Shown here piece by piece: positions 1-64,000 of a stretch of 64,000 bases of DNA; position 1 is the stretch's first letter; each line of letters opens with the position of its first letter. Origin of the DNA: Planctomycetales bacterium ZRK34. Its GTDB lineage: Bacteria; Planctomycetota; Phycisphaerae; Phycisphaerales; Zrk34. The translations under genes and the position numbers were made by a program. The notes beneath the pieces were generated by a model. That model was not told the DNA's origin, ran no database searches, and saw nothing but the letters and a program-made list of their open reading frames with translations. The stretch covers positions 1,426,001 to 1,490,000 of the forward strand of contig CP050848.1 in NCBI GenBank assembly GCA_014873095.1, read 5' to 3'.

Positions 1-770
1 CCGACGCCGCGGTCGACTTCCTGAACCATCAGGCGGTAGGCCTGCTTGTCATCGGGGCCGCGCGGGTGTTTGGCCTTTTGACCGACTTTCCGCTGCGGCG
101 GGTCGTTGGGCCCCTGGTAGGGGTAGTGCGGCGCTTCGTGCGGAACATACACGCAGAACGGTTTATCCTTATTTTTACGGATGAAATCGAGCGTGTGCTG
201 CGTGATCAGGTGGGTTGAGTAGCCTTCTTCCTGCTGAAGCTTGTCGCCGATCCACCAGTCGAAATTGCCAGCCTGATCGACGTGGCTGAAGTAATCGACA
301 TTGCCGCTGACATATCCGCGGAATTCATCGAAGCCGTGATGGATCGGGTTGTACCTGGGCAGGTAACCGAGGTGCCACTTGCCGAACATGCCGGTGGCGT
401 AGCCGGCCGCCTGAAGCTTCTTCGAGAAGGTGACCTCGACATCCGGCTGCAGGCCGTCGTCGTGCACCCCGGCGCGGGGGTCGGCTTTCACCACGCCGCC
501 GATGCCGGCCCGCTGCTGATAGCGCCCCGTCATCAGCGCGGCGCGCGTCGGACTGCAGACCGCGCCGTTGGAGTGAAAGTCCGTCAGCGACACGCCGGCC
601 TTGGCCAGGCGGTCGAGATTCGGCGTGTCGATCCAGCCTTCAAACGGCCCGGCGCTGATGTCGCCGTAGCCCAGGTCGTCGGCCATGATGATCACGAAGT
701 TGGGCTTGTCCGCGGCGCAGACCAGCGAGGTCATCACCAGCACGGCGCCCAGCAGTTTTATCAGTCGCAT
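1..770 (-). CDS. Sulfatase, family S1, C-terminus beyond window
   Basis: The reading frame runs from an ATG at 770 off the left edge, giving about 256 N-terminal residues. A signal peptide (MRLIKLLGAVLVMTSLVCAA) is followed by the metal-binding start [11 protein letters not shown] and the sulfatase signature [13 protein letters not shown]72 is the residue expected to become formylglycine. Further conserved blocks are GMFGKWHLGY and the PHEAPHYPY segment. It should hydrolyse a sulfate ester, probably on an extracellular polysaccharide, in the periplasm or outside the cell. GGAG sits six bases before the ATG. It is the last visible gene of a minus-strand run that continues the esterase/FG-GAP/sulfatase block. 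Substrate cannot be inferred and the C-terminal domain is not in view. Confidence 0.93.
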   Translation of the reverse strand, partial: MRLIKLLGAVLVMTSLVCAADKPNFVIIMADDLGYGDISAGPFEGWIDTPNLDRLAKAGVSLTDFHSNGAVCSPTRAALMTGRYQQRAGIGGVVKADPRAGVHDDGLQPDVEVTFSKKLQAAGYATGMFGKWHLGYLPRYNPIHHGFDEFRGYVSGNVDYFSHVDQAGNFDWWIGDKLQQEEGYSTHLITQHTLDFIRKNKDKPFCVYVPHEAPHYPYQGPNDPPQRKVGQKAKHPRGPDDKQAYRLMVQEVDRGV

Positions 771-781
771 GATGGACTCCG

Positions 782-1693
782 TTATTGGGTCGCGGGGAAT
801 CGGGCCAGACCGCGGGCGCGCATCCACTCGGCGCAGCGCGTCGGCCAGGTGATGATCGACTTGCCGTTTTCACGCAGGCCGTACCCGTGACCGCCGCTGT
901 CGTAAACGTGCAGCTCGGCGGGCACTTTCGCCTTCTTCAGCAGGAGGAAATACCCGATCGCGCTGTCGACGTAACGATCGTCTTCCGTCTGCACGATAAA
1001 CGCCGGCGGGGTTTTGTCGGTCACAGTGATCTCGGGGGCCGGGTTGCAGGGATCGCCGTCGGCGATGTAAGCCGGGTAGACCAGCACGGTGAAGTCCGGG
1101 CGGCAGGATTGCTTGTCGGCTTCGTCGATCGACTCGTAAGCGGGCTTGTCGAAATTGGTGCTGGTGGCGGCGGAAAGATGACCGCCGGCGCTGAACCCGA
1201 GAATGCCGAGGCGGTCGACGGCGATGCCCCACTCTTCGGCGTTGGCGCGCAGCAGGCGCAAGGCGCGCTGAGCGTCCTGCAGCGGCGCTTCATGCTTGGG
1301 GCGATCCTTGCGGCGCGGCACGCGGTATTTCAGAATCGCCGCGTTGACGCCGATCGAGTTCAGCCATTCGGCGATCTCGGTGCCTTCGAGGTTCCACGCG
1401 AGGATGTTGTAACCGCCGCCGGGACAGACGAGCACTGTGGTCGTCGGCGCCTTGAGCTTGGCGCGGTACAGCGTCAGCGTCGGCTCGGTCACATCGGCCA
1501 GGCGGATCACGTTGCGATCACGATTTTTGATGTGCTCTTCGCCGACCTCGCCGGGCTTCTCACCGGGGGCCTGCCCCGGCCAGACCTTCACAACGACCGG
1601 TGTGTAATCGCGAGGCGCCGCTTCCTTGTCGGCAGCGAACACGGCCGAGCAACACAACACAACGCACGCTGTAAACAGAACGATTCGATTCAT
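782..1693 (-). CDS. Secreted alpha/beta-hydrolase esterase (BD-FAE/acetyl-xylan-esterase-like)
   Basis: About 303 residues. I chose the ATG at 1693 because it opens directly on a signal peptide (MNRIVLFTACVVLCCSAVFA); an upstream in-frame start at 1735 would put 14 hydrophilic residues ahead of it. The fold is the polysaccharide-esterase type of alpha/beta hydrolase: oxyanion-hole segment VCPGGGY, nucleophile elbow GFSAGGH (Ser), acid DDRYVD (Asp) and GGHGYG (His) near the C-terminus. This family removes acetyl or feruloyl groups from hemicellulose or pectin. It lies among sulfatases, which fits side-chain removal before backbone cleavage. Exact ester specificity is inferred only from family resemblance. 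Confidence 0.88.
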   Translation of the reverse strand: MNRIVLFTACVVLCCSAVFAADKEAAPRDYTPVVVKVWPGQAPGEKPGEVGEEHIKNRDRNVIRLADVTEPTLTLYRAKLKAPTTTVLVCPGGGYNILAWNLEGTEIAEWLNSIGVNAAILKYRVPRRKDRPKHEAPLQDAQRALRLLRANAEEWGIAVDRLGILGFSAGGHLSAATSTNFDKPAYESIDEADKQSCRPDFTVLVYPAYIADGDPCNPAPEITVTDKTPPAFIVQTEDDRYVDSAIGYFLLLKKAKVPAELHVYDSGGHGYGLRENGKSIITWPTRCAEWMRARGLARFPATQ

Positions 1694-1715
1694 CGTGGCG
1701 GGACTCCATGAAAGT

Positions 1716-2855
1716 TTAACGGGTTGGGTTTTCATACCAGATCACCCCGAGGTTCGCACGTTCTTCGCAGGTGAGCACATCCAGATCGCCGTCGGCGTCG
1801 AGATCGATCAGCTCGACGCGGTCGAACTTGATGCCTTGGGGGCCGGAGATGTCGTGGACTGCGCCAGTTTCACCGTCGATCCACGCGACGGCGGACTTGC
1901 CGGGGGTTTTCTGGATATTCGCTGTCGTGACGTAATCCGCTGAGCGATCATCATTGATGCGGCCGATCGCGACCGCCTTGCCCCAGGTCACACCAAACGG
2001 ATTGGGGATTGTCGACGTCAGACGCCACGGATCAGGCTGATAAATGCGCAGATAACCGTCGCGGGTCGCCACCGCCACGCGCTGATCAACGACCGTGCCA
2101 AACAGGTATTCCGCCTGGTCGAGCTCGATGTCGGTGCGTCGCCAGGTCGGCGGCTGCAGCAGGTACACACCGCGCGTCGAACCTTTGCGATCGGTCACGA
2201 GCACGCCGGGCGCATCGTCAAAACGGGTCGAATCAAGCGACATGATCCAACCGGCGTCAGCGACGCGGTGGTATCGCCATGCGGCCAGATCACGCGGATT
2301 ATCCGGCGATTGCAGCCAGCCCACGGCGGCGTGATTCTTCTTGGAGCCGACGACCAGGTCGATACCATGCTCGCCGTCGACCTGCATCGGCAGGCAATAC
2401 ATCCACAACTGCTTGTCGGCCGTGGCGGGGATCGCCTCGGTCGTCCACGACGACTCGTCCAACAATTTACCGGGGTCGCGCGGCGCCCAGTGCACGTACA
2501 TCGTGCGTGTCTTGCCTTCGCAGGATGACACCACGTCGAGCGCCCCGTCGTTGTCGAGATCAACGAACACCGCGTCTTCGACGTTTTTTGCCCGCCCGAC
2601 ACTCACCGCCGGCCACTTCTGCTTCGCGAGCTGCGGCCCGGGATTCACATACACACGGACGACCCCGCCTTCTTCCCAGCCGGTGACGATGTCCATCAGC
2701 CCGTCGCCGTTGACATCGCCGAGCCGCACGCCGTCAGCGCCGCGTGAACTGTCATCGATCACATGCCGCGCCCACGGCGAGGGGGATTCAGCATACCCCG
2801 CGGCGCACACCGCGAGCATCACGATCATCATCAGTCTGGCCGGGGGTCGATGCAT
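1716..2855 (-). CDS. Secreted FG-GAP/VCBS repeat protein
   Basis: About 379 residues from the ATG at 2855, four bases after the stop of the upstream sulfatase; the frame could extend to 2903 but the signal peptide (MHRPPARLMMIVMLAVCAAGYA) begins here. Several calcium-binding-like FG-GAP repeats are visible: DVNGDGLMDIV, DLDNDGALDVVSS and, near the C-terminus, DLDADGDLDVLTCEE. The chain should fold as an integrin-like beta-propeller outside the cytoplasm. No catalytic residues are recognisable. The tight spacing with sulfatases suggests co-transcription and a role in binding the same substrate or in the cell surface. Function unknown. Confidence 0.85.
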   Translation of the reverse strand: MHRPPARLMMIVMLAVCAAGYAESPSPWARHVIDDSSRGADGVRLGDVNGDGLMDIVTGWEEGGVVRVYVNPGPQLAKQKWPAVSVGRAKNVEDAVFVDLDNDGALDVVSSCEGKTRTMYVHWAPRDPGKLLDESSWTTEAIPATADKQLWMYCLPMQVDGEHGIDLVVGSKKNHAAVGWLQSPDNPRDLAAWRYHRVADAGWIMSLDSTRFDDAPGVLVTDRKGSTRGVYLLQPPTWRRTDIELDQAEYLFGTVVDQRVAVATRDGYLRIYQPDPWRLTSTIPNPFGVTWGKAVAIGRINDDRSADYVTTANIQKTPGKSAVAWIDGETGAVHDISGPQGIKFDRVELIDLDADGDLDVLTCEERANLGVIWYENPTR

Positions 2856-2859
2856 CCGC

Positions 2860-4272
2860 TCACGGGTTCTTCTGTTGTTTGGGTTTCTTCTTCTTGGGCG
2901 CACGAACTTTCCACAGCGGGCTTTCCACGTGGGCCTCGTTCATCAGTTTCGTCATGCGCTGAGCGATATCGGGTCGCTTGTCGGCGAGATTGTTCTGCTC
3001 GGCGATGTCTTCATCGAGGTTGTACAGAAAGACCGGGCCGGTAAACATCGGACGGCGGATGGCTTTCCACTGACCGGCGCGGACCGCCTGTTTGGACCCG
3101 CGCTCGTAGAACTCCCAATACAGGTAGTCGTGTTTTTTCTGCTGGCCCTGGCCAGTGAACGTCGGCACCATGGAAATGCCATCGATGTCGCTCGGGGGCT
3201 GGACACCGGCGAGCTCGCACAGGGTCGGCAGCACATCCCAGTGGGCGCTGATCAGATCGCTGACCGTGCCGGGTTTGATCTTGCCGGGCCAGCGCTCCAG
3301 AAACGGAGCGCGGATGCCGCCCTCGGTCAGGTCGCGCTTGTAACCGGTGAACGGTCCGTTGGAATTGAAAAACTCCGGGTCGTGTCCGCCTTCCTGATGG
3401 GCACCGTTGTCGGAGGTGAACATGATGATCGTGTTTTCATCGAGGCCGAGCTCTTTGACCAGCGCCATCACGCGGCCGACGTCCTGGTCGAGTTTGGTCA
3501 TCATTCCGGCGAACGCCGCGATCGGGTTTTTCACCGGCGGCCCGGAGTAGCGGCCGATCTTGTCGTCGAACTGCGGCCACTTCTTGCGAAACGGCGCGCT
3601 GTATTCATCCGGCACGTGCATCGCCGCGTGCGGAATCGTCACCGGCAGGTAGCAGAAAAACGGCTGGTCCTTGTTGTCGCGGATGAACTGCAGCGCGTGG
3701 GCCATGATCAGATCATGGGAGTAGGTCTTGCCGTCGAGTTCGACTTTCTGATCGTTGTCGTAGAGCCAGGTGGTGTAGTAGTTGTGGGCATTGCGCTGGC
3801 AGTTGTAGCCGTAGAAAACATCGAAGCCGCTGTTGATCGGATCGCTGACCGAGCCGGGAAAACCCAGCCCCCACTTGCCGAACATCCCCGTGGCGTAGCC
3901 GGCCTGCTTCAGCAGATCGGCGACGGTCACGGTGTCGGCGGCCATGGGCTCCTGCCCGACGGGCTTGTGCTCGCGGTTGCCGCGCACCGAGCAATGGCCG
4001 GTGTGTTTACCGGTCATCAGCGAGCAGCGCGTCGGGGCGCAGACCGTGGAGCCGGAGTAATGATCGGTGAACTTCATGCCCTCGTCGGCGAGGCGGTCGA
4101 TGTTCGGCGTGGCGAACTTCTCCTGGCCGTAGCAACTGAAATCACCGTAACCGGCGTCGTCGGCCATGATGTAGATGATGTTCGGCTTGCGATCAGTCGC
4201 CGCGCCGGCCGATGTGATCATCGCCGACCAACAAGCAGCAACCGCGATCAACAACAGTCCGTATCGAATCAT
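2860..4272 (-). CDS. Sulfatase, family S1 (arylsulfatase-like)
   Basis: 470 residues with a signal peptide, then NIIYIMADDAGYGD and the formylglycine motif CAPTRCSLMTG (C78). Also present are GKWGLGFPG, the metal-ligand region MFTSDNGAHQEGG and GGIRAPFLERWPG, so the enzyme is full length with intact catalytic features. A lysine-rich tail closes the protein. Predicted periplasmic or secreted sulfate-ester hydrolase. AGGA lies upstream of the ATG. It precedes the FG-GAP gene by four bases and follows another sulfatase by about 50, in one minus-strand transcription unit. It resembles the next sulfatase (4325-5794) closely, including the [21 protein letters not shown] block, so the two are probably paralogues with related substrates. 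Confidence 0.94.
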   Translation of the reverse strand: MIRYGLLLIAVAACWSAMITSAGAATDRKPNIIYIMADDAGYGDFSCYGQEKFATPNIDRLADEGMKFTDHYSGSTVCAPTRCSLMTGKHTGHCSVRGNREHKPVGQEPMAADTVTVADLLKQAGYATGMFGKWGLGFPGSVSDPINSGFDVFYGYNCQRNAHNYYTTWLYDNDQKVELDGKTYSHDLIMAHALQFIRDNKDQPFFCYLPVTIPHAAMHVPDEYSAPFRKKWPQFDDKIGRYSGPPVKNPIAAFAGMMTKLDQDVGRVMALVKELGLDENTIIMFTSDNGAHQEGGHDPEFFNSNGPFTGYKRDLTEGGIRAPFLERWPGKIKPGTVSDLISAHWDVLPTLCELAGVQPPSDIDGISMVPTFTGQGQQKKHDYLYWEFYERGSKQAVRAGQWKAIRRPMFTGPVFLYNLDEDIAEQNNLADKRPDIAQRMTKLMNEAHVESPLWKVRAPKKKKPKQQKNP

Positions 4273-4324
4273 GCTCAGAATTCCTATCCGGCGATGTCTC
4301 TACAACATCGCCTGGGTCTGCGAA

Positions 4325-5794
4325 TCACTTGCGTTTGTTTTTGGCCTTGGGCTCGGGCACTTTCCACAGCGGGTGATCCTCGTGGGCCTCGTCCATCAGC
4401 TTCGCCATCCGCGCGGCGACATCGGGATGATCGGCGGCGATGTCGTGTTGCTCGCCGAGGTCGTCATCGAGGTTGTAGAGCTCGAGCTTGCCGTGCACCA
4501 TCGGCTGGCGGACCGCTTTCCACTGGCCGGCGCGCACCGCCTGCCGCGAGCCCCGCTCGTAAAATTCCCAGTACAGGTAGTCGTGCTGCTTCTGCTGGCC
4601 CTTGCCCAGAAGCGTCGGCACGAGGCTGATCGAGTCGGTGTTTTGCGGAGTTTTGATGCCGGCCAGGTCGCAGGCCGTCGCCATGAAATCACCAAAGTAG
4701 CCGATGTGATCGCTGACGCCGGGCTTGACCGTGCCGGGCCACCAGGCGATGAACGGCTCGCGGATGCCGCCTTCGTAGAGGTCACGCTTGATGCCGCGCA
4801 GCGGGCCGGCGGGGTCGAAGCGTTCGAGGTTATGACGGGCCTCGTCGTGCGGACCGTTGTCAGAGGTGAAGATCACGAGCGTGTTTTTGTCGATGTTCAG
4901 ATCGCGCAGCAGGTCCAACAGCTTACCGATGTCGGAATCCATGCGGGTGATCATGGCGGCCTGTCCCTTGTCGGGGTCGGGCCAGTCCTTGTCTTTGTAG
5001 ATCCCGTAGTCGGGGACTTCGGCGCCGTTGCCGGTGCCGCGCGCGCCTTCGTTGTTGGCGTGCGGAATGGTCAACGCCAGGTAGAGGAAGAAGGGCTTCT
5101 TGCGGTGATCGCGTACCCAGTCCAGCGCCTTGGCGGCGAACAGGTCATGTGAATACTCGACGCGCTTGGTCGCCCAGCCCTGCCCGAACGGCCCATCCCC
5201 AGGGACCACGTTGTTCAACTGCACCTTGCGCCCGCCTTCCCACAAAAACGCGGGGTAGTAGTTATGGGCGTGGTGCTGATTCAGATACCCGAAGAAATAA
5301 TCGAAGCCCTGGTTGGTCGGGCGGCCGATCCACTCGACCTCGCCCTCATCGCCCAGGCCCCACTTGCCGATCAGACCCGTGGCGTAGCCGGCGGATTTGA
5401 GTCGCTCGGCCACGGTCACGTCCTCGACACGCAGCGCCTGTTTTTCCCCGCGTCCGTTGCCGCGCACCCAGACATGCCCCAGGTGCTGACCCGTCATCAA
5501 CACGGCGCGCGACGGGGCGCACACCGTCGAGCCGGCATACATCTGCGTGAACTTGAGCCCTTCGGCCGCCATGCGATCAAGCTGCGGCGTGGCGATGACC
5601 TTCTGCCCGTAGCAACCGAGATCGCCGTAGCCCAGGTCGTCAGCGAGGATGAAGATGATGTTCGGCTTGGCGCGAACGGTGTCGTCATGTCGACTCTCCG
5701 CGGCGCAGGCGCCGGTGAAATCAGCAAGCCCCAGGGCCCCGACCATCAACAGCCACGTGAAAAACCGAATCCTGCCTCGTGAATTAAACATCAT
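4325..5794 (-). CDS. Sulfatase, family S1 (paralogue of 2860-4272)
   Basis: About 489 residues. The frame is open to an ATG at 5818 overlapping the preceding gene's stop, but GGGAG eight bases before the ATG at 5794 and the hydrophobic signal sequence favour 5794. Key features are [14 protein letters not shown], the formylglycine motif [11 protein letters not shown] (C92), [19 protein letters not shown] and [13 protein letters not shown]. It should act on a sulfated sugar outside the cytoplasm. The [21 protein letters not shown] segment is nearly identical to that of the downstream sulfatase, indicating duplication. No cognate formylglycine-generating enzyme is visible in this window, so maturation must be supplied elsewhere. 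Confidence 0.93.
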
Positions 5795-5814
5795 TGTCAC
5801 GTCTCCCAATGAGA

Positions 5815-7563
5815 TCATTTCGATTGCTTGTCGTCATCCGCAGTCGGCAGCCAGTCCTGCTCGGGCACGCGCTGCGGGTGCTCGATCGCCCAGTCGGGTT
5901 TGACGAACTGTCGCAGATGACTGTAGCGCGGATAGGTTTCGAACACATCGCCCTGGCCGTGCAGACGCGGGTCGCCGCTGGCGCGGAGATGGCGGTCCAG
6001 TTGAGCAGAGAAGACCTGCCGCACATGGGCCGCCCCGGCGTCTTCAGCGAGGTTATGCATGCAGGCGGGGTCGTCGAGGATGTTGTACAACTCCTCGGCG
6101 GGCCGATGATCAACCGCCAGGTCAAGCAGACAGCCGTACTGCGGATCGTCACGCAGGCGGATCATCTCGTCGAGCGTCGGGCAGCCGTCGATGTCGTGAT
6201 AGCCGCCGTGCTCGGGGCCGAGTTTGCCGTCTTTTTCGAGTTTTCGTGGCGCGCCGGCGGGCCAGCGCTCGGGGGCGAAGTTGCGGATGTAGAGATATTT
6301 TTCCGTGCGCAGGCCGCGACCGGGATAACCCAGCGTGTGCCAGCGCGACGACGAATGTCTCTCGCGCCCGAAGTACGCCAGCTTGTTGGCCCGATCAACG
6401 AGCCCCTGCTTGTCGCTGGTCAACACATTCATCAGGCTGCGACCGGCCAGCGGATAATCCGTCGGCTCGGGCACGCCCGCCGCCTCGAGGATCGTCGCCG
6501 TCAGATCGACGAACTCGACCAGGTCGTCGACGGTGCGCCCGCCCGGCACCATCGCCGGCCAGCGGATTGCCAGCGGCTCGTGCACACCGTACTCGTAGAT
6601 GTTCGCCTTGGCACGGGGAAAGCTCATGCCGTTGTCGGAGGTGACGATGATGAGCGTGTTGTCGAGCTCGCCGGCTTCTTCAAGCTGCTTGATGATCATG
6701 CCGAGGTGGTGGTCGAACCACTCGATCTCGACGAGGTAGTCGGCGATGTCGCCGCGCACTTCGGGGGTGTCCGGCAGAAACGGCGGCACGTCGATGTCTT
6801 CCAGCTTCTTGCCGGCCTTCTTCCAGCTGCCTTTTTCAAAACGGCGGTGGGGTTCAAACCCGCCGTACCAGAAACAGAACGGCTGGCCATTCTTCTTCGC
6901 CGCCAGAAAGTCGGCGAAGTTGGCCGCGTAGTCGACTTTCGAAATGCCGCTGTACGGCGGCTTCGCGTGGCGCTTGGACCATTGATTACCGGCGGGATTG
7001 CGATCGCGCCCGCTGATTTTCCAGTTGCCGGGGCCCCAGCCTTTGCCGGTATATCCAACGTGATAGCCCGCCGCTTCCAGGCGATCGGGGTAAGCGACGA
7101 AGCGTTTGGGAAACGAGCTGGCATGCGTACCGGCGTTTTCGATCTGCCAGATCTGACGCCCGGTCAGCAGCGCCGCTCGCGTCGGGCTGCAACCCGGCGA
7201 CGGCGCGAACGCATTGCGAAACAGCACCCCCTCGCGCGCCACCCGGTCGAAGGCCGGTGTGCTGACCGCTTTGCACCCGCTGATCGATGTGTGACACCAC
7301 GACTGGTCATCGCTGATCGCCAGCAGGATGTTCGGGCGCGAGGTTTTTTTCTCATCACCTGAGTCAACAGCCATCGCGGGAAAGACAATGACCAATGACC
7401 AGATCCCAATGACCAGGGCAATGCTCAAATGTCGACTGCCCCAATAGCCGCAGGCTGACAGCCTGCGGACGCTGGAAGATCCGCGACCTGTCAGGTCGCG
7501 GCTATCAGAGGAGCGGACATTACCTTGAACATTGGTCATTGGTGCCTGGTCATTCATATGCAT
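5815..7563 (-). CDS. Sulfatase, heparan-N-sulfatase-like
   Basis: Up to 582 residues. The catalytic region has [12 protein letters not shown], the formylglycine motif [13 protein letters not shown] (C125 from the 7563 start), [12 protein letters not shown] and [11 protein letters not shown]. The DDQSW start and the WFD-HHLG region resemble the sulfamidase/heparan-N-sulfatase branch rather than arylsulfatases. The start is uncertain. ATGs at 7563 and 7557 lie in an inverted-repeat element, and the likely signal peptide ([19 protein letters not shown]) is itself encoded by that element, preceded by an in-frame TTG at 7428. The gene begins right behind the metallophosphatase stop and ends in a 4-base overlap with the possible 5818 start of the next frame. 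Confidence 0.9.
7384..7558. repeat. Composite inverted-repeat element spanning the sulfatase 5' end
   Basis: Nested palindromes cover the start of the 5815-7563 gene. Inner stems are CCGCAGGCT-gac-AGCCTGCGG (7448-7468) and CCGCGACCTG-t-CAGGTCGCGG (7481-7501). These are bracketed by ATAGCCG (7444-7450) and CGGCTAT (7499-7505). Outside lie opposed arrays of the unit CAATGACC/GGTCATTG (about 7384-7426 and 7529-7558). As I recall, GGTCATTGG-type arrays and CCGCAGGCTGAC-type hairpins occur as dispersed repeats in planctomycete genomes. Here the element lies partly inside the coding frame. Confidence 0.8.
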
Positions 7564-7568
7564 GCCGC

Positions 7569-8609
7569 TCAATCGGATTGGATTTCGAATTGGCCGTCGG
7601 GGTACTTGGTGAATGCGTGAATCTGCTTGCCGTCGATGTCGATGTGGCGGACGACCATGCGTTTGGGGCCGATCGCCAGGTGGGTGAAACCGTAAACATC
7701 GCGGGCGAATCGGCTGCGCTCGTTGACCTTCGGCTCGCGCAGCGACTGGCCGCCGCCGCCGCTGACGACGAAGCTGGTGTGCAGGCCTTCGAGCTCGAGG
7801 TGCTGCATGTCGTGGTCGTGGCCGCAGAGGTAAAGCTGAACACCGTGGGCTTCGAGCTGCGGGCCGAGCTTTTCAACGAGGCGTTTGGTGTCGCGGTGGG
7901 CGCCGTTGGAGTAGACCGGGTGGTGGCCCATGACGATCGTCCACGGGGCGCGGTCGCTGTCGAGCTGCTGCTTGATCCAGTCCCACTGCTCGGCTTCCTG
8001 CTCGGGCGTGAGCGTGGGCCAGTGTTCTTTGCGGCCGCCCAGGGCGTTTTTCACACTCGGCAGATTCGTGTCGATACACAGCAGCGTCATCAGCGGCTTG
8101 CCATCGGCGCCGTTGTAATCACGCCGATACCACCGGTGCGGCATCGTCCAGCGCGTGCCGGGCTTCTTGGCGTATTCGAGTTGCATCTTGTCACCGCCGG
8201 GCGTGTCGCGGTAGTCGTGATTGCCGAGCACAACCGGGCACGGATTCGGGAACGTGCTCGCGGGATACATCATCTCGAAGCCCGTCTGCCAGCGGCCGCT
8301 TTTGACGCCGCCGATCACGCGACCGTAAAAATTGTCGCCCAGCAGCAGCAGTCCGTCCGGTGTGCGATCCAGCAGATCGACATACTTGATCATCGCCCGG
8401 GCGACTTGCGCCTGCGGCGGGGCCTGCGATCCGAAATCGCCGATCGCCAGGAAATGCAAATCGCCGTCGGCAAGCTCGCCGGCCCGCAGCATGCGCGGGT
8501 CGAGGTTCAACGCCATCACGGCGCTGGAGCAGAACAGCGTTTTGAGCATCCGCCGGCGTGACCAGCCGCCGCGCACAGGGATATTCACGTTTGATTCTTC
8601 TACAGGCAT
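7569..8609 (-). CDS. Tat-exported calcineurin-like metallophosphatase (purple acid phosphatase type)
   Basis: 346 residues. The N-terminus has a twin-arginine signal (SRRRMLK followed by a hydrophobic run), so it should be exported folded with its metals. All metallophosphoesterase blocks are present: GDFG (57-60), GDNFY (91-95), GNHDY (129-133), GHHPVYS (228-234) and GHDHDMQH (263-270). The order and the GHDHDMQH form match the tartrate-resistant acid phosphatase type. Expected to release phosphate from organic esters in the periplasm. GGAG is five bases before the ATG. The gene is immediately upstream of a sulfatase, suggesting joint scavenging of sulfate and phosphate esters. Confidence 0.9.
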   Translation of the reverse strand: MPVEESNVNIPVRGGWSRRRMLKTLFCSSAVMALNLDPRMLRAGELADGDLHFLAIGDFGSQAPPQAQVARAMIKYVDLLDRTPDGLLLLGDNFYGRVIGGVKSGRWQTGFEMMYPASTFPNPCPVVLGNHDYRDTPGGDKMQLEYAKKPGTRWTMPHRWYRRDYNGADGKPLMTLLCIDTNLPSVKNALGGRKEHWPTLTPEQEAEQWDWIKQQLDSDRAPWTIVMGHHPVYSNGAHRDTKRLVEKLGPQLEAHGVQLYLCGHDHDMQHLELEGLHTSFVVSGGGGQSLREPKVNERSRFARDVYGFTHLAIGPKRMVVRHIDIDGKQIHAFTKYPDGQFEIQSD

Positions 8610-8710
8610 GACAACTCCAACAGGGGCTCATAAAAAAACGGAGCTTGGCAGGAATTCATTGCAGGCAGGCAAACGAACGCCACCGGATGTGACGAAAAGC
8701 ATTTTGACGG

Positions 8711-8755
8711 GATGAACAGGATCAAAACCGAGACTGTGGTTTTATCCTGTTGATC
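8711..8755. repeat. Imperfect inverted repeat in the PilT/phosphatase gap
   Basis: The arms GATGAACAGGATCAAAACC (8711-8729) and GGTTTTATCCTGTTGATC (from 8738) pair with one gap and one mismatch around an 8-base loop. It lies between the PilT gene end (8774) and the phosphatase start (8609), both on the minus strand. It may act as a terminator-like hairpin and resembles a dispersed AACAGGATCAAAACC-type repeat. The remaining bases of the gap (8610-8710) show nothing else I recognise. Confidence 0.65.
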
Positions 8756-8773
8756 CTGTCGACTTTCTTCGTT

Positions 8774-9850
8774 TTAACCCGCGACGTCGGCTTCGGGGCG
8801 ATAATCTGCGAATTTGGTCTTGTCCTGCGCCTTCATGTAGGCCGCTTCGCCATCGATGACCCCGTCCTTGACCAGTTGCATCAGCGCCTGGTCCATGGTC
8901 TGCATGCCGTCGCGCTTGCCCATTTCGATCAGGGAGACCAGCTTCGAAATCGCACCTTCACGGATCATCGAGCCCATGCCTTCCTTGCGGACGAGAATCT
9001 CCAGCGCCGCGACGCGGCCTTTGCCGCCGGGTTTTTTCAGCAACTGCTGAGCGAACACGCCCTGCAGCGACTCGGCGAGCATGGTGCGGATCATCGCCTG
9101 GCGGCCGGCGGGGAACACGTCGATGATGCGGTTGATCGTCTTGGCGGCCGACGAGGTGTGCAGCGTGCCGAACACGAGCAGGCCGAGTTCGGCGGCCGAC
9201 AGCGCGAGGCTGATCGTCTCCAGGTCGCGCATTTCGCCGACGAGGATGACGTTGGGGTCTTCGCGGACGGCGGCCTTCAGCGCGGCGGCGAACGAATCGG
9301 TGTGCTGGCCGACTTCGCGCTGGGTGATGACGGAGTTGATGTTTTCGTGAACGAATTCGATCGGGTCTTCGATCGTGATCACGTGTTTTTTGTAGGTTTT
9401 GTTGATGAGGTTGATCACGGCCGCCAGCGTCGTCGATTTACCCGAACCGGTCGGCCCGGTCACGAGCACCAGCCCGCTGCGGAAGTGGGCGGCATTGGCG
9501 ACGGCCTCGGGCAGGCCGAGGTCTTCGACGGTCAGAATCTTGTCGGGAATCTGGCGGAAGACCGCGCCGCGGCCGTGGACCTGTCGAAGAAAGTTGCAAC
9601 GGAAACGGGCGACGCCCTCCAGGCCGTAGGCGAAGTCGAGATCGCCGCAGGATTCGTAGTGGGCGATCTGCTTGGGCGTGGCGATTTCGTAGAGATACTG
9701 GCGGGTTGATTCTTCATCGAGGGTGGGATGCCCCTCGATGGGCTTCAGGTCGCCGTGGATGCGCAGCTTCGGCGGCTGGCCCTGGAGCATGTGAAGGTCC
9801 GAGGCGCCGGTGTCTTTGACCATTCGGAATAGTTCGTCGATCTTCGCCAT
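8774..9850 (-). CDS. pilT: PilT-type twitching motility ATPase
   Basis: 358 residues, typical PilT length. The N-terminal PAS-like region contains ASDLHMLQGQPPKLRIHG. It is followed by Walker A GPTGSGKS (132-139), the Asp-box TIEDPIEF, Walker B ILVGEMRD (202-208) and the His-box GTLHTSSAAKT (228-238). PilT is a hexameric cytoplasmic ATPase that powers type IV pilus retraction. It lies directly after a second, larger PilT-like gene on the same strand. No pilin, PilB, PilC or PilQ gene is adjacent, so the partner machinery is elsewhere. The C-terminal motif reads GSMIREG rather than the textbook AIRNLIRE. No clear Shine-Dalgarno sequence precedes the ATG. Confidence 0.95.
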   Translation of the reverse strand: MAKIDELFRMVKDTGASDLHMLQGQPPKLRIHGDLKPIEGHPTLDEESTRQYLYEIATPKQIAHYESCGDLDFAYGLEGVARFRCNFLRQVHGRGAVFRQIPDKILTVEDLGLPEAVANAAHFRSGLVLVTGPTGSGKSTTLAAVINLINKTYKKHVITIEDPIEFVHENINSVITQREVGQHTDSFAAALKAAVREDPNVILVGEMRDLETISLALSAAELGLLVFGTLHTSSAAKTINRIIDVFPAGRQAMIRTMLAESLQGVFAQQLLKKPGGKGRVAALEILVRKEGMGSMIREGAISKLVSLIEMGKRDGMQTMDQALMQLVKDGVIDGEAAYMKAQDKTKFADYRPEADVAG

Positions 9851-9863
9851 GATGTCAGATGCA

Positions 9864-9886
9864 CGCCGCCAGCGGCGTCGCTAAAC
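9864..9886. repeat. Single diverged arm of the GCGGCGCTAAAC repeat
   Basis: The stretch ends in GCGTCGCTAAAC and matches, with a few differences, one 25-base arm of the palindrome at 11979-12049. It sits in the 50-base gap between the two PilT genes, so the longer PilT gene is flanked by copies of the same repeat family. Confidence 0.6.
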
Positions 9887-9900
9887 ATTTACTCAGCAAG

Positions 9901-11943
9901 TTACGGAATGTGTTTCGGGTTTTCACAGACTTTGATCGCGTCTTCGCGGTCGACCACGCCGGTGGTGACCAGGTGGGCCAGGGCGTCGTCCATCAACTGC
10001 ATGCCGAGCTTCTTGCCGGTCTGCATGATCGAGGGAATCTGGAAGCTCTTGGCGTCGCGGATGGCGTTGGAGATCGCGAGGTTGTTGTAGAGGATTTCCA
10101 GCGCCGCGACGCGGCCCTTGCCGTCTTTGCGCGGCACGAGCACCTGCGAGATGATCCCGCGCAGGGCTTCGGAAATCATGATGCGGATCTGCGTCTGCTG
10201 ATCGGTCGGGAACACATCGATGATGCGGTCGACGGTGCGCGCGGCGCTCTTGGTGTGCAGCGTGCCGATGACGAGGTGGCCGGTCTCGGCGGCGGTCAGC
10301 GCGAGGCTGATCGTTTCCAGGTCGCGCATTTCACCGATCATGATCACATCGGGGTCTTCACGCAGCGCGCCGCGGAGGGCTGTGGCGAAGCTGGCGGTGT
10401 CGCGCGGCACCTGCCGCTGGGTGACGTTGCAGTTTTTCGACGGGTGAATGTATTCGACGGGGTCTTCGACGGTGATGATGTGGTCGTGGCGGTGCTCGTT
10501 GACCAGGTCCACCAGCGCCGCGGCGGTCGTCGACTTGCCGCAGCCGGCCGGGCCGGTCACCAGCACCAGGCCCTGCGTCCAGTCGGTCAGCTTGCCGATG
10601 TCTTCGGGCACGCCCAGGTCGCGCAGCGTCGGCACATGCTCGGGGATGATGCGGAAGATGATGTCCGCCCCGCGGAAGGTCATCAGCGAGTTCACACGAA
10701 AGCGGCTGACGCCTTCGAGTTCGTAGCTCATGTCCACATCATGCGTGCGGAGATACTTCTGCTGCTCTTCATCAGACATGAAGCCCAGCGCCATGCGGAG
10801 GGATTCATCAGGCGTCAGCGGGTCGCGCTCGAAGAATTTGATCTCGCCGTTGAGCCGCATGAAAGGCGGCGAACCGGCCGAGAGGTGAAGGTCGCTGGCG
10901 CCGACTTCGACACACTTTTTCAGATACGCCACCGCCTCGGCGTCGAGCTGGCCCGGCGGTACGGGGCTGGGGATGCGCTCGCCTTCGGTGAAAGTCGCCT
11001 GGTCGTCGACCGCCGCAGCGGCGGCGGTGGGTTTGGCGGCGGCCTTGGGGATGTAGAGCTTGTTCGGATCGGTGGCGGTCACCGCGTGCGGGTTGACCTG
11101 GATCTTCATCTCGCCTTCGACGTCTTCCAGTTCGATCTGGTCGGCGTGAATGGCCGCTTCGTCAAACTCGTGCGTGGTCTCACGGTTGACCGTGTCGACC
11201 CAGTCCATGTCGTTGGCCTTGCCCATGGACTCGTCATCATCGCCATCGAGATCGAAGTCGTCGCGATCGTCGTCGCCGGGTTCTTCCTCGACGGCTTCGA
11301 GTTCATCGGCGTCGTCGAGTTCTTCAAGCTCGTCTTCGTCATCATCAACGACGGGCGCGGGCTCGGAAACCGGCGGCGGTGGCAACGCGCTTTTCTTTTC
11401 AGGGGCGGCAGGCTGGGCGGGCTTGGGATGCGTCGGCACCGTCAACCGGGGCGCGCCCAAAATGGCGGCGACGCGCTGCCGCGCCGAGGCCACATGCTTT
11501 TCATCCAGCAGTTTCATGTCCAGCAGAATCCCGCCGATCGACCCGCGACCGCCCTGCTCGTTGTACGTCTTGACGCAGAAGGCCCACTGTTCTTTGGAGA
11601 CCAGCTTGTTCTGCAGCAGCAGTTGGCCCCACATCACCACGCGCGCCGCCCGGCGAAGCTGCTCGATCACGTGTTGATCGGCCAGACCTTCATTCAGCAG
11701 AATCTGCTCGACAAACAGTTGCCCCCCCGACGCCTTGAACTGCTCCGCCACCCCCGCAAACTGCTCCTCGGTCACAATCTTGTTGCGGATCAACACGTGC
11801 TGCCACATCGCCAGGCGAGTCGGCAGCATCGCGGCGGATTGTTCCGCGGATTCAGAAGCACGGGCTTTGGCGTCGGAACTCAACTCGCAATTTCCATCGA
11901 AAGGGGCACAGACGGGTCGCCTCGAAATTCCAGACCGGGGCAT
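9901..11943 (-). CDS. PilT/PilU-like ATPase with long N-terminal extension
   Basis: About 680 residues from ATG 11943 (GGGG nine bases upstream); ATG 11829 is the alternative. The frame extends to 12132 but crosses the palindromic repeat, so I exclude that part. The C-terminal 350 residues are a retraction-type ATPase: ASDLHLSAGSPPFMRLNG, Walker A GPAGCGKS, Walker B IMIGEMRD and His-box GTLHTKSAART. The N-terminus has two similar ~50-residue units (MWQHVLIRNKIVTEEQF and MWGQLLLQNKLVSKEQW). A very acidic linker (DDDEDELEELDDADELEAVE) follows them. The units resemble regulatory N-domains of secretion ATPases, so they may bind a partner or ligand. Probably a regulated accessory retraction motor. 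Confidence 0.87.
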   Translation of the reverse strand: MPRSGISRRPVCAPFDGNCELSSDAKARASESAEQSAAMLPTRLAMWQHVLIRNKIVTEEQFAGVAEQFKASGGQLFVEQILLNEGLADQHVIEQLRRAARVVMWGQLLLQNKLVSKEQWAFCVKTYNEQGGRGSIGGILLDMKLLDEKHVASARQRVAAILGAPRLTVPTHPKPAQPAAPEKKSALPPPPVSEPAPVVDDDEDELEELDDADELEAVEEEPGDDDRDDFDLDGDDDESMGKANDMDWVDTVNRETTHEFDEAAIHADQIELEDVEGEMKIQVNPHAVTATDPNKLYIPKAAAKPTAAAAAVDDQATFTEGERIPSPVPPGQLDAEAVAYLKKCVEVGASDLHLSAGSPPFMRLNGEIKFFERDPLTPDESLRMALGFMSDEEQQKYLRTHDVDMSYELEGVSRFRVNSLMTFRGADIIFRIIPEHVPTLRDLGVPEDIGKLTDWTQGLVLVTGPAGCGKSTTAAALVDLVNEHRHDHIITVEDPVEYIHPSKNCNVTQRQVPRDTASFATALRGALREDPDVIMIGEMRDLETISLALTAAETGHLVIGTLHTKSAARTVDRIIDVFPTDQQTQIRIMISEALRGIISQVLVPRKDGKGRVAALEILYNNLAISNAIRDAKSFQIPSIMQTGKKLGMQLMDDALAHLVTTGVVDREDAIKVCENPKHIP

Positions 11944-11978
11944 TGTAAACCCCGTCGCGGCGTGCGCCAACTTCCCCT

Positions 11979-12049
11979 GTTTAGCGCCGCCGCTTGCGGC
12001 GGGTTTTACGCCGTCGATGACAATCCCGCCGCAAGCGGCGGCGCTAAAC
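11979..12049. repeat. Perfect 25-base inverted repeat
   Basis: Arms at 11979-12003 and 12025-12049 are exact reverse complements (outer ends GTTTAGCGCCGCC and GGCGGCGCTAAAC), separated by 21 bases. It occupies the 202-base gap between the divergent PilT-like gene and the NHL gene. The rest of the gap shows no promoter I can name. A diverged arm occurs at 9864-9886. Confidence 0.85.
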
Positions 12050-12145
12050 GCAGGGCATCCGCAATGGTCCCGCCCCCGCCGCGTTGTATACACTGACGCA
12101 TCGCAGCAGACATCACATCCACCACAGCCCAACGGGACTCATGTC

Positions 12146-13201
12146 ATGACACGACCCAGCAGTCGCCGCGTGTTTCTCCAATCCACCGCTGTCACCGCCG
12201 CCGCCCTGCACGCCCCCGCCGTGCTGCGGGCTGAGAAAGTCGCCGCCGACCGGCCGATCATCGGCCAGGGCGCCTACCGCTACCAGTGCATTCACGACTG
12301 GCTGAGTCCGCCGAGCGGTGAGGCGTGGGGTGACACGCACGGCGTCGATGTCGATTCGCAGGGCCGCATCTATGTCTGCAACACGATTCACCCGAGCAGT
12401 CAGAATGATCACGCCGTCGCCGTGTACGATCCCGACGGTAAGCTGATCACCTCGTGGGGTTCTGAATTCAAGGGCGGCGCCCACGGACTCGACCTGCGCA
12501 CCGAGCCCGATGGCGAGTTCATCTATCACTGCGATGTCCGCCGCAACCTCATCATCAAAACCGATCTGGCCGGCGAGCACGTCTGGGTCAAAGCCCGCGA
12601 GCCGCTTGCCGATGTGTATCAACGCACCGACGCCGCCGGCAAACAGATCAAGTTCAAACCGACCAACGTCGCCTTCGCGCCCAACGGCGACTTCTACGTC
12701 GGCGATGGCTACGGCTCGTCGTACATCCTCCAGTACAACCGCGCCGGCGAGTTTGTCCGCCTCATCGGCACGCCCGGCAGCGAGGCTGGACAGTTCCGTT
12801 GTCCGCACGGGTTGTGGGTCGATGCGCGTGATGCGGATCATCCGATGCTCGCCGTGGCCGACCGCTCGAATCATCGCATCCAGTACATGACCCTCGACGG
12901 CCAACACATCAAATTCATCACCGACCACATGCGCCGCCCGTGTGATTTCGATATTCACGGAGACCTGATGGTCGTGCCGGACCTCGACGCCGTCGTGACG
13001 ATTCTCGACAAGGACAACCAGGTCGTCGCTCAACTCGGCGACGGCAAGGGCGCCTCCGCCAAGCGCAGCAGCCCGCGCGACCAGATGATTCCCGGCAAGT
13101 TCATCCACCCGCACGATGCGACATTTTTGCCGAACGGCGACATCCTCGTGGCCGAGTGGGTCCCGATCGGCCGCCTGACCCTGCTGCGCAAAGTGTCCTA
13201 A
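12146..13201 (+). CDS. Tat-exported NHL-repeat beta-propeller protein
   Basis: 351 residues from ATG 12146; the open frame begins at 11735 but that part is antisense to the PilT-like gene. The N-terminus carries a Tat signal (SSRRVFLQS plus an alanine-rich hydrophobic stretch ending AVLRA). The mature protein is a six-bladed NHL-type propeller with repeated blocks such as GVDVDSQGRIYVCNT, NVAFAPNGDFYVGDGYG, GLWVDARDADHPMLAVADRSNHRIQ and DATFLPNGDILVAEW. Such proteins in planctomycetes resemble the lyase half of peptidylglycine amidating enzymes, but catalytic function cannot be shown here. It is probably monocistronic and divergent from the PilT-like gene. Confidence 0.87.
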   Translation: MTRPSSRRVFLQSTAVTAAALHAPAVLRAEKVAADRPIIGQGAYRYQCIHDWLSPPSGEAWGDTHGVDVDSQGRIYVCNTIHPSSQNDHAVAVYDPDGKLITSWGSEFKGGAHGLDLRTEPDGEFIYHCDVRRNLIIKTDLAGEHVWVKAREPLADVYQRTDAAGKQIKFKPTNVAFAPNGDFYVGDGYGSSYILQYNRAGEFVRLIGTPGSEAGQFRCPHGLWVDARDADHPMLAVADRSNHRIQYMTLDGQHIKFITDHMRRPCDFDIHGDLMVVPDLDAVVTILDKDNQVVAQLGDGKGASAKRSSPRDQMIPGKFIHPHDATFLPNGDILVAEWVPIGRLTLLRKVS

Positions 13202-13216
13202 TACCAGAGAGCTTCA

Positions 13217-13306
13217 CCACAGAGATCACAGAGTACACAGAGAGGATGACAAGTATCTATTTACATCCATCAATTTTCTTCTCTGTGCCCTCTGTGATCT
13301 CTGTGG
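13217..13306. repeat. Long imperfect inverted repeat (CACAGAG type)
   Basis: The left arm at 13217-13244 and the right arm at 13280-13306 are imperfect reverse complements built from CACAGAG/CTCTGTG units, around a 35-base AT-rich loop. It fills the gap between the NHL gene and the M48 gene. It may fold as an RNA hairpin after the NHL stop. As I recall, CACAGAG repeats of this kind are dispersed in planctomycete and verrucomicrobial genomes. Confidence 0.75.
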
Positions 13307-13352
13307 TTAAATTGATTCTTCTTTTGGCGTTCGGAGTGGTTAGAATCAATGC

Positions 13353-14090
13353 ATGGCCGGTATGTTTTACAACCTGGGTAGGGCGCTTGGGCCGAAGGTG
13401 CGCAAGGGCAAGTGGATATGGACATCGATGACGGGGGACGATGCGGAGATTCTCGAAGCTGAACATGCGGTCGGGCGTGATCTGGCCGAGGCGGTGCGAC
13501 AGCAGACGGGCGTCGATGAAGACCCGGCGGTGCGCGAGCCGGTCAAGCGAATCGGCAAGGCGCTGACCGAATGCGTGGCCAACAAGCAGCGAAAATTCGC
13601 CTTCGAAGCGGTGCCGAGCGATGAGCCCAACGCCTTCGCGCTGCCGGGCGGGTACGTGTTCGTGACGCGCCCGCTGATCCAATTGATCGACTTCGACGAA
13701 GATGCGCTGGCGTTCGTGCTCGGTCACGAGATGGGTCACATCATCAAGCAGCACGCGCTGGAGCGCATCGCCGGCGACACGATCTTTCAGGCGGCGATGA
13801 AGGCGACCCCGGGGCGCGGGGCTGTGGGGCAATGGGCCAAGTCGACCGGCAACAAACTCATGCGCAGCGCCTACTCGCAGGACAACGAATTCGTCGCCGA
13901 TCAGCTCGGGTCGCGCCTCGCCGGCGCGGCGGGTTTCAACCCCAACGGCGCGATCGCCATGTTCGAGGCGCTGCAGCGGATCGGCCGCGAGCGCGAAGGC
14001 GGCCTGTGGGAATACTTCTCATCGCACCCTCCGCTGAAACGCCGCATCGCGGCCCTGACCAACGACATGAAAAAACGAGGCAAAAAGTGA
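13353..14090 (+). CDS. M48-family zinc metalloprotease
   Basis: 245 residues. The zinc site HEMGH is at 125-129 with the third ligand in NEFVAD (E179), the pattern of M48 peptidases. NAFALPGGYVFVTRPL is the conserved block before the active site. No signal peptide or transmembrane segment is evident, unlike HtpX, so it resembles soluble M48C/Oma1-type proteins such as LoiP/YcaL but without a lipobox. It probably degrades misfolded proteins. The stop codon overlaps the GTG start of the following SDR gene (GTGA), indicating translational coupling. Confidence 0.9.
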   Translation: MAGMFYNLGRALGPKVRKGKWIWTSMTGDDAEILEAEHAVGRDLAEAVRQQTGVDEDPAVREPVKRIGKALTECVANKQRKFAFEAVPSDEPNAFALPGGYVFVTRPLIQLIDFDEDALAFVLGHEMGHIIKQHALERIAGDTIFQAAMKATPGRGAVGQWAKSTGNKLMRSAYSQDNEFVADQLGSRLAGAAGFNPNGAIAMFEALQRIGREREGGLWEYFSSHPPLKRRIAALTNDMKKRGKK

Positions 14091-14899
14091 CACGCGATCT
14101 GGGCGGAAAAGTCATCGTCATCACCGGCGCTTCAGCCGGCATCGGAGCCGCCACCGCCGTCTACGCCGCTCGCGCGGGGATGCACATCGTGCTGGCTGCG
14201 CGCCGCGAGGACAAGCTGCACGACGTGGCGCGCACCGTGAAAGTCAACGGCGGCGAAGCGATGGTCATTCCGACCGACGTCGCCGACCGCGAGCAGGTCC
14301 AACAACTCGTCGATCAGACCGTCGAGCGGTTCGGCCGCCTCGATGTGATGTTCGCCAACGCGGGCTTCGGGCATTACGCCGGCGTCGACAATCTCGACGG
14401 CGAACTCGACCAGCGCATGTGGCAGGTGAACTACTTCGGCACGGTCCACTGCCTGCAGGCCGCCGCCGCGGTGATGAAACCGCAAGGCAGCGGGCACCTG
14501 CTGATCACCTCGAGCGTGCTGGCGCACCTGGGTCTGCCGTTTTACAGCACGTACAGCGCGACCAAGGCGGCCCAGCACGGGCTGGCGATGTCGCTGCGGC
14601 ACGAGCTGGCCGGTGACGGCATCGACGTCACGTGTGTTTTCCCCGTGGGCACACGCACGGAGTTTTTCGAAACCGCCCGCAAGCTCGACGGCCGCGATGT
14701 CGTCGGTCAGAACACGCCCGATATGTTCATGCAGAGCGCCCGCCACGTGGCCAAACGCATCCTCGCCGCGATGCGCCGCCCTCGCCCCGAAGTCTGGCCC
14801 AGTCGGCTGGCCCACGTCGCCGCCGCCGCGTTCACGATGTTTCCGGGATTGCGCCAGGCCGCGCTCAAATCGCAGGCGGAGAAATATCGGAAAGGTTGA
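14087..14899 (+). CDS. Short-chain dehydrogenase/reductase
   Basis: 270 residues from a GTG at 14087 that overlaps the M48 stop by four bases; the long open frame further upstream is a shadow of the M48 gene. It has the cofactor motif TGASAGIG (13-20), NAGFG (91-95), a catalytic Ser at 142-143 and Y156-x3-K160 (YSATK). The RR pair after the second beta strand (LAARRED) suggests NADP(H). This is a classical SDR of unspecified substrate, most like the general oxidoreductase group (YqjQ/DltE-like). A strong hairpin follows, before the convergent Gfo/Idh gene. Confidence 0.9.
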   Translation: MTRDLGGKVIVITGASAGIGAATAVYAARAGMHIVLAARREDKLHDVARTVKVNGGEAMVIPTDVADREQVQQLVDQTVERFGRLDVMFANAGFGHYAGVDNLDGELDQRMWQVNYFGTVHCLQAAAAVMKPQGSGHLLITSSVLAHLGLPFYSTYSATKAAQHGLAMSLRHELAGDGIDVTCVFPVGTRTEFFETARKLDGRDVVGQNTPDMFMQSARHVAKRILAAMRRPRPEVWPSRLAHVAAAAFTMFPGLRQAALKSQAEKYRKG

Positions 14900-14973
14900 T
14901 TACAGAGCATTCGGCAGCGCGCTCCCCTTCGGGTCGCGGCTAACCAAACAACTGAACACGGACCGTAATAGAA

Positions 14974-15002
14974 GAAGCCCACGGCGTGACGCCGTGGGCT
15001 TC
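14974..15002. terminator. Bidirectional hairpin between convergent genes
   Basis: A perfect 13-base stem (GAAGCCCACGGCG / CGCCGTGGGCTTC) with a TGA loop lies between the SDR stop (14899) and the convergent oxidoreductase stop (15029). It belongs to the same AAGCCCACGG...CCGTGGGCTT repeat family seen at 44972-44998 and 55912-55938. No long T-run follows. Confidence 0.75.
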
Positions 15003-15028
15003 GGGGGTTATTTAGATGTCGTGCGGAA

Positions 15029-16339
15029 TCAGGCGAACGGATCGTACTCGCCGGTGACGGGGTAGGGATACTTGCCGTCCTTGTCGGGGCGGGCGTTTTC
15101 GGGCACCTGCGATTCGAGCGTCAGGCTGTCGACATTCGGGCAGAGGTTCTTGCCCTTGGCCAGCAGGTCGTCCCACTTCAGGACGCGGGAGGAGTAGCAG
15201 GCTTCGCGGCCGAGGATGGCGGTGAAGGTCGACTTGGCGCCGTACTCACCTTCGTTGTAGATCTTGCCGGCCATGAGGGCTTCGATCAGGTCGTGCTGTT
15301 CCTGCTGGTGGCCGCCGGGGCTGTCGCCCTTGAATTCCCAGTTGGTCGCGCCCTTGATCCAGCGGGACGGATCGGACGTGCCCTTGGAGCCATGGATGAA
15401 TTCGCTGACGTTCTTCCACGCCTTGCCGCCGAGGTGGCGACCCTGCGACCACATCTTGGTGCCATCGGGGAAGGTGTATTCGCAGAAGGTGTGGTCGAAG
15501 ATCTGGCTCTTGGTGCGATCGCCGTCCATACGCCGCTCGCCGCCGCCCATGCCGTTGCACTCGACGGGGTAGGCGCCCTTGACCCAGCAGCCGACGTCGA
15601 GGTTGTGGATGTGCTGCTCGCAGATCTGATCGCCGCAGACCCAGTTGAAGTGGTACCAGTTGTCGCACTGGAAGGCCATTTCACCCTGGTCTTTGCGGCC
15701 GCCGCGATACCAGATGCCGCCGCCGTTCCAGTAGACGCGGGCAGCGATGATGTCGCCGATGGCGCCGTCCTGGAGGCGTTTGACGGTTTCCATGTAGCGC
15801 GGCTCGTGGTGGCGCTGCAGGCCGATGCCGACCATCAGGTTCTTCTTCTTGGATTCTTCAACGGCGGCCAGGAAGCGGCGCACGCCGGGGGCGTCGGTGG
15901 CCACGGGCTTTTCGCAGAAGATGTGGCGGCCCTTGCCGACGGCGTATTCAAACTGCTGCGGCTTGAACCCGGGCGGGGTGGCGATCACGACCAGGTCGCA
16001 GTCGACGTCGATGGCCTTCTTGTAGCCGTCGAGATCGCTGAACTGGCGCTCGGCCGGAACGTCGACCTTGTCCTTGTACTTGCGCGACAGATTGTTGACG
16101 GCGTTGGCGGCCTTGTCGCCGAAAGCATCGTGAACGGCCACGAGCTTGACGTTGCCCTTGGTGTTCATGATCTGCGCCGCGGCGCCGGTGCCACGGCCAC
16201 CGCAACCGACGAGCACGAAACGGATCAGGTCATCGCCCTTGGCGTAGGCGGCGCTGCTGAGCGTCGACGCCAGCGTCACACCCGCCGCCGCGGCGGAGGA
16301 TTGCTTGATAAAGGTTCGACGGGTCGAAGATTCGGACAT
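15029..16339 (-). CDS. Tat-exported Gfo/Idh/MocA-family oxidoreductase
   Basis: 436 residues from ATG 16339, chosen because AAGGAG precedes it at ideal spacing and the protein begins with a Tat signal (STRRTFIKQSS and an alanine-rich segment). The N-terminal Rossmann motif is VLVGCGGRGTGA. FCEKPVA is the cofactor/active-site block of the family, and WVCGDQICEQHIHNLD supplies the histidine region. Export of such NAD(P)-dependent proteins with bound cofactor is common in planctomycetes. Substrate is probably a sugar or cyclitol, but this is not deducible. It is divergent from the SGNH esterase gene across a 262-base gap. Confidence 0.9.
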   Translation of the reverse strand: MSESSTRRTFIKQSSAAAAGVTLASTLSSAAYAKGDDLIRFVLVGCGGRGTGAAAQIMNTKGNVKLVAVHDAFGDKAANAVNNLSRKYKDKVDVPAERQFSDLDGYKKAIDVDCDLVVIATPPGFKPQQFEYAVGKGRHIFCEKPVATDAPGVRRFLAAVEESKKKNLMVGIGLQRHHEPRYMETVKRLQDGAIGDIIAARVYWNGGGIWYRGGRKDQGEMAFQCDNWYHFNWVCGDQICEQHIHNLDVGCWVKGAYPVECNGMGGGERRMDGDRTKSQIFDHTFCEYTFPDGTKMWSQGRHLGGKAWKNVSEFIHGSKGTSDPSRWIKGATNWEFKGDSPGGHQQEQHDLIEALMAGKIYNEGEYGAKSTFTAILGREACYSSRVLKWDDLLAKGKNLCPNVDSLTLESQVPENARPDKDGKYPYPVTGEYDPFA

Positions 16340-16601
16340 GGCGGGGCTCCTTGGGAGATGAGTGAAAGTTCCATGGGGTGGATGATCGGACAGCGGGCCT
16401 CTACAGACAGGTTCAACGCTCACACATGCGTTTTGATTTCACCGTCTGGCAGGTCATTAGCATGTCCTGCCGCCCCGATTCCGTCAAGCGGAAACTCCCT
16501 GACAAACGGGTCGCATCAAGGTTTTTCACCCCCCCGGGCAGGCCCCCGCCGCGGCGGTGATCCGGTATGATGAGCGTTTTCCCAATATCAAGGAGCTGAT
16601 C
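16340..16601. other. Divergent intergenic region
   Basis: A gene-free 262-base gap separates the divergently transcribed oxidoreductase and SGNH genes. It must hold promoters for both. A dyad GGCAGG (16448-16453) / CCTGCC (16466-16471) with 12 bases between arms is the only regulator-site-like structure I see. No convincing -35/-10 pair is visible. Confidence 0.4.
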
Positions 16602-17366
16602 ATGACGGAATCCAACATGGGCTCATTCTCGCGTCGGGTGATGATGCGGCTGGCCGCCGGCGGCGCCGTTGCCGGTTCGGTCAATTGGTTGTCGACCGAA
16701 GCCAGCGCCGCCCCGGCCGCGGACAACCGCCTCGGCGAAGGCGACGTCGTGCTGTTTCAGGGCGACTCGATCACCGACGCCGGCCGCAGCCGACAACAAA
16801 CCGGCGCCAACAACCTCGGCGCCCTCGGGCACGGCTACCCCATGATGCTCGGCACGCAACTGCTCGGCATACACCCGTACAAAAAACTCCAGGTCTACAA
16901 CCGCGGCATCAGCGGGCACAAGGTGCCGGACCTGGCCAAGCGCTGGCAGAAAGACACCATCGACCTGAAGCCGAGCCTGCTGAGCATCCTCATCGGCGTC
17001 AACGACATCTGGCACAAGCTCGGCGGCCGTTACAACGGCACCGTCGAGGACTACGACACCGGTTTCACCCAGTTGCTTGCCGACACCAAAGCCGCCCTGC
17101 CGGACGTTCGTCTGGTGGTCTGCGAGCCGTTTGTGTTGAAGACCGGCGCGGTGAATGATTCGTGGTTTCCGGAGTTTGATCAGCGTCGCGCGGTGGCGAA
17201 GAAGGTCGCCGAGGCGGCGGGCGCGACCTGGGTGCCGTGGCAGTCGGTCTTCGACGAAGCCGCCAAGCACGCGCCGGACAAGCACTGGCTCGGCGACGGT
17301 GTACACCCGACGACGGCCGGCCACGCGCTGATGGCCGCCACGTGGCTCGACGCCGTCAAGCCGTAA
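16602..17366 (+). CDS. Tat-exported SGNH/GDSL hydrolase (acetylesterase-like)
   Basis: 254 residues from ATG 16602 (AAGGAG seven bases upstream); the frame opens earlier at 16557 without a better start. A twin-arginine signal (SFSRRVMMRLAAG) leads the protein. SGNH blocks are all present: GDSITDAG (Ser 56), the Gly-containing NRGISGHK, GVNDIWH (Asn) and DGVHPT (Asp 232, His 235). These enzymes deacetylate carbohydrates such as rhamnogalacturonan or xylan. Its closeness to the beta-helix and PL11 genes downstream favours a pectin role, but this is inference. A clear terminator follows at 17387. Confidence 0.9.
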   Translation: MTESNMGSFSRRVMMRLAAGGAVAGSVNWLSTEASAAPAADNRLGEGDVVLFQGDSITDAGRSRQQTGANNLGALGHGYPMMLGTQLLGIHPYKKLQVYNRGISGHKVPDLAKRWQKDTIDLKPSLLSILIGVNDIWHKLGGRYNGTVEDYDTGFTQLLADTKAALPDVRLVVCEPFVLKTGAVNDSWFPEFDQRRAVAKKVAEAAGATWVPWQSVFDEAAKHAPDKHWLGDGVHPTTAGHALMAATWLDAVKP

Positions 17367-17386
17367 TCCTCGTTCAATCACGATTC

Positions 17387-17417
17387 AATAGCCGGGCTGC
17401 CCAGCGGCCCGGCTATT
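17387..17417 (+). terminator. Rho-independent-type hairpin after SGNH gene
   Basis: AATAGCCGGGC and GCCCGGCTATT form a perfect 11-base stem with a 9-base loop, 20 bases beyond the SGNH stop. The tail is TGTCATATTCG rather than a long T-run, so termination efficiency is uncertain. Confidence 0.75.
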
Positions 17418-17497
17418 GTCATATTCGTTTCGAACATCATCCGCCGGGTTGCGTCTGAATGGTGGATAAAGATTCAACCGCACTCGGAGATATCACC

Positions 17498-19015
17498 ATG
17501 CGCGTCAACCACACGCTCAGCCCCCTGCTCATTTGCGTACTGCTGATCAGCCCCGCCCTCGCCGAAGTCAGCCTCACCGTTTACAGCTCCGCCGACCCGG
17601 CTGGGTTCGATCCGCAGCAGTTCATCGCCCAACAGCGCCGCGGCTACAACCCGAACTACGTGCAGCAGGTGCCGGGCTTCGGGGTCGTACGCGATGTGCG
17701 CTCGATCGACTTGAAGCAGGGTACAAGCACACTCAGCTTCACCGATGTTGCTGAATTTATCGATCCCACGACGGTGAGCTTCACCGACATGACCGCGCCC
17801 GACGCCACCAGCGTGCTCGAGCAGCAGTTTCTCTTCGACCTGGTCAGTCCCGAAAAACTGCTGGAAAAATACATCGACCAGCAGATCACCGTCCGCCTGC
17901 CGATGGGCGACGGACCGGTGGAAACCGTCACGGGCAAGCTGCTGTCGTCCAACCAGGGTCAACTCGTGCTGCAGACGGGCAACGGCCTGCGGATGTTTTC
18001 ACGCGGGCAGGGGCAGGTGCAACTCGGCGAAGTGCCCGGCGGGCTGATCACCAAACCCACGCTCCAGTGGCTGATCAACTCCAAGCGCCCCGGCAAGCGC
18101 ACGATCCGCACCGCCTACCAGACCGCGGGACTCACCTGGAAGGCCGATTACAATCTCGTCGTTAATGCCGACGACACCGCCGCCTCGCTCGGGGCATGGG
18201 TCACGCTGATCAACCTCTCCGGCGCCAGCTACCCGGACGCGCAACTCAAGCTCATCGCCGGCGACGTGCAGCGTGTTCAGAATCAGCCGCGCCCGATGCA
18301 GATGGCCTATGCACGCAAGGCCGCGATGGAAGCCGACGCGGCGGGATTCGAGGAAAAGTCGTTCTACGAGTATCACCTGTACACGCTGCCGCGTAAGACG
18401 ACCATCGCGCAGAACACCACGCAACAGATCGCACTGTTTCCGACCGTGGACGATGTGAAGATCGAGAAGGTGCTCGCCTACGACGGCCAGCCGCAGTCGC
18501 AGTACTGGAACTGGGGCAACCCGCAAACCAACAAGGCCCTGGGCAACGACTCCAACAAAAAAGTCGAGGTCTATCTGCGATTTGAAAACAAGGAAAACAA
18601 CCACCTCGGCATCCCCATGCCGCGCGGCAAGGTGCGCGTCTACAAGCAGGACCCCGCTGACAAAACACTCGAATTCGTCGGCGAAGATCTCATCGACCAC
18701 ACCCCAAAGAATCAGACCGTGATGATCAAGACCGGCAACGCCTTCGACGTCACCGGCCAGCGCACGCAGACTGACTTCACCATCGACAACCGCGCCCACC
18801 GCATGACCGAGTCGTTCAAGATCGAACTGTCCAATGCAAAGGACCAACCCGTGAAGGTGGTCATCGTGGAGCGGCTGTACCGCTGGACGAACTGGGAAAT
18901 CACCCGGGAAACCGACGACCACAAGAAGATCGACGCCCGCACGATGCACTACGAAATGACCGTTCCCGCCGAGGGCAAGAAGACGGTCGAATACACCGTG
19001 CTTTACACGTGGTGA
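17498..19015 (+). CDS. DUF4139 domain protein, secreted
   Basis: 505 residues from ATG 17498, preceded by GGAG eight bases upstream; the frame opens at 17459. A signal peptide (ending SPALAEVSL) is followed by a mostly beta-rich chain. The C-terminal half has the DUF4139 pattern: RTAYQTAGLTWKADYNLVV, LINLSGASYPDAQLKLIAGDV and VEVYLRFENKENNHLGIPMPRGKVRVY, ending VEYTVLYTW. DUF4139 proteins are widespread, extracytoplasmic and of unknown function. The stop at 19013-19015 abuts the stop of the convergent beta-helix gene with no spacer. Confidence 0.88.
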   Translation: MRVNHTLSPLLICVLLISPALAEVSLTVYSSADPAGFDPQQFIAQQRRGYNPNYVQQVPGFGVVRDVRSIDLKQGTSTLSFTDVAEFIDPTTVSFTDMTAPDATSVLEQQFLFDLVSPEKLLEKYIDQQITVRLPMGDGPVETVTGKLLSSNQGQLVLQTGNGLRMFSRGQGQVQLGEVPGGLITKPTLQWLINSKRPGKRTIRTAYQTAGLTWKADYNLVVNADDTAASLGAWVTLINLSGASYPDAQLKLIAGDVQRVQNQPRPMQMAYARKAAMEADAAGFEEKSFYEYHLYTLPRKTTIAQNTTQQIALFPTVDDVKIEKVLAYDGQPQSQYWNWGNPQTNKALGNDSNKKVEVYLRFENKENNHLGIPMPRGKVRVYKQDPADKTLEFVGEDLIDHTPKNQTVMIKTGNAFDVTGQRTQTDFTIDNRAHRMTESFKIELSNAKDQPVKVVIVERLYRWTNWEITRETDDHKKIDARTMHYEMTVPAEGKKTVEYTVLYTW

Positions 19016-20365
19016 TTATTCGGCGTGGTAGCCCTTGGCTTTGCCGTAGCGTTTGGAGTTGTACGCCCCGGCCGGCTCGCCGAGCCAGTCGGGCGACGGG
19101 GCCTCGAACTGGGGGGCGTCCGTGGCGACGTCGACGGGGTCGTACTTGGCGCCATGGTTGACGAGCACGGGCGACTCGTGCTGTGATGTCACGATGCAGT
19201 TGCGCAGCGTGAGATTGCCGCCGGGCGCGTGATCGTCGACTTGGATCGCGGTGCTCTCGCCGCCGACGAAGGTGCTCATCTCCACTTCGACCGTGCCGGT
19301 CACCCACAGCGCCAGCGAATTGCTGTTGCCGCCGCGCTTGACGGGGTTCACGCTCAGGCAGTCGGTCAGTCGGGTCGGCTGGTCAGCGCCGCCGTGGCTG
19401 TTCCAGATGCGGATATTCCGTTTATTGCCGACTGAAACGCAGCGCTCCATCACGCTGGCGAGCGATTTGTTGTCCCACCCGCCGTCGGTGTTGTTGTACG
19501 CGGCGCAGTCGTAGTAGCTGATGTGGTGAGCCTTGGACTCGGCGGTAAAACCGTCGCCGTTCCAATACTTGTTGTCCGGCCCCTGCCAGAGGTTGTTGCG
19601 CGCGACGCAACGCTCAAAGCGAATGTGATGATTGCTCGATTCAGACTCGATGCAGAACCCGAATGGGAAAGCCTCCGTCTTCCAACCTCCAACGCCGGCG
19701 GTGCAGTCCGCTTCGACGTCGATGATCTGAAGGTTGTCGCACCCGGCCTCGAATCCCATGCCGCGCTTGGCGTATGACTTGATCGTGCAGTGGCGGAAGC
19801 TCGACTCGGAAAGGCCCTCGAGCACCACCCCCTCGCGGACCTGCTCTATGTGAACGTCTTCGATTTCGATGTGGGCGTTCTTACCGCCGTTGGTGATGCC
19901 GCTCATGTATTGGCTGAGGCGGAGGTGGGCGATGCGGACATGTGAAACACCTTCGCCGAGGCTGATGCCGCTGTAGCTGTGGGCGTGGTATTTGACGTTA
20001 TTGACGCTGTACTTGCCGAAGATATGCGGCAGGCCTTCGCCAGTGTCAACGCCTTCGAGGGTGATGGGTAGCTCGGGCGTGCCGCCGCGCGGGATCGAAA
20101 TGGTCTTCGTTGCGCGATGACCAATCAGCCCGTACTCGCCGGAGCCCAGCAGCATGCGATCGCCCGGTTGAATCGACTCGCCCAGCAGAATGACCATGGC
20201 GTGGCGGTCCATGGCGTTGTCCCAGTCGGCGCCGGTTTTGTCACCGACGCCGGCGGGTGTCACGTAGTAGTCCTTCGCCCAGGCTGACGTGGTGGCGACG
20301 ACCATGATCGTCATCGCCGCGGCGAGCATCAGCGTGAGCGTACGTCGTTGGCGGGTCGTGTTCAT
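19016..20365 (-). CDS. Right-handed parallel beta-helix protein (pectate-lyase-like)
   Basis: About 449 residues from ATG 20365, with a signal peptide ending SAWAKD. The chain has the repeating short beta-strand/turn pattern of parallel beta-helices, for example HVRIAHLRLSQYMSGITNG, HIEIEDVHIEQVREGVVLEG, NLQIIDVEADCT and HIRFERCVARNN. This is the polysaccharide-lyase/hydrolase fold (PL1/PL3/PL9, GH28, mannuronan epimerases). A specific catalytic set is not evident. The neighbouring divergent PL11-type lyase makes a pectin-associated role plausible. It ends back-to-back with the DUF4139 gene. Confidence 0.82.
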   Translation of the reverse strand: MNTTRQRRTLTLMLAAAMTIMVVATTSAWAKDYYVTPAGVGDKTGADWDNAMDRHAMVILLGESIQPGDRMLLGSGEYGLIGHRATKTISIPRGGTPELPITLEGVDTGEGLPHIFGKYSVNNVKYHAHSYSGISLGEGVSHVRIAHLRLSQYMSGITNGGKNAHIEIEDVHIEQVREGVVLEGLSESSFRHCTIKSYAKRGMGFEAGCDNLQIIDVEADCTAGVGGWKTEAFPFGFCIESESSNHHIRFERCVARNNLWQGPDNKYWNGDGFTAESKAHHISYYDCAAYNNTDGGWDNKSLASVMERCVSVGNKRNIRIWNSHGGADQPTRLTDCLSVNPVKRGGNSNSLALWVTGTVEVEMSTFVGGESTAIQVDDHAPGGNLTLRNCIVTSQHESPVLVNHGAKYDPVDVATDAPQFEAPSPDWLGEPAGAYNSKRYGKAKGYHAE

Positions 20366-20441
20366 CCCCGCATGGTAGCAGGCTGCTTGCAAGATGTGGA
20401 CACGCATGTACGTTTAGCGGTTATCCCCGATGGAGGCTGCC

Positions 20442-22208
20442 ATGTCATTACGCCAGAGTACCGTTTGCCGCCTGTTCACCGCCCTGCTGCTGACGCTCGC
20501 CGCCGCTTCGTCGGTGAAAGCCCAGTGGCGCGTCGCCGAGAAGCTGGATCGCGGGCTTGTGGTCATGGCGGAAAAGGATCACCGCTACCTGAGTTGGCGG
20601 CTGCTGGAATCCGACCCCGCCGCCGTCGCCTTCGATGTGTATCGTCACGTCGGTGACAAATCCCAGAAACTCAACGCCGAGCCGATCACGAAAACCACCG
20701 ACTTCGTCGACAAGTCCCCCCTGCCGGGCGATGCGGGCGCGACGTATTCGGTCCGCGCGATCGCCGATGGTAAAACGCTCAACGAGTCAGCGAAAGCGCC
20801 GATCACGCCGCGTTACGATGACGATGAACTGCCCCACCTCCGCGTCAAGCTCGACGGCGATCACCTGTTTCAGAAAGTCGGCATCGCCGACCTCGATGGC
20901 GATGGCCGCCTCGACTTCGTGATCAAACAGCCCGAGAAAAACATCGATCCGTGGCATAAGTACTGGTACAAAAGCCCCGACACCTACAAGCTCGAAGCCT
21001 ACACCCTCGACGGCAAAATGCTCTGGCGCTACGACCTGGGCTGGGCCATCGAGCGCGGCATCTGGTACTCGCCCTACATCGTGTTCGACCTCGACGGCGA
21101 CGGCAAAGCCGAAGTCATCGCCAAGACCGGCCAAGGCGATCCGCGCGACTCTGACGGCCGCGTCACGTCCGGCCCCGAATATCTCACCGTCCTCAACGGC
21201 CAGACCGGCAAGCCCATCACGCGCGCCGATTGGCCCGACCGCGCCGACTTCTATGAAATCGGCAAAGACCGCGGGTACAACTACGCCTCGCGCAATCAGA
21301 TCATGGTCGCCTACCTCGATGGCAAGACACCCCACCTCCTCGTCGAACGCGGCACCTACAACCTCATCATCGTCGACGCCTATCGCTTCGACGGTAAAAC
21401 CCTCCAGCATGTCTGGCGGTGGAACAACCGCGACCTCGATCGCAAATTCTGGGGTCAGGGCGCTCACTGGATGCACGCCGCCGACGTCGATGCCGACGGA
21501 TGCGACGAGGTCATCATCGGCTCGGCCGTGCTCGATGAAGACGGCAAAGCCCTCTGGTCCACCGGTCTGGGCCACCCCGACCACAGCTACGTCGGCGATC
21601 TGGACCCCAAACGCCCCGGCCTCGAAATCTACTACGGCATCGAAAGCCGCCAGAAAGAACGCAACGGCATGTGCATGGTCGACGCGGCCACGGGCAAAAT
21701 CCTCTGGGGCTACGAAGGCTTCACCCGCCACGTCCACAGCCAGGGCATGTGCAGCGACATCGACGCGCGCTACCCCGGCTGGGAAGCGTATTCCTGCGAT
21801 ACCGATGCCCAGAAGAAACCCGACTGGGCCCTGATGCACGCCGCCGACGGGACCGTCATCGGCAAAGACAAAACATGGAAGTTCGGCACCCGCGCCGCCT
21901 GGTGGGACGCCGACGCTCAACGCGAGGTCGTCTTCCGCAACCACGTCACCGACTACCCCGATGGTAAAGATCACGGCAGGGTCGAAGGCCGCATCGTCGC
22001 CATCGCGGATGTGGTCGGCGACTGGCGCGAAGAGATCATCTGTTCCATGAATGGCATGATCCGCATCTACACCACCACCGAGCCCGCCGCCGATCGCCGT
22101 GTCACACTGATGCGCGACCCGATCTACCGCATGGACGTCGCCGCCGCCGCCATGGGTTATTACCAGGATCCCTGCCTCAGCCGTGATCTGTCCGCCCTGA
22201 AGCGCTGA
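20442..22208 (+). CDS. Rhamnogalacturonan lyase, PL11 family
   Basis: 588 residues from ATG 20442 (GGAG six bases upstream). A signal peptide ending SSVKA precedes an N-terminal beta-sandwich with FDVYRHVGD and TYSVRAIADGK. The eight-bladed propeller of PL11 follows, with its calcium-binding loops DLDGDGRLDFV, DLDGDGKAEVIAKTGQGD and DVDADGCDEVIIGS. Further family blocks are RDRGYNYASRNQ-type, GAHWMHAADVDADG and HSQGMCSDIDA. The family cleaves the rhamnogalacturonan I backbone by beta-elimination. It should act extracellularly, together with the SGNH esterase and the beta-helix protein nearby. Length is as expected for YesW/YesX-type enzymes. Confidence 0.93.
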   Translation: MSLRQSTVCRLFTALLLTLAAASSVKAQWRVAEKLDRGLVVMAEKDHRYLSWRLLESDPAAVAFDVYRHVGDKSQKLNAEPITKTTDFVDKSPLPGDAGATYSVRAIADGKTLNESAKAPITPRYDDDELPHLRVKLDGDHLFQKVGIADLDGDGRLDFVIKQPEKNIDPWHKYWYKSPDTYKLEAYTLDGKMLWRYDLGWAIERGIWYSPYIVFDLDGDGKAEVIAKTGQGDPRDSDGRVTSGPEYLTVLNGQTGKPITRADWPDRADFYEIGKDRGYNYASRNQIMVAYLDGKTPHLLVERGTYNLIIVDAYRFDGKTLQHVWRWNNRDLDRKFWGQGAHWMHAADVDADGCDEVIIGSAVLDEDGKALWSTGLGHPDHSYVGDLDPKRPGLEIYYGIESRQKERNGMCMVDAATGKILWGYEGFTRHVHSQGMCSDIDARYPGWEAYSCDTDAQKKPDWALMHAADGTVIGKDKTWKFGTRAAWWDADAQREVVFRNHVTDYPDGKDHGRVEGRIVAIADVVGDWREEIICSMNGMIRIYTTTEPAADRRVTLMRDPIYRMDVAAAAMGYYQDPCLSRDLSALKR

Positions 22209-22269
22209 CGCTGGGCCGGCGAGGGCCCGACTTACCAAACGCCTGGCAGGACACAGCCCGCCGTTGTGG

Positions 22270-22275
22270 TATAAT
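22270..22275 (+). promoter_or_regulatory. -10 box of the tRNA-Arg gene
   Basis: A perfect TATAAT lies 18 bases before the tRNA 5' end. The matching -35 region (CAGGAC at 17-base spacing) is poor. Confidence 0.6.
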
Positions 22276-22292
22276 CATCCGTTCCTCATCGA

Positions 22293-22366
22293 GCACCCGT
22301 AGCTCAGTTGGATAGAGCGTTCGCCTCCGGAGCGAAAGGTCGCAGGTTCGAATCCTGCCGGGTGTA
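22293..22366 (+). tRNA. tRNA-Arg (anticodon CCG)
   Basis: 74 bases folding into a full cloverleaf: acceptor GCACCCG/CGGGTGT, D arm GCTCAGTTGGATAGAGC, anticodon stem TTCGC/GCGAA with loop CTCCGGA (anticodon CCG) and T arm GCAGG-TTCGAAT-CCTGC. The first acceptor pair is a G-U wobble. CCA is not encoded. No integrase or direct att repeat is visible beside it. Confidence 0.95.
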
Positions 22367-22406
22367 TTGGGTCGTTTGCCGGTATCCCCCCGTTGCACAA
22401 TCCGCG

Positions 22407-23582
22407 TCAAGTTTTCAGCCCCTTGCGATACTGCTTGAGGGTCTGGCCCGTGGCCTGGCGGAAGATGCGCATCATGTATTCGGGATAACGGAAGCCGGCC
22501 AGTCGGGCGATCTGCTTGATGGGCATGTCCGTGGCGGTCAGCAGTTCCTGAACCCGGGCCAGTCGGATCCGCTGAATCTCCTGGTGCACCGTTCGACCGA
22601 TCGCCTGCTTGAAGCGTGGCTCCAGGGCGGCGCGTGACAGGTGCACCTGCCGCAACACATCCGCCACCTGAATTCCGCGGCACGCCTGATCACGAATAAA
22701 GACGAGCGCCTCGGCCACGTGCGGGTCTTCCGCCGCCACCACGTCTGTCGACTGCCGCGCCACAATCCGCGCCGGCGCGATCAATGCCTCGCGATCGGTG
22801 ATTGTCTTGCCATGCATCATGCGGTCGAGCAACGCCGCGGCTTCGTACCCGATGCGCTGCGGGTTCAGGTCCACGCTCGTCAGACCCGGCAGCGCCAGGT
22901 CGCACAAACACACATCATTGCCGACGCCCGCCACCGCGATCTCATCCGGCACGCGAATGCCCAACCGCCGACAGGCGTCGAGCACCTGCAGGCCGAGGTC
23001 GTCGTTGCACGTCATGATCGCACACGGCCGGTCGATGCGTTTGATCCATCGCTCGATCTGTCGGCACATTTTCTCCCAGCGATCGCCGGTGGTCACCGCT
23101 TTGACATTCAACTGGTGATGCGCGCAGCCGAGTGCTTCGACCAGTTCACGGAAATGCTCCGCCCGTCGGTCCATCGCCTTGTGCGTACCCGGCGGCAGGC
23201 TGACAAACCCGAACCGTCGAAACCCTCGCTGCTGAAAATGCTCGAACACCATCTCCGACACCGCCGCGTCGTCCGGCCCGACCTGCGGCAGCCCCTCGCG
23301 GTGCACCGCGCGACGCAGATCGACCACCGGCACTTTCTTCTCCGTCAGCGCCCGGGCCATGCGGCTCGTGTCGATGCGCGCCAGAATGCCGTCGCCCTTC
23401 CAGGCTTTGAGCCACGTCGGCGGTGAATCGTCGATCCCGCGCGGTGTGAACTCGACGCGCCAGTGCGTGCGTTCCTGGTTGAACCGCGCAATGCCGAGTA
23501 TCAACTCGCGCGCATAGGCCCGCGTCGACTCGATCAACAGCGCCACCCGTCGCTGGCGTGTTTTTTCACGACCGCCCGGCAT
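22407..23582 (-). CDS. XylR-type AraC-family transcriptional regulator
   Basis: 391 residues. The N-terminal two thirds are a LacI/XylR-like periplasmic-binding-protein fold (VALLIESTRAYARELILGIARF; CNDDLGLQVLDACRRLGIRVPDEIAVAGVGND). The C-terminal ~100 residues are an AraC helix-turn-helix pair (VADVLRQVHLSRAALEPRFKQAIGRT and MPIKQIARLAGFRYPEYMMRIFRQATGQTLKQYRKG). This is the architecture of E. coli XylR, which senses xylose and activates xylan/xylose genes. It is divergent from the plus-strand hydrolase cluster, with an AT-rich dyad between them, so it is the likely regulator of that cluster. The ligand is inferred, not shown. Confidence 0.92.
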   Translation of the reverse strand: MPGGREKTRQRRVALLIESTRAYARELILGIARFNQERTHWRVEFTPRGIDDSPPTWLKAWKGDGILARIDTSRMARALTEKKVPVVDLRRAVHREGLPQVGPDDAAVSEMVFEHFQQRGFRRFGFVSLPPGTHKAMDRRAEHFRELVEALGCAHHQLNVKAVTTGDRWEKMCRQIERWIKRIDRPCAIMTCNDDLGLQVLDACRRLGIRVPDEIAVAGVGNDVCLCDLALPGLTSVDLNPQRIGYEAAALLDRMMHGKTITDREALIAPARIVARQSTDVVAAEDPHVAEALVFIRDQACRGIQVADVLRQVHLSRAALEPRFKQAIGRTVHQEIQRIRLARVQELLTATDMPIKQIARLAGFRYPEYMMRIFRQATGQTLKQYRKGLKT

Positions 23583-23620
23583 GTTGCATCATCTCCGAAA
23601 GGCTTGACTGCACCATGATA

Positions 23621-23650
23621 TTGTATAGCAAATATGGCGCATATTATAGC
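23621..23650. promoter_or_regulatory. Candidate operator/promoter dyad upstream of XylR-like gene
   Basis: An AT-rich island in GC-rich surroundings contains the dyad AATATG-gcg-CATATT (23631-23645) flanked by direct repeats of TATAGCA (23624-23630 and 23645-23651). It lies between the regulator (start 23582) and the hydrolase cluster (start 23744). The dyad plus direct repeats fits binding by an AraC-type dimer. TTGACT at 23604 could serve as a -35 element. Confidence 0.55.
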
Positions 23651-23743
23651 ATCTGCGCGACGCCTGATTCTCCGCGATCAGTACAATGAACCTGTCGGCC
23701 GAAGTTCACTGGCCCGAGGCAAAACCTGATTGCGGAGTTCGCC

Positions 23744-25612
23744 ATGTCCAAACACGTGCTGATGGCTGCGGCCTGCCTGCTGATGTCACTGTTGATTGTT
23801 TCACCGAGCCGCGCGGCGGACCCGGCCGGCGGGTTCGAACATTTCATCACGCGCGACGGCGATGTGCTCAAAGACGGCGATCAGGTGTATCGCTTCATCG
23901 GGGTCAACATGCCGGGGCTCAACCTGCCGTACGACTATTTCTACGGCATCGACGAGCGGATGATCCTGCCGACGCCGTGGGAACAGGAAGACGGGTTCAA
24001 GACGATGCAGCGCATGGGTGTGACCTGCGTGCGGACGTGGAACCTGTCGATCGCCGCCCCGGGCGAGAAGAATGCCGAGCGGTTCAAGTGTGTGCTCGGG
24101 CCGGGCCAGTTCAATGAGAAGGCGTTCGTGGCGATGGACCACATGATGGCGCTGGCCAACAAGTACCAGGTCCGCGTGATCTTCTCCCTCACGGCGGACC
24201 ACGGCGACTTTCTCGGCGGCGTCGGTGAATACACCGCTCATCGCGGCAAGCCACGCAAAGCGTTTTTCACCGATCCCCAACTCAAAGACGACTACAAGGC
24301 CACGGTCAAACACGTGCTGACGCGCCGCAACACCGTCACGGGTGTGCGCTATGCGGATGACAAGGCGATCCTCGCGTGGCAGTTTGGCAACGAGATGGAG
24401 CGCACCCGCCCCGGCGAAGAAATCCAACGCGCCTGGCAGGCGGAGATGGCCGCCTACATGAAGTCGCTCGATCCCAATCACCTGGTCGCCTACGGCCGGC
24501 GGTTCTTCCCCGACAAGCCGGACCCGAACATCGACATCGTCGACTACCACTACTACGGCGGCGACTGGCTTCAGAAGATCAAAGATCACCTCGCCAAGAC
24601 CAAAGGCAAGCGGCCCTTCCTCATTGGTGAGTTCGGCCTCGAATCCAACCCGAAGAAAGTCGACGAGTTCCTCGACGCCGTCGTCGATTCCGACGTCGCC
24701 GGCGCGATGATCTGGAGCATGTACTTCCACCACCGCGATGGCGGGTTCTGGCACCACGGCATCATCACGCAGGAAGGCGCCAAGTCATATCACTGGCCCG
24801 GATTCGAAACCGGCGCAAAGGTCCACGAGCGTGAGATCATGCAGTCGATGCGCGAGCACGCCTTCGCCATTCGCGGCATGAAAACCCCGCCGATTCAGGC
24901 CCCTGAAGCGCCGCAGATGCTGCCCTTCGACGACATGGCGCTGTTCTCATGGCGCGGCGCGGCAGGGGCATCTTCGTACATCATCCAGCGAGCCCCAAAG
25001 GCCGCCGGCCCGTGGAACACGATCGCCGAGAACGTCATCGACTCGACGCCCTGCTATCGCCCGCTGTTCGCCGACGCCGCGGCGCGGCCGGGCCAGTCGT
25101 GGTGCTACCGCGTGATCGCCGTGAACACCGGCGGTCGATCCGAACCCTCCAACGTCATCGGCCCTGTGAAGATTCAGCACGCGGTGCTCGCCGACGAGAT
25201 GAAAACCCTCGACCTGGCGGCGGCGCATTCACCGGGGCTCAAGGCTGTCGACAAGGACAACTACCACTTCGCCGAGCACTTCTACCGGGCGGAGGGCAAG
25301 GCCGGCGACTGGCTGACCTACGCAGCGCCGGAAGGGCTGACGCTGAGCACTTTCGACATCAGCGTGTGGAACTGCCCCGAGACGCCCGGGCTTCGCGTGC
25401 TGGTTTCCGCCGATGGTGAAAACTGGCGTGACGTGACGCCCGAGCCGACCGTGCGCCATCTGACCCCGTACTACCCGCACGGCAAGTGGAAAAACATGAA
25501 AGCCAGCGAGCAGCGACTGCAGTCGACGGACATGCCGTCCGGCATGCGTCAGATCAAGCTGCAATGGCCCGCCGATGCGATGCTCGATCGAGTCGAGCTT
25601 TCGTTCCGGTAA
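23744..25612 (+). CDS. Secreted GH5-like glycoside hydrolase
   Basis: 622 residues with signal peptide (ending SPSRAADPAGG) and GGAG six bases before the ATG. The TIM barrel shows clan GH-A features: FIGVNMPGLNL, MGVTCVRTWN, WQFGNEMERT (acid/base Glu after Asn) and FLIGEFGLE (nucleophile Glu). This resembles GH5 mannanase/cellulase-type enzymes. After about residue 390 an FN3-like segment (MALFSWRGAAGASSYIIQRAP) and a beta-sandwich tail follow, probably accessory carbohydrate-binding parts. It is the first gene of the plus-strand cluster and likely controlled from the 23621-23650 region. Substrate (xylan versus mannan) is not decided. Confidence 0.87.
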   Translation: MSKHVLMAAACLLMSLLIVSPSRAADPAGGFEHFITRDGDVLKDGDQVYRFIGVNMPGLNLPYDYFYGIDERMILPTPWEQEDGFKTMQRMGVTCVRTWNLSIAAPGEKNAERFKCVLGPGQFNEKAFVAMDHMMALANKYQVRVIFSLTADHGDFLGGVGEYTAHRGKPRKAFFTDPQLKDDYKATVKHVLTRRNTVTGVRYADDKAILAWQFGNEMERTRPGEEIQRAWQAEMAAYMKSLDPNHLVAYGRRFFPDKPDPNIDIVDYHYYGGDWLQKIKDHLAKTKGKRPFLIGEFGLESNPKKVDEFLDAVVDSDVAGAMIWSMYFHHRDGGFWHHGIITQEGAKSYHWPGFETGAKVHEREIMQSMREHAFAIRGMKTPPIQAPEAPQMLPFDDMALFSWRGAAGASSYIIQRAPKAAGPWNTIAENVIDSTPCYRPLFADAAARPGQSWCYRVIAVNTGGRSEPSNVIGPVKIQHAVLADEMKTLDLAAAHSPGLKAVDKDNYHFAEHFYRAEGKAGDWLTYAAPEGLTLSTFDISVWNCPETPGLRVLVSADGENWRDVTPEPTVRHLTPYYPHGKWKNMKASEQRLQSTDMPSGMRQIKLQWPADAMLDRVELSFR

Positions 25613-25654
25613 ACCCGCCCCAAGACTTCACCACCTACGCGATGGAGATCGCTG

Positions 25655-26374
25655 ATGAGCTACAAGATGCAGACCGACAAACTTCAACTCGAGCGCGACA
25701 CGGTCGAGGAGGTCAAGCTGTCGCAGCCCGAAGAGGAGATCATCGCCCGGTATGAGAAGCTGTACACCGGCGCGGTCAATGATGTGCTGCGTGAGATGTG
25801 CATCCTCAACCAGGCGCTGCCGCCGCAGATCGTGCCGCTGCGCGATGAGATGGTCGTGGCGGGATTCGCCTTCACGATCCGCTCGGCGGCCGACCCGACG
25901 CTCGGGGGCGAACTCGAACTGCGCGTAAAAATGCTCGACGAGCTGCGGCCGAACATGATCTGCGTGTGGAACGCCAACGGCCACGATGTCGCCTCGCACT
26001 GGGGCGGCGTGATGACCCGGGCGTCGATGCACCGCGGCGTGCGCGGGGCGATCATCGACGGCGGCATCCGTGACACGCGCGATATCCTCGAGCAGGGCTT
26101 CCCAATCTGGTACCGCTATCGCACCTCCAACGGGGCCTTGTCGCGGTGCAAGATCACGGCCTACCAGAAGCCGATCGCCATCGAAGGCGTGATCGTCAAA
26201 CCCGGCGACCTGATCCTGGCGGACATCGACGGCGCGCTGGTCATCCCCCGCAAACTGGTGGAGGAGGTGCTCGAGCGGGCCGAGGCCATCGAGCGCAACG
26301 AAGGTGAGATCAAGGAATGGGTCGACGCGGGGCTTCCGGCCAGACAGATTCACGAACGCGGCGGATATTTCTAA
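25655..26374 (+). CDS. RraA-family protein (HMG/CHA aldolase-like)
   Basis: 239 residues, cytoplasmic. The family core is intact: YTGAVNDVLRE near the N-terminus, WGGVMTRASMHRGVRGAIIDGGIRDTRDI with the catalytic/metal pair R139-D140, and VKPGDLILADIDGALVIP. RraA-fold enzymes include the divalent-metal aldolases for 4-hydroxy-4-methyl-2-oxoglutarate and related keto acids; others bind RNase E. The gene ends directly against the ATG of the MFS transporter (TAA then ATG). It is followed by SDR and enolase-superfamily genes, so an aldolase role in uronate or aldonate catabolism is the likely reading. Not RNase E inhibition in this context. Confidence 0.88.
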   Translation: MSYKMQTDKLQLERDTVEEVKLSQPEEEIIARYEKLYTGAVNDVLREMCILNQALPPQIVPLRDEMVVAGFAFTIRSAADPTLGGELELRVKMLDELRPNMICVWNANGHDVASHWGGVMTRASMHRGVRGAIIDGGIRDTRDILEQGFPIWYRYRTSNGALSRCKITAYQKPIAIEGVIVKPGDLILADIDGALVIPRKLVEEVLERAEAIERNEGEIKEWVDAGLPARQIHERGGYF

Positions 26375-27646
26375 ATGACTGACATCGCACTCCAACGAGG
26401 CCGGGTCTTTGCGTACAAGTGGGAACTGCTGGTCCTGCTGTGGATCGCGTTCTTCCTGCACCAGGCGGATCGGCAGATCTTCAACAACGTCGCCCCGCTG
26501 ATCATGGAAGATCTCGGGCTCTCGAAAGTGCAGTTCGGCATTGTGGCGACGGTATTCACGGCGGTCTACGGCGTGATGGTGCCGATCGCGGGTTATGCCG
26601 GCGACGCGCTGCGGCGCAAGTGGGTGGTGATGGGCAGTCTGCTGGTGTTCAGCCTGGCGACGCTGTTGACCGGCTTCGCCACGGGGCTGATCACGCTGGT
26701 GATCTTCCGCAGCGTCGCCACCGGCGGCGGCGAGGCGTTTTACTACCCCGCAGCCAACTCGCTGATCGCGCAGTTCCACCACAAGACGCGCGCCATGGCC
26801 ATGGCGATCCACCAGACGGCGCTGTACATCGGCATCGTGGCCAGTTCGTTCGCCGCGACGCTGGGGACGTGGTTCGGGTGGCGCAACGCGTTTTACATCT
26901 TCGGCGGGTTCGGCGTGCTCTGGGCGATCGTCGTGCTGATGCTCATGCACAACACGCCGCGCCCGGCCGGCAACGGCAATACCGCGGCGGACAAAGGCCC
27001 CAGCGTCGGCGAGGTGCTGGCTCACTTTTTCAGCAAGCCCACCGCCATGCTGCTCAGCGTCGCCTTCGCGGGCATGGTCTTCGTGAACATCGGCTACCTG
27101 ACTTGGATGCCGACGTACCTGAATGAACACCACCATCTCGAACTGGACACCGCGAGCTTTCTGGCGCTGTTCTGCCATCACGTGACGGCCTTCATCGGCG
27201 TCGTGCTCGGCGGGAAACTGTCCGACCGCTGGGCGATGCGTCGCAAGGGCGTGCGGATGGAATTCGAGTATCTCGGGCTGCTGCTGGGCGCACCGTTTAT
27301 TTTCTGGATGGGCATCGCCGGCGACCCGGTGATGTGCTGTATTGCGCTGGCCGGCTTCGGGCTCTTCCGTGGGGTGTATGATTCGAATCTGTTTGCGGCG
27401 CCGTTTGATGTGATCGAGCCGCGCTATCGTTCGAGCGCGGTGGGGTTGATGCTGTCGTGTGCGTTCATCGTCGGGGCGTCGGCTTCGACGATACTCGCGT
27501 GGATGGCCGAGCGGCTGGACATGTCGACGGCGATCGCCTCGATGGCGGCCGTGTACCTGTTCTCGGCGGTACTGGTCTTCGCGGCGCGGCATCTGACTTA
27601 CGATCGTGATTATTATGATGAAACGCTTGAGGAGCCTGAAGCATGA
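26375..27646 (+). CDS. MFS transporter, hexuronate/organic-acid (ACS) type
   Basis: 423 residues with about 12 hydrophobic membrane segments. Characteristic MFS parts include the N-terminal WIAFFLHQADRQIFNNVAPLI, the loop motif GYAGDALRRKWVV after TM2, and FRSVATGGGEAFYYPAANSLI. The pattern is that of the anion:cation symporter family, which carries glucuronate, galacturonate and glucarate. It probably imports uronic acids released by the GH115 enzyme. It starts immediately after the RraA stop and its own stop overlaps the next gene's ATG (ATGA), so the three genes are one translational unit. Confidence 0.9.
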   Translation: MTDIALQRGRVFAYKWELLVLLWIAFFLHQADRQIFNNVAPLIMEDLGLSKVQFGIVATVFTAVYGVMVPIAGYAGDALRRKWVVMGSLLVFSLATLLTGFATGLITLVIFRSVATGGGEAFYYPAANSLIAQFHHKTRAMAMAIHQTALYIGIVASSFAATLGTWFGWRNAFYIFGGFGVLWAIVVLMLMHNTPRPAGNGNTAADKGPSVGEVLAHFFSKPTAMLLSVAFAGMVFVNIGYLTWMPTYLNEHHHLELDTASFLALFCHHVTAFIGVVLGGKLSDRWAMRRKGVRMEFEYLGLLLGAPFIFWMGIAGDPVMCCIALAGFGLFRGVYDSNLFAAPFDVIEPRYRSSAVGLMLSCAFIVGASASTILAWMAERLDMSTAIASMAAVYLFSAVLVFAARHLTYDRDYYDETLEEPEA

Positions 27647-28398
27647 CGGTTGATCTGTCCGGCAAAACGGCCTTGGTGACCGGTTCGGGACGAGGCATCG
27701 GGCGCGCCATCGCGCTGGACCTGGCTCGCGCCGGGGCTGACGTGGTCGTCAACTACAGCCGCAGTCGGCAGATGGCCGACGAGGTCGCCGAGATGATTCA
27801 GGCGATGGGCCGACGCGCCTTGTCCATTCAGGCGGACGTCGGGCAGAAAGCCGACATCGATCGCATGTTTGATCAGGTCGAATCGGAACTCGGCCCGATC
27901 GACATTCTCGTCAATAACGCCGGCATCGAGCCCCGCGCCGACATCTGCGACTACGACGAGGCGACCTACGACGACGTGATGGCGGTCAACCTCAAGGGCG
28001 CCTTCTTCTGCGCCCAGCGGGCGATGCGGAAGATGCGCGACGCCGGCTGGGGGCGCGTCGTCAACATCTCGTCGCTGCATGAACTGACCCCGACGGGTTT
28101 CAGCGCGCTGTATGGCATGAGCAAGGGCGGCATGGCGATGATGATGCGCGAGATGGCCATGTCCTACAGCAAGTACGGCATCACCATCAACAACGTCTGC
28201 CCCGGCGCCACGCGCACCGACATCAACCGCAAAGTCCTCGCCGACCCCGCCTACGAAGCGAAGGTCGTCGCCAAGATTCCGGCCGGTTTCATCGCCGAGC
28301 CGCAGGACATCGCCCCGACCGTGACTTTCCTCGCCTCCGATTTAGCTCGGTACATCACCGGCGCGTCGATCTTTGTCGACGGAGGCCTCTGGCTGTGA
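27643..28398 (+). CDS. Short-chain dehydrogenase (FabG-like/sugar-acid oxidoreductase)
   Basis: 251 residues, classical SDR: TGSGRGIG cofactor motif, NNAGIEPR, SSLHE (Ser), YGMSKGG (Tyr-x3-Lys) and the C-terminal ITGASIFVDGGLWL. FabG-like SDRs in sugar-acid loci often act as glucose, uronate or ketogluconate dehydrogenases rather than in fatty acid synthesis. The ATGA overlap with the transporter and position before GH10 and enolase-superfamily genes support a role in uronic-acid catabolism. The substrate is unknown. Confidence 0.9.
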   Translation: MTVDLSGKTALVTGSGRGIGRAIALDLARAGADVVVNYSRSRQMADEVAEMIQAMGRRALSIQADVGQKADIDRMFDQVESELGPIDILVNNAGIEPRADICDYDEATYDDVMAVNLKGAFFCAQRAMRKMRDAGWGRVVNISSLHELTPTGFSALYGMSKGGMAMMMREMAMSYSKYGITINNVCPGATRTDINRKVLADPAYEAKVVAKIPAGFIAEPQDIAPTVTFLASDLARYITGASIFVDGGLWL

Positions 28399-28451
28399 AA
28401 TCCACCGCGCCCATGAATCGTCATACTTTCATCAACTCACGAAAGGCGACC

Positions 28452-29816
28452 ATGATGAAGTTCCGCACCGCCCTGATCATGACGGCCCTGTTCACGCTCA
28501 CCGCAAGCGCCGCCCGCGCCGGCCTGCCTGAGAACTACCTGAAGCGTTGGGACGACCCCGCCGTGCAGAAGCGCATCGATGATGGCATCGAGAAAAACCG
28601 CAAATCCAATGCGATGCTGACGATCGTCGACGCGGCCGGCAAGCCGATCTCCGGCGCCGAGGTGAAGATCACGCAGACCTCGCAGGACTTTCTTTTCGGT
28701 TGCAACATTTTCGTGTTGGGCCAGATGAAAGAGAAGGAACAGGCCTACGAAGATTCATTCCTCAAGCTGTTCAACTTCGCCACCGCCGCCCTGTACTGGG
28801 ACGACCTGGAACCGGCCGACGGTAAAACACGCTTCGCCGAAGGCAGCGAGTTCATCTGGCGTCGCCCGCCGCCGGACCGCGTGGTCGCCTTCGGCAAGAA
28901 GCACGGCCTGACCCTCAAGGGCCACCCCCTGGTCTGGCACAACGGCGCCCACAACCCCAAATGGATGCCGCGCGATCCCGACGTCCTGTACGAACGCTAC
29001 ATCCGCCGTTTCAAAGAGATCGCCGAGCGCTACCGCGATGACATCCCGATCTGGGACGGCGTCAATGAATCGCTGGTCTGCTCGAAGGATTTCCCGCTCT
29101 ACTCCGGTGAAGACCGCACGTATCAGCCGTATGTGCCGTGGGCGTTCAAGGAAGAGCAGAAGCTGTTTCGCCCGGAAAATCTGATCATGATCAACGACGT
29201 GACGACCTTCAACTGGCCGTCGAATGAGAAGAACCGCTACTACCAGCAGTGCGACCGCCTGCTTAAGAACAACATCCCCATCGAAGGCATCGGCTTCCAG
29301 TTCCACTTCTTCAGCCGCAAATCGCTGGACGGTTTCATGAACGGCGACCGCTGCGATCCGAACACGCTGCTGGACACCTACGAGATGTTTGCCAAGTTCG
29401 GCCTGCCGCTTTGGATCACCGAAATCACGATCGGGTCGGCGGGTGAAGACGGCCTGGCGATCCAGGAGCGCATCACCCGCGACATTTATCGGCTCTGGTT
29501 CTCCGCTCCGAAGATGGCCGGCATCACGTGGTGGAACCTCGGCGACGGCACGGCCTACGGCAACGAAGGTCAGGCAGGCGGCGGACTGGCTGATGAAGAC
29601 TTCAATCCCAAGCCCGCCTACAAGGCCCTCGACAAGCTGATCAATCACGAATGGAAGACCAAGCTCAACTTGAAGTCCGCTGCCGACGGGCTCGTGAAGT
29701 TCCGCGGGTTTCACGGCAAGTATGAAATCCAGGTCACCGCCGGCGGCAAGACCAAGACGTTCGATGTGAACGTCAGTGCCGGCGGCCCGACCCAGACCAC
29801 GCTGAAGATGCCATAA
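28452..29816 (+). CDS. GH10 endo-1,4-beta-xylanase
   Basis: 454 residues from ATG 28452, with GAAAGG six bases upstream; an in-frame GTG at 28395 overlaps the SDR stop but lacks a signal peptide. The signal peptide ends SAARAG. A short N-terminal beta domain (MLTIVDAAGKPISGAEVKI) precedes the GH10 barrel: GHPLVWH, acid/base Glu in IWDGVNES (E206) and nucleophile Glu in LWITEITI (E324). GH10 enzymes cut xylan backbones and tolerate glucuronate branches. The enzyme is secreted or periplasmic. Its pairing with GH115 two genes downstream is the best evidence that this locus targets glucuronoxylan. Confidence 0.92.
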   Translation: MMKFRTALIMTALFTLTASAARAGLPENYLKRWDDPAVQKRIDDGIEKNRKSNAMLTIVDAAGKPISGAEVKITQTSQDFLFGCNIFVLGQMKEKEQAYEDSFLKLFNFATAALYWDDLEPADGKTRFAEGSEFIWRRPPPDRVVAFGKKHGLTLKGHPLVWHNGAHNPKWMPRDPDVLYERYIRRFKEIAERYRDDIPIWDGVNESLVCSKDFPLYSGEDRTYQPYVPWAFKEEQKLFRPENLIMINDVTTFNWPSNEKNRYYQQCDRLLKNNIPIEGIGFQFHFFSRKSLDGFMNGDRCDPNTLLDTYEMFAKFGLPLWITEITIGSAGEDGLAIQERITRDIYRLWFSAPKMAGITWWNLGDGTAYGNEGQAGGGLADEDFNPKPAYKALDKLINHEWKTKLNLKSAADGLVKFRGFHGKYEIQVTAGGKTKTFDVNVSAGGPTQTTLKMP

Positions 29817-29853
29817 CACGCCTCCCGGCGTAACGATTCAAGGAAGTTCGACC

Positions 29854-31044
29854 ATGAAGATCATCGACATGCGCGTTCGCACGGTGGCGATCCCGATGAA
29901 CGCCCAACTGCGTCACAACACCGGCGTTCATCCCGGCTACCTGATGCGCACCATCCTCGAACTGATCACCGACGAAGGCATTGTCGGGCTCGGTGAAGTC
30001 GGCGGCGGGGATCAACGCGGGGCCTTGATGAAGCTGAAGCCGCGCATCATCGGCATGGACCCGTTCGACCTGGAGGCGATCAAGCTCAAGACGCTGCGCA
30101 CGATCTACTACCTGTCGAATTCCCGTCTCTACGGCGCGATCGAGATTGCGTGTCTGGACATCCAGGGCAAAGCGGCGGGCGTGCCGATGTGCCAACTGCT
30201 CGGCGGGAAAGTCCGCGATGCGGTGCCGATGATCGCATACCTGTTCTGGCGCTACGATCGGCCCGGCGGCGGGGACGACACACAGGCTGAAGACATGGCC
30301 GACCTCTGCGTGCAGTTGCACGAGGATTTGGGCGTCAATGCGATGAAGCTCAAGGCCGGCGTGATGGAACCGCTGGAAGAAGCGCGCGTGCTGGAACTAT
30401 GCCGGGATCGACTGGGCGATGGGTTCGGCCTGCGGATCGATCCAAACGGGGTGTGGTCGGTATCGACGGCGGTGCGCGTCGGCAGGCGATTGGAAGACCT
30501 CGAACTGGAGTATTTTGAAGATCCGGCCTGGGGGCTGGAGGGTATGCGGGCGGTGCGTCAGCAGGTGCGCATCCCGCTGGCGACGAATATGTACCCCAAC
30601 AAGTTCGACGATCTGGGCCCGGCCGTGCGCCTGGGCTGTGTCGACATCATCCTCACGGACCTGCACTACTGGGAAGGCCCGCGCGGCGTGAAGGATCTCG
30701 CCGCCGTCTGCCGCACGTTCAACCTCGGCGTGGCGATGCACTCGGGCGCGGAGTTCGGCATCGAGTTGGCCGCCATGCTGCACACCGCCGCCTCGATTCC
30801 CGCCATGCACTGCGCCGGTGATGCGCATTACCACTACCTCGAAGACGACATCATCGTCGGCGGCAAGATGAAATACGAAAACGGCGCGATTGCTGTGCCG
30901 ACGGGTCCGGGGCTCGGCGTCGAGCTCGACGAGGACAAAATGCAGCGTTACGAAAAGCTGTACGAGGAAAAAGGCGACTACTACGCGCGCTTCCACGAAG
31001 ACACCCGCCGCCCGGACTGGTACCCCAACCCCGGCGGCATCTGA
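29854..31044 (+). CDS. Enolase-superfamily dehydratase, glucarate-dehydratase-like
   Basis: 396 residues, cytoplasmic. It has the two-domain mandelate racemase/glucarate dehydratase layout with catalytic KLK (165-167), metal ligands D196 and E222 in RIDPNG and EYFEDPA, N245 in LATNM, D269 and H296 in AMHSGAEFG. The ATNM block and the MHS histidine are typical of the glucarate dehydratase subgroup, which removes water from aldaric or aldonic acids to give a 2-keto-3-deoxy acid. An RraA-like aldolase and MFS transporter upstream make an acid-sugar catabolic route likely. The exact acid (glucarate, glucuronate-derived or 4-O-methyl form) is unknown. Confidence 0.88.
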   Translation: MKIIDMRVRTVAIPMNAQLRHNTGVHPGYLMRTILELITDEGIVGLGEVGGGDQRGALMKLKPRIIGMDPFDLEAIKLKTLRTIYYLSNSRLYGAIEIACLDIQGKAAGVPMCQLLGGKVRDAVPMIAYLFWRYDRPGGGDDTQAEDMADLCVQLHEDLGVNAMKLKAGVMEPLEEARVLELCRDRLGDGFGLRIDPNGVWSVSTAVRVGRRLEDLELEYFEDPAWGLEGMRAVRQQVRIPLATNMYPNKFDDLGPAVRLGCVDIILTDLHYWEGPRGVKDLAAVCRTFNLGVAMHSGAEFGIELAAMLHTAASIPAMHCAGDAHYHYLEDDIIVGGKMKYENGAIAVPTGPGLGVELDEDKMQRYEKLYEEKGDYYARFHEDTRRPDWYPNPGGI

Positions 31045-31094
31045 CGCCACGGGCCCGATGCGGGTCGTGCAACATTCGCCATGAGCAAACCCGA

Positions 31095-33272
31095 ATGGTG
31101 ACCCTGCCTGAGTCTTTACGAAACCTGATGCGACCGGCTGTCTGCTGTGTGGCGATCGGCTTGGTCGTGACAGCGCTACTGAGTTCATCCTGTCGGGGTC
31201 AGACCGCAGCCGACGCCGATCACGTCGTGTTGCTGAATGATCACGCCGAAACGGCGCAGATCGTGCTGTTGAATCCGGATCACGGGGCCATCCGACAGGC
31301 GGCGGATGATCTGCATGCTGACTTGAACGCCGTGGCCGGTAAGCCGACTGCCCCTTCCCTGACTTCTCAGATCATCGTCGGCTGCGTGGACGACCTGCCC
31401 GAAGACATGCAGGGCATCAACGTCGACGAAATGCGACGGAAGTTAGCCGGCAAATGGGAAGCGTACCGGGTGTTCACCCGAAACAATCGGCTGTACATCC
31501 TCGGCAGCGATGTGCGCGGCACGATGTGGGGCATCTACCAGGTCTCAGAAGTCTGCCTCGGCATCGATCCGATGTACCTGTGGACCGGCAAAACACCCCA
31601 GCCGCGGCGCGAAATCGTGCTCAGCAAGGTCCACCTCGCTTCGGACGGGCCATCGTTCAAGTATCGCGGGTGGTTCATCAACGACGAAGACTACCTGACC
31701 GAGTGCAAGCCTTTCGAAGGTCGGCGAAACAACGACTACAAGTACTACGCTCGCATCATCCACCCCGACGTCACGGACAAGATCATCGAGACGGCGCTGC
31801 GCCTGCGGATGAACACGCTCATCCCTTCCAGCTTCAACGACATCCTCAACCCGCCGGAAGCTTACGCCGTGAACAAAGCCGCCGAGCGCGGCCTGATCGT
31901 GACCCAACACCACATCGAGCCCCTCGGCGTCGGCGGGTTCAACTTCGACGACTACTTCGAGCGGCAAGGCAAGAAAGTCCCGCTCTTTTCGTACCTGAAA
32001 AACCCCGAGCCGCTCAAAGAGGTTTGGGAACAGTACGTCAAAGCCTGGGCCAGGTACCCGGAAGTGATCTGGCAACTCGGCCTGCGGGGGCGCGGCGATC
32101 GGCCGATGTGGGTTCACGATCCGTCGATCCCCCGGGACAATGCCGCCCGCGGCAAGATCATCTCCGATGCGATCAAGGTGCAGTACGACCTGGTGCGCAA
32201 GTACGATCCCGACGGGCTCATGACGCTGACGTTGTGGCTGGAGATGGCCCGGCTCATGGAGCAGGGACACATTCAGATTCCCGATGACATCATCGTGGTG
32301 TTCGCGGACAACTCGCCCGGCTGGGGATTCAGCCGCGACTTTTATTCCCTGCCGCGTCAGCCCGATCGCCAGTACGGCATCTATTACCATCACCAGTTGT
32401 GGGGCACCGGTCCGCACTTCATCCAGGGCATCCCGCCGCAAAAGACCCGGCAGGTCATCGCCGATGCGGTCAAGCACCACTCCAGCAGCTACTGTGTGCT
32501 CAACACGGGCAACATCCGTGAGTTCGTGCTCGGCCTGAAGCTCTCATCCGAGCTGCTGTTTGATTTCGATGACTATGCCGTGGACGAGGCAAGCGGGCGG
32601 TGGTTCGACTTTCACTACGGCCCCTGGGCCGGCGAAGCCGCTCGCGTGTATGAGCACTTCTTCGATCACTACCTGCTCGACACGGAAAACAAATACCCCA
32701 CCGGGTTCAGCCGAATGCCGAACAGCCCGTTTCTGCTGGATGGCCATCTGGCCGGCCGGATGAAACAGATGCTGACGGACCTGAACAAGAGCTTCGGACT
32801 CGACACGTTCCAGGGCGAGTCATGGATCACGGCGGGCGAACTGCGATCGCCCAAGACTCTGAAGTGGTCAGACAAACACGAAGATCTTCTCGGCAAGATT
32901 CGCCAGCAGTCCGCCAATCTGCGGGGCGTCATCCGTGAAGCCGATACGCTGCACTCAAAAATGAGTGACTACCCGGCGCGTTTCTTCGACGCCAACCTGC
33001 GCATCCCCGCCAAGGTGTTCGACGGCCTGATGGGCTGCACCGCCCAGACGATGCTGGCGGTCAAAGCCGAGCAGCAAGGCGATCGAAAGACATCCGTCGA
33101 ACACCTGCGTGAAGCGCTGCGCATCATTCACCAGGCCAACGTCATCAAACAGACCGCGCTTCAGGCGCCATGGAAAGGCTGGTATCGCGGCGAGTACAAG
33201 ATCATGCTCTCCAGCTACGAGGAATATCTGCAATACCTGATCCACGGCGCGACGGGTGATTCCCGCAAGTAA
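31095..33272 (+). CDS. GH115 xylan alpha-glucuronidase
   Basis: 725 residues from 31095; an ATG at 31128 gives 714 and starts closer to the hydrophobic signal (MRPAVCCVAIGLVVTALLSSSCRGQ), which might be a weak lipobox. The GH115 hallmarks are YILGSDVRGTMWGIYQVSEV, KYRGWFINDEDYLTE, RLRMNTLIPSSF, THHIEPLG-type and WQLGLRGRGDRP, followed by GIYYHHQLWGTGPHFIQG. The family removes (4-O-methyl)glucuronate from internal and terminal xylose residues of xylan. It follows the enolase-superfamily gene by 50 bases and complements the GH10 xylanase. Slightly shorter than typical full GH115 proteins because the C-terminal domain is small. Confidence 0.9.
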   Translation: MVTLPESLRNLMRPAVCCVAIGLVVTALLSSSCRGQTAADADHVVLLNDHAETAQIVLLNPDHGAIRQAADDLHADLNAVAGKPTAPSLTSQIIVGCVDDLPEDMQGINVDEMRRKLAGKWEAYRVFTRNNRLYILGSDVRGTMWGIYQVSEVCLGIDPMYLWTGKTPQPRREIVLSKVHLASDGPSFKYRGWFINDEDYLTECKPFEGRRNNDYKYYARIIHPDVTDKIIETALRLRMNTLIPSSFNDILNPPEAYAVNKAAERGLIVTQHHIEPLGVGGFNFDDYFERQGKKVPLFSYLKNPEPLKEVWEQYVKAWARYPEVIWQLGLRGRGDRPMWVHDPSIPRDNAARGKIISDAIKVQYDLVRKYDPDGLMTLTLWLEMARLMEQGHIQIPDDIIVVFADNSPGWGFSRDFYSLPRQPDRQYGIYYHHQLWGTGPHFIQGIPPQKTRQVIADAVKHHSSSYCVLNTGNIREFVLGLKLSSELLFDFDDYAVDEASGRWFDFHYGPWAGEAARVYEHFFDHYLLDTENKYPTGFSRMPNSPFLLDGHLAGRMKQMLTDLNKSFGLDTFQGESWITAGELRSPKTLKWSDKHEDLLGKIRQQSANLRGVIREADTLHSKMSDYPARFFDANLRIPAKVFDGLMGCTAQTMLAVKAEQQGDRKTSVEHLREALRIIHQANVIKQTALQAPWKGWYRGEYKIMLSSYEEYLQYLIHGATGDSRK

Positions 33273-33324
33273 GGCGATCAGCCACCGCGGCTGAGCCTCA
33301 TCCGATTGACAAGGAAGATTCATC

Positions 33325-35952
33325 ATGTTCAGGCAATTGGTTATCTCGGCTGCTTTGACGGCGTTTTGTGTTCTGCCCGGCATCGCGACAGCCGAGGAAT
33401 ATCCGCCGCTGTTTCCATTTTTGATTTCCTACGACGCGCCGGACAACGCCTCAAGCGTCGCTCATCTGCTGGACGCACCGGCAGGCAAGCACGGTTTTGT
33501 CCGCGTGAAAAATGATCGCTTCGTCACCGACGCGGGTCCGATCCGGTTGAACGCAACCAACCTGACCGGCCCGGCGAATTTCCCCAGCCACGAAGACGCC
33601 GACCAACTGGCCGGACGCCTGGCCCGGTTCGGCATCAATTGCGTGCGGCTGCATTACTTCGATGCCGCTTACGGGAATTTCCTCGAAGAGAAGTTGCAAG
33701 GCATCATTGCCGACGATCCGAACACGCAGCGGAATCTCGACCCGACCCAGTTGGAACGATTTGACTACATGATCGCCGCGTTCAAAAAGCGCGGCATCTA
33801 TGTCAACATCAACCTGCACGTCGCCCGCAAGTGGGATGATCGCGATGGTTTTTCCAACACGACTGCGCGGCCCGGGATGGATAAAAGCCTCGACAACTTC
33901 GAGCCGCGGATGATCGAGCTTCAGAAGGAGTATGCGCGTAAGCTGTTAACCCACGTCAATCCCTACACCGGGCTGGCCTACGCCAATGACCCGTGCGTGG
34001 CGATGGTCGAGTTGAACAACGAAAACGCTCTGATGCGCGGCTACGTCGGCGGATGGATGGACCGTCTGCCCGATCCGTATGCCGCGGAATTCCACCGGCA
34101 GTGGAACCAGTGGCTGGCTAAAAAGTACGCATCAACCAACGCCCTGCGCAGCGCATGGAAGTGGGTCGACACGCCCCTGAGCCACGAGCAGGTTTCCGAA
34201 GGATCGTTCGATCAGCCCGTTTCGATCGACGGCAAAACGTGGATACTCTCACGCGGCTCGGCGCAGGCGTCGTGCGATGTCGACGGCGGCGTGTTCAACA
34301 TCAACGTGACGCGAGACGGCCACGAGTATTACCCGAAGCTGTTCCGAAACCTGTCGGTGGTGAAGGGTCAGCCATACACGCTGTCGTTCAGAATTCGCCA
34401 GACGAAGGGATCCGGCCGCGTGCAGTTGGGCCTGGCCATCGCCGACACGACCCAAAGCTGGCGGTCGCTGGGGTTGCTTCAGACGTTCTGGGTCGGCCCG
34501 AAGTGGAAGCGGGTCTCGTACTCGTTCACTGCCGCCGATGACTCGAAGCATGCACAGTTCCAGTTGACCCGCTTCAAAGTCGGCGAGTATGAACTTGACG
34601 ATCTCTCATTTCAAAGCGGCGCCAAAAGTGAATTCGATACGGCCAAGCGGCTTGAAGACGGTCAAATCCCCACGGTCAAAGTCAGCGACTATGCCCCGCC
34701 CCAGGCAGCTCGCGATTTCATAGAGTTTCTCATCGACACGGAGCGCCGCTACTGGGTCGGCCTGTCGGACTATCTCAAGGATGAACTGAAAGTTCAGCCG
34801 GTCATTTCAGGAACGCAGCTTGTATTCAGTCCGCCCTTCGTGCAGGCGAAACTCGATTACGTCGACATCCACAGCTACTGGCGCCATCCGAGCCCGGTCA
34901 GTCCCAACTGGCGGATCGCAAACGATTCGATGGTCAACTCGATGTCCTGCATCCGCGGGCTGGCCGGCCAACGGGTCCTCGGCAAACCCTACACCGTCAG
35001 CGAGTACAACCATCCGTTTCCGAATCAGTACGGCGCCGAGGGCCAACCGATGCTGCGCGCCTACGGTCGTCTGCAGGGCTGGGATGGCGTGTTCGAGTAC
35101 AACTATCACCACCGTCCGAATTTTCAGCCGCAGCAACTCAGCTATTTCTTTCACATCATCGCCCGGACCGACGTGCTGGCTCACTTCCCAGCGTGTGCGA
35201 CCATCTATTTGCGAGGCGATGTACATGAGGCGAAGTCGACGATCGTCGGGGCTGTCGACTACGCGGAGTATGTTGATCGTCTGGCCAGAGCCAAGGGCGT
35301 AGCCGCCAGCATCGGCGCGGCGGGTTTAGACTCGCGTCTGGGCCTGATCCACAAAACGGCTGTCGACCTGACCGGCAAGCGCGGAACCGACCCGGCAACA
35401 GTCAAAATACCCGCCGATCAGAAAGTCTTCGTCAGTGACACCGGTGAGTTGACCTGGAACGTCGAGCAGGCCGGCGCCGGGTATTTCACCGTTAATACGG
35501 CAAACACCAAGCTGTTCACCGGGTTTCCGAAGGGTCGCATGATCGAGCTCGGCGACCTCACCCTTTCGATCGGCAAAACGCGACTGGATTGGGCGACGGT
35601 CTCGCTGGTCTCGCGGCATGCCACGGGGTTCGGCGAAACGGATCGCCCCGCCAACATTCTGCTGGCGGCCACGGGTGTTTCCCAGAACAAAGACATGAAG
35701 ATCGAACACGTGTCGGACAACACGATCACGTTGAGCGATTGGGGCCGTGGGCCTGTGATGGCTGAAGGGATTCCCGCGGTGATCACGCTGCCAGCCGATC
35801 CCGCCAGGCTCGCGTGCTTCGCCCTGGACCCAAGTGGCAACCGCAAGCAGGAGGTTCCCGTCGAGAAGACGGATGGCGGGGGTTCGAAGATCGTGTTGAA
35901 ACCGGAATACGAAACCGTGTGGTACGAGATCGACATCCGCCAGGCAAACTAA
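33325..35952 (+). CDS. Large secreted clan GH-A glycoside hydrolase (GH5-like) with inserted carbohydrate-binding module
   Basis: 875 residues, signal peptide ending GIATAEEYP, AAGGAAG upstream. The barrel begins with NATNLTGPANFPS and RFGINCVRLHYFD; VELNNENAL holds the acid/base Glu and YTVSEYNHPFPN the nucleophile Glu. Between them, roughly residues 280-430, lies a beta-sandwich (GSFDQPVSIDGKTW...YELDDLSFQSG) of the CBM/sialidase-adjacent type. A C-terminal beta domain follows. The specific family cannot be fixed; GH5 and related clan-A families are possible. It sits in the same run as GH10 and GH115 and probably attacks the same class of polysaccharide. Confidence 0.8.
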   Translation: MFRQLVISAALTAFCVLPGIATAEEYPPLFPFLISYDAPDNASSVAHLLDAPAGKHGFVRVKNDRFVTDAGPIRLNATNLTGPANFPSHEDADQLAGRLARFGINCVRLHYFDAAYGNFLEEKLQGIIADDPNTQRNLDPTQLERFDYMIAAFKKRGIYVNINLHVARKWDDRDGFSNTTARPGMDKSLDNFEPRMIELQKEYARKLLTHVNPYTGLAYANDPCVAMVELNNENALMRGYVGGWMDRLPDPYAAEFHRQWNQWLAKKYASTNALRSAWKWVDTPLSHEQVSEGSFDQPVSIDGKTWILSRGSAQASCDVDGGVFNINVTRDGHEYYPKLFRNLSVVKGQPYTLSFRIRQTKGSGRVQLGLAIADTTQSWRSLGLLQTFWVGPKWKRVSYSFTAADDSKHAQFQLTRFKVGEYELDDLSFQSGAKSEFDTAKRLEDGQIPTVKVSDYAPPQAARDFIEFLIDTERRYWVGLSDYLKDELKVQPVISGTQLVFSPPFVQAKLDYVDIHSYWRHPSPVSPNWRIANDSMVNSMSCIRGLAGQRVLGKPYTVSEYNHPFPNQYGAEGQPMLRAYGRLQGWDGVFEYNYHHRPNFQPQQLSYFFHIIARTDVLAHFPACATIYLRGDVHEAKSTIVGAVDYAEYVDRLARAKGVAASIGAAGLDSRLGLIHKTAVDLTGKRGTDPATVKIPADQKVFVSDTGELTWNVEQAGAGYFTVNTANTKLFTGFPKGRMIELGDLTLSIGKTRLDWATVSLVSRHATGFGETDRPANILLAATGVSQNKDMKIEHVSDNTITLSDWGRGPVMAEGIPAVITLPADPARLACFALDPSGNRKQEVPVEKTDGGGSKIVLKPEYETVWYEIDIRQAN

Positions 35953-35968
35953 ACCCACGGAGTTGACG

Positions 35969-38900
35969 ATGCGCAAGATGTGGAAGACATATGCAGCGGC
36001 GGCCTGCTGGATAGCTGGCTTGGTCATCTTTGCAGTGGACCGGACAGATGCGGCATCACCCGTGACGCGGTGGGATGTGACACCCACGGCGTTGGTTTCA
36101 CACGACCAGCCACCGATGCAGCGGGTCAACCTGTCCGTCGCATGTGACAAGTCTTTGGAATCGTGTTCGCTTCGCGTCTGGGCGGGGGATCAGCTGATCG
36201 CGGAAAAGTCGATCGGCAAACTGGAAAAAGGCGACAACCACGTGTCGGTTCTGCTGCCGGAGCCGGGGCAGAAGCTGAGCACCCGGTGGGAGTTGACTCG
36301 TGCAGACACAAAACTCGCTGAGCAGACTTTGACATGGATCCCGCCGCGTCACTGGACGCTGTACGTGATCAAATCGTCGCACGTCGACATCGGCTTGCAC
36401 GATCCGCAATACAAACAGCGCCGTATGGCCGTCGACTACATCGACCAGGCCCGCGAACTGGTGGACAATACCGCCGACTGGCCCGACGCTTCACGCTACC
36501 GCTACATCATCGAGGGCATGTGGTGGTGGTCGAACTACCCCAAAGATCGATCCGAGCAGGCGGCGCGCGACATCGTCGGACGGTACGTGCAAAAGGGACT
36601 GTTCGACATCGGCGCTTCGCACTCAGGCAACCACACGCAGGTGTACGGCCTCGAAGAACTCTGCCGCAGCGCATACACCCTGCGTGATCTGCGACAGCGC
36701 TGGAAGACTCCCGCCGACACCATGATCATGGCCGACAACAACGGCATCACCTGGCCGCTGGTCACTGCTTACGCGGACGCCGGGCTGAAGAATCTGATCT
36801 TTCTGCCCAACGCGTGGAACCCGAAGACGATCGGGTCCAGTCGCATCGACGTCGGCTGGGACTCGAAACTGCCGCACATTTTCTATTGGCAGGGCGCCGA
36901 TGCGAAAAGCCGCATCCTCGTCTGGGCCAACCCGCACTACCACGGGTCGGCACGTGCGTTCGGTCTCAACACCACCAGGGAAAAGCCACCATTTGATGTG
37001 AACCTCGAGGCTATCGCCCCGCAGATGGCCCGCCAACTCGCCCTGCTTGAGTCACGCTATCCCTACGACGTCTGGCTCGTTTCCAACTACAAAGACAACG
37101 AAACGCCGAACCTGAATTTCCCGGAAACGGCCAAGGCGTGGAACGCCCGCTGGCGCTGGCCGCAGTTGCGGACGGTCGGTGATCTGTCGGAGCCGTTTGA
37201 GAAAGTCGAAGCGCGCTTCGGCGATCAGATTCCCACACTGCGCGGCGACATCACCGGCGGGTGGGCTCAGCACCCGGTGTCGACGCCGCCCCTGCTGGCG
37301 AAAAAACGCGAGGCGGATCGCCTGCTGCCGATCGCGGAGATACTTGCCACGCTGGCCCGGCTGAGTGATCCGAAATTCATCTATCCAACGCTCGAACTGA
37401 ACCGGGCCTGGGACGCGCTGATCGCCAACGATGAGCACGGTTATGGTGTCAGCTACTACAAGGGCCGCCCCGTTTACGATACGTGGATGCAGAAACGCGA
37501 CTGGATCGCGCGGGGTTTGACCACCGCCCGGACCCAAAGCGACCGCGCGCTGAAAACACTCGCCGCGCTGGCGCCGACCGACGGGCCGTCCGTGTTCGTG
37601 TTCAATCCGACGCTGCAGGCTCGCGCTGAAATCGTCGAGGTCGAGTTGCCTGAATCATGCGCCGGGCTTGGCGTGGTTCATGCCCCCGATGGGACTGCGG
37701 TCCCTGCCGCGATGCACGACGGTGTACTGTCATTCAAAACCTCGCCCGTCCCATCGATGGGCTATGCCGTGTACCGCCTGGCGAAAGGCGACACGGCGAA
37801 GGTTCAAACACGCCCGAGCGAACAACCCCCGGCCATTGAGAATATTTTTTATCGTGTGACATTCGACGCCGCCGGGTCGATCGTCGGCATCTACGACAAG
37901 CAACTCGACCGTCAACTGATTGACGATGCAGCCCCCTACCGCAGCAACCAGTTCGTCTATACCCGCGACACCTACAAGACGTTCACCTCACCGAACGGGG
38001 CTCGCTTCGAAGTCGAAACTTCCCCGCTCGGGCAGACGGCCATCGCCCGCATGGACGACCCACTCACCGGCGCGGCGATCGAGCAGCGTGTCACCCTGCC
38101 GACTCATGAAAAACGTATCGACATCGACAACCGCCTCAACCATGTGCGCGACCTGGCCAATGACGACCGCTGGAAACGCTTCGGGTATTACGCGTTTCCG
38201 TTCGACGTGCCCGATGGAACCTTTGAAGTAGGGCTCAATGGTTGCACTGCCCGCCCGACTGTCGACCAGACCGGCCACGGAACCGACGCCTACCTCGCCG
38301 CCCGCGACTGGGCCGACATCAGCAACGACGACTTCGGCATCACGCTGGTGCAAAAAGACAGCTGCCTTGTCGAGTGCGGGAAGATTCACGCGGACAAAAA
38401 GGCGTTCGGCGAGCTGCCCGCCACTTCGCATCTTTTCTCGTACGTGCTCAACGACTGGCTGTATGCACACGCTTACGTGACCGGGCCGTCGCATATCAAC
38501 CTGCGATTCCGCTATGTCATTCGCAGTCATTCCGGTGGCGCGGCTAAGTCGAAGGCTGCGACGTTTGCTGAGCATGCTGTGACGCCGTCCCTGGCGACGG
38601 TGATCCCGCACGCGCAGCGGGGCTCACTGCCGGCGCGCCAGCACAGCTTCATGTCGGTCGACGCGCCGAACGTGAGTCTGTTGACGTTGAAGCTGAGTCA
38701 GACGCCGGGGCGCGGAGTGATCGCGCGATTCCATGAAACCGCCGGACGCCCGGCCGATGTCGCCCGCGTGAAACTCAGCTGGGGTAGCGAACTCCAACTG
38801 ACACAATGCTCGCTGACTGAAATCGATCGCGCCCCGCTGACTCGTCCCGAGTTGCAGACCAACCCCTTCGCCTATGCCACGTTGCGCATTGAGTCGAAGA

Positions 38901-39535
38901 ACCCGCCTCCGCCAGCGCCGAAGCTGACCGCTGGTGACTGTACGGATAAAAGCATCTCGCTGCAGTGGGAACCCGTCGCCGGTGTGCAGCAGTACCGCAT
39001 CTACCGCGGCGAACAGGCCGACTTTGCGCCGGATGAATACCATTTGCTGACCACGACCGACCAGACGCATCACGTCGACGACTGGTTGAGCCCCGGCGCA
39101 ATCTGGCACTACCGCATCGCCGCCGTGACCACCGACCTGCGCCAGAGCCCGGCTTCGTCATCCGTGCAGGCCAAAACACTCGCAAAAGGTGACTCGCCGC
39201 CGGCACGAGTCGGCAATGTCTACACGGGTCTGATCAGCGACCCGCGAGCCTGGCGTGGCGACACATCCGACATGCTCTACCTGCAGTGGGGTCAGAACCT
39301 CGAATCCGATCTGTCTCGTTACGAACTGTACCGGGCCGAGTCGTCGGACTTCGAATTGACGGCCGACACCTTCGTGGCCGATGTCCTGCCGGGCCCTTAT
39401 GTCACCGCTCGCTTCGAAGACACCGGGCTCAAACCGCATACGACCTATTACTACCGCGTGCGCGCCGTCGATCGCGACGGGCACAAGGGTTCTCCCAGCG
39501 CGCTGTGCTCAGGCACGACGCGCGAACCAAACTGA
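35969..39535 (+). CDS. GH38-like metal-dependent glycosidase with two FN3 domains
   Basis: 1188 residues from ATG 35969 (GGAG six bases upstream). A signal peptide precedes a beta domain, then a GH38-type catalytic barrel: SSHVDIGLHD gives the His-x-Asp zinc pair, followed by YIIEGMWWWSNYP, ASHSGNHTQVYG and ADNNGITWP, where the Asp may be the nucleophile. A beta-sandwich typical of alpha-mannosidases continues to about 970. Two FN3 domains follow (ISLQWEPVAGVQQYRIYRGE and LYLQWGQNLESDLSRYELYR). Not a standard lysosomal-type GH38; it belongs to a divergent bacterial branch. Substrate unknown. Confidence 0.8.
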   Translation: MRKMWKTYAAAACWIAGLVIFAVDRTDAASPVTRWDVTPTALVSHDQPPMQRVNLSVACDKSLESCSLRVWAGDQLIAEKSIGKLEKGDNHVSVLLPEPGQKLSTRWELTRADTKLAEQTLTWIPPRHWTLYVIKSSHVDIGLHDPQYKQRRMAVDYIDQARELVDNTADWPDASRYRYIIEGMWWWSNYPKDRSEQAARDIVGRYVQKGLFDIGASHSGNHTQVYGLEELCRSAYTLRDLRQRWKTPADTMIMADNNGITWPLVTAYADAGLKNLIFLPNAWNPKTIGSSRIDVGWDSKLPHIFYWQGADAKSRILVWANPHYHGSARAFGLNTTREKPPFDVNLEAIAPQMARQLALLESRYPYDVWLVSNYKDNETPNLNFPETAKAWNARWRWPQLRTVGDLSEPFEKVEARFGDQIPTLRGDITGGWAQHPVSTPPLLAKKREADRLLPIAEILATLARLSDPKFIYPTLELNRAWDALIANDEHGYGVSYYKGRPVYDTWMQKRDWIARGLTTARTQSDRALKTLAALAPTDGPSVFVFNPTLQARAEIVEVELPESCAGLGVVHAPDGTAVPAAMHDGVLSFKTSPVPSMGYAVYRLAKGDTAKVQTRPSEQPPAIENIFYRVTFDAAGSIVGIYDKQLDRQLIDDAAPYRSNQFVYTRDTYKTFTSPNGARFEVETSPLGQTAIARMDDPLTGAAIEQRVTLPTHEKRIDIDNRLNHVRDLANDDRWKRFGYYAFPFDVPDGTFEVGLNGCTARPTVDQTGHGTDAYLAARDWADISNDDFGITLVQKDSCLVECGKIHADKKAFGELPATSHLFSYVLNDWLYAHAYVTGPSHINLRFRYVIRSHSGGAAKSKAATFAEHAVTPSLATVIPHAQRGSLPARQHSFMSVDAPNVSLLTLKLSQTPGRGVIARFHETAGRPADVARVKLSWGSELQLTQCSLTEIDRAPLTRPELQTNPFAYATLRIESKNPPPPAPKLTAGDCTDKSISLQWEPVAGVQQYRIYRGEQADFAPDEYHLLTTTDQTHHVDDWLSPGAIWHYRIAAVTTDLRQSPASSSVQAKTLAKGDSPPARVGNVYTGLISDPRAWRGDTSDMLYLQWGQNLESDLSRYELYRAESSDFELTADTFVADVLPGPYVTARFEDTGLKPHTTYYYRVRAVDRDGHKGSPSALCSGTTREPN

Positions 39536-39560
39536 CGATCGCAATCGAAAGGATTATCTG

Positions 39561-40973
39561 ATGAGCAAGACCGTGATCACCACCGTGTGCCTGCTGGCGT
39601 TGACCACGCTCGCCCTGGCCGCCAATCCGACCCCGCTGAACCAACGCGACGCCAAGGCCGCCCCGCAATGGGTGCAGCGCGGCGTGATGTACCAGATCCA
39701 GCCGCGTGCTTTCACCCCCGAAGGCACACTCAACGCCGCGGCCGCCCGCCTGAAAAATCTCGCCGAACTCGGCGTCGACATCATCTATCTGTGCCCGGTG
39801 TTTGTTGCCGACGACGACATGGACCGCGACGGCTGGAGCCCCCGCCAGAAGCGGTCCGGCATGAACAATCCCCGCAACCCGTACCGCATGAAGGACTACT
39901 ACCACGTCGACCCCGAGTACGGCACCGACGCAGACCTCAAGGCCTTCGTCAACGAAGCACACAAGCAAGGCCTGCGCGTCCTGCTGGACATGGTTTACCT
40001 GCACTGCGGGCCCAATGCCGTGTTCATCAAGGACCACCCCAACTTCGTCAAGCGCGACAAGGACGGCAACATCCTCACCACCAAGTGGAACTTCCCGTAC
40101 ACCAACATCGCCAACCCCGAATTCCGTGAATACCTGTACAAAAACATGGAATACTGGGTGCGTGACTTCGATGTCGACGGCTTTCGATGCGACGTGTCCG
40201 ATGCCGTCTCGCTGGACTTCTGGCTGACCGCCCGCCGCCGTCTCGAAAAGCTGCGCCCGGACATCGGCATGCTCGCCGAGGGCCAGCGCCGCGAAGATCA
40301 GCTTGAAGCCTTCGACATGAACTACAGCTTCACGTGGTTCAACGCCGTGCGCGGCACGATGGAACAAGGCAAGCCCGCCTCGCATATTCGCGATGTCTGG
40401 CAGAAGATGGCCGACGAACGCCCGCGCGGCGCCCGCCTCATCCGCTACATCGACAATCACGACATCTCCAACGACTCCTACGACCACCGCATCGAAGAGC
40501 GCTGGAGCACGCCCCGGGTCAACGCGGCGCTCGTGATGCTGTTCACCATCGACGGCGTGCCGATGCTCTACAACGGGCAGGAAGTCATCGACCACGCACG
40601 CCACAGCATCTACGCCCGACTGCCCGTCGACTGGGCCCACGGGAATACACCCGCCGGCAAGGCGCGATTCGAGTTCTGTCAGAAGCTGTGCGCGATGCGC
40701 CACGAGCAGATCGCCCTGACCGAAGGCTCCGTCCAGTGGCTCGACAACGATCAGCCCGAGGCGGTGCTCTCGTATCTTCGCCGCAAGGGTGATCAGCAGG
40801 TTCTGACCGTGATCAATGTGAAGGATCAGACCGTTGAAGTGCGTGTGCCGCTGCCGGGCGATCACGCGACGAAGTTTGACACCTTGCTGTCACATGGCGT
40901 GAAGATGACAACGAATAAAGATGCCGTGCTGACGCTCGAACCGTTCGGGTATTACGTCGGCAAGCAGCGGTGA
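39561..40973 (+). CDS. GH13 alpha-amylase family protein
   Basis: 470 residues from ATG 39561 (GAAAGGA upstream); the earlier frame is a shadow. Signal peptide ending TTLALAANP. The four GH13 regions are recognisable: LLDMVYLHCG, DGFRCDVSD (nucleophile D211), MLAEGQ (acid/base E240) and YIDNHDIS (D301). It is compact, with a small C-terminal beta domain. It should hydrolyse alpha-glucans or act as a transglucosidase outside the cytoplasm. The ...LH-C-G change of the usual NH in region I is atypical. It closes the hydrolase run and is followed by a strong hairpin. Confidence 0.9.
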   Translation: MSKTVITTVCLLALTTLALAANPTPLNQRDAKAAPQWVQRGVMYQIQPRAFTPEGTLNAAAARLKNLAELGVDIIYLCPVFVADDDMDRDGWSPRQKRSGMNNPRNPYRMKDYYHVDPEYGTDADLKAFVNEAHKQGLRVLLDMVYLHCGPNAVFIKDHPNFVKRDKDGNILTTKWNFPYTNIANPEFREYLYKNMEYWVRDFDVDGFRCDVSDAVSLDFWLTARRRLEKLRPDIGMLAEGQRREDQLEAFDMNYSFTWFNAVRGTMEQGKPASHIRDVWQKMADERPRGARLIRYIDNHDISNDSYDHRIEERWSTPRVNAALVMLFTIDGVPMLYNGQEVIDHARHSIYARLPVDWAHGNTPAGKARFEFCQKLCAMRHEQIALTEGSVQWLDNDQPEAVLSYLRRKGDQQVLTVINVKDQTVEVRVPLPGDHATKFDTLLSHGVKMTTNKDAVLTLEPFGYYVGKQR

Positions 40974-40991
40974 GCCCGCGCGTTAGAATGG

Positions 40992-41025
40992 CTCCCGCAC
41001 GGGTCTACCAAGATGCGTGCGGGAG
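40992..41025 (+). terminator. Hairpin between GH13 and propeller genes
   Basis: CTCCCGCACG and CGTGCGGGAG form a perfect 10-base stem with a 14-base loop, followed by TTTTC. It terminates the hydrolase run. Its 3' arm GGGAG also lies 9 bases before the next ATG, so the stem could mask that ribosome binding site. Confidence 0.75.
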
Positions 41026-41034
41026 TTTTCATAC

Positions 41035-41898
41035 ATGAACAAGACATGGTGGTTGTGTGCGGTGGTGTGTCTGTCCGGGTCGGTGCTGGCTGCGGAGCCG
41101 GGCATGGTGGCGTCGGTCGTGGCGACCGAGACGCATGTGATTCGATTCGACGAATCTGGCAATCAGGTCTGGCAGACGCCCAGCGGGGTCAGCCGCGATG
41201 TGTGGGCGCTGCCCGATGGGCATACGCTGTTTGCATTCAACTTTGAGCCGGGCGTGACGGGCGGCGTGCGCGAGGTTGATGCGTCGGGCAAGGTGGTGTG
41301 GGAATTCAAAACCGACGGCTGGGTGCTGAGTTGTCAGCGCCTGGCGGATGGCAACACGCTGGTCGGCGCTGCCGGTCGCTGCGCCGTGTTGATCGTCGAC
41401 CCGGCGGGCCGCATCGTCAACGAAATCAAGGTGAAGATGCGCAAGCCGCACAAACATGCGCTGACGACGGCCCGCATGCTGGATAACTCACACGTGCTGG
41501 TCGTCGAAGAGCAAGTCGGGCTGGTGCGGGAGTATCAGACTGACGGACAGGTCGTGTGGGAATATCACCCGCCGTTTCGACCGTTCGGGGCGGTGCGCGT
41601 CGCCGGCGGCAACACGTTCATCAGCGGGCGCGATGGCATCATCGAGGTGACGCCGAATCGGGCGATTGTCTGGCGACTGACGCGGGAGGATGTCTCCGCC
41701 ATGGGGCCGCGCTGGTTTGCGGGGTTTCAGATTCGCGCCAACGGCAACCTCGTCATCTGCAATCCCGGCGGCAAGGTTCCGTTTTACGAAGTCGATCGCA
41801 ACAAACAGATCGTCTGGCAGAGCACGCTGAGTCGCGACGCGATCAGTCCCGCCCACAATCTCTGCCTTGTGAATGAAAAACCCCCGCTCAAACACTGA
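41035..41898 (+). CDS. Secreted PQQ-like beta-propeller protein
   Basis: 287 residues from ATG 41035; signal peptide ending SGSVLAAEP. Repeats of the type VIRFDESGNQVWQTP, EVDASGKVVWEFKTD, EYQTDGQVVWEYHPP and EVDRNKQIVWQS mark a PQQ/arylsulfotransferase-like propeller. No catalytic residues are evident. It converges on the sulfatase-glycosidase fusion gene with 8 bases between stops. Confidence 0.82.
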   Translation: MNKTWWLCAVVCLSGSVLAAEPGMVASVVATETHVIRFDESGNQVWQTPSGVSRDVWALPDGHTLFAFNFEPGVTGGVREVDASGKVVWEFKTDGWVLSCQRLADGNTLVGAAGRCAVLIVDPAGRIVNEIKVKMRKPHKHALTTARMLDNSHVLVVEEQVGLVREYQTDGQVVWEYHPPFRPFGAVRVAGGNTFISGRDGIIEVTPNRAIVWRLTREDVSAMGPRWFAGFQIRANGNLVICNPGGKVPFYEVDRNKQIVWQSTLSRDAISPAHNLCLVNEKPPLKH

Positions 41899-41906
41899 GA
41901 ACCTGA

Positions 41907-44216
41907 TCACTGTCCATCCGACTTCGCCGGCCACGACCAGTGTTTCAGATCGTCGCTCCAGGCGATCCCCAAACTGGCGAAATTGTCGAACCCGCCGCGC
42001 GGATCCTTCTCGGGATAGTCCGACCCGTGAAAGAACATCAACGCCTTGCCCACACGCGGATCGCCGCGCAGATCGAGCACGAAACCAGCGGTCAACCGCC
42101 CCTGCGTCCACGGCCACTGCTTCTGCCCGAGCGTGAGCACGCCCTGGTCCTGCCAGTGCTCCAGGTCGCGCGAGCGTTTGATGCCGATGCCATTGGGCGG
42201 CGAGTGAAACATCACATACTCGTCACCATCGCGGATCACACAGACGTTTTCGCCGCCTTCGACGCGCCCCGCGTAGTGCCATGTTTTCAGATCGCGCGAC
42301 CACGATCGGCTCACGCCATGCTGCTTGTAAAAGCACCACCACTTGCCGGGATCATCACGATCACGCAACAAATAGGGATCGATCATGCGGCCCATCTTTC
42401 CGCGCGGCACTTCGGGCCCTTTCACGCGGAGCAGTTCCGGCTCGGACCATTGCTCAAGGTCGTCGCTGCGCATGGTCCATACACGCGAGGTGGCGTTGCC
42501 GTAGGGTTCCCCGTTGGGTCGCGGATAGGTTTGCAGACACATCACCCACTGATCGCCGAAACGGATGATGTTGCCGGGGCTGCCGTAGTTCAGATTCTGA
42601 TCGCGCGGCGTCAGCTTGCGCGGCTTCGACCAGTCGATCAGATTCGTACTCCGACTGGTCGCAAGGTATGAATACGCCTGACCGTCGGACTCTACTTCAA
42701 CGAGCGTGAAGAACAGGTGGAATACACCCTCGTGATAGCGCACCGTTGGATCTCGATAAGCCGTATGCGCATCCCCGCGAAAGATGATCGGCGACGGGAT
42801 CGCGCTCAGGTCCACCGGCTCAGCGGTATCGATATTCATCTGGTCGCACCAACTGCGCACCTGCTCGTACAATCGCCGCACCTCGGCGGGGCGATCCGCA
42901 GCAAGATTACGCTGCTCATGCGCATCGGCTGACAGGTCGATGAGCACGGCGTCAGACCCGTCGGGGTTGATCAGCAATTTCAGATCACCTTCGCGGATGC
43001 TCAGCTTCGGGCTGATGTAATCCGGGTTACCGGGTTTGATCCCGGCCCGTCGCCCGCCGAATTCCCACACGATCGGCGCGGCTCGCTTGACCGGCTGCCC
43101 CATCAGCGCCGCGGTCATGTTCTGCCCGTCGGGGGCGACGTCGTCGGGCAGGTCCACCCCGGCGATGTGACAGAACGTCGGCAGCAGATCGATGCCGGCC
43201 ATGATAGTCTGCGTGTCGACTTTGCCGGCTGGAACACGCCCCAACCAGCGTGCGACAAATGGCTCGCGTACGCCGCCTTCGTACAGACTCCACTTGCGCC
43301 CGAAGAGGCCGCCCGTGCTGCCGGGGGGCGTGCCGCCGTCTTTGTAGTAGAACGGCCAGTCGGTTGGGCCGTTGTCGCTGGTGAGCACGATGAGCGTATT
43401 CTCGGCAAGGCCCGCCTTGTCGATGGCGTCGAACAGCCGCCCGAGTTGGCGGTCCATCTCCACGAGCACCGCCAGAAACTTCGCGTCGTAAGCGTTGTCC
43501 GCCACGTTCGTGTACTTGTCCGCTTCGCCGGGGACGGGCTTGTGCGCGTCGTGCACATCGTTGGGCCAGACTTCGAGGTAGAACGGTTTGTCGACATGGC
43601 GATGGATGAAGTCGATCGCGCGATCGACATAGATGCGGGTCTTCTCGTGCTTGCGGGCCCACTGGATTTTGCCGCGGCCGAGTTTGGCGCTGGCATTGGA
43701 CAGGCCGTCGTTGTATTCCAGCACGCGATCGCCAAGCCCTTCGAAGCTGACGAGCGATTCGTCAAAGCCATACGCCTGCGGCGGTGGCGCATCATCGACA
43801 TCGCGTCCCCCACCCATGTGCCATTTACCGAAGTGGGCCGTGGCGTAGCCGTGCTGTTTGAGCAACCGGGCGATCGTCGGGGCTTTGGGATCCAGGTAAT
43901 CGGCCATGCCGCGCCGACGATTCTTGGCGCGGCTGTTGAGGTACGAATGAATCTTCCACCGCTGGGGGTATTGGCCGGTCGCGAAAGCGACTCGCGAGGG
44001 CGAGCAGATCGGCGAGTTCACGTAAAAGTTGGTCAGTCGCAACCCTTGCGCGGCCAGGCGATCCATGTTCGGCGTATCGACCTTGCGATTGCCGTAGACG
44101 CTCGGATCGCCATAGCCCATATCATCGATGAGCACGAATACAATGTTGGGTTGATCCGGATTCGCCGCCCACCCCGCCGGGCAACACATCGCAACCATCA
44201 GCAATACACGCCGCAT
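41907..44216 (-). CDS. Sulfatase fused to a GH43/GH117-like five-bladed propeller domain
   Basis: 769 residues from ATG 44216, which shares one base with the prepilin stop (TGATG). After a signal peptide, residues about 20-480 form an S1 sulfatase: IVFVLIDDMGYGD, formylglycine motif CSPSRVAFATG (C71), HFGKWHMGGG, LTSDNGPTDW and GGVREPFVARW. From about 485 the chain changes to a five-bladed glycosidase-like propeller with GDAHTAYRDPTV, YSYLATSRSTNLIDW, GKMGRMIDPYLLRD and RSRDLEHWQDQG, as in GH43/GH117-type proteins. The fusion would couple desulfation with binding or hydrolysis of the same saccharide. It is the last gene of cassette 1. Confidence 0.88.
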   Translation of the reverse strand: MRRVLLMVAMCCPAGWAANPDQPNIVFVLIDDMGYGDPSVYGNRKVDTPNMDRLAAQGLRLTNFYVNSPICSPSRVAFATGQYPQRWKIHSYLNSRAKNRRRGMADYLDPKAPTIARLLKQHGYATAHFGKWHMGGGRDVDDAPPPQAYGFDESLVSFEGLGDRVLEYNDGLSNASAKLGRGKIQWARKHEKTRIYVDRAIDFIHRHVDKPFYLEVWPNDVHDAHKPVPGEADKYTNVADNAYDAKFLAVLVEMDRQLGRLFDAIDKAGLAENTLIVLTSDNGPTDWPFYYKDGGTPPGSTGGLFGRKWSLYEGGVREPFVARWLGRVPAGKVDTQTIMAGIDLLPTFCHIAGVDLPDDVAPDGQNMTAALMGQPVKRAAPIVWEFGGRRAGIKPGNPDYISPKLSIREGDLKLLINPDGSDAVLIDLSADAHEQRNLAADRPAEVRRLYEQVRSWCDQMNIDTAEPVDLSAIPSPIIFRGDAHTAYRDPTVRYHEGVFHLFFTLVEVESDGQAYSYLATSRSTNLIDWSKPRKLTPRDQNLNYGSPGNIIRFGDQWVMCLQTYPRPNGEPYGNATSRVWTMRSDDLEQWSEPELLRVKGPEVPRGKMGRMIDPYLLRDRDDPGKWWCFYKQHGVSRSWSRDLKTWHYAGRVEGGENVCVIRDGDEYVMFHSPPNGIGIKRSRDLEHWQDQGVLTLGQKQWPWTQGRLTAGFVLDLRGDPRVGKALMFFHGSDYPEKDPRGGFDNFASLGIAWSDDLKHWSWPAKSDGQ

Positions 44217-44956
44217 CAACGAAAGATATCCCTGTAGACCTGCTCTTGCAAAAGAAAACCGTCAGCGCCGTCCTGGTAACTAGCCCCACCGTTCAGATCA
44301 CGGATTTCGAATTGTGGATCGTTGAAGAAGGCGACATCACCGGCCATTCGCAGCACGTTGTAACCTTCCTCGTGATGCCAGTCGACACCGCGTGCAGGAT
44401 CGATGAATGCATCAGCCATGATCGCAATCGTACCAGAATCCGTGCCCATTCGAGCGCTGCGGTAGTTCGGGGCATTGATCACGCATCGATAGTTATAACT
44501 GCTTTGGGCGTACGACTGGCCGACCGGCAGCACGTTGTCATCCGGCCATCCGCCTCCGGAACTGTTGTCGTCCAGTTGATCGTATTGGATGCCGGGATAC
44601 TCCCAACTCGGGCAATAGAATATTTTGGGGGTGGTATAACCGAGCCCGGCAAGAATGCCGTGCTGGCGGAAGCGACGGATTTCGGGCATGTTCTCAAGGC
44701 CTGTCGAGGGGGCATACCAGATGGCGTACAAGCCCCAGCCCCCGTCGAGTTCGGGCTGGCCGCGGACCAGTTCGCCGCGGTGATCGTTAGCCCACATGAT
44801 ATGCGCCATGCCGATCTGCCTCAGGTTGGAGCCGCACGCCGCGCGCCGGGCGATTTCACGTGCCCTATCCATCGACGGCAAGAGAATCGCAATCAGTAAT
44901 GCGATGATCGCCACGACGACCAACAACTCGATGAGTGTAAAACCATGTCGGCGCAT
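44216..44956 (-). CDS. Prepilin-type N-terminal cleavage/methylation domain protein
   Basis: 246 residues. The N-terminus [28 protein letters not shown] is written here only in part: a G|FTLIE prepilin peptidase site plus a long hydrophobic helix. The body has a histidine block near the C-terminus ([16 protein letters not shown]) that resembles the H-X-DG motif of planctomycetal pseudopilins (DUF1559-like). It should assemble as, or interact with, a type II secretion or pilus-like fibre. It lies between the PEP-CTERM-like gene and the sulfatase fusion in cassette 1, with a one-base stop/start overlap to the latter. Confidence 0.9.
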
Positions 44957-44971
44957 GAATGGTGTTCCATG

Positions 44972-44998
44972 AAGCCCACGGATTAAATCCGTGGGCTT
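44972..44998. repeat. AAGCCCACGG-type hairpin between PEP-CTERM and prepilin genes
   Basis: AAGCCCACGGATT and AATCCGTGGGCTT pair perfectly over 13 bases with one-base loop. It begins seven bases after the PEP-CTERM-like stop codon. The same family occurs at 55912-55938 in the same relative position, and at 14974-15002. It may attenuate transcription or protect the upstream mRNA. Confidence 0.85.
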
Positions 44999-45005
44999 GG
45001 ACCGA

Positions 45006-45812
45006 TCAATGTGAACGACGACGCATCAACATGCCGCCGAGCAGGACAAGCCCAGCCGGCAGCGCGGCCGGTGTGGGAATCGCCGTTGTAAGATCAGCGA
45101 AACCCCCGATGATCGACGGCGCAAAGTTTGACTTTTCGTACGTGCGATTGTTTGAATTGGCGATATACGCGGCGAGGCTTTGCCAACCTTCGAGCTGGCC
45201 AGATCCGGAAACCTGAAAATAGTTGGCGCCCGACATCATCGAGCCGAAATTGCCGGGGGCGTCCTCATCCGGGTAATAGAAGTTGAGTCGATTGCCGCCA
45301 TAGGTTGCCGAAGAAACGCTCGCGCCAGTGTTGTTGATGAAGTCGCTGAGCGTAGCGTACTGCCCGACATCGCCGTCGTTTTGCGACGAGTTGTCGCCTT
45401 CGTAGGTGACGTAAAACCCACCGGTATTGGCATCGTAGCTGAGCCCGTGCAATTCGCCGGCATTGTAGGCGCCCGTGCTTTGGGTGGTCGGCGCATCGGC
45501 GGCGAGCCAGCTTGTCAGAGAATTCCAGCGATTCACTTCGCCGTTGCCCGCCACGCCGTAGACACTGCCATCGGGCGTCATGGTGAATCCCTGATACGAG
45601 GCGTAGGCCGCGACGGTCGTTTCAGTCGTGCCCTGACTGCCGAGGGAGATGTTGTCGAAAGCCGTGGAACCACCGGATGCATCGAACCCGGCATAAGAAC
45701 GGATCGTGCCGCCATCGTTGATCAGGTACACCGTAGCGGCATCTACCGGTGCGGCCATGACGATCATCAGCCCGATCACCAGCAGGCTCAATTTCAGTTG
45801 CAGTTTCCTCAT
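45006..45812 (-). CDS. Secreted PEP-CTERM-like surface protein
   Basis: 268 residues from ATG 45812, with AAAGGAG six bases upstream, overlapping the FecR stop by one base (TGATG). A signal peptide (ending APVDAATVY) precedes a Gly/Ser/Asn-rich beta protein with propeller-like repeats. The C-terminus is [18 protein letters not shown] followed by an Arg cluster (MRRRSH): a short Pro-rich motif, a membrane helix and basic end, as in PEP-CTERM/exosortase sorting signals although the second Pro-Glu-Pro is replaced by Pro-Thr-Pro. Probably anchored on the cell surface after processing. It is the secreted partner in cassette 1. Confidence 0.87.
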
Positions 45813-47131
45813 CACTTGCTCCTTTCACGAGAATTGGTTTGCACTTGAACTGTGGTCCCCGAGGTCTGATGCGCCACAATCAACCGCAAATCGTCCGGGC
45901 CGTACCCGACCCACCGAACGCTCACGGCATTACGCTCGGGGCTCCAGTCGATGCGATCGGCGCCCGACTCGAGCCCGCGAATGCTCAGCGTGTCATAACG
46001 GGTGTACGGCGAACCAAGCGTCGGGTCGGTTCGGCCCAACAGCGCGGTGTCATCAATGGCGGCGAGGATCGGACGGTCGAACTGGATCGCTCCCTCAAGC
46101 TCGACATCTTCAAGCCCCGTGGCGTCTTTATGAAGCAGGTAGACATCGACAAGCGTGCCGGCAGCGACTTTGCCATGCGGCGTGACCAGATCGCTGTCCA
46201 GCTTCACCGCCGCACGTTCGAGGAATGCAAACATGGTTGTGTCGTCGGTCAACCGGTCGTTCTGCACGCTCGCCGGTGGATCATCAAGCCACGTCACCGC
46301 ACCCGAGACGCGCGGGGCGACCGGCACGCCCAAGCGCACCACATGGCCCGCAATTGGGTCATACTCCAGCATCTGATCGGCCGTCAGGTCGAGTGGCTCA
46401 ATGGCGACAATAGCCTGCTCGCTGGTGCGAACCTGAACCAGGCCCTGCGTCACGTGCACGCGCACCCGGCCCGAGTGTTCATCGACCGCCATCTCAAATT
46501 GCGTCCCCAGATCGACCACCACCAGCCCCCCCGGCCCCAGCACGGTAAAACCCCGCGCATCCGGCGGACACGTGAATCGCGCCCGACCTTGCGTCAATCC
46601 CACATGCATGGAATCCTTCAGATGAATCTCCGTAGCCCCCGCCAGCCCGACCTGCGTGCCCGAAGTCAGTAAGAATCCCGCAAAGCCGGAAGCCATACGG
46701 ATGGTTCCCGCGGCAACGTCCTGCCCCTCATAAAAAGGCTCAGAACGCCATGACACATTCTCAGCACTGGTCAACGTCGCCAGCATCTGAGGCCGCGAGG
46801 GTTTCATGGGTGCTACGGAAGCCGACTCCCGCGACCAAAGGACAAACCACGCCATCACCAACAGCGTGATCAGCGCCGCGGTAGCCAGAATCGGAACACG
46901 TCGTGATTGCCAGAGACTGGCCCGTGGAGCCGGCAACGTCATAGCCGGCACGGCCAATCCACCGTGTTGCCATTGCAGGGCGGCTTCAATCCGCATGAGC
47001 CGAACGTATTCATCGACCAGCGAGGTGTCTGCCGCCATCCGGACGTTGAGCTCGGCGACTTCATCCGGCAAGGCCACACCCGCCAGGCAGGACGCCATCA
47101 AACGATCGGATTCGACGTCCAGGCGACTCAT
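45812..47131 (-). CDS. FecR-type membrane anti-sigma factor
   Basis: 439 residues. The cytoplasmic N-terminus (CLAGVALPDEVAELNVRMAADTSLVDEYVRL pattern) matches the anti-sigma domain shared with the other two FecR genes here. One transmembrane segment lies at about 80-99. The FecR domain is at about 110-265 (FTVLGPGGLVVVDLGTQFEM). The last ~140 residues form a domain like that seen in secreted PEP-CTERM proteins (GTLVDVYLLHKD...GAIQFDRPILAAI...TLSIRGLESGAD). The ATG overlaps the ECF sigma stop (ATGA). It should hold the sigma factor inactive until an extracytoplasmic signal arrives. Confidence 0.88.
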   Translation of the reverse strand: MSRLDVESDRLMASCLAGVALPDEVAELNVRMAADTSLVDEYVRLMRIEAALQWQHGGLAVPAMTLPAPRASLWQSRRVPILATAALITLLVMAWFVLWSRESASVAPMKPSRPQMLATLTSAENVSWRSEPFYEGQDVAAGTIRMASGFAGFLLTSGTQVGLAGATEIHLKDSMHVGLTQGRARFTCPPDARGFTVLGPGGLVVVDLGTQFEMAVDEHSGRVRVHVTQGLVQVRTSEQAIVAIEPLDLTADQMLEYDPIAGHVVRLGVPVAPRVSGAVTWLDDPPASVQNDRLTDDTTMFAFLERAAVKLDSDLVTPHGKVAAGTLVDVYLLHKDATGLEDVELEGAIQFDRPILAAIDDTALLGRTDPTLGSPYTRYDTLSIRGLESGADRIDWSPERNAVSVRWVGYGPDDLRLIVAHQTSGTTVQVQTNSRERSK

Positions 47132-47658
47132 GCGTCGGCCCCCCGAGCCAGTTTCGTATCAATGCAATCGGCCAGTAGCCGACGAATGCGATGCAGCGTC
47201 ACCGCCAATCCACGCGGGCTGCGATTCGATTCGGCCGCGAGGCACTGTACGCTCTGCTGAGCGCGGTACCGACGATCCAGCAGTGCGCGGTGGTCCGCCG
47301 ACAGCTTCGTAATGCAATCGACCAGTGCGAGCTGCCTTGCATCGTTGGGTTCGGACTCATCCATGCAACGCGATGCGATACGGTCCATCACATCCGCATC
47401 AAAGATCAACCGATCACGTGAAACACGTTCGCGCGCCGCCAGAATCTGATGCCGGGCGATCGCCTTGGCCCAGGGCCCGAACGGGCGCGACGGATCGTAC
47501 TGCCCTGCCTTGCGCCAGAGTACGAGATTCGTCTCCTGAAAGATTTCCTGAGCCAGGTCTGCCTTGCCCACAACCGCCAGAATAAACGCCCATAGACGCG
47601 ACTGGTGATCGGTCAACAACTGAACAAAGCGTTCGAGATCATTCGGATTCAACGACAA
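47128..47658 (-). CDS. ECF sigma-70 factor, cassette 1
   Basis: About 176 residues from a TTG at 47658, chosen because GGGAGG lies six bases upstream; a GTG at 47697 gives 189 residues without a Shine-Dalgarno. Region 2 is RLWAFILAVVGKADLAQEIFQETNLVLW with the PFGPWAKAIARHQIL block; region 4 is KLSADHRALLDRRY then SVQCLAAESNRSPRGLAVTLHRIRRLL. It resembles the planctomycetal/verrucomicrobial sigma family (TIGR02989 type, from memory). Its gene overlaps that of the FecR-type anti-sigma, which is the standard ECF-regulator arrangement. Confidence 0.9.
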   Translation of the reverse strand: MSLNPNDLERFVQLLTDHQSRLWAFILAVVGKADLAQEIFQETNLVLWRKAGQYDPSRPFGPWAKAIARHQILAARERVSRDRLIFDADVMDRIASRCMDESEPNDARQLALVDCITKLSADHRALLDRRYRAQQSVQCLAAESNRSPRGLAVTLHRIRRLLADCIDTKLARGADA

Positions 47659-47664
47659 AGCGAA

Positions 47665-47670
47665 CCTCCC
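47665..47670 (-). promoter_or_regulatory. Ribosome binding site deciding a TTG start
   Basis: GGGAGG on the minus strand, six bases before TTG 47658. It is the only good Shine-Dalgarno sequence near this gene's 5' end. Confidence 0.6.
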
Positions 47671-47733
47671 GGCCCGATCACGCTTGTGACCTGCCACTAC
47701 CAGTTAGGGCCAACAGGCATCAGATTAACAGCT

Positions 47734-47753
47734 CGGCAAAAATAATTTTGCCG
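47734..47753. promoter_or_regulatory. 20-base palindrome upstream of ECF sigma gene
   Basis: CGGCAAAA-ataa-TTTTGCCG lies between the sulfatase stop (47808) and the ECF sigma start. It could be an operator or a weak terminator; TTGACA on the minus strand at 47777-47782 lies just upstream of it. Confidence 0.5.
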
Positions 47754-47807
47754 GGCTGCGTGAATAAATATGTGTCAATCTAGCGAGCCGCCCTCAAGCA
47801 GCCACAC

Positions 47808-49292
47808 TTACGGGTGTGTCGCGCTGGTCGCATCCAGCGGTTTGACTATCTTAGCCATCCGCCGAACGAATGTGTTCATCACACCCAGAGAATCCGGCTG
47901 CCCGGCGATGTTCACCGTTTCATGCGGGTCGGACTTGTGATCGTACAACTCGCGCGCGATCAGTCGCTGATTATGCACATCATACCACTCGGTGTAACGG
48001 TAGCGCTGCGTGCGTATCGAGTACCCCATCGCCTGAATGGGGTTTTTGTCGCTCGGATAGGCCGGCCGGCAGTGCCATGTGTATGCAGCGGGTTTGACCG
48101 TCGCAACCGGATCGTCCAGCACCTTGCGCAGGCTCACGCCTTCTGTCGCCTTCACCGCCGGCAGGCCGCATAGATCCACCAGCGTCGGGTACATATCCAG
48201 CAGTTCAACGATCGAGTCGGAGTGTCGCCCGCCGGGGTGGCCGGGCGCCGCGATGATCAGCGGCACGCGCGCGTCGAGTTCGAAGTTCGACGTCTTGGCC
48301 CACAGCGCCTGCTCGCCGAGGTGGTACCCGTGATCCGACCAGAACACGATGACGGTGTTGTCGGACAGGCCCAGGCGATCCAGTTCATCGATCACCTTGC
48401 CGATCTGCGCATCAAGATAGCTGATCGCCGCGTAGTATCCGTGACGCAGCGTCAACACCTGCTCGGGTGTCACCTGGTGCTTCGGAAACGGCCCGAGAAT
48501 TTCCTTGCTGTCGTGCATCGCGATCGCCGGCACATTCACCGGCGGCTCGGGATGGGTCGGCGGCGTGATCTGCGATCGGTCGTACATGTCCCAGTATTTT
48601 TTCGGCGCGTTAAATGGCGTGTGCGGCTTCCAGAATCCGACCGCCAGAAACCACGGCTGTCCTTTCGCCTTCAGCTTGCCGAGCGCTTCGACCGCCAGGT
48701 TCGCAATCCGCCCGTCAAAGTAAGCCTCATCCGGCACATCGCGCATCTCGCATTTGGGCGTGTTGATCAGGTCCGGCGGGAGCTGCCCCTCGACCTGCGG
48801 CTTGTCGTTGTAGTGTGAGTTGTAATGCATCACCGCCGGCACGCTCCACGAAATCGCATCGCCCTTGTAATCGTCCTGCCGCCAGTTGTGGAAGATCTTG
48901 CCGATATTCTGCGTGAAGTACCCGTTCTGCTTGAAATGCTGCGGCAGGGTCACCACGTCCGGGATGCGCTGACGGAAATGCGTGTGAAGATCCCAGATGT
49001 TCATCGTCCGCAGGCGGATGCCTGTCATCAGCGAGGCGCGCGACGGATTGCACAACGCCTGCTGACAATACGCCCGGTCGAATCGCATGCCTCGCTTGGC
49101 CAGCGCATCAATGTTCGGTGATTTGACGATCGTGTCGCCGTAGCAGCCGAGTTCGACGCGCAGGTCGTCGACGCCGATGAACAGAACATTAGGGCGTTTG
49201 TCAGACGACGCGAACGCTGGAAGACACATCAACACAGCCGCCATAAAAACTGCGGCCAAGGCGGCCAAACGATGAATGCGTGACGATAACAC
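47808..49292 (-). CDS. Sulfatase, iduronate-2-sulfatase-like
   Basis: 494 residues from GTG 49292, preceded by AAGGAG five bases away; the ATG at 49307 would lie inside or before that site. Signal peptide (ending PAFASSDK), then NVLFIGVDDLRVELGCYG and the formylglycine motif CNPSRASLMTG (C81). VDDLR-x-ELGCYG and WFLAVGFWKPHTPF are the diagnostic forms of iduronate-2-sulfatase-type enzymes. SDHGYHLGEQALWAKTSNFE is the second active-site block. It would remove 2-O-sulfate from a uronic acid-containing sulfated polysaccharide. Last gene of cassette 2. Confidence 0.93.
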   Translation of the reverse strand: MLSSRIHRLAALAAVFMAAVLMCLPAFASSDKRPNVLFIGVDDLRVELGCYGDTIVKSPNIDALAKRGMRFDRAYCQQALCNPSRASLMTGIRLRTMNIWDLHTHFRQRIPDVVTLPQHFKQNGYFTQNIGKIFHNWRQDDYKGDAISWSVPAVMHYNSHYNDKPQVEGQLPPDLINTPKCEMRDVPDEAYFDGRIANLAVEALGKLKAKGQPWFLAVGFWKPHTPFNAPKKYWDMYDRSQITPPTHPEPPVNVPAIAMHDSKEILGPFPKHQVTPEQVLTLRHGYYAAISYLDAQIGKVIDELDRLGLSDNTVIVFWSDHGYHLGEQALWAKTSNFELDARVPLIIAAPGHPGGRHSDSIVELLDMYPTLVDLCGLPAVKATEGVSLRKVLDDPVATVKPAAYTWHCRPAYPSDKNPIQAMGYSIRTQRYRYTEWYDVHNQRLIARELYDHKSDPHETVNIAGQPDSLGVMNTFVRRMAKIVKPLDATSATHP

Positions 49293-49297
49293 GGGCG

Positions 49298-49303
49298 CTC
49301 CTT
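49298..49303 (-). promoter_or_regulatory. Ribosome binding site deciding a GTG start
   Basis: AAGGAG on the minus strand, five bases before GTG 49292; it argues against the ATG at 49307. Confidence 0.7.
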
Positions 49304-49308
49304 GCATA

Positions 49309-50697
49309 TTAATGCGAGCCCAACTCGGTGATGAACACCTGGTTGAACCTGCCGCCGGACTCATGCGGCATATTGCGGATGTAGGCGATGCGCCGCCCGT
49401 CGGGGCTGAACACGCACGCACCTTCCCATGGGGCCTGCATCGACTCATCGACGCGCGGCGACAGTCGTGTCGTCTGACCGCTCTGCGCATCGGTGATGCA
49501 GACGCTGCGATCCATCATGTGAGCGATCCAGCGGCCGTCGGGACTCCATGAAAAAGCCGAGGCAATGTCATGCGCGTTGTGGGTGAGTTGGGCCGACTCG
49601 CCGCTGTTGGGTGACGCCGTCCACAGCTGCACCACGCCGGCATCATCGCGCATGAGCATGGCGATGTGCGAGCCGTCGGGTGATGATCGCAACCAGTGGC
49701 GCGGGCCCTGAAGCCCGGGGTATTTGCGATCGGCGGTGAAGGTGAGCCGGCGCTGCACGACGCCGGCCGGCGGGCGCGGGCGCGTGGTGGCGGTGCCGGC
49801 GAGCGGGCCGTCGCCGAGACGTGTCAGATCATCCGGCAGGTCAACGATGTATGCTTCGCTGATCGTATCGCCCGATGCGGCAACGACATTGCCCTGAAAA
49901 GCGATGGCGCGATGCTGGCGTGATCCATCCGGCCGCAGATACCCGTCAATACCGACCCACGCATCGCTGTACGCTTTGCTGATCTGATCCGATCCGGGGG
50001 CGGGGGCATCGGTCGTGCGCGTCACGAGTACGGTGAAGTATTCACCATCATGATTGCGGGGATGATCATGCGTAACACGGACCGGATGATCAGGCACGCT
50101 GACACCGACGTTGCGATGGTTGTGTTCATGAGCGTCGGGGTCGGGCTCGTCGCCGAGCGCCGCCAGTACGTGGTCTTCATAGGTAAAGGAAACCCACTGC
50201 CCGTCCGGACTGAACACATGCACGTGGGTGCCGCCGCGCAGGGCGCCGGGTGTGAACGGCTCGGTCAGATCACGCGCATCGAGGTTGATCGCTTTGCCCG
50301 GAGCGTCGGCATCGACAATCACGCCCCGCCGGTGGTAGGCGGCGTATTGCCAGTCATCAGTCGGCTGCTCGGGCCCGTGAATGAACACGACGCGATCGTC
50401 GACCGGCGACGCGGTGACCACGCCGCAGTACGCACCATTCGATGACTTGTACAACACTTCGACCGCGCCGGTGTCGACGTTGATGCGCTCGATGCGGTTG
50501 CCGTTGAACACGCTGCCGGAGGGGTGGCGGATGTCGTAAATGATCCACTGCCCGTCGTGTGACCACACACCGGTGTTCGTCAGAATGTGGCCGTGTGGCG
50601 CGTGGGTGATCTGCCGCTCGTTAAGCCTTGCAGTCCCGGAGCAGCCCACGTTTGCCATCATGACCAACACCGCCATCGCCGCACAACACATTCGCAT
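49309..50697 (-). CDS. DUF3748/TolB-like propeller lipoprotein
   Basis: 462 residues from ATG 50697. The N-terminus (MRMCCAAMAVLVMMANVGCSG) looks like a lipoprotein signal with lipobox NVGC. Repeated TolB/WD40-like blocks follow: NTGVWSHDGQWIIYDIRH, HVFSPDGQWVSFTYEDHV, RSSPDGSHIAMLMRD, FSWSPDGRWIAHM and CVFSPDGRRIAYIRN. The layout matches DUF3748 proteins (E. coli YidR), of unknown function and linked to sugar-acid metabolism. It lies between a sialidase-like gene and the iduronate-sulfatase-like gene. Confidence 0.85.
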   Translation of the reverse strand: MRMCCAAMAVLVMMANVGCSGTARLNERQITHAPHGHILTNTGVWSHDGQWIIYDIRHPSGSVFNGNRIERINVDTGAVEVLYKSSNGAYCGVVTASPVDDRVVFIHGPEQPTDDWQYAAYHRRGVIVDADAPGKAINLDARDLTEPFTPGALRGGTHVHVFSPDGQWVSFTYEDHVLAALGDEPDPDAHEHNHRNVGVSVPDHPVRVTHDHPRNHDGEYFTVLVTRTTDAPAPGSDQISKAYSDAWVGIDGYLRPDGSRQHRAIAFQGNVVAASGDTISEAYIVDLPDDLTRLGDGPLAGTATTRPRPPAGVVQRRLTFTADRKYPGLQGPRHWLRSSPDGSHIAMLMRDDAGVVQLWTASPNSGESAQLTHNAHDIASAFSWSPDGRWIAHMMDRSVCITDAQSGQTTRLSPRVDESMQAPWEGACVFSPDGRRIAYIRNMPHESGGRFNQVFITELGSH

Positions 50698-50717
50698 CGA
50701 GCACCACTTTCTCGGCG

Positions 50718-52364
50718 TCACTGGGCAGTTTTCACATCGACACCCAGCGAGGCGGGATCGACGACCGAGTCCGCCCATGACAGGTTACGAAAGTTGCTCA
50801 CGCGATGAAAGGTCATGAGGTTTGCATCGTGGGCCGAGTGAGCGCCGCCGATGCCGTCGTCGTAGCCGGTGCGCGACACGGCAATGATGTCGTCGCCGTC
50901 GAAAACCCAGTCGACGTACTGAAACCCGTGGCAGTTACGGTCTTCATGGTGCAACACGACGGTGCGGACGGTCCAGTGGATCAGATCCTTCGAGCAGATC
51001 AGCACCAGCGTGTTGCGCACGCCGCCGGGATTGTGCGTCGTGATGTTCGGCGGAACCCAGTTGGTCAGCGACCAGTAATGCTTCGACACCGGGTCGAAGC
51101 GGATGGTGAACTTCTTGTTGCCGCCGGGCATGTCGAGGATGTCTTTTTCCGGATCGAAAGTGGCGGTCTTGCCATCGGCGCTGATGTGCACGCGCGACAC
51201 GTGCCCGCCTTCGGGGCTGATCTCCGTGCGCAGCAGGTTGACGACTTCGCCGTCCGGCGTCGCCACAGCATTGCCTTCAAGCCAACCATTAAAGCGGCCG
51301 TCCGCCCATTTCTGATCGCTGGCCAGGCGGTTGCTGATCGTCCAGTTGGATGCATCCAGCAGGTCGGCATCAACCGGCACGGACATCATGAACGTGCGGA
51401 ACCATCGGCCCCACCGGTTGCCGCCGTTGACATCCTCCATCGCGCGCCACAGTCGACCGTTGTGAATCATCACCGGCTGGGGCGCACAGTGCGTGCGATC
51501 GTGCAGGATGAGACCGGACTTGCCGTCGACGGGATCGGTCCACGTGCGCCCGCCGTCGGTGGAGCGACGGATCACGGTATCGCCGAAGCGATGACGCGCG
51601 CCGATGATGTACAGATTGCCGCGATGGACAAACAGCGTACCCCAGAACTTACCGAGCAGGTCGGGCAGTCGGCTCCATGTCTTGCCGCGATCGCTGGAGG
51701 TGAACAGGCGCGTCTGCCCCATCTCGTTGAATGTGCTGCCGCCGCCGAACAGGTCGTGCGAGGCCACGTAGTCGCCATTCGGCAGGATGGCGATGCTCGG
51801 CGAGCCGATGTACATCGCGCTCCAGGCCGGTTGATGATCGATCACGACGCCGGGCACTTTCGACAGGTCGATCCACGAGGTGTCGATCTTGGCCCACATC
51901 TCCGGCGCCAGCAGCGTCGAACCGGCCCAGTTGTCCTGCGGAATGGTCAACGTCTGACCGGGCTCACATCTGCGGCTGTACACCTGCATCTTCACGTTGG
52001 TGTTTGTCCCGGCGTAGCGGAACGTCAGCCCCTCGACCGGCTCCCATCCGTCGAGATTCATCGGCTGCGACGGCGCGGTGGCGATGAACACATCGCAGGC
52101 CTGCTCACAGGTGACCTGCATTTTCCGCTTCTGTCCGCCGTACAGTTGGGTGTACTTCCAGCCTACCAGTTGCCTGGGTATGCCCTTCCAGCGATACGGT
52201 CGATTGTTGAAGGCGAACGCCAGTTCTTTCATGGTTCCAATGCGGTAACCCGTCGCGGTGACGCGTACCTTCGCCGCGTCGAGCTTGATCGGCTCGCCGG
52301 CCGACAGCGGAACGCACATCGCCATGAACATCAACACAAACAGCAGTCGAACTTGTCGCAACAT
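50718..52364 (-). CDS. Secreted sialidase-like (BNR) propeller enzyme
   Basis: 548 residues with signal peptide ending PLSAGEPI. An N-terminal beta domain (GTMKELAFAFNNRPYRWKGIP) precedes a six-bladed sialidase-type propeller. It carries BNR/Asp boxes TSSDRGKTWSRL and STDGGRTWTDPV plus the block MYIGSPSIAILPNGDYVASHDLFG. No classical sialidase arginine triad can be assigned, so it may be another exo-glycosidase of the same fold. It is paralogous to the 59235-60467 product. Located three bases after the preceding sulfatase stop, in the cassette 2 operon. Confidence 0.85.
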   Translation of the reverse strand: MLRQVRLLFVLMFMAMCVPLSAGEPIKLDAAKVRVTATGYRIGTMKELAFAFNNRPYRWKGIPRQLVGWKYTQLYGGQKRKMQVTCEQACDVFIATAPSQPMNLDGWEPVEGLTFRYAGTNTNVKMQVYSRRCEPGQTLTIPQDNWAGSTLLAPEMWAKIDTSWIDLSKVPGVVIDHQPAWSAMYIGSPSIAILPNGDYVASHDLFGGGSTFNEMGQTRLFTSSDRGKTWSRLPDLLGKFWGTLFVHRGNLYIIGARHRFGDTVIRRSTDGGRTWTDPVDGKSGLILHDRTHCAPQPVMIHNGRLWRAMEDVNGGNRWGRWFRTFMMSVPVDADLLDASNWTISNRLASDQKWADGRFNGWLEGNAVATPDGEVVNLLRTEISPEGGHVSRVHISADGKTATFDPEKDILDMPGGNKKFTIRFDPVSKHYWSLTNWVPPNITTHNPGGVRNTLVLICSKDLIHWTVRTVVLHHEDRNCHGFQYVDWVFDGDDIIAVSRTGYDDGIGGAHSAHDANLMTFHRVSNFRNLSWADSVVDPASLGVDVKTAQ

Positions 52365-52367
52365 GAT

Positions 52368-53831
52368 TTACTCGTGGGCCAGAGGTTTGGGTGGAACAAT
52401 CGAGACTTCATCCAGTCGGCGGGCCAACTCCGCATCGAGCCGGCGCAGCGCCGATCGCACCGAGGGATCGGGCGAATGGATGAGGTTGAACTTTTCATCG
52501 GGATCGGCCGCGAGGTGATACAGCTCTTCGAGGCCGTCGTGTTTGAGGTCGCGCACGAGTTTCCACTGCGGCGTGCGGATCGCGTGCAGGTCGGCGCCGG
52601 TCTGGTTCCAGTCCCACATGCGGTACTGTGTGTAGAACGTGTCATTCCACTGCTTCACCGGCCGGCCCAACAGCACGGGCAGCGCATTGCGGCCACGCAC
52701 GGGTGAATCCGCCGGCACGTCGATGCCCGCCACGGCGGCGAGCGTGCGATACCAGTCGAGGAAGGTCACGGTGCGGTCGGCCGTGGTGCCGGGTTTGATC
52801 ACGCCGGGCCAGCGGATGATGCACGGCACGCGCAGCGAGTGGTCCCACAGATTCGGTCGCGGGCCGCGGTTGTCCGTCAGCAGCCAGCGACCGTTGCCCT
52901 TGTGCCAGATGCCGTGATGTCCGAGGTTGAAACCGTGGTCGGCGGTGAAGATCACGATGGTGTTGTCCGCGAGTTTCAGCGCGTCGAGCGTATGCAGCAG
53001 CCGGTTCACATTGCGGTCGACGCTGGCGACCGACGCGAGATATTCACGCATCATGCGCTGAGCGCGCGGCGTGTCGAGTTTGGGATAACTCGGCTCCGGA
53101 AGCGCTGGGGTGATCGACTCAAACGGCGACCAGTCGGCATCCGACAGCGGCAGCCAGGTGCGATCGCCGTCCGGCGTGCGCTGGACGATATTCGCATGCG
53201 GCGCCCAGAAGTGAAGCGACATCGCGAACGGCCTATCGCGATGCGTCTTGACGTAGTCGATCGCCAGGTCCGTGAGAATGTCCGGCGTCCAGCCTTTGAT
53301 GACGCGATCCTTGCCGTCGATCTCCACGGTCGGGTCTACGGAGGTCATCCCGCCGACGCGGAAGCCGGCGAAATAGTCATACCCGCATCGTGTGGGATGA
53401 TGTTCATCATCCGGGCCGACGTGCCACTTGCCGATCAGCGCCGTGGCGTAGCCGTGTTCAGACAGCAGGCGCGGCCAGGTCAGCACGGCCGGGTCGAGCC
53501 CGAGGTGGGGTTGACGTTTGGCGTCGAGATAATCGGTGATGCCGACTTCGCTGGGGTACTGACCGGTGACGATCGCGGCACGCGAGGCGCTGCACACCGG
53601 CGTGACGGTGAAGCAGTTGGTCAGGCGCACACCCTGTTGAGCGAGTCGATCCAGCGTCGGGGTTTTCGCATCCGGGTGACCGCTGGCGCCTAGCGCCCAG
53701 GCGGCCTGATCATCGGTGAGGATGAAGATGATGTTCGGCCGAGCCTTGTCCGGCGACGCAGCGAGCGTCGGGCAGACGACCACAAGAGCGAAGAGGATCG
53801 CAACGGTATAACGCATTGGAACAGAACTCAT
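52368..53831 (-). CDS. Sulfatase with CSASR active-site motif
   Basis: 487 residues; signal peptide (ending PTLAASPDK) then NIIFILTDDQAAWALG. The formylglycine region reads PVCSASRAAIVTGQ (C80), with Ala where the usual motif has Pro. GKWHVGPDDEHHPT, FTADHGFNLGHHGIWHKGNG and LRVPCIIRWPG are otherwise typical. It would be exported and act on sulfated saccharides. Either ATG 53831 or 53816 may start it. Nine bases separate it from the prepilin gene upstream. Confidence 0.92.
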   Translation of the reverse strand: MSSVPMRYTVAILFALVVVCPTLAASPDKARPNIIFILTDDQAAWALGASGHPDAKTPTLDRLAQQGVRLTNCFTVTPVCSASRAAIVTGQYPSEVGITDYLDAKRQPHLGLDPAVLTWPRLLSEHGYATALIGKWHVGPDDEHHPTRCGYDYFAGFRVGGMTSVDPTVEIDGKDRVIKGWTPDILTDLAIDYVKTHRDRPFAMSLHFWAPHANIVQRTPDGDRTWLPLSDADWSPFESITPALPEPSYPKLDTPRAQRMMREYLASVASVDRNVNRLLHTLDALKLADNTIVIFTADHGFNLGHHGIWHKGNGRWLLTDNRGPRPNLWDHSLRVPCIIRWPGVIKPGTTADRTVTFLDWYRTLAAVAGIDVPADSPVRGRNALPVLLGRPVKQWNDTFYTQYRMWDWNQTGADLHAIRTPQWKLVRDLKHDGLEELYHLAADPDEKFNLIHSPDPSVRSALRRLDAELARRLDEVSIVPPKPLAHE

Positions 53832-53840
53832 GGAATGAAA

Positions 53841-54581
53841 TTAACGCATCGGCAGCCCCACGCGGCCGGGGGCGTTGTATGCGGGGATGTTGGCTTCGTA
53901 GGTGTCCTGCCCGTCGATGAGCAGACCAAAGTCGGCGCTGGAGATCTCTTCGGGATGCATGTAGGCGGCGTGGCCGTCGAGGAAAGCCAGGATCTTGCCT
54001 TCGTGGGGCCGATCACGCAGATCGGTGCCGGCGCCCCAGCGCATCCACCCGCTCCACAGCGCCTTTTCGAGATCCGCCTCTTCGTTCTTGTTGTAGTGCG
54101 GACGCAGGTTGGCGCTGTTGTGCATCTGGTAGTCGTCCTGGAAGACAGACACCGTGGACGGATGCCGCGTCACATCGGGGCCGAACTCGGCGATGATGCC
54201 GTTCATGCAGTAACCGAATCGTTCGGTTTCGGTGGGACTGGAGTTGGTCGGATAGTCGTCGATGCTGTCACACGACAAAACCTCCAGGGATTCGTTGATG
54301 TAGGGATAGATGTTTCTGATCCAGTTGGGCAAGGCGAAACCGGTGCTCAGGGGATTCGTCCGCACCCACCCCTTGCCGGCATACTGAAACGGAAAGTAGT
54401 TTTTGTAGTCGAACCCATACATCGTCGATCCGAGGTGCAACTGCCGCTGATTGGACGCGCAGGCGGCCTGCCGGGCCAGCTCTCGCGCCTGGGTCAGCGA
54501 CGGCAGCAGGATGGCGATCAGCAGCGCGATGATGCTGACGACCACGAGCAGTTCGATGAGTGTGAATGCCTGTCGGCGCAT
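53841..54581 (-). CDS. Prepilin-type N-terminal cleavage/methylation protein, cassette 2
   Basis: 246 residues from ATG 54581; the frame opens upstream at 54632 with no signal. It has the [20 protein letters not shown] prepilin helix preceded by a Gln-Ala cleavage region. A [11 protein letters not shown] segment is in the middle and a C-terminal [12 protein letters not shown] motif matches the H-X-DG type of planctomycetal pseudopilins. Its first ~40 codons are closely related to the relic at 55778-55896. It lies between a PEP-CTERM-like gene and a sulfatase. Confidence 0.9.
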
Positions 54582-54671
54582 GTTGGTTCCTCTGGCGGCC
54601 GTGTCGGTGGAGCACGGTGAATGCGACCACACGACTTTCGCCGCATGGCCGCGTGCAGGCGGTGGCCTGTT

Positions 54672-55655
54672 TCAACGGCGGCGCTTAAGAGTCAGCAGCC
54701 CCATCATCATCAGCCCGCCGGGCAGCGCCGCGGGCGTCGGGATCAGTTCGAGCAGGAAGTGGGGATCGTTCAACCCGGTCAGCACATCAACGTGGGTTGT
54801 GGACGAAGTTGAATACGAAACCACGTCGGAGCCGCTCAGCAGCGAGCCCCAAACCACATTGCCCTCGATGTATTTGACGTCGAGCACATTGCCGATGTCG
54901 TTGGGGGTGTAGATTTCGGTCACCGTGGGCGTGCCGGTGGCGTAATCGGTCACCTCGTAAATGCTCATGTTGAAGGTGTCGCCGCTGACCAGGAGGCGAT
55001 CATTGACCGCGTCGTAGCTGAGACCACTCACCGTGCTCAGGCCGCTGAGAACCACGCCCTGGTAAGCGCCGGACGAATCAAACTTCAACACCTCGCTGGC
55101 GCCTCGGTTGGCGATATAGAAATTACCGTTGGGATCGACGGCAATGCCGCGCGGCGCGTTCAGCGTGTAGTTGACGGTGTCGGTTTTGGCGATGAATGTC
55201 GAAACGGTTCCGCTGGTGGTGTCGATCTTGAGCACGGTATCGTCATTGGTCGAACCGAATGCGACGGTGCCGTAAAGATTGCCGTCGGGCCCGAGAACCA
55301 TCTTGTCGACTCTGTCTGTCGAATTCCACGAACCAATCAACGTCCCGTTGGATTGATACCGATAGATGTTCATTTCGGTGGCGGCACTGACGTATACCGT
55401 GCCTGTCGCCTTGTCCTGGGCGATCGCGCTGGGCAGATCAATCCCATTGGCGAATACTTTCACAAAAGACCACGTGGTTCCGGTCACATTGTAAAGACGC
55501 ACTTCGTCGGCGCCGCCGTTGGCCACCAGCACCGGAGCAGCCTGCGCAGCCGGCGAGATCAAAAGCAGCATGCACACGACCGCGACGGCCAGCGAGATCA
55601 GTCGTTTTAACGGATGGACGGTGGCGGCGGCGGTGGTTTGTGAACGATTCTGCAT
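54672..55655 (-). CDS. NHL-propeller PEP-CTERM-like surface protein, copy 2
   Basis: 327 residues from ATG 55655 (AAGGAG seven bases upstream). Signal peptide ending PAAQAAP. An NHL-type propeller follows with the signature TDTVNYTLNAPRGIA and VDPNGNFYIANRG. The C-terminus is [19 protein letters not shown] then KRRR, a PEP-CTERM-like sorting tail. It is a tandem duplicate of the 55946-56950 gene, and the bases just upstream match the end of the FecR gene, marking the duplication. Predicted cell-surface protein. Confidence 0.88.
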   Translation of the reverse strand: MQNRSQTTAAATVHPLKRLISLAVAVVCMLLLISPAAQAAPVLVANGGADEVRLYNVTGTTWSFVKVFANGIDLPSAIAQDKATGTVYVSAATEMNIYRYQSNGTLIGSWNSTDRVDKMVLGPDGNLYGTVAFGSTNDDTVLKIDTTSGTVSTFIAKTDTVNYTLNAPRGIAVDPNGNFYIANRGASEVLKFDSSGAYQGVVLSGLSTVSGLSYDAVNDRLLVSGDTFNMSIYEVTDYATGTPTVTEIYTPNDIGNVLDVKYIEGNVVWGSLLSGSDVVSYSTSSTTHVDVLTGLNDPHFLLELIPTPAALPGGLMMMGLLTLKRRR

Positions 55656-55659
55656 CAGA

Positions 55660-55896
55660 CTACTCCTTCTCGGTGAATGGATTTTCAATCGGCATCAGTA
55701 GAACATGTGTCGGCGCGCCGTTTTTCGTCAGTACCGAAGCGGATGATTTCACCGCCGGCAAGAATGCGAAAAACCAGGCCGCCTGCCGAGCCGGTTCATG
55801 GGCCCGGGCCAGCGAAGGCCGCAGAATGGCGGTCAGCCGCGCGATGATGCGGACGACCATGAACCGTTCGATGAGTGTGAATGCCTGTTTACGCAT
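55660..55896 (-). pseudogene. Chimeric relic: prepilin N-terminus joined to FecR 3' end
   Basis: From ATG 55896 the frame reads MRKQAFTLIERFMVVRIIARL..., a decayed prepilin helix with charged substitutions (E-R-F, R-I-I, H-E-P). At about 55778 prepilin homology stops and the sequence matches the last ~120 bases of the FecR-NHL gene (57075-56955), first out of frame and then in frame for THVLLMPIENPFTEKE. It is the junction of a tandem duplication, not a functional gene. Confidence 0.82.
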
Positions 55897-55911
55897 ATCG
55901 TGATTTCCGAG

Positions 55912-55938
55912 AAGCCCGCGGATCCAATCCGTGGGCTT
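55912..55938. repeat. AAGCCC-type hairpin after PEP-CTERM copy 1
   Basis: AAGCCCGCGGAT and ATCCGTGGGCTT pair with one mismatch. It begins seven bases after the 55946 stop, exactly the position of the 44972-44998 hairpin in cassette 1. Confidence 0.8.
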
Positions 55939-55945
55939 GGTCATT

Positions 55946-56950
55946 TCAATATGAACGGCGGCGTTTGAGAGTCAGCAGCCCCACCATCATCAGTCCGCCA
56001 GGCAGCGCCGCGGGCGTCGGGATCAGTGCGAACATGGACGTCGCGTCGGCGAATCCGCCGGTGGCAACCACATACGTCGACAGCGAATCCGCATAGGCAA
56101 TCACGTCGTTCGGATTGCTCAGAGCAACGGTGGACCAGTAGGCGTAGCCCTCGATGTAGCGGGTATCCAATGCATTCTGGATGTTGCCGCCGGTATAAAG
56201 AGCGTTCAGTGTCGGTGTAGTGGCCAGGTTGGTGATTTCGTACTGGTTGGCCGCGGAGATGTTGCTCGTTCCGCCGATGACCAACAGGCGATCGTTGACG
56301 GCGTCGTAGCTGAGGCCGGTCGCATTGGAGACGCTGGCGATGTCCGCCACATAATTGCCCGCCGAGTCGAACTTGAAAATGGTGCCGTTGCCGCGGCTGG
56401 CGATGTAGAGGTTGCCGACAGAGTCCACCGCGATGCCGCGGGGTGTGTTCAACGTGTAGTTGACGCTATCGGTCTTGGCGATGAATGTCGTGACGGCGCC
56501 GGTGGATGTGTCGATCTTCTGCACGGTGTCATCCACACCGCCGGAGCCGAAAGCGATCGTGGCGTACAGATTGCCGTCGGCCCCGAGCACCATCTTGTCG
56601 GGACGATCCGCAAGTGTGGCCAGCAGGCCAATCGGCGTGCCGTCGGCGGCATAGCGGTTGATCTCATGATCCAGCGAACTGGCGATAAAGATGTCGCCGG
56701 TGCCGCTCTGCTGCGCGATGGAAGTCGGCAAGTCCATTCCGCTGGCGAATACACCCAGGTAATGCCAGTTGTCGCCGTCGACCTGATACTTCAGCACATT
56801 GTCGGAAATGCCCTGGGTCACGAGCACGGTCGTGTCGCCGCGCGCGATCGGCGCGGTCATCATCAACAGGCCCATGGCCATGACGACCAATGCAAACAGT
56901 CGCGTAGTCGGATTCGACACGATCGAGGTGGCTTGTGAACGATCTTGCAT
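55946..56950 (-). CDS. NHL-propeller PEP-CTERM-like surface protein, copy 1
   Basis: 334 residues from ATG 56950 (AAGGAG seven bases upstream), four bases after the FecR stop. Signal peptide ending PIARGDT. NHL propeller blocks include MVLGADGNLYATIAFG and the signature TDSVNYTLNTPRGIA. The tail is [19 protein letters not shown] then KRRRSY, a PEP-CTERM-like sorting signal. Shares most of its length with copy 2, differing mainly in the C-terminal propeller blades. Translationally linked to the FecR-NHL gene, so it is probably made when the sigma factor is active. Confidence 0.88.
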   Translation of the reverse strand: MQDRSQATSIVSNPTTRLFALVVMAMGLLMMTAPIARGDTTVLVTQGISDNVLKYQVDGDNWHYLGVFASGMDLPTSIAQQSGTGDIFIASSLDHEINRYAADGTPIGLLATLADRPDKMVLGADGNLYATIAFGSGGVDDTVQKIDTSTGAVTTFIAKTDSVNYTLNTPRGIAVDSVGNLYIASRGNGTIFKFDSAGNYVADIASVSNATGLSYDAVNDRLLVIGGTSNISAANQYEITNLATTPTLNALYTGGNIQNALDTRYIEGYAYWSTVALSNPNDVIAYADSLSTYVVATGGFADATSMFALIPTPAALPGGLMMVGLLTLKRRRSY

Positions 56951-56954
56951 CAAA

Positions 56955-58637
56955 TTACTCCTTCTCGGTGAGTGGATTTTCAGTTGGCATCAATAGAACA
57001 TGCGTCGGGCCGATCAGTTTTTCGTCGGCGCCGAAACGGATGATTTCACCGTCGGCAAGAACGCGAAAAACCAGTCGGGCTGAAGTGTCAACGACCAACG
57101 TGCTGCCATCGTCAAGTCGCTGGGCTTCGACGACGAAGTTCAGGGCGACCGGCGGATGCGCCCGAGCGGCGGGCGTCGGGTAAACCGACCAGAGGCCGCT
57201 GCCGGGGCCGCCGGTTTGCGTGGCGTAGAGTTTGTCATCGCGCCACAGCAACGATTGCGGACGCGACAGACCGTCGACGACCAGTTCCAGCAGTCGGCCG
57301 GGCTTGGCCGCCTCGGGGCCGGCAAACGCCAACACGTCGCCGGATTCACGATCGGCGACCAGCAACCGGCCGCGATCGTCGAAGCACATGCCGCGCGGCA
57401 CGCCGAAATGGCGCCCCGGGGCATCCGGGGCATACCTGTTGGCGATGAACACGTGCGCCGCGCTGCGCTGGACGCGATAGACCTGCTTCGAGTTGAAGGC
57501 ATCGGTAAAATACAGCGCTCCATCGGGGCCGAACACCAGCGTATCCGGCGTCACGCCCGGCGAGCCGGCACAGTACGTCGACTCGTATCGCCCCTCACGA
57601 TCGAAGCAGAGAATTCGGCCACCGGCATCCGACTCCGCCAGGTACACCCGACCATCAGGGCCCATGACGATGCCGCCGGGCCGCCGCATCGGCGGATTGC
57701 TCTCGGACGTGATGAAGCGGCCGATGTATTGACCGTTCAGGTCGTAGCGCAGCACCCGGTCGCCGCGCGTATCGCTGATGAGCACTTCGTCGCCGCGCTC
57801 GCTGTCGAACGCATGAACGTTCAACGCGATGTCGGTCGCCGTCGAGCGGTCGGCCGTCAGATGCACCGCCTGGTTGGCCGCCAGTTCGATCTGCCGACCG
57901 TTCATGGCGCCGCCGGTCAGACTCACACGCACGTGGCCTTTGAGCACGTGCACTTCGGTGCCGTCGACCTCCGACTGGGCCACGGCGAATCTCGTCCCCA
58001 AATCCATCACCTCAACGCCCGGCAAGCCGACGGAGAACCCCTTCATCGAAGGCGGACAGTCGAATACCGCCCGGCCACGAATCATCGTCACATGCATCGG
58101 GCCGTCGAGTCGGACCTCGGTGTCGCCGATCAGACTCATCATCGTGCCGGCCCCGATCATCAGGTCGGCTCGCCCCTCGCGGATCGCGATCGTACGATCG
58201 GCGATCGGCATCCCTTCGGTCAGCGGGTCAGAACCCCACGTGACGTTCCGGCTGTGAAGCAGCGTGGCGATGGCGATGCGGCCGGTCGGCGATGAGGATT
58301 CGCTCGACGAAACCGGTCGTTGGATCAGCCACCCCACTGCCGCCAGCAGAATCACCGCGGCGGCCGCGGCGTATTTCAGCCACGTCATGCCTCGCGGCGC
58401 GACGGTCGGCGCCGCATCGACGGCCGACTCAAACGGGATCGAACCGGTGGCGTCAACCTGGTAGCGACTGCGGATCGCGGCCGTAAGTTGAAAATATTCG
58501 TTGAACCAGCGACGTGCCTCAACATCGTGAACCAGCCGATCATTCAACGCGGCCAGCTCGGCGGGGCTGAGGTTGCCCTGTTCATACCCGGCCAGCAGTG
58601 CAGCCAGATCGTCGAAATGTTCGGCCGCCTGCGTCAT
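56955..58637 (-). CDS. FecR-type anti-sigma factor with extracytoplasmic NHL propeller
   Basis: 560 residues from ATG 58637, overlapping the ECF stop (ATGA); the longer open frame upstream is antisense/overlap with the sigma gene. N-terminal anti-sigma domain (LLAGYEQGNLSPAELAALND), transmembrane helix at about 85-106, FecR domain at about 120-275 (DLGTRFAVAQSEVDGTEVHVLKG). Then NHL repeats: GIVMGPDGRVYLAESD, LVFGPDGALYFTDAFN and GVPRGMCFDDRGRLLVADRESGD. A periplasmic propeller on a FecR protein is unusual and resembles the fold of the secreted partner next door. Confidence 0.9.
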   Translation of the reverse strand: MTQAAEHFDDLAALLAGYEQGNLSPAELAALNDRLVHDVEARRWFNEYFQLTAAIRSRYQVDATGSIPFESAVDAAPTVAPRGMTWLKYAAAAAVILLAAVGWLIQRPVSSSESSSPTGRIAIATLLHSRNVTWGSDPLTEGMPIADRTIAIREGRADLMIGAGTMMSLIGDTEVRLDGPMHVTMIRGRAVFDCPPSMKGFSVGLPGVEVMDLGTRFAVAQSEVDGTEVHVLKGHVRVSLTGGAMNGRQIELAANQAVHLTADRSTATDIALNVHAFDSERGDEVLISDTRGDRVLRYDLNGQYIGRFITSESNPPMRRPGGIVMGPDGRVYLAESDAGGRILCFDREGRYESTYCAGSPGVTPDTLVFGPDGALYFTDAFNSKQVYRVQRSAAHVFIANRYAPDAPGRHFGVPRGMCFDDRGRLLVADRESGDVLAFAGPEAAKPGRLLELVVDGLSRPQSLLWRDDKLYATQTGGPGSGLWSVYPTPAARAHPPVALNFVVEAQRLDDGSTLVVDTSARLVFRVLADGEIIRFGADEKLIGPTHVLLMPTENPLTEKE

Positions 58638-59155
58638 GAAGCGGCTCCTCGCGAGGCGGTCTGTCGTTGAATGCAATCGTTGAGCTTGCGGTAGACCCGA
58701 TGCAGCGTCTGGTAAACCGACTGCGGCTTGCGATCGGTGACGCGCGCGATTTCGTGGCCAGTCAGCGACTGGGCGTAACGCATCTCGATCAGGCGGCGCG
58801 AACGCTGCGTCAGTTGCTTCAGACAATGCTCCAGCGCCTGGGCCATGTCCTGGCTGGACATCGGCGTCATCCGGCTCCACTCGCTTTCGACCAGGTCCAA
58901 CACCTCGGCGTTGAGCATCACCGGCTCGCGATTCTTGCGGCGAAGCAGTTCGATCGACTCATTGCGGGCGACCTTGCGGACCCACGCCAGCAGATGGGTC
59001 TCATTTTCGAAGGTATCGCTGTGCTCGATCGCACGCACCATTGTCTCCTGGTAGACGTCTTCAGCCAGGTGATAATCGCGCACGATGGATAATATAAACC
59101 CAACGAACATAGGACGATGTGTCATTACACGCCGCACCACGGTTTCGCGATCCAT
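58634..59155 (-). CDS. ECF sigma-70 factor, cassette 2
   Basis: 173 residues; GGAGG six bases before the ATG. Region 2: FVGFILSIVRDYHLAEDVYQETMVRA and HLLAWVRKVARNESIELLRRKN. Region 4: QLTQRSRRLIEMRYAQSLTGHEIARVTDRKPQSVYQTLHRVYRKL. Of the same family as the 60664 and 47128 sigma genes. Followed by its FecR-NHL gene with ATGA overlap; a sialidase-like gene lies 79 bases upstream on the same strand and may share its transcript. Confidence 0.92.
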   Translation of the reverse strand: MDRETVVRRVMTHRPMFVGFILSIVRDYHLAEDVYQETMVRAIEHSDTFENETHLLAWVRKVARNESIELLRRKNREPVMLNAEVLDLVESEWSRMTPMSSQDMAQALEHCLKQLTQRSRRLIEMRYAQSLTGHEIARVTDRKPQSVYQTLHRVYRKLNDCIQRQTASRGAAS

Positions 59156-59234
59156 GCAAGGCCTCCAGGGTCATTACGGTGGCGGCCCCGGTGAACTCGA
59201 CATCACCGTTCAAATTTTATGGATATTTTTGCTT

Positions 59235-60467
59235 CTACTTCGAAGCCGGCAGGCCAACCTGATCCGGTGCGATGACCGAATCAGCCATCTTCAGCGCGCG
59301 GAAATCCGACAGACGGCGGAAGGTCAGAAAGTTCGCATCATGGGCGTTGTGCGCCCCGCCGAGGCCGTCATCGTAGCCGGTACGGATCGCCGCGATGATG
59401 TCGTCGCCGTCGAATGCCCAGTCGGGGTATTGGAAGCCGTGATGCGACACATTCGGGTGGTACATCACGATGCAGCGCATCTCCCAGTTTTTCAGGTCTG
59501 TCGATTTCATCAGCGCCAGCGCATTGCGAACCCCCGCCGCCGCGGCGTCATGTTGATGGCGCGGCAGCACGGGATTGACCAGCGACCAGTACGCCTTGGT
59601 CTGCTCGTCATAACGGATCGTGAACTTCTTCGCGCCGCCGGGGAAATCGATAAGATCCTTTTCGGGATCGAAGCTGGCGACCTTGCCATCATCGCTGATG
59701 CGAACGACCGCCGCACGCCCGCCATCTCGCCCGCTGTGCATGCGGAGAATGTCGACGATGTGACCGTCCGGCGTCACGACGGCGTTGCCTTCGAGCCATG
59801 CGTTGAACTTCCCGCCGAGCCAGGTCGGGTCGATCTTGATGAAGTTGGTGTGTGTCCACGAGGCTGCATCCAGCAGGTCGGCATCGACCGGGGCGCTGAA
59901 CACCATCGGGCTGTAGCGGGCGCCCCACTTGCGACCGTTGGTGGCGTCTTCGATCGCCCGCCAGATGCGGCCGTTGTGAATCAGCATCGGCATCGGCGCG
60001 GTGTGGTACTGACCCTCGGCAAGCAGGCCGTGCTTGGCATCAGTTGGTTGCGTCCATGTCGCGCCGCCGTCGTCGCTGCGGCGGATCACCAGGTCGCCGT
60101 GGTGCGCCGTCGGTCCCATCAGGTACAGCTTGCCGCGGTGAACGAACAGCTTCGACCAGAACGCCGGCTTGACCTCGGCCACCTGTCGCCAGGTCCGCCC
60201 GCGATCTTCACTGCGAAACACCCGCGTCGTTGCCGCTTCGTGTTCTTTCGTTTTCGGTCCGAACAGATCGTGCGAAGCCACGTACGCTCCGTCCGGCAGA
60301 ATCGTGATGCTCGGCGAGCCGACGTACATCCCGCCAGCCGCCGGCATGTGACCGATCACCGTCCCCGGCACGGCGGAGTCATTCGGCGTCTGGGCGTAAG
60401 TCGTTGACCAGACAGCCGCAACGCACGCCGCCAGCAGAATCCGCCGTAGAACAGTCATCGGGATCAT
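59235..60467 (-). CDS. Secreted sialidase-like (BNR) propeller enzyme, paralogue
   Basis: 410 residues; signal peptide ending STTYAQ. Sialidase-type propeller with MYVGSPSITILPDGAYVASHDLFG, Asp boxes RSEDRGRTWRQV and RSDDGGATWTQP, and WAFDGDDIIAAIRTGYDDGLGGAHNAHDANF. It matches the propeller part of the 50718-52364 product closely and lacks that protein's N-terminal domain. Divergent from the cassette 3 sigma gene across a 196-base gap. Confidence 0.87.
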   Translation of the reverse strand: MIPMTVLRRILLAACVAAVWSTTYAQTPNDSAVPGTVIGHMPAAGGMYVGSPSITILPDGAYVASHDLFGPKTKEHEAATTRVFRSEDRGRTWRQVAEVKPAFWSKLFVHRGKLYLMGPTAHHGDLVIRRSDDGGATWTQPTDAKHGLLAEGQYHTAPMPMLIHNGRIWRAIEDATNGRKWGARYSPMVFSAPVDADLLDAASWTHTNFIKIDPTWLGGKFNAWLEGNAVVTPDGHIVDILRMHSGRDGGRAAVVRISDDGKVASFDPEKDLIDFPGGAKKFTIRYDEQTKAYWSLVNPVLPRHQHDAAAAGVRNALALMKSTDLKNWEMRCIVMYHPNVSHHGFQYPDWAFDGDDIIAAIRTGYDDGLGGAHNAHDANFLTFRRLSDFRALKMADSVIAPDQVGLPASK

Positions 60468-60663
60468 GTGCAGAGCACTCCGTGATAAATGGTTGTGAAT
60501 CCACAGAAGGATCCGGCCAATCGCCCCTGTTTATACATGCCACCCTGTAAACTCTCACCACCAACCGAAAATTTCAACCTTCCCGGCGGGTTTATTTTTC
60601 TCCGCATGTATAAAAACGCCGCTATGAGCGGATCTATCTGAACTTGGAATCGGAGGCCATCAC
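60468..60663. promoter_or_regulatory. Divergent promoter region with inverted GCATGTATAAA elements
   Basis: TTTATACATGC (60530-60540) and GCATGTATAAA (60604-60614) are an exact 11-base inverted pair, each pointing outward toward the sialidase-like gene (left) or the ECF sigma gene (right). TG-x-TATAAA looks like an extended -10 element. No good -35 at 17-base spacing is visible, which would suit activation by a regulator or an alternative sigma factor. Confidence 0.55.
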
Positions 60664-61185
60664 GTGGCAGCAGACCGAAATCGCATTCTCAAGACGATCA
60701 TGGCCGATCGGATGCGGTTGTTTTCGTACATCTGGGTGATCGTGCGGGATGAGCACATCGCGGAGGATGTTTTGCAGGACGTGTGGATTCTCGCCACGGA
60801 GAAGATCGACGATACGACGGACATTGAATCCCTGCGGGTGTGGATCCGCCGGGCGGCCCGCAACAAGGCCCTGCAGGCCGTGCAGCAGCGGACGCGCGAT
60901 CAACTCGTGTTCTCACCGCAGACGCTGGACAATCTCGACGCCGCCTGGGGCATGCAGGATTCCACGCGCGTCGATGAAACCATCACCGCACTGCGGATGT
61001 GCCTGGAGAAGTTGTCGCCATACGCCCGACGAGTGGTGGAGTTGCGTTACGTAGAGGGTTTGACCGGAACCCGGCTGGCCGAGGCGCTGAATCGAAATCT
61101 GACCGCGGCATACGTGGCTGTCAGTCGCATCAACAAAACGCTGGCCGAGTGCGTGCGAAATCGCATGGCGGAGGATCGGTCATGA
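60664..61185 (+). CDS. ECF sigma-70 factor, cassette 3
   Basis: 173 residues from GTG 60664, with GGAGG seven bases upstream. Region 2: LFSYIWVIVRDEHIAEDVLQDVWILA and SLRVWIRRAARNKALQAVQQ. Region 4: KLSPYARRVVELRYVEGLTGTRLAEALNRNLTAAYVAVSRINKTL. Homologous to the cassette 2 sigma. Its stop overlaps the next ATG (ATGA), coupling it to the FecR-LamG anti-sigma. Confidence 0.92.
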   Translation: MAADRNRILKTIMADRMRLFSYIWVIVRDEHIAEDVLQDVWILATEKIDDTTDIESLRVWIRRAARNKALQAVQQRTRDQLVFSPQTLDNLDAAWGMQDSTRVDETITALRMCLEKLSPYARRVVELRYVEGLTGTRLAEALNRNLTAAYVAVSRINKTLAECVRNRMAEDRS

Positions 61186-62768
61186 ATCAGCCTCCGCTCA
61201 ATCACGAAGCAGAGCCGCAGGGCGGCGACGATCGATTCGTCTGGCTGACCTGCCGCTATCTCGATGATGTGCTGGTGGAAGACGAGTTCATCGAACTGGA
61301 CGCGATGCTCAGCAGCGATGGTGAATTGACCCGTCGCTTTACCAGGCTGTGCCTTCAGGCGAGGCTGATGTCCGAGCCCCTGGCCGACCGCATCCGCTGG
61401 CTGATCGACACCGATCGATCGGCCACGCTCACGAAGCCGCAGACGACTGGTGTTCGCTGGACGCTGTGGCGATCGGCGATCGCGGCGATGCTCGTGTTTG
61501 CCGGGGCGGTGGGGTTGATCGTGGCGATGAACCTTGCCGGTCACCGCGCGGACGTGGCGCCACAGCCGATGGCGAATGTCGCCACGATTCCAATTGCGAC
61601 CATCACCGGGGCCAACGATGTCGACTGGCTCAGCGATCCGCTGAATCTTGGCGAGGATGTATCGCCGCGTGTGCTGTCGATCGGCGCCGGCACGCTGGAC
61701 ATTCAGCTATTCTCAGGCGTAGCGATGACAATCATCGGCCCGGCGCAGGTCGATCTGCGACAGCCGATGCACGTGCGCATCGACCGCGGAACGCTCTACG
61801 CCAGCGTGTCGCATTCGGCGATCGGGTTCACGGTCGAAAGCCCCGGCTGCCGCGTGATCGATCGGGGGACGGTGTTCGCCATCACCGTCGACGCTGCGGG
61901 GGCGACGACCCAGGTGAGCGTGATCGAGGGCTCCGTAGACGCCATGGCGCTGGACGCCGGCGGCCGCATCGTCGATACCCGACGCCTGTCCGTCGGCACG
62001 ACCTGCCGCGTGAGTCGCGAGTCTCAGCAGATCGCCATAGATGAGGTGACCCCGCAAAAACAGTATTCCAGGCACGTGATGTACCTGCGGCCGACGGCTT
62101 ACTGGCCGATGAACCAGCCGGACGCGTCGGCGATGCGCGATGTCATCGGGCAGCGCCCGACGGTGAATCATGCCGAAGCGCACTTCGAAGCGACCGGCCC
62201 CTTCAACGCGGCATATCGTTTCGACGGCAAGCCCAAAGGCATCGACACAGGCATCGGCCAACTGCTGCCGGAACTGGCCGACTTCACCATCACCCTCTGG
62301 CTGCGCACGAGCCAGCAGAGCCAGGGTCACCTGGTTTCAGACAACTGGGGCTTCGCCGGCCGCGCGAACTTTTACATCGAAGATGGACTCTTGAAATGGT
62401 TCATCGGGTCTGAACCGCAGGTGCACCTGGATTCACCCGGCCCCGTTGCGGACGATCGCTGGCACATGGCCGGCCTGACGCGCCGCGACGGTCTGTTCAC
62501 GCTTTATATCGACGGTCAGATCGTCGGCTCGCTGGATTCCGACGAGACCATCGCGCCGGCGAAATCCACCTGGGTGCTTGGCGGCTCTCCGACAGGCCAT
62601 CATGCATACACCGGCTGGCTGACTCAGACGGCCGTGTTTGATCGCGCCTTGAGTGCTGACCAGATCAACGCCCTGTACAAACTGGCGCCTGAACCATCAG
62701 AACACTTCGATCCGACACCTGCATCGCAATCCAGCAGATCAAACTCGAAACAGGAGATCAAGACATGA
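61182..62768 (+). CDS. FecR-type anti-sigma factor with LamG domain
   Basis: 528 residues from ATG 61182 (GGAGG seven bases upstream). Cytoplasmic anti-sigma part (CRYLDDVLVEDEFIELDAML), membrane helix at about 97-117, FecR domain at about 130-300 (CRVIDRGTVFAITVDAAG). A C-terminal LamG/concanavalin-like domain follows at about 305-515 (FNAAYRFDGKPKGIDTG, FTITLWLRTSQQSQ, WHMAGLTRRDGLFTLYIDGQIVG, LSADQINALYKLA). The LamG domain faces the outside and probably binds carbohydrate. ATGA overlaps on both sides (sigma gene and LamG-NHL gene). Confidence 0.92.
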   Translation: MNQPPLNHEAEPQGGDDRFVWLTCRYLDDVLVEDEFIELDAMLSSDGELTRRFTRLCLQARLMSEPLADRIRWLIDTDRSATLTKPQTTGVRWTLWRSAIAAMLVFAGAVGLIVAMNLAGHRADVAPQPMANVATIPIATITGANDVDWLSDPLNLGEDVSPRVLSIGAGTLDIQLFSGVAMTIIGPAQVDLRQPMHVRIDRGTLYASVSHSAIGFTVESPGCRVIDRGTVFAITVDAAGATTQVSVIEGSVDAMALDAGGRIVDTRRLSVGTTCRVSRESQQIAIDEVTPQKQYSRHVMYLRPTAYWPMNQPDASAMRDVIGQRPTVNHAEAHFEATGPFNAAYRFDGKPKGIDTGIGQLLPELADFTITLWLRTSQQSQGHLVSDNWGFAGRANFYIEDGLLKWFIGSEPQVHLDSPGPVADDRWHMAGLTRRDGLFTLYIDGQIVGSLDSDETIAPAKSTWVLGGSPTGHHAYTGWLTQTAVFDRALSADQINALYKLAPEPSEHFDPTPASQSSRSNSKQEIKT

Positions 62769-64000
62769 GAACGACGCTTATCCGCATGCCGCTGATTGCC
62801 GCCGCCGCGCTGAGCCTCACATGCGCCGCGGAAGCCGACATCACCACCGGCCTCATCGGCCAATGGCGCTTTGATGAAACCAGCGGGACCACCGCCGTCG
62901 ACACCATCGGCACGCTGGACGGCACAGCCGAAGGCGGCACGACGCTCGGCGTCGCCGGTGTGATCGATACGGCCTTCGGGTTCACGCCCTCCACCTCGGA
63001 CCGTGTGCAGCTCGACGGCTCGGCGGCGTCGCTGGTCCCCGCCACCGATGACTTCAGCGTCTTCGCCTGGGTCAAGGTCGACGCCGCCCCCGCCAGCCAG
63101 TACCACATCTTCTCGTCCAACAACGGGCAGGTCGGTCGGGCCAACCTCAGCGTCAACAGTTCCGGCCAGTTGTTCTGGTTCCAGAACGGCGGCGTCCCTG
63201 AAACCGCCGCGCCGGTCAATCTTGTCGACGGGCAGTATCACCTCGTCGGCATCACGCGACAGTCAAACAATTTCACGCTCCACGTCGACAATCAGGCGTT
63301 TGCCATCGGCTCCAGCGCCGGGGCGATCTCGCAGGCGGTCGATTGGCGCGTCGGTTCCTACGGCAGCGAGTCGACCGGATTCTTCGATGGATCGATCGAC
63401 GATGTGCGCGTCTACGACCGGGCCCTGAGCAGCAAAGACGTGAACCAGATGATCTACCGGGCAGGGAGCACCGCCGATGTGCTGATCGCCGATACGCTCA
63501 ACGGCCGCGTACTCAAGTACCACGTCGATGGAACAACATGGACGCAGACCGGCGTGTTCGCCTCGTCGCTGTCGCAACCCAACGGCATGGCGCAGGACGC
63601 CGCCGGCAATGTCTACATCGGTGAGGAATTCGACGGCGGAAGCGTGCTCAAGTATGACCGCAACGGCGTTCTGCTCGGCACCGTGGCCACCGAAGGCGTC
63701 GACTTCACCGGCCGGCCCGAAGCCCTGGAGATCGGGCCCGATGGGAATCTGTACATGTCCGTGGCTTTCGGCACGGACTCCGACCGCGTTTACATGATTG
63801 ACACCGCCACCAACGCCGTGTCCACCTTCGCCCCCACCACAGACAGCGTCAACTATACCTTGGACAACCCGCGCGGCATCGCCTTCGGGCCCGACGGCAA
63901 TCTCTACGTCACCAGCCGCGAAGGCGACACCATCACCATCTTCGACGGCTCCTCCGGCGCGTACCTCGGCGAACTCGCCACCGTTGACAGACCTCAGGGC
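62765..64000 (+). CDS. LamG-NHL secreted protein, 3' end beyond window
   Basis: At least 412 residues from ATG 62765 (AGGAG eight bases upstream), overlapping the FecR stop. Signal peptide ending CAAEADITT. LamG domain at about 25-230 (GLIGQWRFDETSGTTAVD; FTLHVDNQAFAIG; SIDDVRVYDRALSSKDVNQM). An NHL propeller follows (DVLIADTLNGRVLKYHVDG, LEIGPDGNLYMSVAFG) with the signature TDSVNYTLDNPRGIA. It repeats the two domain types seen in FecR proteins here. A PEP-CTERM tail is expected past 64000 but not seen. Confidence 0.9.
   Translation, partial: MRTTLIRMPLIAAAALSLTCAAEADITTGLIGQWRFDETSGTTAVDTIGTLDGTAEGGTTLGVAGVIDTAFGFTPSTSDRVQLDGSAASLVPATDDFSVFAWVKVDAAPASQYHIFSSNNGQVGRANLSVNSSGQLFWFQNGGVPETAAPVNLVDGQYHLVGITRQSNNFTLHVDNQAFAIGSSAGAISQAVDWRVGSYGSESTGFFDGSIDDVRVYDRALSSKDVNQMIYRAGSTADVLIADTLNGRVLKYHVDGTTWTQTGVFASSLSQPNGMAQDAAGNVYIGEEFDGGSVLKYDRNGVLLGTVATEGVDFTGRPEALEIGPDGNLYMSVAFGTDSDRVYMIDTATNAVSTFAPTTDSVNYTLDNPRGIAFGPDGNLYVTSREGDTITIFDGSSGAYLGELATVDRPQG

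What the first reader, a model, noticed from the sequence alone, without database searches (positions are those of the whole stretch)
41907..64000. Three paralogous ECF sigma / FecR / surface-protein cassettes in one locus
Seen directly: cassette 1 (47658-41907), cassette 2 (59155-47808) and cassette 3 (60664-64000+) each begin with an ECF sigma gene overlapping a FecR-type anti-sigma gene by ATGA. Each continues into a secreted surface protein gene by overlap or a four-base gap. In cassettes 1 and 2 a prepilin-like gene and a sulfatase follow. Known: in Bacteroidetes ECF/FecR pairs control SusC/D polysaccharide loci. Inference: this is a planctomycetal counterpart in which a PEP-CTERM-like propeller or LamG protein replaces SusC/D as surface sensor and a pseudopilin takes part in display or secretion. 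I know of no description of this exact set as one system.
Basis: partly seen in the sequence, partly recalled or inferred. Interest (0 to 1): 0.85.

Follow-up and report, generated by a model that had tools for sequence, protein, structure and literature searches.

The report
Sigma operons with matched chimeric sensors
One bacterial genome carries about ninety copies of a small operon that pairs a gene switch with a surface protein, and the switch's outer sensor is inherited together with that surface protein, often as a copy of part of it, which suggests how a bacterium could build a large repertoire of surface-matched sensors.

Summary
The three cassettes are real but not special to this locus. 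Of the 95 strongest ECF sigma hits in the 5.71-Mb genome, 93 head the same operon: sigma, one-membrane-span FecR-type anti-sigma, usually one to four proteins with an exosortase-type tail, and a prepilin. Sulfatases are optional (13 of 93).

(1) In 44 of 93 operons the anti-sigma's C-terminal sensor resembles a protein of its own operon at E<1e-5, against 63 of 8,556 mismatched pairs; no anti-sigma has the sorting tail. A second genus repeats this (11 of 42); 20 cassettes of two distant families do not. (2) Between the two genera the cassettes have reassorted: 26 sigma ortholog pairs share no sensor or surface protein, while 10 sensor-plus-surface-protein pairs, 7 with a matching prepilin, sit behind other sigmas. 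Along the anti-sigma, the first 70 residues follow sigma and the sensor follows the surface protein.

Most likely each anti-sigma senses what its surface protein binds; direct contact between the two is the main rival. No function was tested in cells.

The parts
47128..47697 (-). Cassette 1 ECF sigma (start approximate; the caller prefers 47652)
   Evidence: Sigma70_r2 over cut-off, TIGR02989 146.5 bits
47704..47748 (-). Promoter-like motif upstream of cassette 1 sigma (AT tract, TGT, GC block)
   Evidence: Motif model row; score 11.6
45812..47131 (-). Cassette 1 FecR-type anti-sigma; no copy of its surface protein detected
   Evidence: PF04773
45006..45815 (-). Cassette 1 surface protein with [10 protein letters not shown]...RRR tail
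   Evidence: tail shared with many loci
44216..44956 (-). Cassette 1 prepilin
   Evidence: N_methyl PF07963
41907..44219 (-). Cargo: sulfatase with GH43-like C-terminus
   Evidence: PF00884, PF04616
58634..59155 (-). Cassette 2 ECF sigma
   Evidence: PF04542, PF08281; TIGR02989 138.6 bits
56955..58637 (-). Cassette 2 anti-sigma: FecR domain plus NHL-type sensor
   Evidence: PF04773, PF01436; match to next gene E 1.2e-9, rank 3 of 93
55946..56953 (-). Cassette 2 propeller surface protein 1, tailed
   Evidence: SBBP and NHL over cut-off; tail
55660..55944 (-). Relic ORF: decayed prepilin start joined to a second copy of the anti-sigma 3' end
54672..55655 (-). Cassette 2 propeller surface protein 2, tailed; tandem copy of protein 1
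   Evidence: PF01436; DNA repeat 55954-57082 against 54674-55785, 67% over 1,146 columns
53841..54632 (-). Cassette 2 prepilin
   Evidence: PF07963, PF07596
52368..53831 (-). Cargo: sulfatase
   Evidence: PF00884
50718..52364 (-). Cargo: BNR-repeat-like protein
   Evidence: PF13088 E 9e-7, below cut-off
49309..50778 (-). Cargo: DUF3748/PD40 propeller protein
   Evidence: PF12566, PF07676
47808..49490 (-). Cargo: second sulfatase
   Evidence: PF00884
60664..61185 (+). Cassette 3 ECF sigma
   Evidence: PF04542, PF08281; TIGR02989 109.5, below its cut-off
61182..62768 (+). Cassette 3 anti-sigma: FecR domain plus LamG sensor
   Evidence: PF04773, PF13385; match to next gene E 3.8e-14, rank 1 of 93
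62765..64000 (+). Cassette 3 surface protein, LamG then NHL, tailed; runs on to 64348; prepilin follows at 64405-65157 outside the window
   Evidence: PF13385, PF01436

Best explanation
These are copies of a genome-wide sensor-and-display operon. An ECF sigma is held by a membrane anti-sigma whose periplasmic end is a ligand-type sensor domain. The downstream genes encode a surface protein with an exosortase-type tail and a prepilin. Sensor and surface protein form a specificity pair: the sensor recognises the same extracellular material, probably a glycan, that the surface protein binds. When that material reaches the periplasm the anti-sigma lets go of sigma, which transcribes its own operon from a promoter type shared by the cassettes. 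New specificities arise by tandem duplication and recombination within the anti-sigma gene, joining a sigma plus sigma-binding end to a sensor plus surface protein plus prepilin. In about half of the cassettes the sensor is a tail-less copy of part of the surface protein. Shown by sequence: the operon, the sensor copy, the chimeric inheritance, the shared motif, one duplication relic. Inferred: glycan ligand, route of the ligand, release of sigma, autoregulation, the role of the prepilin.
For: Recurring operon: 93 of 95 sigma hits; prepilin hit within 7 kb in 90 of 93. Sensor copy: own partner ranks first in 41 of 93; own E<1e-5 in 44 of 93 against 63 of 8,556 mismatched pairs; none of 20,000 permutations reached the observed sum. 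Second genus: 11 of 42 against 8 of 1,722. In 33 of 43 the own partner is closer than any other sensor compared. Co-inheritance of sensor and surface protein: 10 pairs, permutation mean 0.33, maximum 4 in 5,000; 7 of the 10 are between cassettes without a copy at E<1e-5, one of them borderline. Sigma orthologs: 26 pairs, 0 share sensor or surface protein at 60 bits. Chimera: residues 1-70 are 39-59% identical in the 10 best sigma pairs against a mean of 25 (maximum 39) in 40 random pairs; the sensor is conserved only in the other set. Sugar-binding families among 93 sensors: LamG 23, NPCBM 3, CBM96 3, one L-type lectin; weak CBM and lectin-fold hints for two Pfam-negative sensors. Shared motif: 38 of 42 sigma upstreams of the second genus above the 95th percentile of 179 others. 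Precedent: RsgI (PMC4711584, passages). Dextran binds pili-like fibres and accumulates in the periplasm of two planctomycetes (PMC5394234, passages).
Against: No ligand is known and nothing was tested in a cell. In 47 of 93 cassettes no resemblance was found even with profiles at probability 90, window cassette 1 among them. In 25 multi-domain partners the copied domain is tail-proximal in 17, N-proximal in 5 and in between in 3; a shared ligand does not predict this bias, direct contact near the membrane might. Within this genome alone, likeness of sensors and likeness of surface proteins did not correlate beyond permutation (rho 0.081, permutation maximum 0.091 of 200). 9 pairs share a sensor but no surface protein and 8 the reverse at the same threshold. 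Most sensors have no Pfam sugar-binding family. No copy in 14 and 6 cassettes of two distant families. Structure models have mean pLDDT 56 and 52. A motif model trained on half the data was weaker: 23 of 47 held-out upstreams above the 95th percentile, 17 of 47 against AT-matched regions.
Confidence: 0.5

Rival explanations
1. Direct contact. The anti-sigma's sensor touches the surface protein itself, by like-with-like binding where a copy exists. It reports how much surface protein is waiting in the inner membrane before sorting, or whether it has been engaged outside, much as FecA touches FecR. No separate ligand for the anti-sigma is needed.
For: The copied part ends within 15 residues of the partner's tail in 35 of 43, 17 of 25 among multi-domain partners, so before sorting both domains would sit at the same membrane. 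Sensor, surface protein and prepilin are co-inherited even where no copy exists.
Against: Sensors of recognised families are mostly sugar-binding types. In G003 the anti-sigmas have no tailed partner (0 of 37) and yet keep C-terminal sensors.
Confidence: 0.33
2. By-product of tandem duplication. Cassettes duplicate and recombine often, the gene next door is the nearest donor, and copies at the anti-sigma end are tolerated without function.
For: Duplication relic in window cassette 2. 33 of 43 copies look like separate local events.
Against: The sensor stays in frame, full length and tail-less (0 of 93 anti-sigmas have a tail). Two mirrored pairs are older than the split of the genera. Unmirrored sensors are co-inherited with their surface protein too.
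Confidence: 0.12
3. A planctomycete counterpart of a Sus-type polysaccharide locus with sulfatase as fixed member.
For: Sulfatases follow in window cassettes 1 and 2 and are above random expectation overall (13 of 93 against a mean of 3.8).
Against: 80 of 93 cassettes have no sulfatase within 7 kb downstream on the same strand; the cargo varies.
Confidence: 0.05

Closest known systems
SigI/RsgI biomass-sensing systems of Clostridium thermocellum
   Same: Paralogous sigma and membrane anti-sigma pairs; the C-terminal outer domain is a carbohydrate-binding module, a PA14 pair or a GH10 domain that binds polysaccharide (PMC4711584, passages)
   Different: Eight sigma-I factors there (abstract passage), not ECF; the passages seen describe no adjacent prepilin or exosortase-tailed partner, no sensor copied from the neighbouring gene and no reassorting halves
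FecI/FecR/FecA cell-surface signalling
   Same: ECF sigma, FecR-domain anti-sigma, surface protein encoded next door
   Different: No TonB-dependent receptor among the window's cassette genes scanned; the anti-sigma carries an extra C-terminal sensor domain
ECF/FecR control of Bacteroidetes Sus-type polysaccharide loci
   Same: ECF/FecR pairs beside genes for glycan handling
   Different: The recurring partners here are a tailed surface protein and a prepilin; SusC/D were not searched for
PEP-CTERM/exosortase sorting
   Same: Two EpsH exosortases in the genome; tails with PxP, a hydrophobic stretch and RRR
   Different: The commonest tail form is [10 protein letters not shown]...RRR; the c1 protein passes TIGR03382 and misses PTPA-CTERM
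SBP_bac_10 (DUF1559) prepilin expansion of planctomycetes
   Same: Same prepilin type in c1 and c2; 41 or more genes per Planctomycetales genome (PMC8567305, passages)
   Different: Here 100 of the 150 prepilin hits scored lie within 7 kb downstream of a cassette anti-sigma

Membership tests
ECF sigma, Rhodopirellula/Verrucomicrobium subfamily (TIGR02989) | Score over curated cut-off 124.55 | tested here: inconclusive
   c1 146.5 and c2 138.6 pass, c3 109.5 does not; genome-wide 64 of 110 hits pass
FecR-type anti-sigma (PF04773) | FecR domain over gathering score | tested here: met
   29.6, 35.3 and 31.8 bits against 24 in the three window proteins. Genome-wide only 37 places ring at E<=1e-3; 30 aligned anti-sigmas share the region
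FecR-type anti-sigma (PF04773) | Anti-sigma activity towards the adjacent sigma | not testable with these tools
   Indirect only: the first 70 residues follow sigma in inheritance; weak matches to RsiW (E 0.018) and CnrY (E 0.021)
RsgI family | RsgI-type N-terminal domain and sigma-I partner | tested here: not met
   No RsgI family among the Pfam or NCBIfam hits of the three window anti-sigmas; best sigma families are ECF
RsgI family | Membrane anti-sigma with C-terminal carbohydrate-type sensor | tested here: met
   Strongest hydrophobic stretch starts at residue 70-118 in the 93; LamG, NPCBM, CBM96 and lectin families among sensors. A likeness in working, not in family
FecIRA signalling | TonB-dependent receptor with signalling domain beside the pair | tested here: not met
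   None among the window's cassette genes scanned; genome not searched
PEP-CTERM/exosortase substrates | Match to a curated tail model | tested here: inconclusive
   c1 passes TIGR03382 (16.4, cut-off 15.85) and misses PTPA-CTERM (13.4 against 29); neither c2 protein gave a tail-model hit; c3 was not scanned with NCBIfam
PEP-CTERM/exosortase substrates | Exosortase in the genome | tested here: met
   Two EpsH genes over cut-off
Polysaccharide utilisation locus (SusC/D type) | SusC/SusD pair | not tested
   No search for SusC or SusD was run

The most novel reading that the evidence does not exclude
A combinatorial receptor repertoire in a bacterium: about ninety sigma operons whose anti-sigma is a chimera of two reassorting halves, a transducer half (sigma plus sigma-binding end) and a specificity half (sensor plus the surface protein and prepilin it controls). 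New receptors are made by copying the displayed protein's own domain into the anti-sigma, so the cell automatically owns a matched sensor for what it displays. The cassettes share one promoter type, so any transducer half can drive any specificity half.
Probability: 0.4. Interest if true: 0.93.

Novelty: new variant of a known kind. Interest (0 to 1): 0.8.

Why it matters
Bacteria with very many ECF sigmas pose an open question: what do they all sense, and how are sensor and output kept matched as the family expands? Here the genome gives a direct reading. The sensor is inherited with, and often copied from, the protein the operon displays, while the sigma side is exchangeable. If true, that turns dozens of anonymous sigma factors into testable sensor-output pairs, links expanded prepilins and exosortase-tailed proteins to a regulatory role, and offers a natural design for receptors with matched output.

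Tried and rejected
Sulfatase as part of the core: rejected (13 of 93 within 7 kb; 68 of the 71 sulfatase places were used, three second pieces of the same frame left out).

Sensor copied in the prepilin: 0 of 85 in this genome and 1 of 31 in G003. One of the 43 partners counted is itself a prepilin-like LamG protein that my pattern missed; the other 42 are tailed.

Hidden copies in the unmatched half: profile comparison gave 46 of 93 at probability 90 or more, with 59 of 1,200 mismatched pairs also passing.

Copy as a general feature of such anti-sigmas: rejected. At E<1e-5: 0 of 14 in G070, 0 of 6 in G027 (3 of these 6 with a downstream gene), 0 of 13 in G001/G002/G008.

Simple module inheritance: over 83 cassettes only sigma and the anti-sigma N-part correlate (rho 0.141, maximum of 200 permutations 0.107); the other nine gene pairs do not exceed permutations.

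Naming the organism or relatives: no relative in two genome-contig scans. Structure models of two Pfam-negative sensors are of low confidence and used only as hints; their fold searches also list unrelated folds. Motif: reversed strings were a poor control because they keep the motif; shuffles and other genes were used instead. The first gene calling of G003 was poor (15 anti-sigmas) and was replaced (37).

Rows dropped: of 110 sigma hits the 15 weakest were not fetched; of the 95 examined two were not counted, one at the contig edge and one followed by a 126-aa ORF. The G005 sample is 40 stretches from the top of the list, one near a contig start skipped, giving 42 cassettes of 103 matches; G003 is 20 stretches giving 37 of 57. 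Some match counts are lower bounds because not all candidates were scored: 150 of 179 for prepilins, 133 of 184-200 for anti-sigmas in G000, G003 and G005. Genes were called with a home-made hexamer caller, so starts are approximate; tails were recognised by a pattern that misses some forms.
Full report
OBSERVATION. Cassette 3 also has a prepilin just beyond the window edge.

SCALE. The window lies in a genome held as one contig of 5,710,378 bases. TIGR02989 gives 110 sigma hits. I examined the 95 strongest: 93 are followed directly by a 400-620-residue anti-sigma whose strongest hydrophobic stretch starts at residue 70-118. The junction is a four-base overlap in 61 of 93 and an eight-base overlap in 19. 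The first gene after the anti-sigma is a tailed protein in 82, a prepilin in 4 and something else in 7; the pattern misses some tails. A Pfam N_methyl prepilin hit lies within 7 kb downstream on the same strand in 90 of 93, against a mean of 7.1 and a maximum of 14 in 300 random sets; 100 of the 150 prepilin hits scored in this genome (of 179 candidates) are of this kind. A sulfatase lies there in 13 of 93 (random mean 3.8, maximum 11). The cassette genes I counted fill 7.3% of the genome.

RELATIVES. The anti-sigma profile finds 101 matches in this genome, 103 in G005, 57 in G003, 21 in G001, 12 in G008 and 10 in G002, all of the same family, and 0-3 in the other 15 of the 21 genomes searched, three of which are also of the family. 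Across 198 genomes of the class 31 have a match at E<=1e-20. In G005 the 42 sampled cassettes have 42 sigmas; 40 have a tailed protein and 38 a prepilin. In G003, 37 cassettes have 37 sigmas; the first gene is a prepilin in 31, two have no downstream gene in the stretch, and no tailed protein was found. So sigma, anti-sigma and prepilin are the wider core within the family, and the tailed protein is an addition seen in this genome and G005.

THE COPY. The C-terminal part of each anti-sigma, behind the FecR domain, was compared with the surface and other proteins encoded behind all 93 anti-sigmas. The own partner ranks first in 41, all at E<1e-5. 44 own pairs reach E<1e-5, against 63 of 8,556 mismatched pairs. 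The summed score is 6,460; 20,000 permutations gave mean 1,485 and maximum 2,200. In G005: 11 of 42 own pairs against 8 of 1,722, and 15 first ranks against a mean of 1.1 and a maximum of 6 in 5,000 permutations. In the clearest case (62% identity) the anti-sigma ends in nearly the whole mature surface protein, without signal peptide or tail. None of 93 anti-sigmas carries the tail; in 35 of 43 matches the copied part ends within 15 residues of where the partner's tail was cut off. Of the 43 partners, 42 are tailed proteins and one is a prepilin-like LamG protein. In 33 of the 43 the own partner is closer than any other sensor compared (93 here, 42 in G005, 37 in G003), reciprocally in 32. This speaks for many separate copying events. 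In two cases (rows 0 and 16) both copies have orthologs in G005, so those pairs are older than the split of the genera. Profiles add little: 46 of 93 at probability 90. About half of the cassettes thus have no detectable copy. Window cassette 1 is of that kind; cassette 2 has the copy at E 1.2e-9, rank 3 (NHL); cassette 3 at E 3.8e-14, rank 1 (LamG). No copy was found in 14 cassettes of G070 or 6 of G027, other families of the class, nor in 13 of G001, G002 and G008.

REASSORTMENT. Between the 93 cassettes here and the 42 of G005, 10 pairs, involving nine G005 cassettes, share both sensor and surface protein at 90 bits or more (permutation mean 0.33, maximum 4 in 5,000); 9 pairs share only the sensor and 8 only the surface protein. 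Seven of the ten are between cassettes without a copy at E<1e-5, where likeness of the two parts to each other cannot be the cause; one of these seven, row 76, is borderline (1.2e-5 here, 4.2e-6 in the smaller database). In 7 of the ten (not the same seven) the prepilin is also the best partner, 50-65% identical. Their sigmas are not best partners: the rank among 42 ranges from 3 to 30. Conversely 26 reciprocal best sigma pairs, median identity 59%, share no sensor and no surface protein at 60 bits. Identity along the anti-sigma, measured on the 10 best sigma pairs and on the 10 sensor pairs, shows the seam. In sigma pairs residues 1-70 are 39-59% identical and the part from residue 280 on 3-30%. 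In sensor pairs residues 1-70 are 17-34% and 28 of 30 blocks from residue 280 on exceed 30%. In 40 random pairs the means were 25% for residues 1-70 (maximum 39) and 21-22% from residue 280 on (maximum 32). The membrane span and FecR part lie near background in both sets. The anti-sigma is thus a chimera of a transducer end and a specificity end. Within this genome alone, likeness of sensors and of surface proteins did not correlate beyond permutation, so the case rests on the comparison of two genera.

HOW COPIES ARISE. In cassette 2, between the two propeller genes, a relic ORF (55660-55944) reads as a decayed prepilin start joined to a second copy of the anti-sigma's last codons. The DNA repeat 55954-57082 / 54674-55785 (1,146 columns, 67%) covers the anti-sigma end plus the surface gene. 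The simplest reading is tandem duplication of a cassette followed by deletion of its middle.

PROMOTER. The 93 sigma upstream regions share an AT tract, about nine bases, TGT, then mostly 13-16 bases after the 24-base block to a GC block (log-likelihood 341, against 96-101 in three shuffles and 221 in 93 other genes). The model trained here puts 38 of 42 sigma upstreams of G005 above the 95th percentile of 179 other G005 upstreams, 27 above the 99th. A model trained on half of the regions converged elsewhere and reached 23 of 47 held-out, or 17 of 47 against AT-matched regions. One promoter type for many cassettes fits an exchangeable sigma half; that sigma itself reads it is inference.

SENSOR TYPES. 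Pfam in the 93 sensors: LamG_3 23, NPCBM 3, CBM96 3, HpiC1-like 3, NHL 2, single cases of F5/8, L-type lectin and CBM_4_9. Of ten strongly mirrored sensors seven had no Pfam match at 0.05. Two Pfam-negative families gave weak hints of a CBM (2zew, E 0.0024) and of a ConA-like fold (2zzj, E 0.12; lectins and calreticulin among the fold matches); the models have mean pLDDT 56 and 52.

MECHANISM. I favour a shared ligand. The nearest worked-out precedent is RsgI, whose outer carbohydrate modules bind polysaccharide (PMC4711584, passages). The ligand must reach the periplasm; in two planctomycetes labelled dextran binds pili-like fibres and accumulates in the periplasm (PMC5394234, passages), which would give the prepilin a role. 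Direct contact between sensor and surface protein is the main rival and gains from the tail-proximal position of the copied domain (17 of 25 multi-domain partners, 5 N-proximal, 3 neither).

IN PRINT. Ten full-text searches of the held library showed no description of this operon, of sensor copies or of reassorting halves among the titles and abstract starts listed. Several listings were cut (25 of 80, 12 of 449, 12 of 38, 10 of 23, 12 of 121). Passages only were seen of PMC8567305, PMC4711584, PMC5394234, PMC7406223, PMC9249621 and PMC1569441. Two papers I wanted, on ECF classification and on planctomycete signalling, are not held. So prior description cannot be excluded.

Noticed in passing
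window 54674-57082: Tandem duplication relic: decayed prepilin start and second copy of the anti-sigma 3' end between the two propeller genes of cassette 2
   Followed up: yes
window 41907-44219: Sulfatase with a GH43-like C-terminal domain in one frame
   Followed up: no
window 59235-60467 and 50718-52364: Two BNR-repeat-like proteins, alike by eye, one upstream of the cassette 2 sigma and one within its cargo
   Followed up: no
G000:C1 2907321 and 5243417; tails listed: Two exosortases and two main tail forms ([10 protein letters not shown] and PEP) in one genome; perhaps one enzyme per tail
   Followed up: no
L177:9979-10845 (G003) and the cassette with sigma at G000:C1 3512026: Prepilin-like proteins with a LamG domain that matches the sensor of their own anti-sigma
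   Followed up: partly
L204-L217 (G070): Several proteins behind the anti-sigma end in a dockerin-like repeat (my reading of the tails, no family search) and not in an exosortase tail
   Followed up: no
93 sigma upstream regions of G000 and 42 of G005: Shared promoter-like motif: AT tract, TGT, GC block
   Followed up: partly

Follow-up and report, generated by a model that had tools for sequence, protein, structure and literature searches.

In about half of the ECF sigma/FecR cassettes of Planctomycetales bacterium ZRK34, the C-terminal tail of the FecR anti-sigma factor is homologous to the protein encoded by the next gene downstream, far more often than expected by chance. The genome (5.71 Mb) holds more than 40 such cassettes, usually in the order sigma factor, FecR carrying a C-terminal module (here X), secreted protein ending in a sorting-type tail, and prepilin. 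We call a cassette mirrored when X is homologous to the +1 downstream gene (phmmer, E<1e-5). The analysis was based on fetched genome stretches and on whole-genome searches with the two mirrored tails of the window, that is, the whole 64,000-nucleotide stretch examined here. The architecture, the homology, the non-random pairing, the operon-like spacing and the conservation in two genera are described below. By analogy with known sensors, the explanation we favour, with a probability of about 0.4, is that a mirrored cassette may be a one-operon sensor in which X on FecR and X on the secreted protein share a ligand, probably a glycan.

Two cassettes in the window, A and B, are mirrored (Table 1). 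In both, an ECF sigma factor gene, identified by its sigma matches, directly precedes that of a FecR membrane protein and overlaps it by 4 bp; the FecR domain is above the Pfam cut-off, and the single transmembrane helix lies near residue 86-98. In cassette A, where the overlap joins the sigma stop to the FecR start, FecR consists of a cytoplasmic N-terminus, a transmembrane helix from about residue 87 (located by hydrophobicity), the FecR domain (154-237) and an NHL propeller from about residue 280. The best Foldseek matches to the AlphaFold model of this tail (pLDDT 88.8, pTM 0.89) are NHL/Pizza propellers. The adjacent NHL gene is separated by a 4-bp gap, and its product is 31% identical to the FecR over 177 aa (BLASTP, 7e-12), with an hhalign probability of 98% for the tail. 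NHL is rare in the genome; of its 7 intact non-self matches, 5 lie within the two FecR-NHL loci. In cassette B the transmembrane helix begins at about residue 98, the FecR domain at 191-252 and the LamG tail at 360-496. This tail is modelled as a ConA/LamG-type jelly roll (pLDDT 75, pTM 0.72), and since its Foldseek matches were generic jelly rolls of the ConA-like kind, with low TM scores, we drew no ligand inference from them. The next gene, whose start overlaps the FecR stop by 4 bp, extends beyond the window to position 64348 (window numbering) and encodes a LamG + NHL protein ending in [10 protein letters not shown]-x-RRRR. It is 28% identical to the FecR over 200 aa (BLASTP, 7e-16) and is the best non-self match of the LamG tail in the whole genome (1.3e-15), while its NHL part is closer to the NHL tail of the cassette A FecR (6e-20) than are the immediate neighbours of that FecR. 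The initial annotation had proposed both pairings, NHL with two NHL neighbours and LamG with a LamG-starting neighbour, and coordinates, Pfam and BLASTP agree with it. It had also given the cassette 1 FecR a tail typical of secreted PEP-CTERM proteins. This tail, which has no Pfam domain, does resemble a secreted-type protein encoded elsewhere in the genome (phmmer, 2e-9), but cassette 1 is not mirrored, because the tail shows no resemblance to its own neighbour (hhalign probability 0%).

Table 1. Features of the three cassettes, in window numbering
Feature	Position	Strand	Evidence
ECF sigma factor, cassette A	58634..59155	-	Pfam Sigma70_r2 8.9e-15, r4_2 4.6e-10
FecR anti-sigma factor, cassette A	56955..58637	-	Pfam FecR PF04773 1.6e-8, NHL 5.5e-8
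Secreted NHL propeller, 334 aa	55946..56950	-	Pfam NHL/SBBP/SGL; tail PTPAALPGGL-x-KRRR
Relic ORF, 94 aa	55660..55944	-	Prepilin N-terminus joined to copy of FecR 3' end
Second secreted NHL propeller, tandem-duplicate copy	54672..55655	-	Pfam NHL/SBBP/SGL
Prepilin-type DUF1559 protein, end of cassette A	53841..54581	-	N_methyl 4.8e-7, DUF1559/SBP_bac_10 5.4e-7 (values taken on longer ORF, up to 54632)
ECF sigma factor, cassette B	60664..61185	+	Pfam Sigma70_r4_2 7.8e-9, r2 3.9e-7
FecR anti-sigma factor, cassette B	61182..62768	+	Pfam FecR 2e-7, Laminin_G_3 4.3e-16
Secreted LamG + NHL protein, 527 aa	62765..64000	+	Laminin_G_3 1.3e-20, then NHL propeller
FecR, cassette 1, unmirrored	45812..47131	-	Pfam FecR only; secreted neighbour 45006-45815

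Genome-wide, 20 of 42 cassettes are mirrored, with a neighbour that is co-oriented with the FecR and of the X family, against a permutation mean of 0.79 and a maximum of 6. At E<1e-20, 14 FecRs match their own neighbour and none of 1332 mismatched pairs does. Tail homology is most enriched at the +1 gene (26/122) and amounts to 0-2.5% at the remaining offsets. LamG-like folds could be so common that neighbours match randomly, and the window LamG tail indeed has about 20 non-self matches in the genome at E<=0.01; however, the within-genome permutations, the mismatched pairs and the peak at +1 refute chance matching, which we regard as extremely improbable. The X tails form about 19 sequence families (LamG, NHL, F5/8C, CBM96, CBM4_9, L-type lectin and unknowns), and those shared modules that belong to named families are mostly sugar-binding (LamG, CBM96, CBM_4_9, L-type lectin, F5/8C), NHL being the exception. 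In the cassettes surveyed, the overlap of sigma and FecR genes is usually 4 or 8 bp, and FecR and the mirrored gene are spaced by -14 to 144 bp.

The remaining 22 of 42 cassettes are unmirrored at the phmmer threshold, and by profile comparison (hhalign) a tail-neighbour match is absent in 16 of the 35 cassettes tested. We considered whether unmirrored tails resemble the prepilin instead, and rejected this since there are few matches at +2/+3, except in G003 and G005, where pilins are fused to LamG. In a second genus, 10 of 47 cassettes are mirrored. Ten cassettes have reciprocal-best tails in the two genera, with orthologous +1 genes in all ten; five are mirrored in both, five in neither, and none is discordant. 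The shared fold of sensor and neighbour, as the initial annotation had it, is confirmed and departs from chance both across the genome and in a second genus; random pairing in related genomes was not seen. In a third relative no secreted gene lies beside any of about 40 FecRs, yet LamG-type tails are retained. Because of this relative and the 22 unmirrored cassettes, the obligatory form of the rule is weakened; with the 16 cassettes devoid of a profile match, and none at +1 in the relative, mirroring as an obligatory rule is ruled out. A survey of related loci across named species recovered one locus.

Mirroring might also be an evolutionary by-product, in which tails would come from the same set of domains as secreted proteins, and duplication or recombination between adjacent genes would leave matches with no common function. 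The window does hold a recombining locus: in cassette A, a 1.29-kb tandem duplication, seen as direct repeats (start-to-start spacing 1280-1315, identity 74-91%), takes in the 3' end of FecR, the NHL gene and a portion of the prepilin gene. The relic ORF is the junction of this duplication, its last 17 residues being 88% identical to the FecR end, and the two NHL proteins are 52% identical (9e-109). Further, in a LamG tree the FecR and secreted LamGs interleave at least 14 times, and half of the cassettes are unmirrored, both of which fit a by-product. Within mirrored pairs, however, third codon positions are only 27-58% identical and the proteins 28-55%, so the pairs are old and not fresh copies, which also rules out recent gene conversion as the source of mirroring. 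Both copies have persisted, all five mirrored orthologues are mirrored in two genera, and the identical pattern occurs in about 19 unrelated tail families. We consider a by-product quite unlikely.

A functional link between sensor and partner, through a common ligand or mutual binding, had been suggested in the initial annotation and appears plausible, because the named shared domains are mostly sugar-binding and because there are precedents in RsgI, PupR/PupB and FoxR/FoxA. RsgI, the anti-sigma factor of sigma-I, is also a membrane protein; the sugar-binding or enzyme module that it carries outside the cell belongs to the family of the secreted proteins under its control. In Clostridium thermocellum, RsgI6, with a GH10 tail, controls GH10 xylanases (xyn10 genes), and CBM3-tailed RsgIs occur in the system of the CBM3 scaffoldin CipA (PMC4711584). 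Unlike in RsgI systems, which are Gram-positive and number about eight, the matching secreted protein is here the next gene of the operon, X is far more varied and a prepilin is attached. The anti-sigma and sigma families also differ: Pfam scans gave no RsgI match (N-terminal domain/sigma-I), the N-terminal half being of the FecR family and the sigma factor ECF.

In a shared-ligand sensor, the membrane FecR would hold the ECF sigma factor, and its periplasmic tail X would be a ligand-binding module, most often for sugar. The gene that follows FecR would encode a protein that is based on the same X and is secreted or sorted to the surface; the final gene would encode a pseudopilin. Contact of the common ligand, perhaps a particular glycan or surface polymer, with X on FecR would inactivate the anti-sigma factor, probably by regulated proteolysis. 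The freed sigma factor would then drive expression of the operon, so that more X protein would bind to the ligand or be displayed on it. In principle such a unit would operate as the RsgI sensors of C. thermocellum do, but on a FecR scaffold. The excess of mirrored cassettes over expectation, the mostly sugar-binding types among the named shared modules, the conserved mirrored orthologues, the age of the pairs, their operon-like spacing and the RsgI precedent argue for a shared ligand, as does the retention of LamG tails in the relative devoid of adjacent secreted genes, as expected if the sensor binds something other than X. Against it, tail and neighbour are unrelated in roughly half of the cassettes, and sugar binding is not typical of NHL propellers. 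Also, we know of no systematic adjacency between RsgI genes and a matching secreted gene, and adjacency as the rule here fits direct protein contact at least equally well.

Such contact, the main alternative and in our view possible but on the unlikely side, would be homotypic, with the secreted X binding the FecR X tail in the periplasm. X in transit would keep FecR protected; once X is exported or engaged, FecR would be cut and the sigma factor would restore the supply. Same-fold domains bind each other in PupR/PupB and FoxR/FoxA (PMC7186176, PMC11637429), and in FoxR/FoxA the same-fold STN domains have been modelled as pairing, a contact that shields the anti-sigma factor from proteolysis (PMC11637429). 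The mirrored proteins share with FecR, PupR and FoxR an N-terminal anti-sigma region, one transmembrane helix, a FecR domain and a C-terminal module with the fold of a nearby partner; as in PupR, the layout is anti-sigma domain, transmembrane helix near residue 86, FecR/CJM domain and mirrored module. X occupies the slot held in those proteins by the STN domain, which shares its fold with the signalling domain of the partner receptor. Neither STN nor FecR_C had a match in the FecRs scanned from ZRK34, whose whole genome holds one STN and just 4 TonB receptors against more than 40 FecRs. Unlike in the classical systems, the partner is a secreted surface-type protein (LamG/NHL proteins in the window), not a TonB receptor, and the module is a LamG, NHL, CBM or lectin domain. 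The adjacent, co-operonic partner gene and the capture of the neighbour's domain by tails, which by the LamG tree took place several times, favour direct contact, which would however require self-association of many unrelated folds; moreover, conservation extends to unmirrored cassettes, and one genome retains FecR tails although it encodes no secreted X next to them. A broader and more doubtful proposal is that the FecR C-terminal slot is a general mirror slot, filled in each lineage with the domain of the secreted partner for like-with-like recognition. If so, the STN-STN pair would exemplify a more general rule, with FecR systems keeping watch on the export of their own surface products.

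Several mirrored neighbours resemble PEP-CTERM/exosortase proteins in having PEP-CTERM tails at the level of model matches; one of them (L044:9097-9825) matches the sorting-signal model (TIGR02595/PF07589 test, 3.5e-6), and the genome encodes two exosortases. The window neighbours, unlike PEP-CTERM proteins, end in [10 protein letters not shown]-x-RRR, which PEP-CTERM models do not recognise (no TIGR02595/PF07589 match in Pfam or NCBIfam). In the open-access literature searched, we found no paper combining PEP-CTERM and FecR, or LamG, FecR and PEP-CTERM, and no description of mirroring between FecR tails and secreted neighbours.

For most ECF/FecR systems the ligands are, to our knowledge, not known. 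Our results suggest that each sensor watches the adjacent secreted protein or what that protein binds. If tail and neighbour share a domain through a common ligand or mutual binding, the partner of each orphan sensor can be read directly from the genome, and dozens of Planctomycetes sigma systems would become testable pair by pair, with mirrored and unmirrored cassettes as natural positive and negative controls. RsgI substrate sensing and the same-fold partner recognition of PupR and FoxR would thereby be joined within one family.

The initial annotation had claimed that the FecR tails in the window carry the fold of their secreted neighbours, pointing to a common ligand or to mutual binding. 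Every domain that it named was confirmed by Pfam, and pairwise comparison showed the matching domains of tails and neighbours to be homologous by sequence. The LamG neighbour also contains an NHL propeller and ends at 64348, beyond the window. Modelled alone, the NHL tail folds confidently into a propeller (pLDDT 88.8, pTM 0.89), closest among solved structures to NHL domains and designed Pizza propellers; for the LamG tail the model is a jelly roll, with moderate confidence. When the whole ZRK34 genome (5.71 Mb, single contig) was searched, the top non-self match of the LamG tail was its own neighbour, and the NHL tail had only seven intact non-self matches, five of them within the window locus or a further cassette of the sigma/FecR-NHL/NHL kind (126-129 kb).

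Features in the window (window numbering) and at two further FecR loci
Feature	Position	Observation	Basis
FecR + NHL	56955-58637 (-)	neighbours are NHL	Pfam
FecR + LamG	61182-62768 (+)	neighbour is LamG	Pfam
BNR-repeat (sialidase-like fold) secreted protein	59235-60467 (-)	between both divergent cassettes	
1.29-kb tandem duplication	54460-57082	from within prepilin gene to FecR 3' end	
Relic ORF left by the duplication	55660-55944	94-codon chimera, prepilin start fused to FecR end	
L057, ZRK34, left of window	C1 1417196-1422100	mirrored, but three LamG surface-type genes upstream of sigma, not after FecR; FecR tail matches them at 2e-54 to 4e-24	
Second prepilin, L080, same-family relative (G003)	L080:9495-10055	C-terminal LamG matches same-cassette FecR LamG, 6e-48	

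FecR loci were collected from ZRK34 and relatives, with genes called by a simple codon-usage caller; each FecR protein was cut behind the FecR domain and its tail compared with all genes of the set. The tail matched the gene directly after FecR (+1) in 26 of 122 cases, against 0-2.5% at other offsets. In ZRK34, 18/37 +1 genes matched at E<1e-5, where shuffled partners would give 0.75 and never exceeded 6 in 20,000 shuffles; at E<1e-20 there were 14 true pairs and no mismatched ones (0/1332). With loci added by the N-terminal half of FecR alone, 20 of 42 ZRK34 cassettes were mirrored, their FecR tail being homologous to the +1 gene; G005, which represents another genus, showed mirroring in 10 of 47. 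Since profile-profile comparison was bimodal (91-100% probability for 19 of 35 cassettes, about 0-2% for the remaining 16), mirroring is a yes/no trait of each cassette and not a graded one.

The usual order in ZRK34, on a single strand, is sigma, FecR, one or two secreted proteins and a DUF1559-type prepilin. In most cassettes the sigma and FecR genes share 4 or 8 bp, and the mirrored gene follows FecR at -14 to 144 bp. The transmembrane helix of FecR starts at median residue 86 and the tail of ~245 residues has no further one, from which we infer that the tail lies outside the cytoplasm. In ~9 cases the tail corresponds almost in full to the mature form of the neighbour, minus its signal peptide and sorting tail, and in others to one domain within a larger neighbour. 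Mirrored tails form 19 sequence families; those recognised by Pfam in FecR, neighbour or both (LamG, NHL, tandem F5/8C, CBM96, CBM_4_9 and L-type lectin) are mostly sugar-binding modules, NHL being the exception. Two sorting-type C-termini coexist among secreted neighbours, the classical PEP-CTERM type and a second, unmodelled type, [10 protein letters not shown]-x-RRR (41 vs 30 in sampled ZRK34 genes, 7 vs 36 in G005). Because each of these genomes encodes two exosortases, each tail type may be served by its own.

Ten orthologous cassettes, defined by reciprocal-best FecR tails between ZRK34 and G005, were mirrored in both genera (5) or in neither (5), with none discordant, and all ten had orthologous +1 genes. 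The pairs are old: third codon positions of the two copies are 27-58% identical. On a LamG tree, FecR/secreted labels changed 14 times (31 under shuffling); several FecR LamGs were closest to the neighbour in their own cassette, and a large FecR-only group held mostly unmirrored tails. This quick tree did not resolve the window LamG pair as sisters; pairwise scores group the pair with its G005 orthologues in a loose quartet. Unmirrored tails were more often multi-copy among FecRs (14/22 vs 3/20, p = 0.002). The NHL window locus does recombine, its NHL gene having been doubled by the tandem duplication; that mirroring in general is a by-product of local recombination seems unlikely.

FecR tails can exist without a mirrored neighbour, as G003 and more distant Phycisphaerae demonstrate. 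In ~40 G003 sigma/FecR cassettes a prepilin follows directly, the secreted gene is absent and no +1 gene matched the tail; at least 14 of these tails are LamG, and two exosortases are encoded. Among these dozens of cassettes (L071-L100), several continue with a gene for a sulfatase-like or other large protein. In the more distant Phycisphaerae, large proteins or pilins account for most of the downstream genes; mirrored cassettes are rare there. Gene n1150 of L103 (G005) encodes a prepilin-type protein similar to that of L080, whose C-terminal LamG likewise matches the LamG tail of the FecR in its own cassette; such prepilins suggest that the mirrored domain can be borne on a pilus-like fibre.

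ECF/FecR pairs are already known, as are LamG-tailed FecR proteins and proteins of the PEP-CTERM type; in the open-access literature, to which our search was confined, we found no description of systematic cassette-by-cassette mirroring. PupR carries at its C-terminus an STN subdomain folded like the signalling domain of its partner, and partner binding requires both periplasmic subdomains (PMC7186176); the STN domains of FoxR and FoxA are modelled as pairing, a contact that shields the anti-sigma factor from proteolysis (PMC11637429). The tails described here occupy exactly the slot of that STN domain, which speaks for a like-with-like contact between tail and secreted protein; we consider such contact somewhat less likely than a shared ligand, given that tails persist without a secreted partner. 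Scans of the tails reported no STN domain, and ZRK34 has too few TonB receptors to serve >40 FecRs. We tentatively favour a ligand shared by tail and secreted protein (probability roughly 0.4), because the named domains are mostly sugar binders and tails survive alone. RsgI anti-sigma factors sense polysaccharides through modules that share their families with the secreted proteins under RsgI control (PMC4711584). Together with PupR/FoxR they are published precedents for why a match between sensor and partner domains can matter, and the sigma/FecR/prepilin cassettes of G003 constitute a natural set without the mirrored partner.
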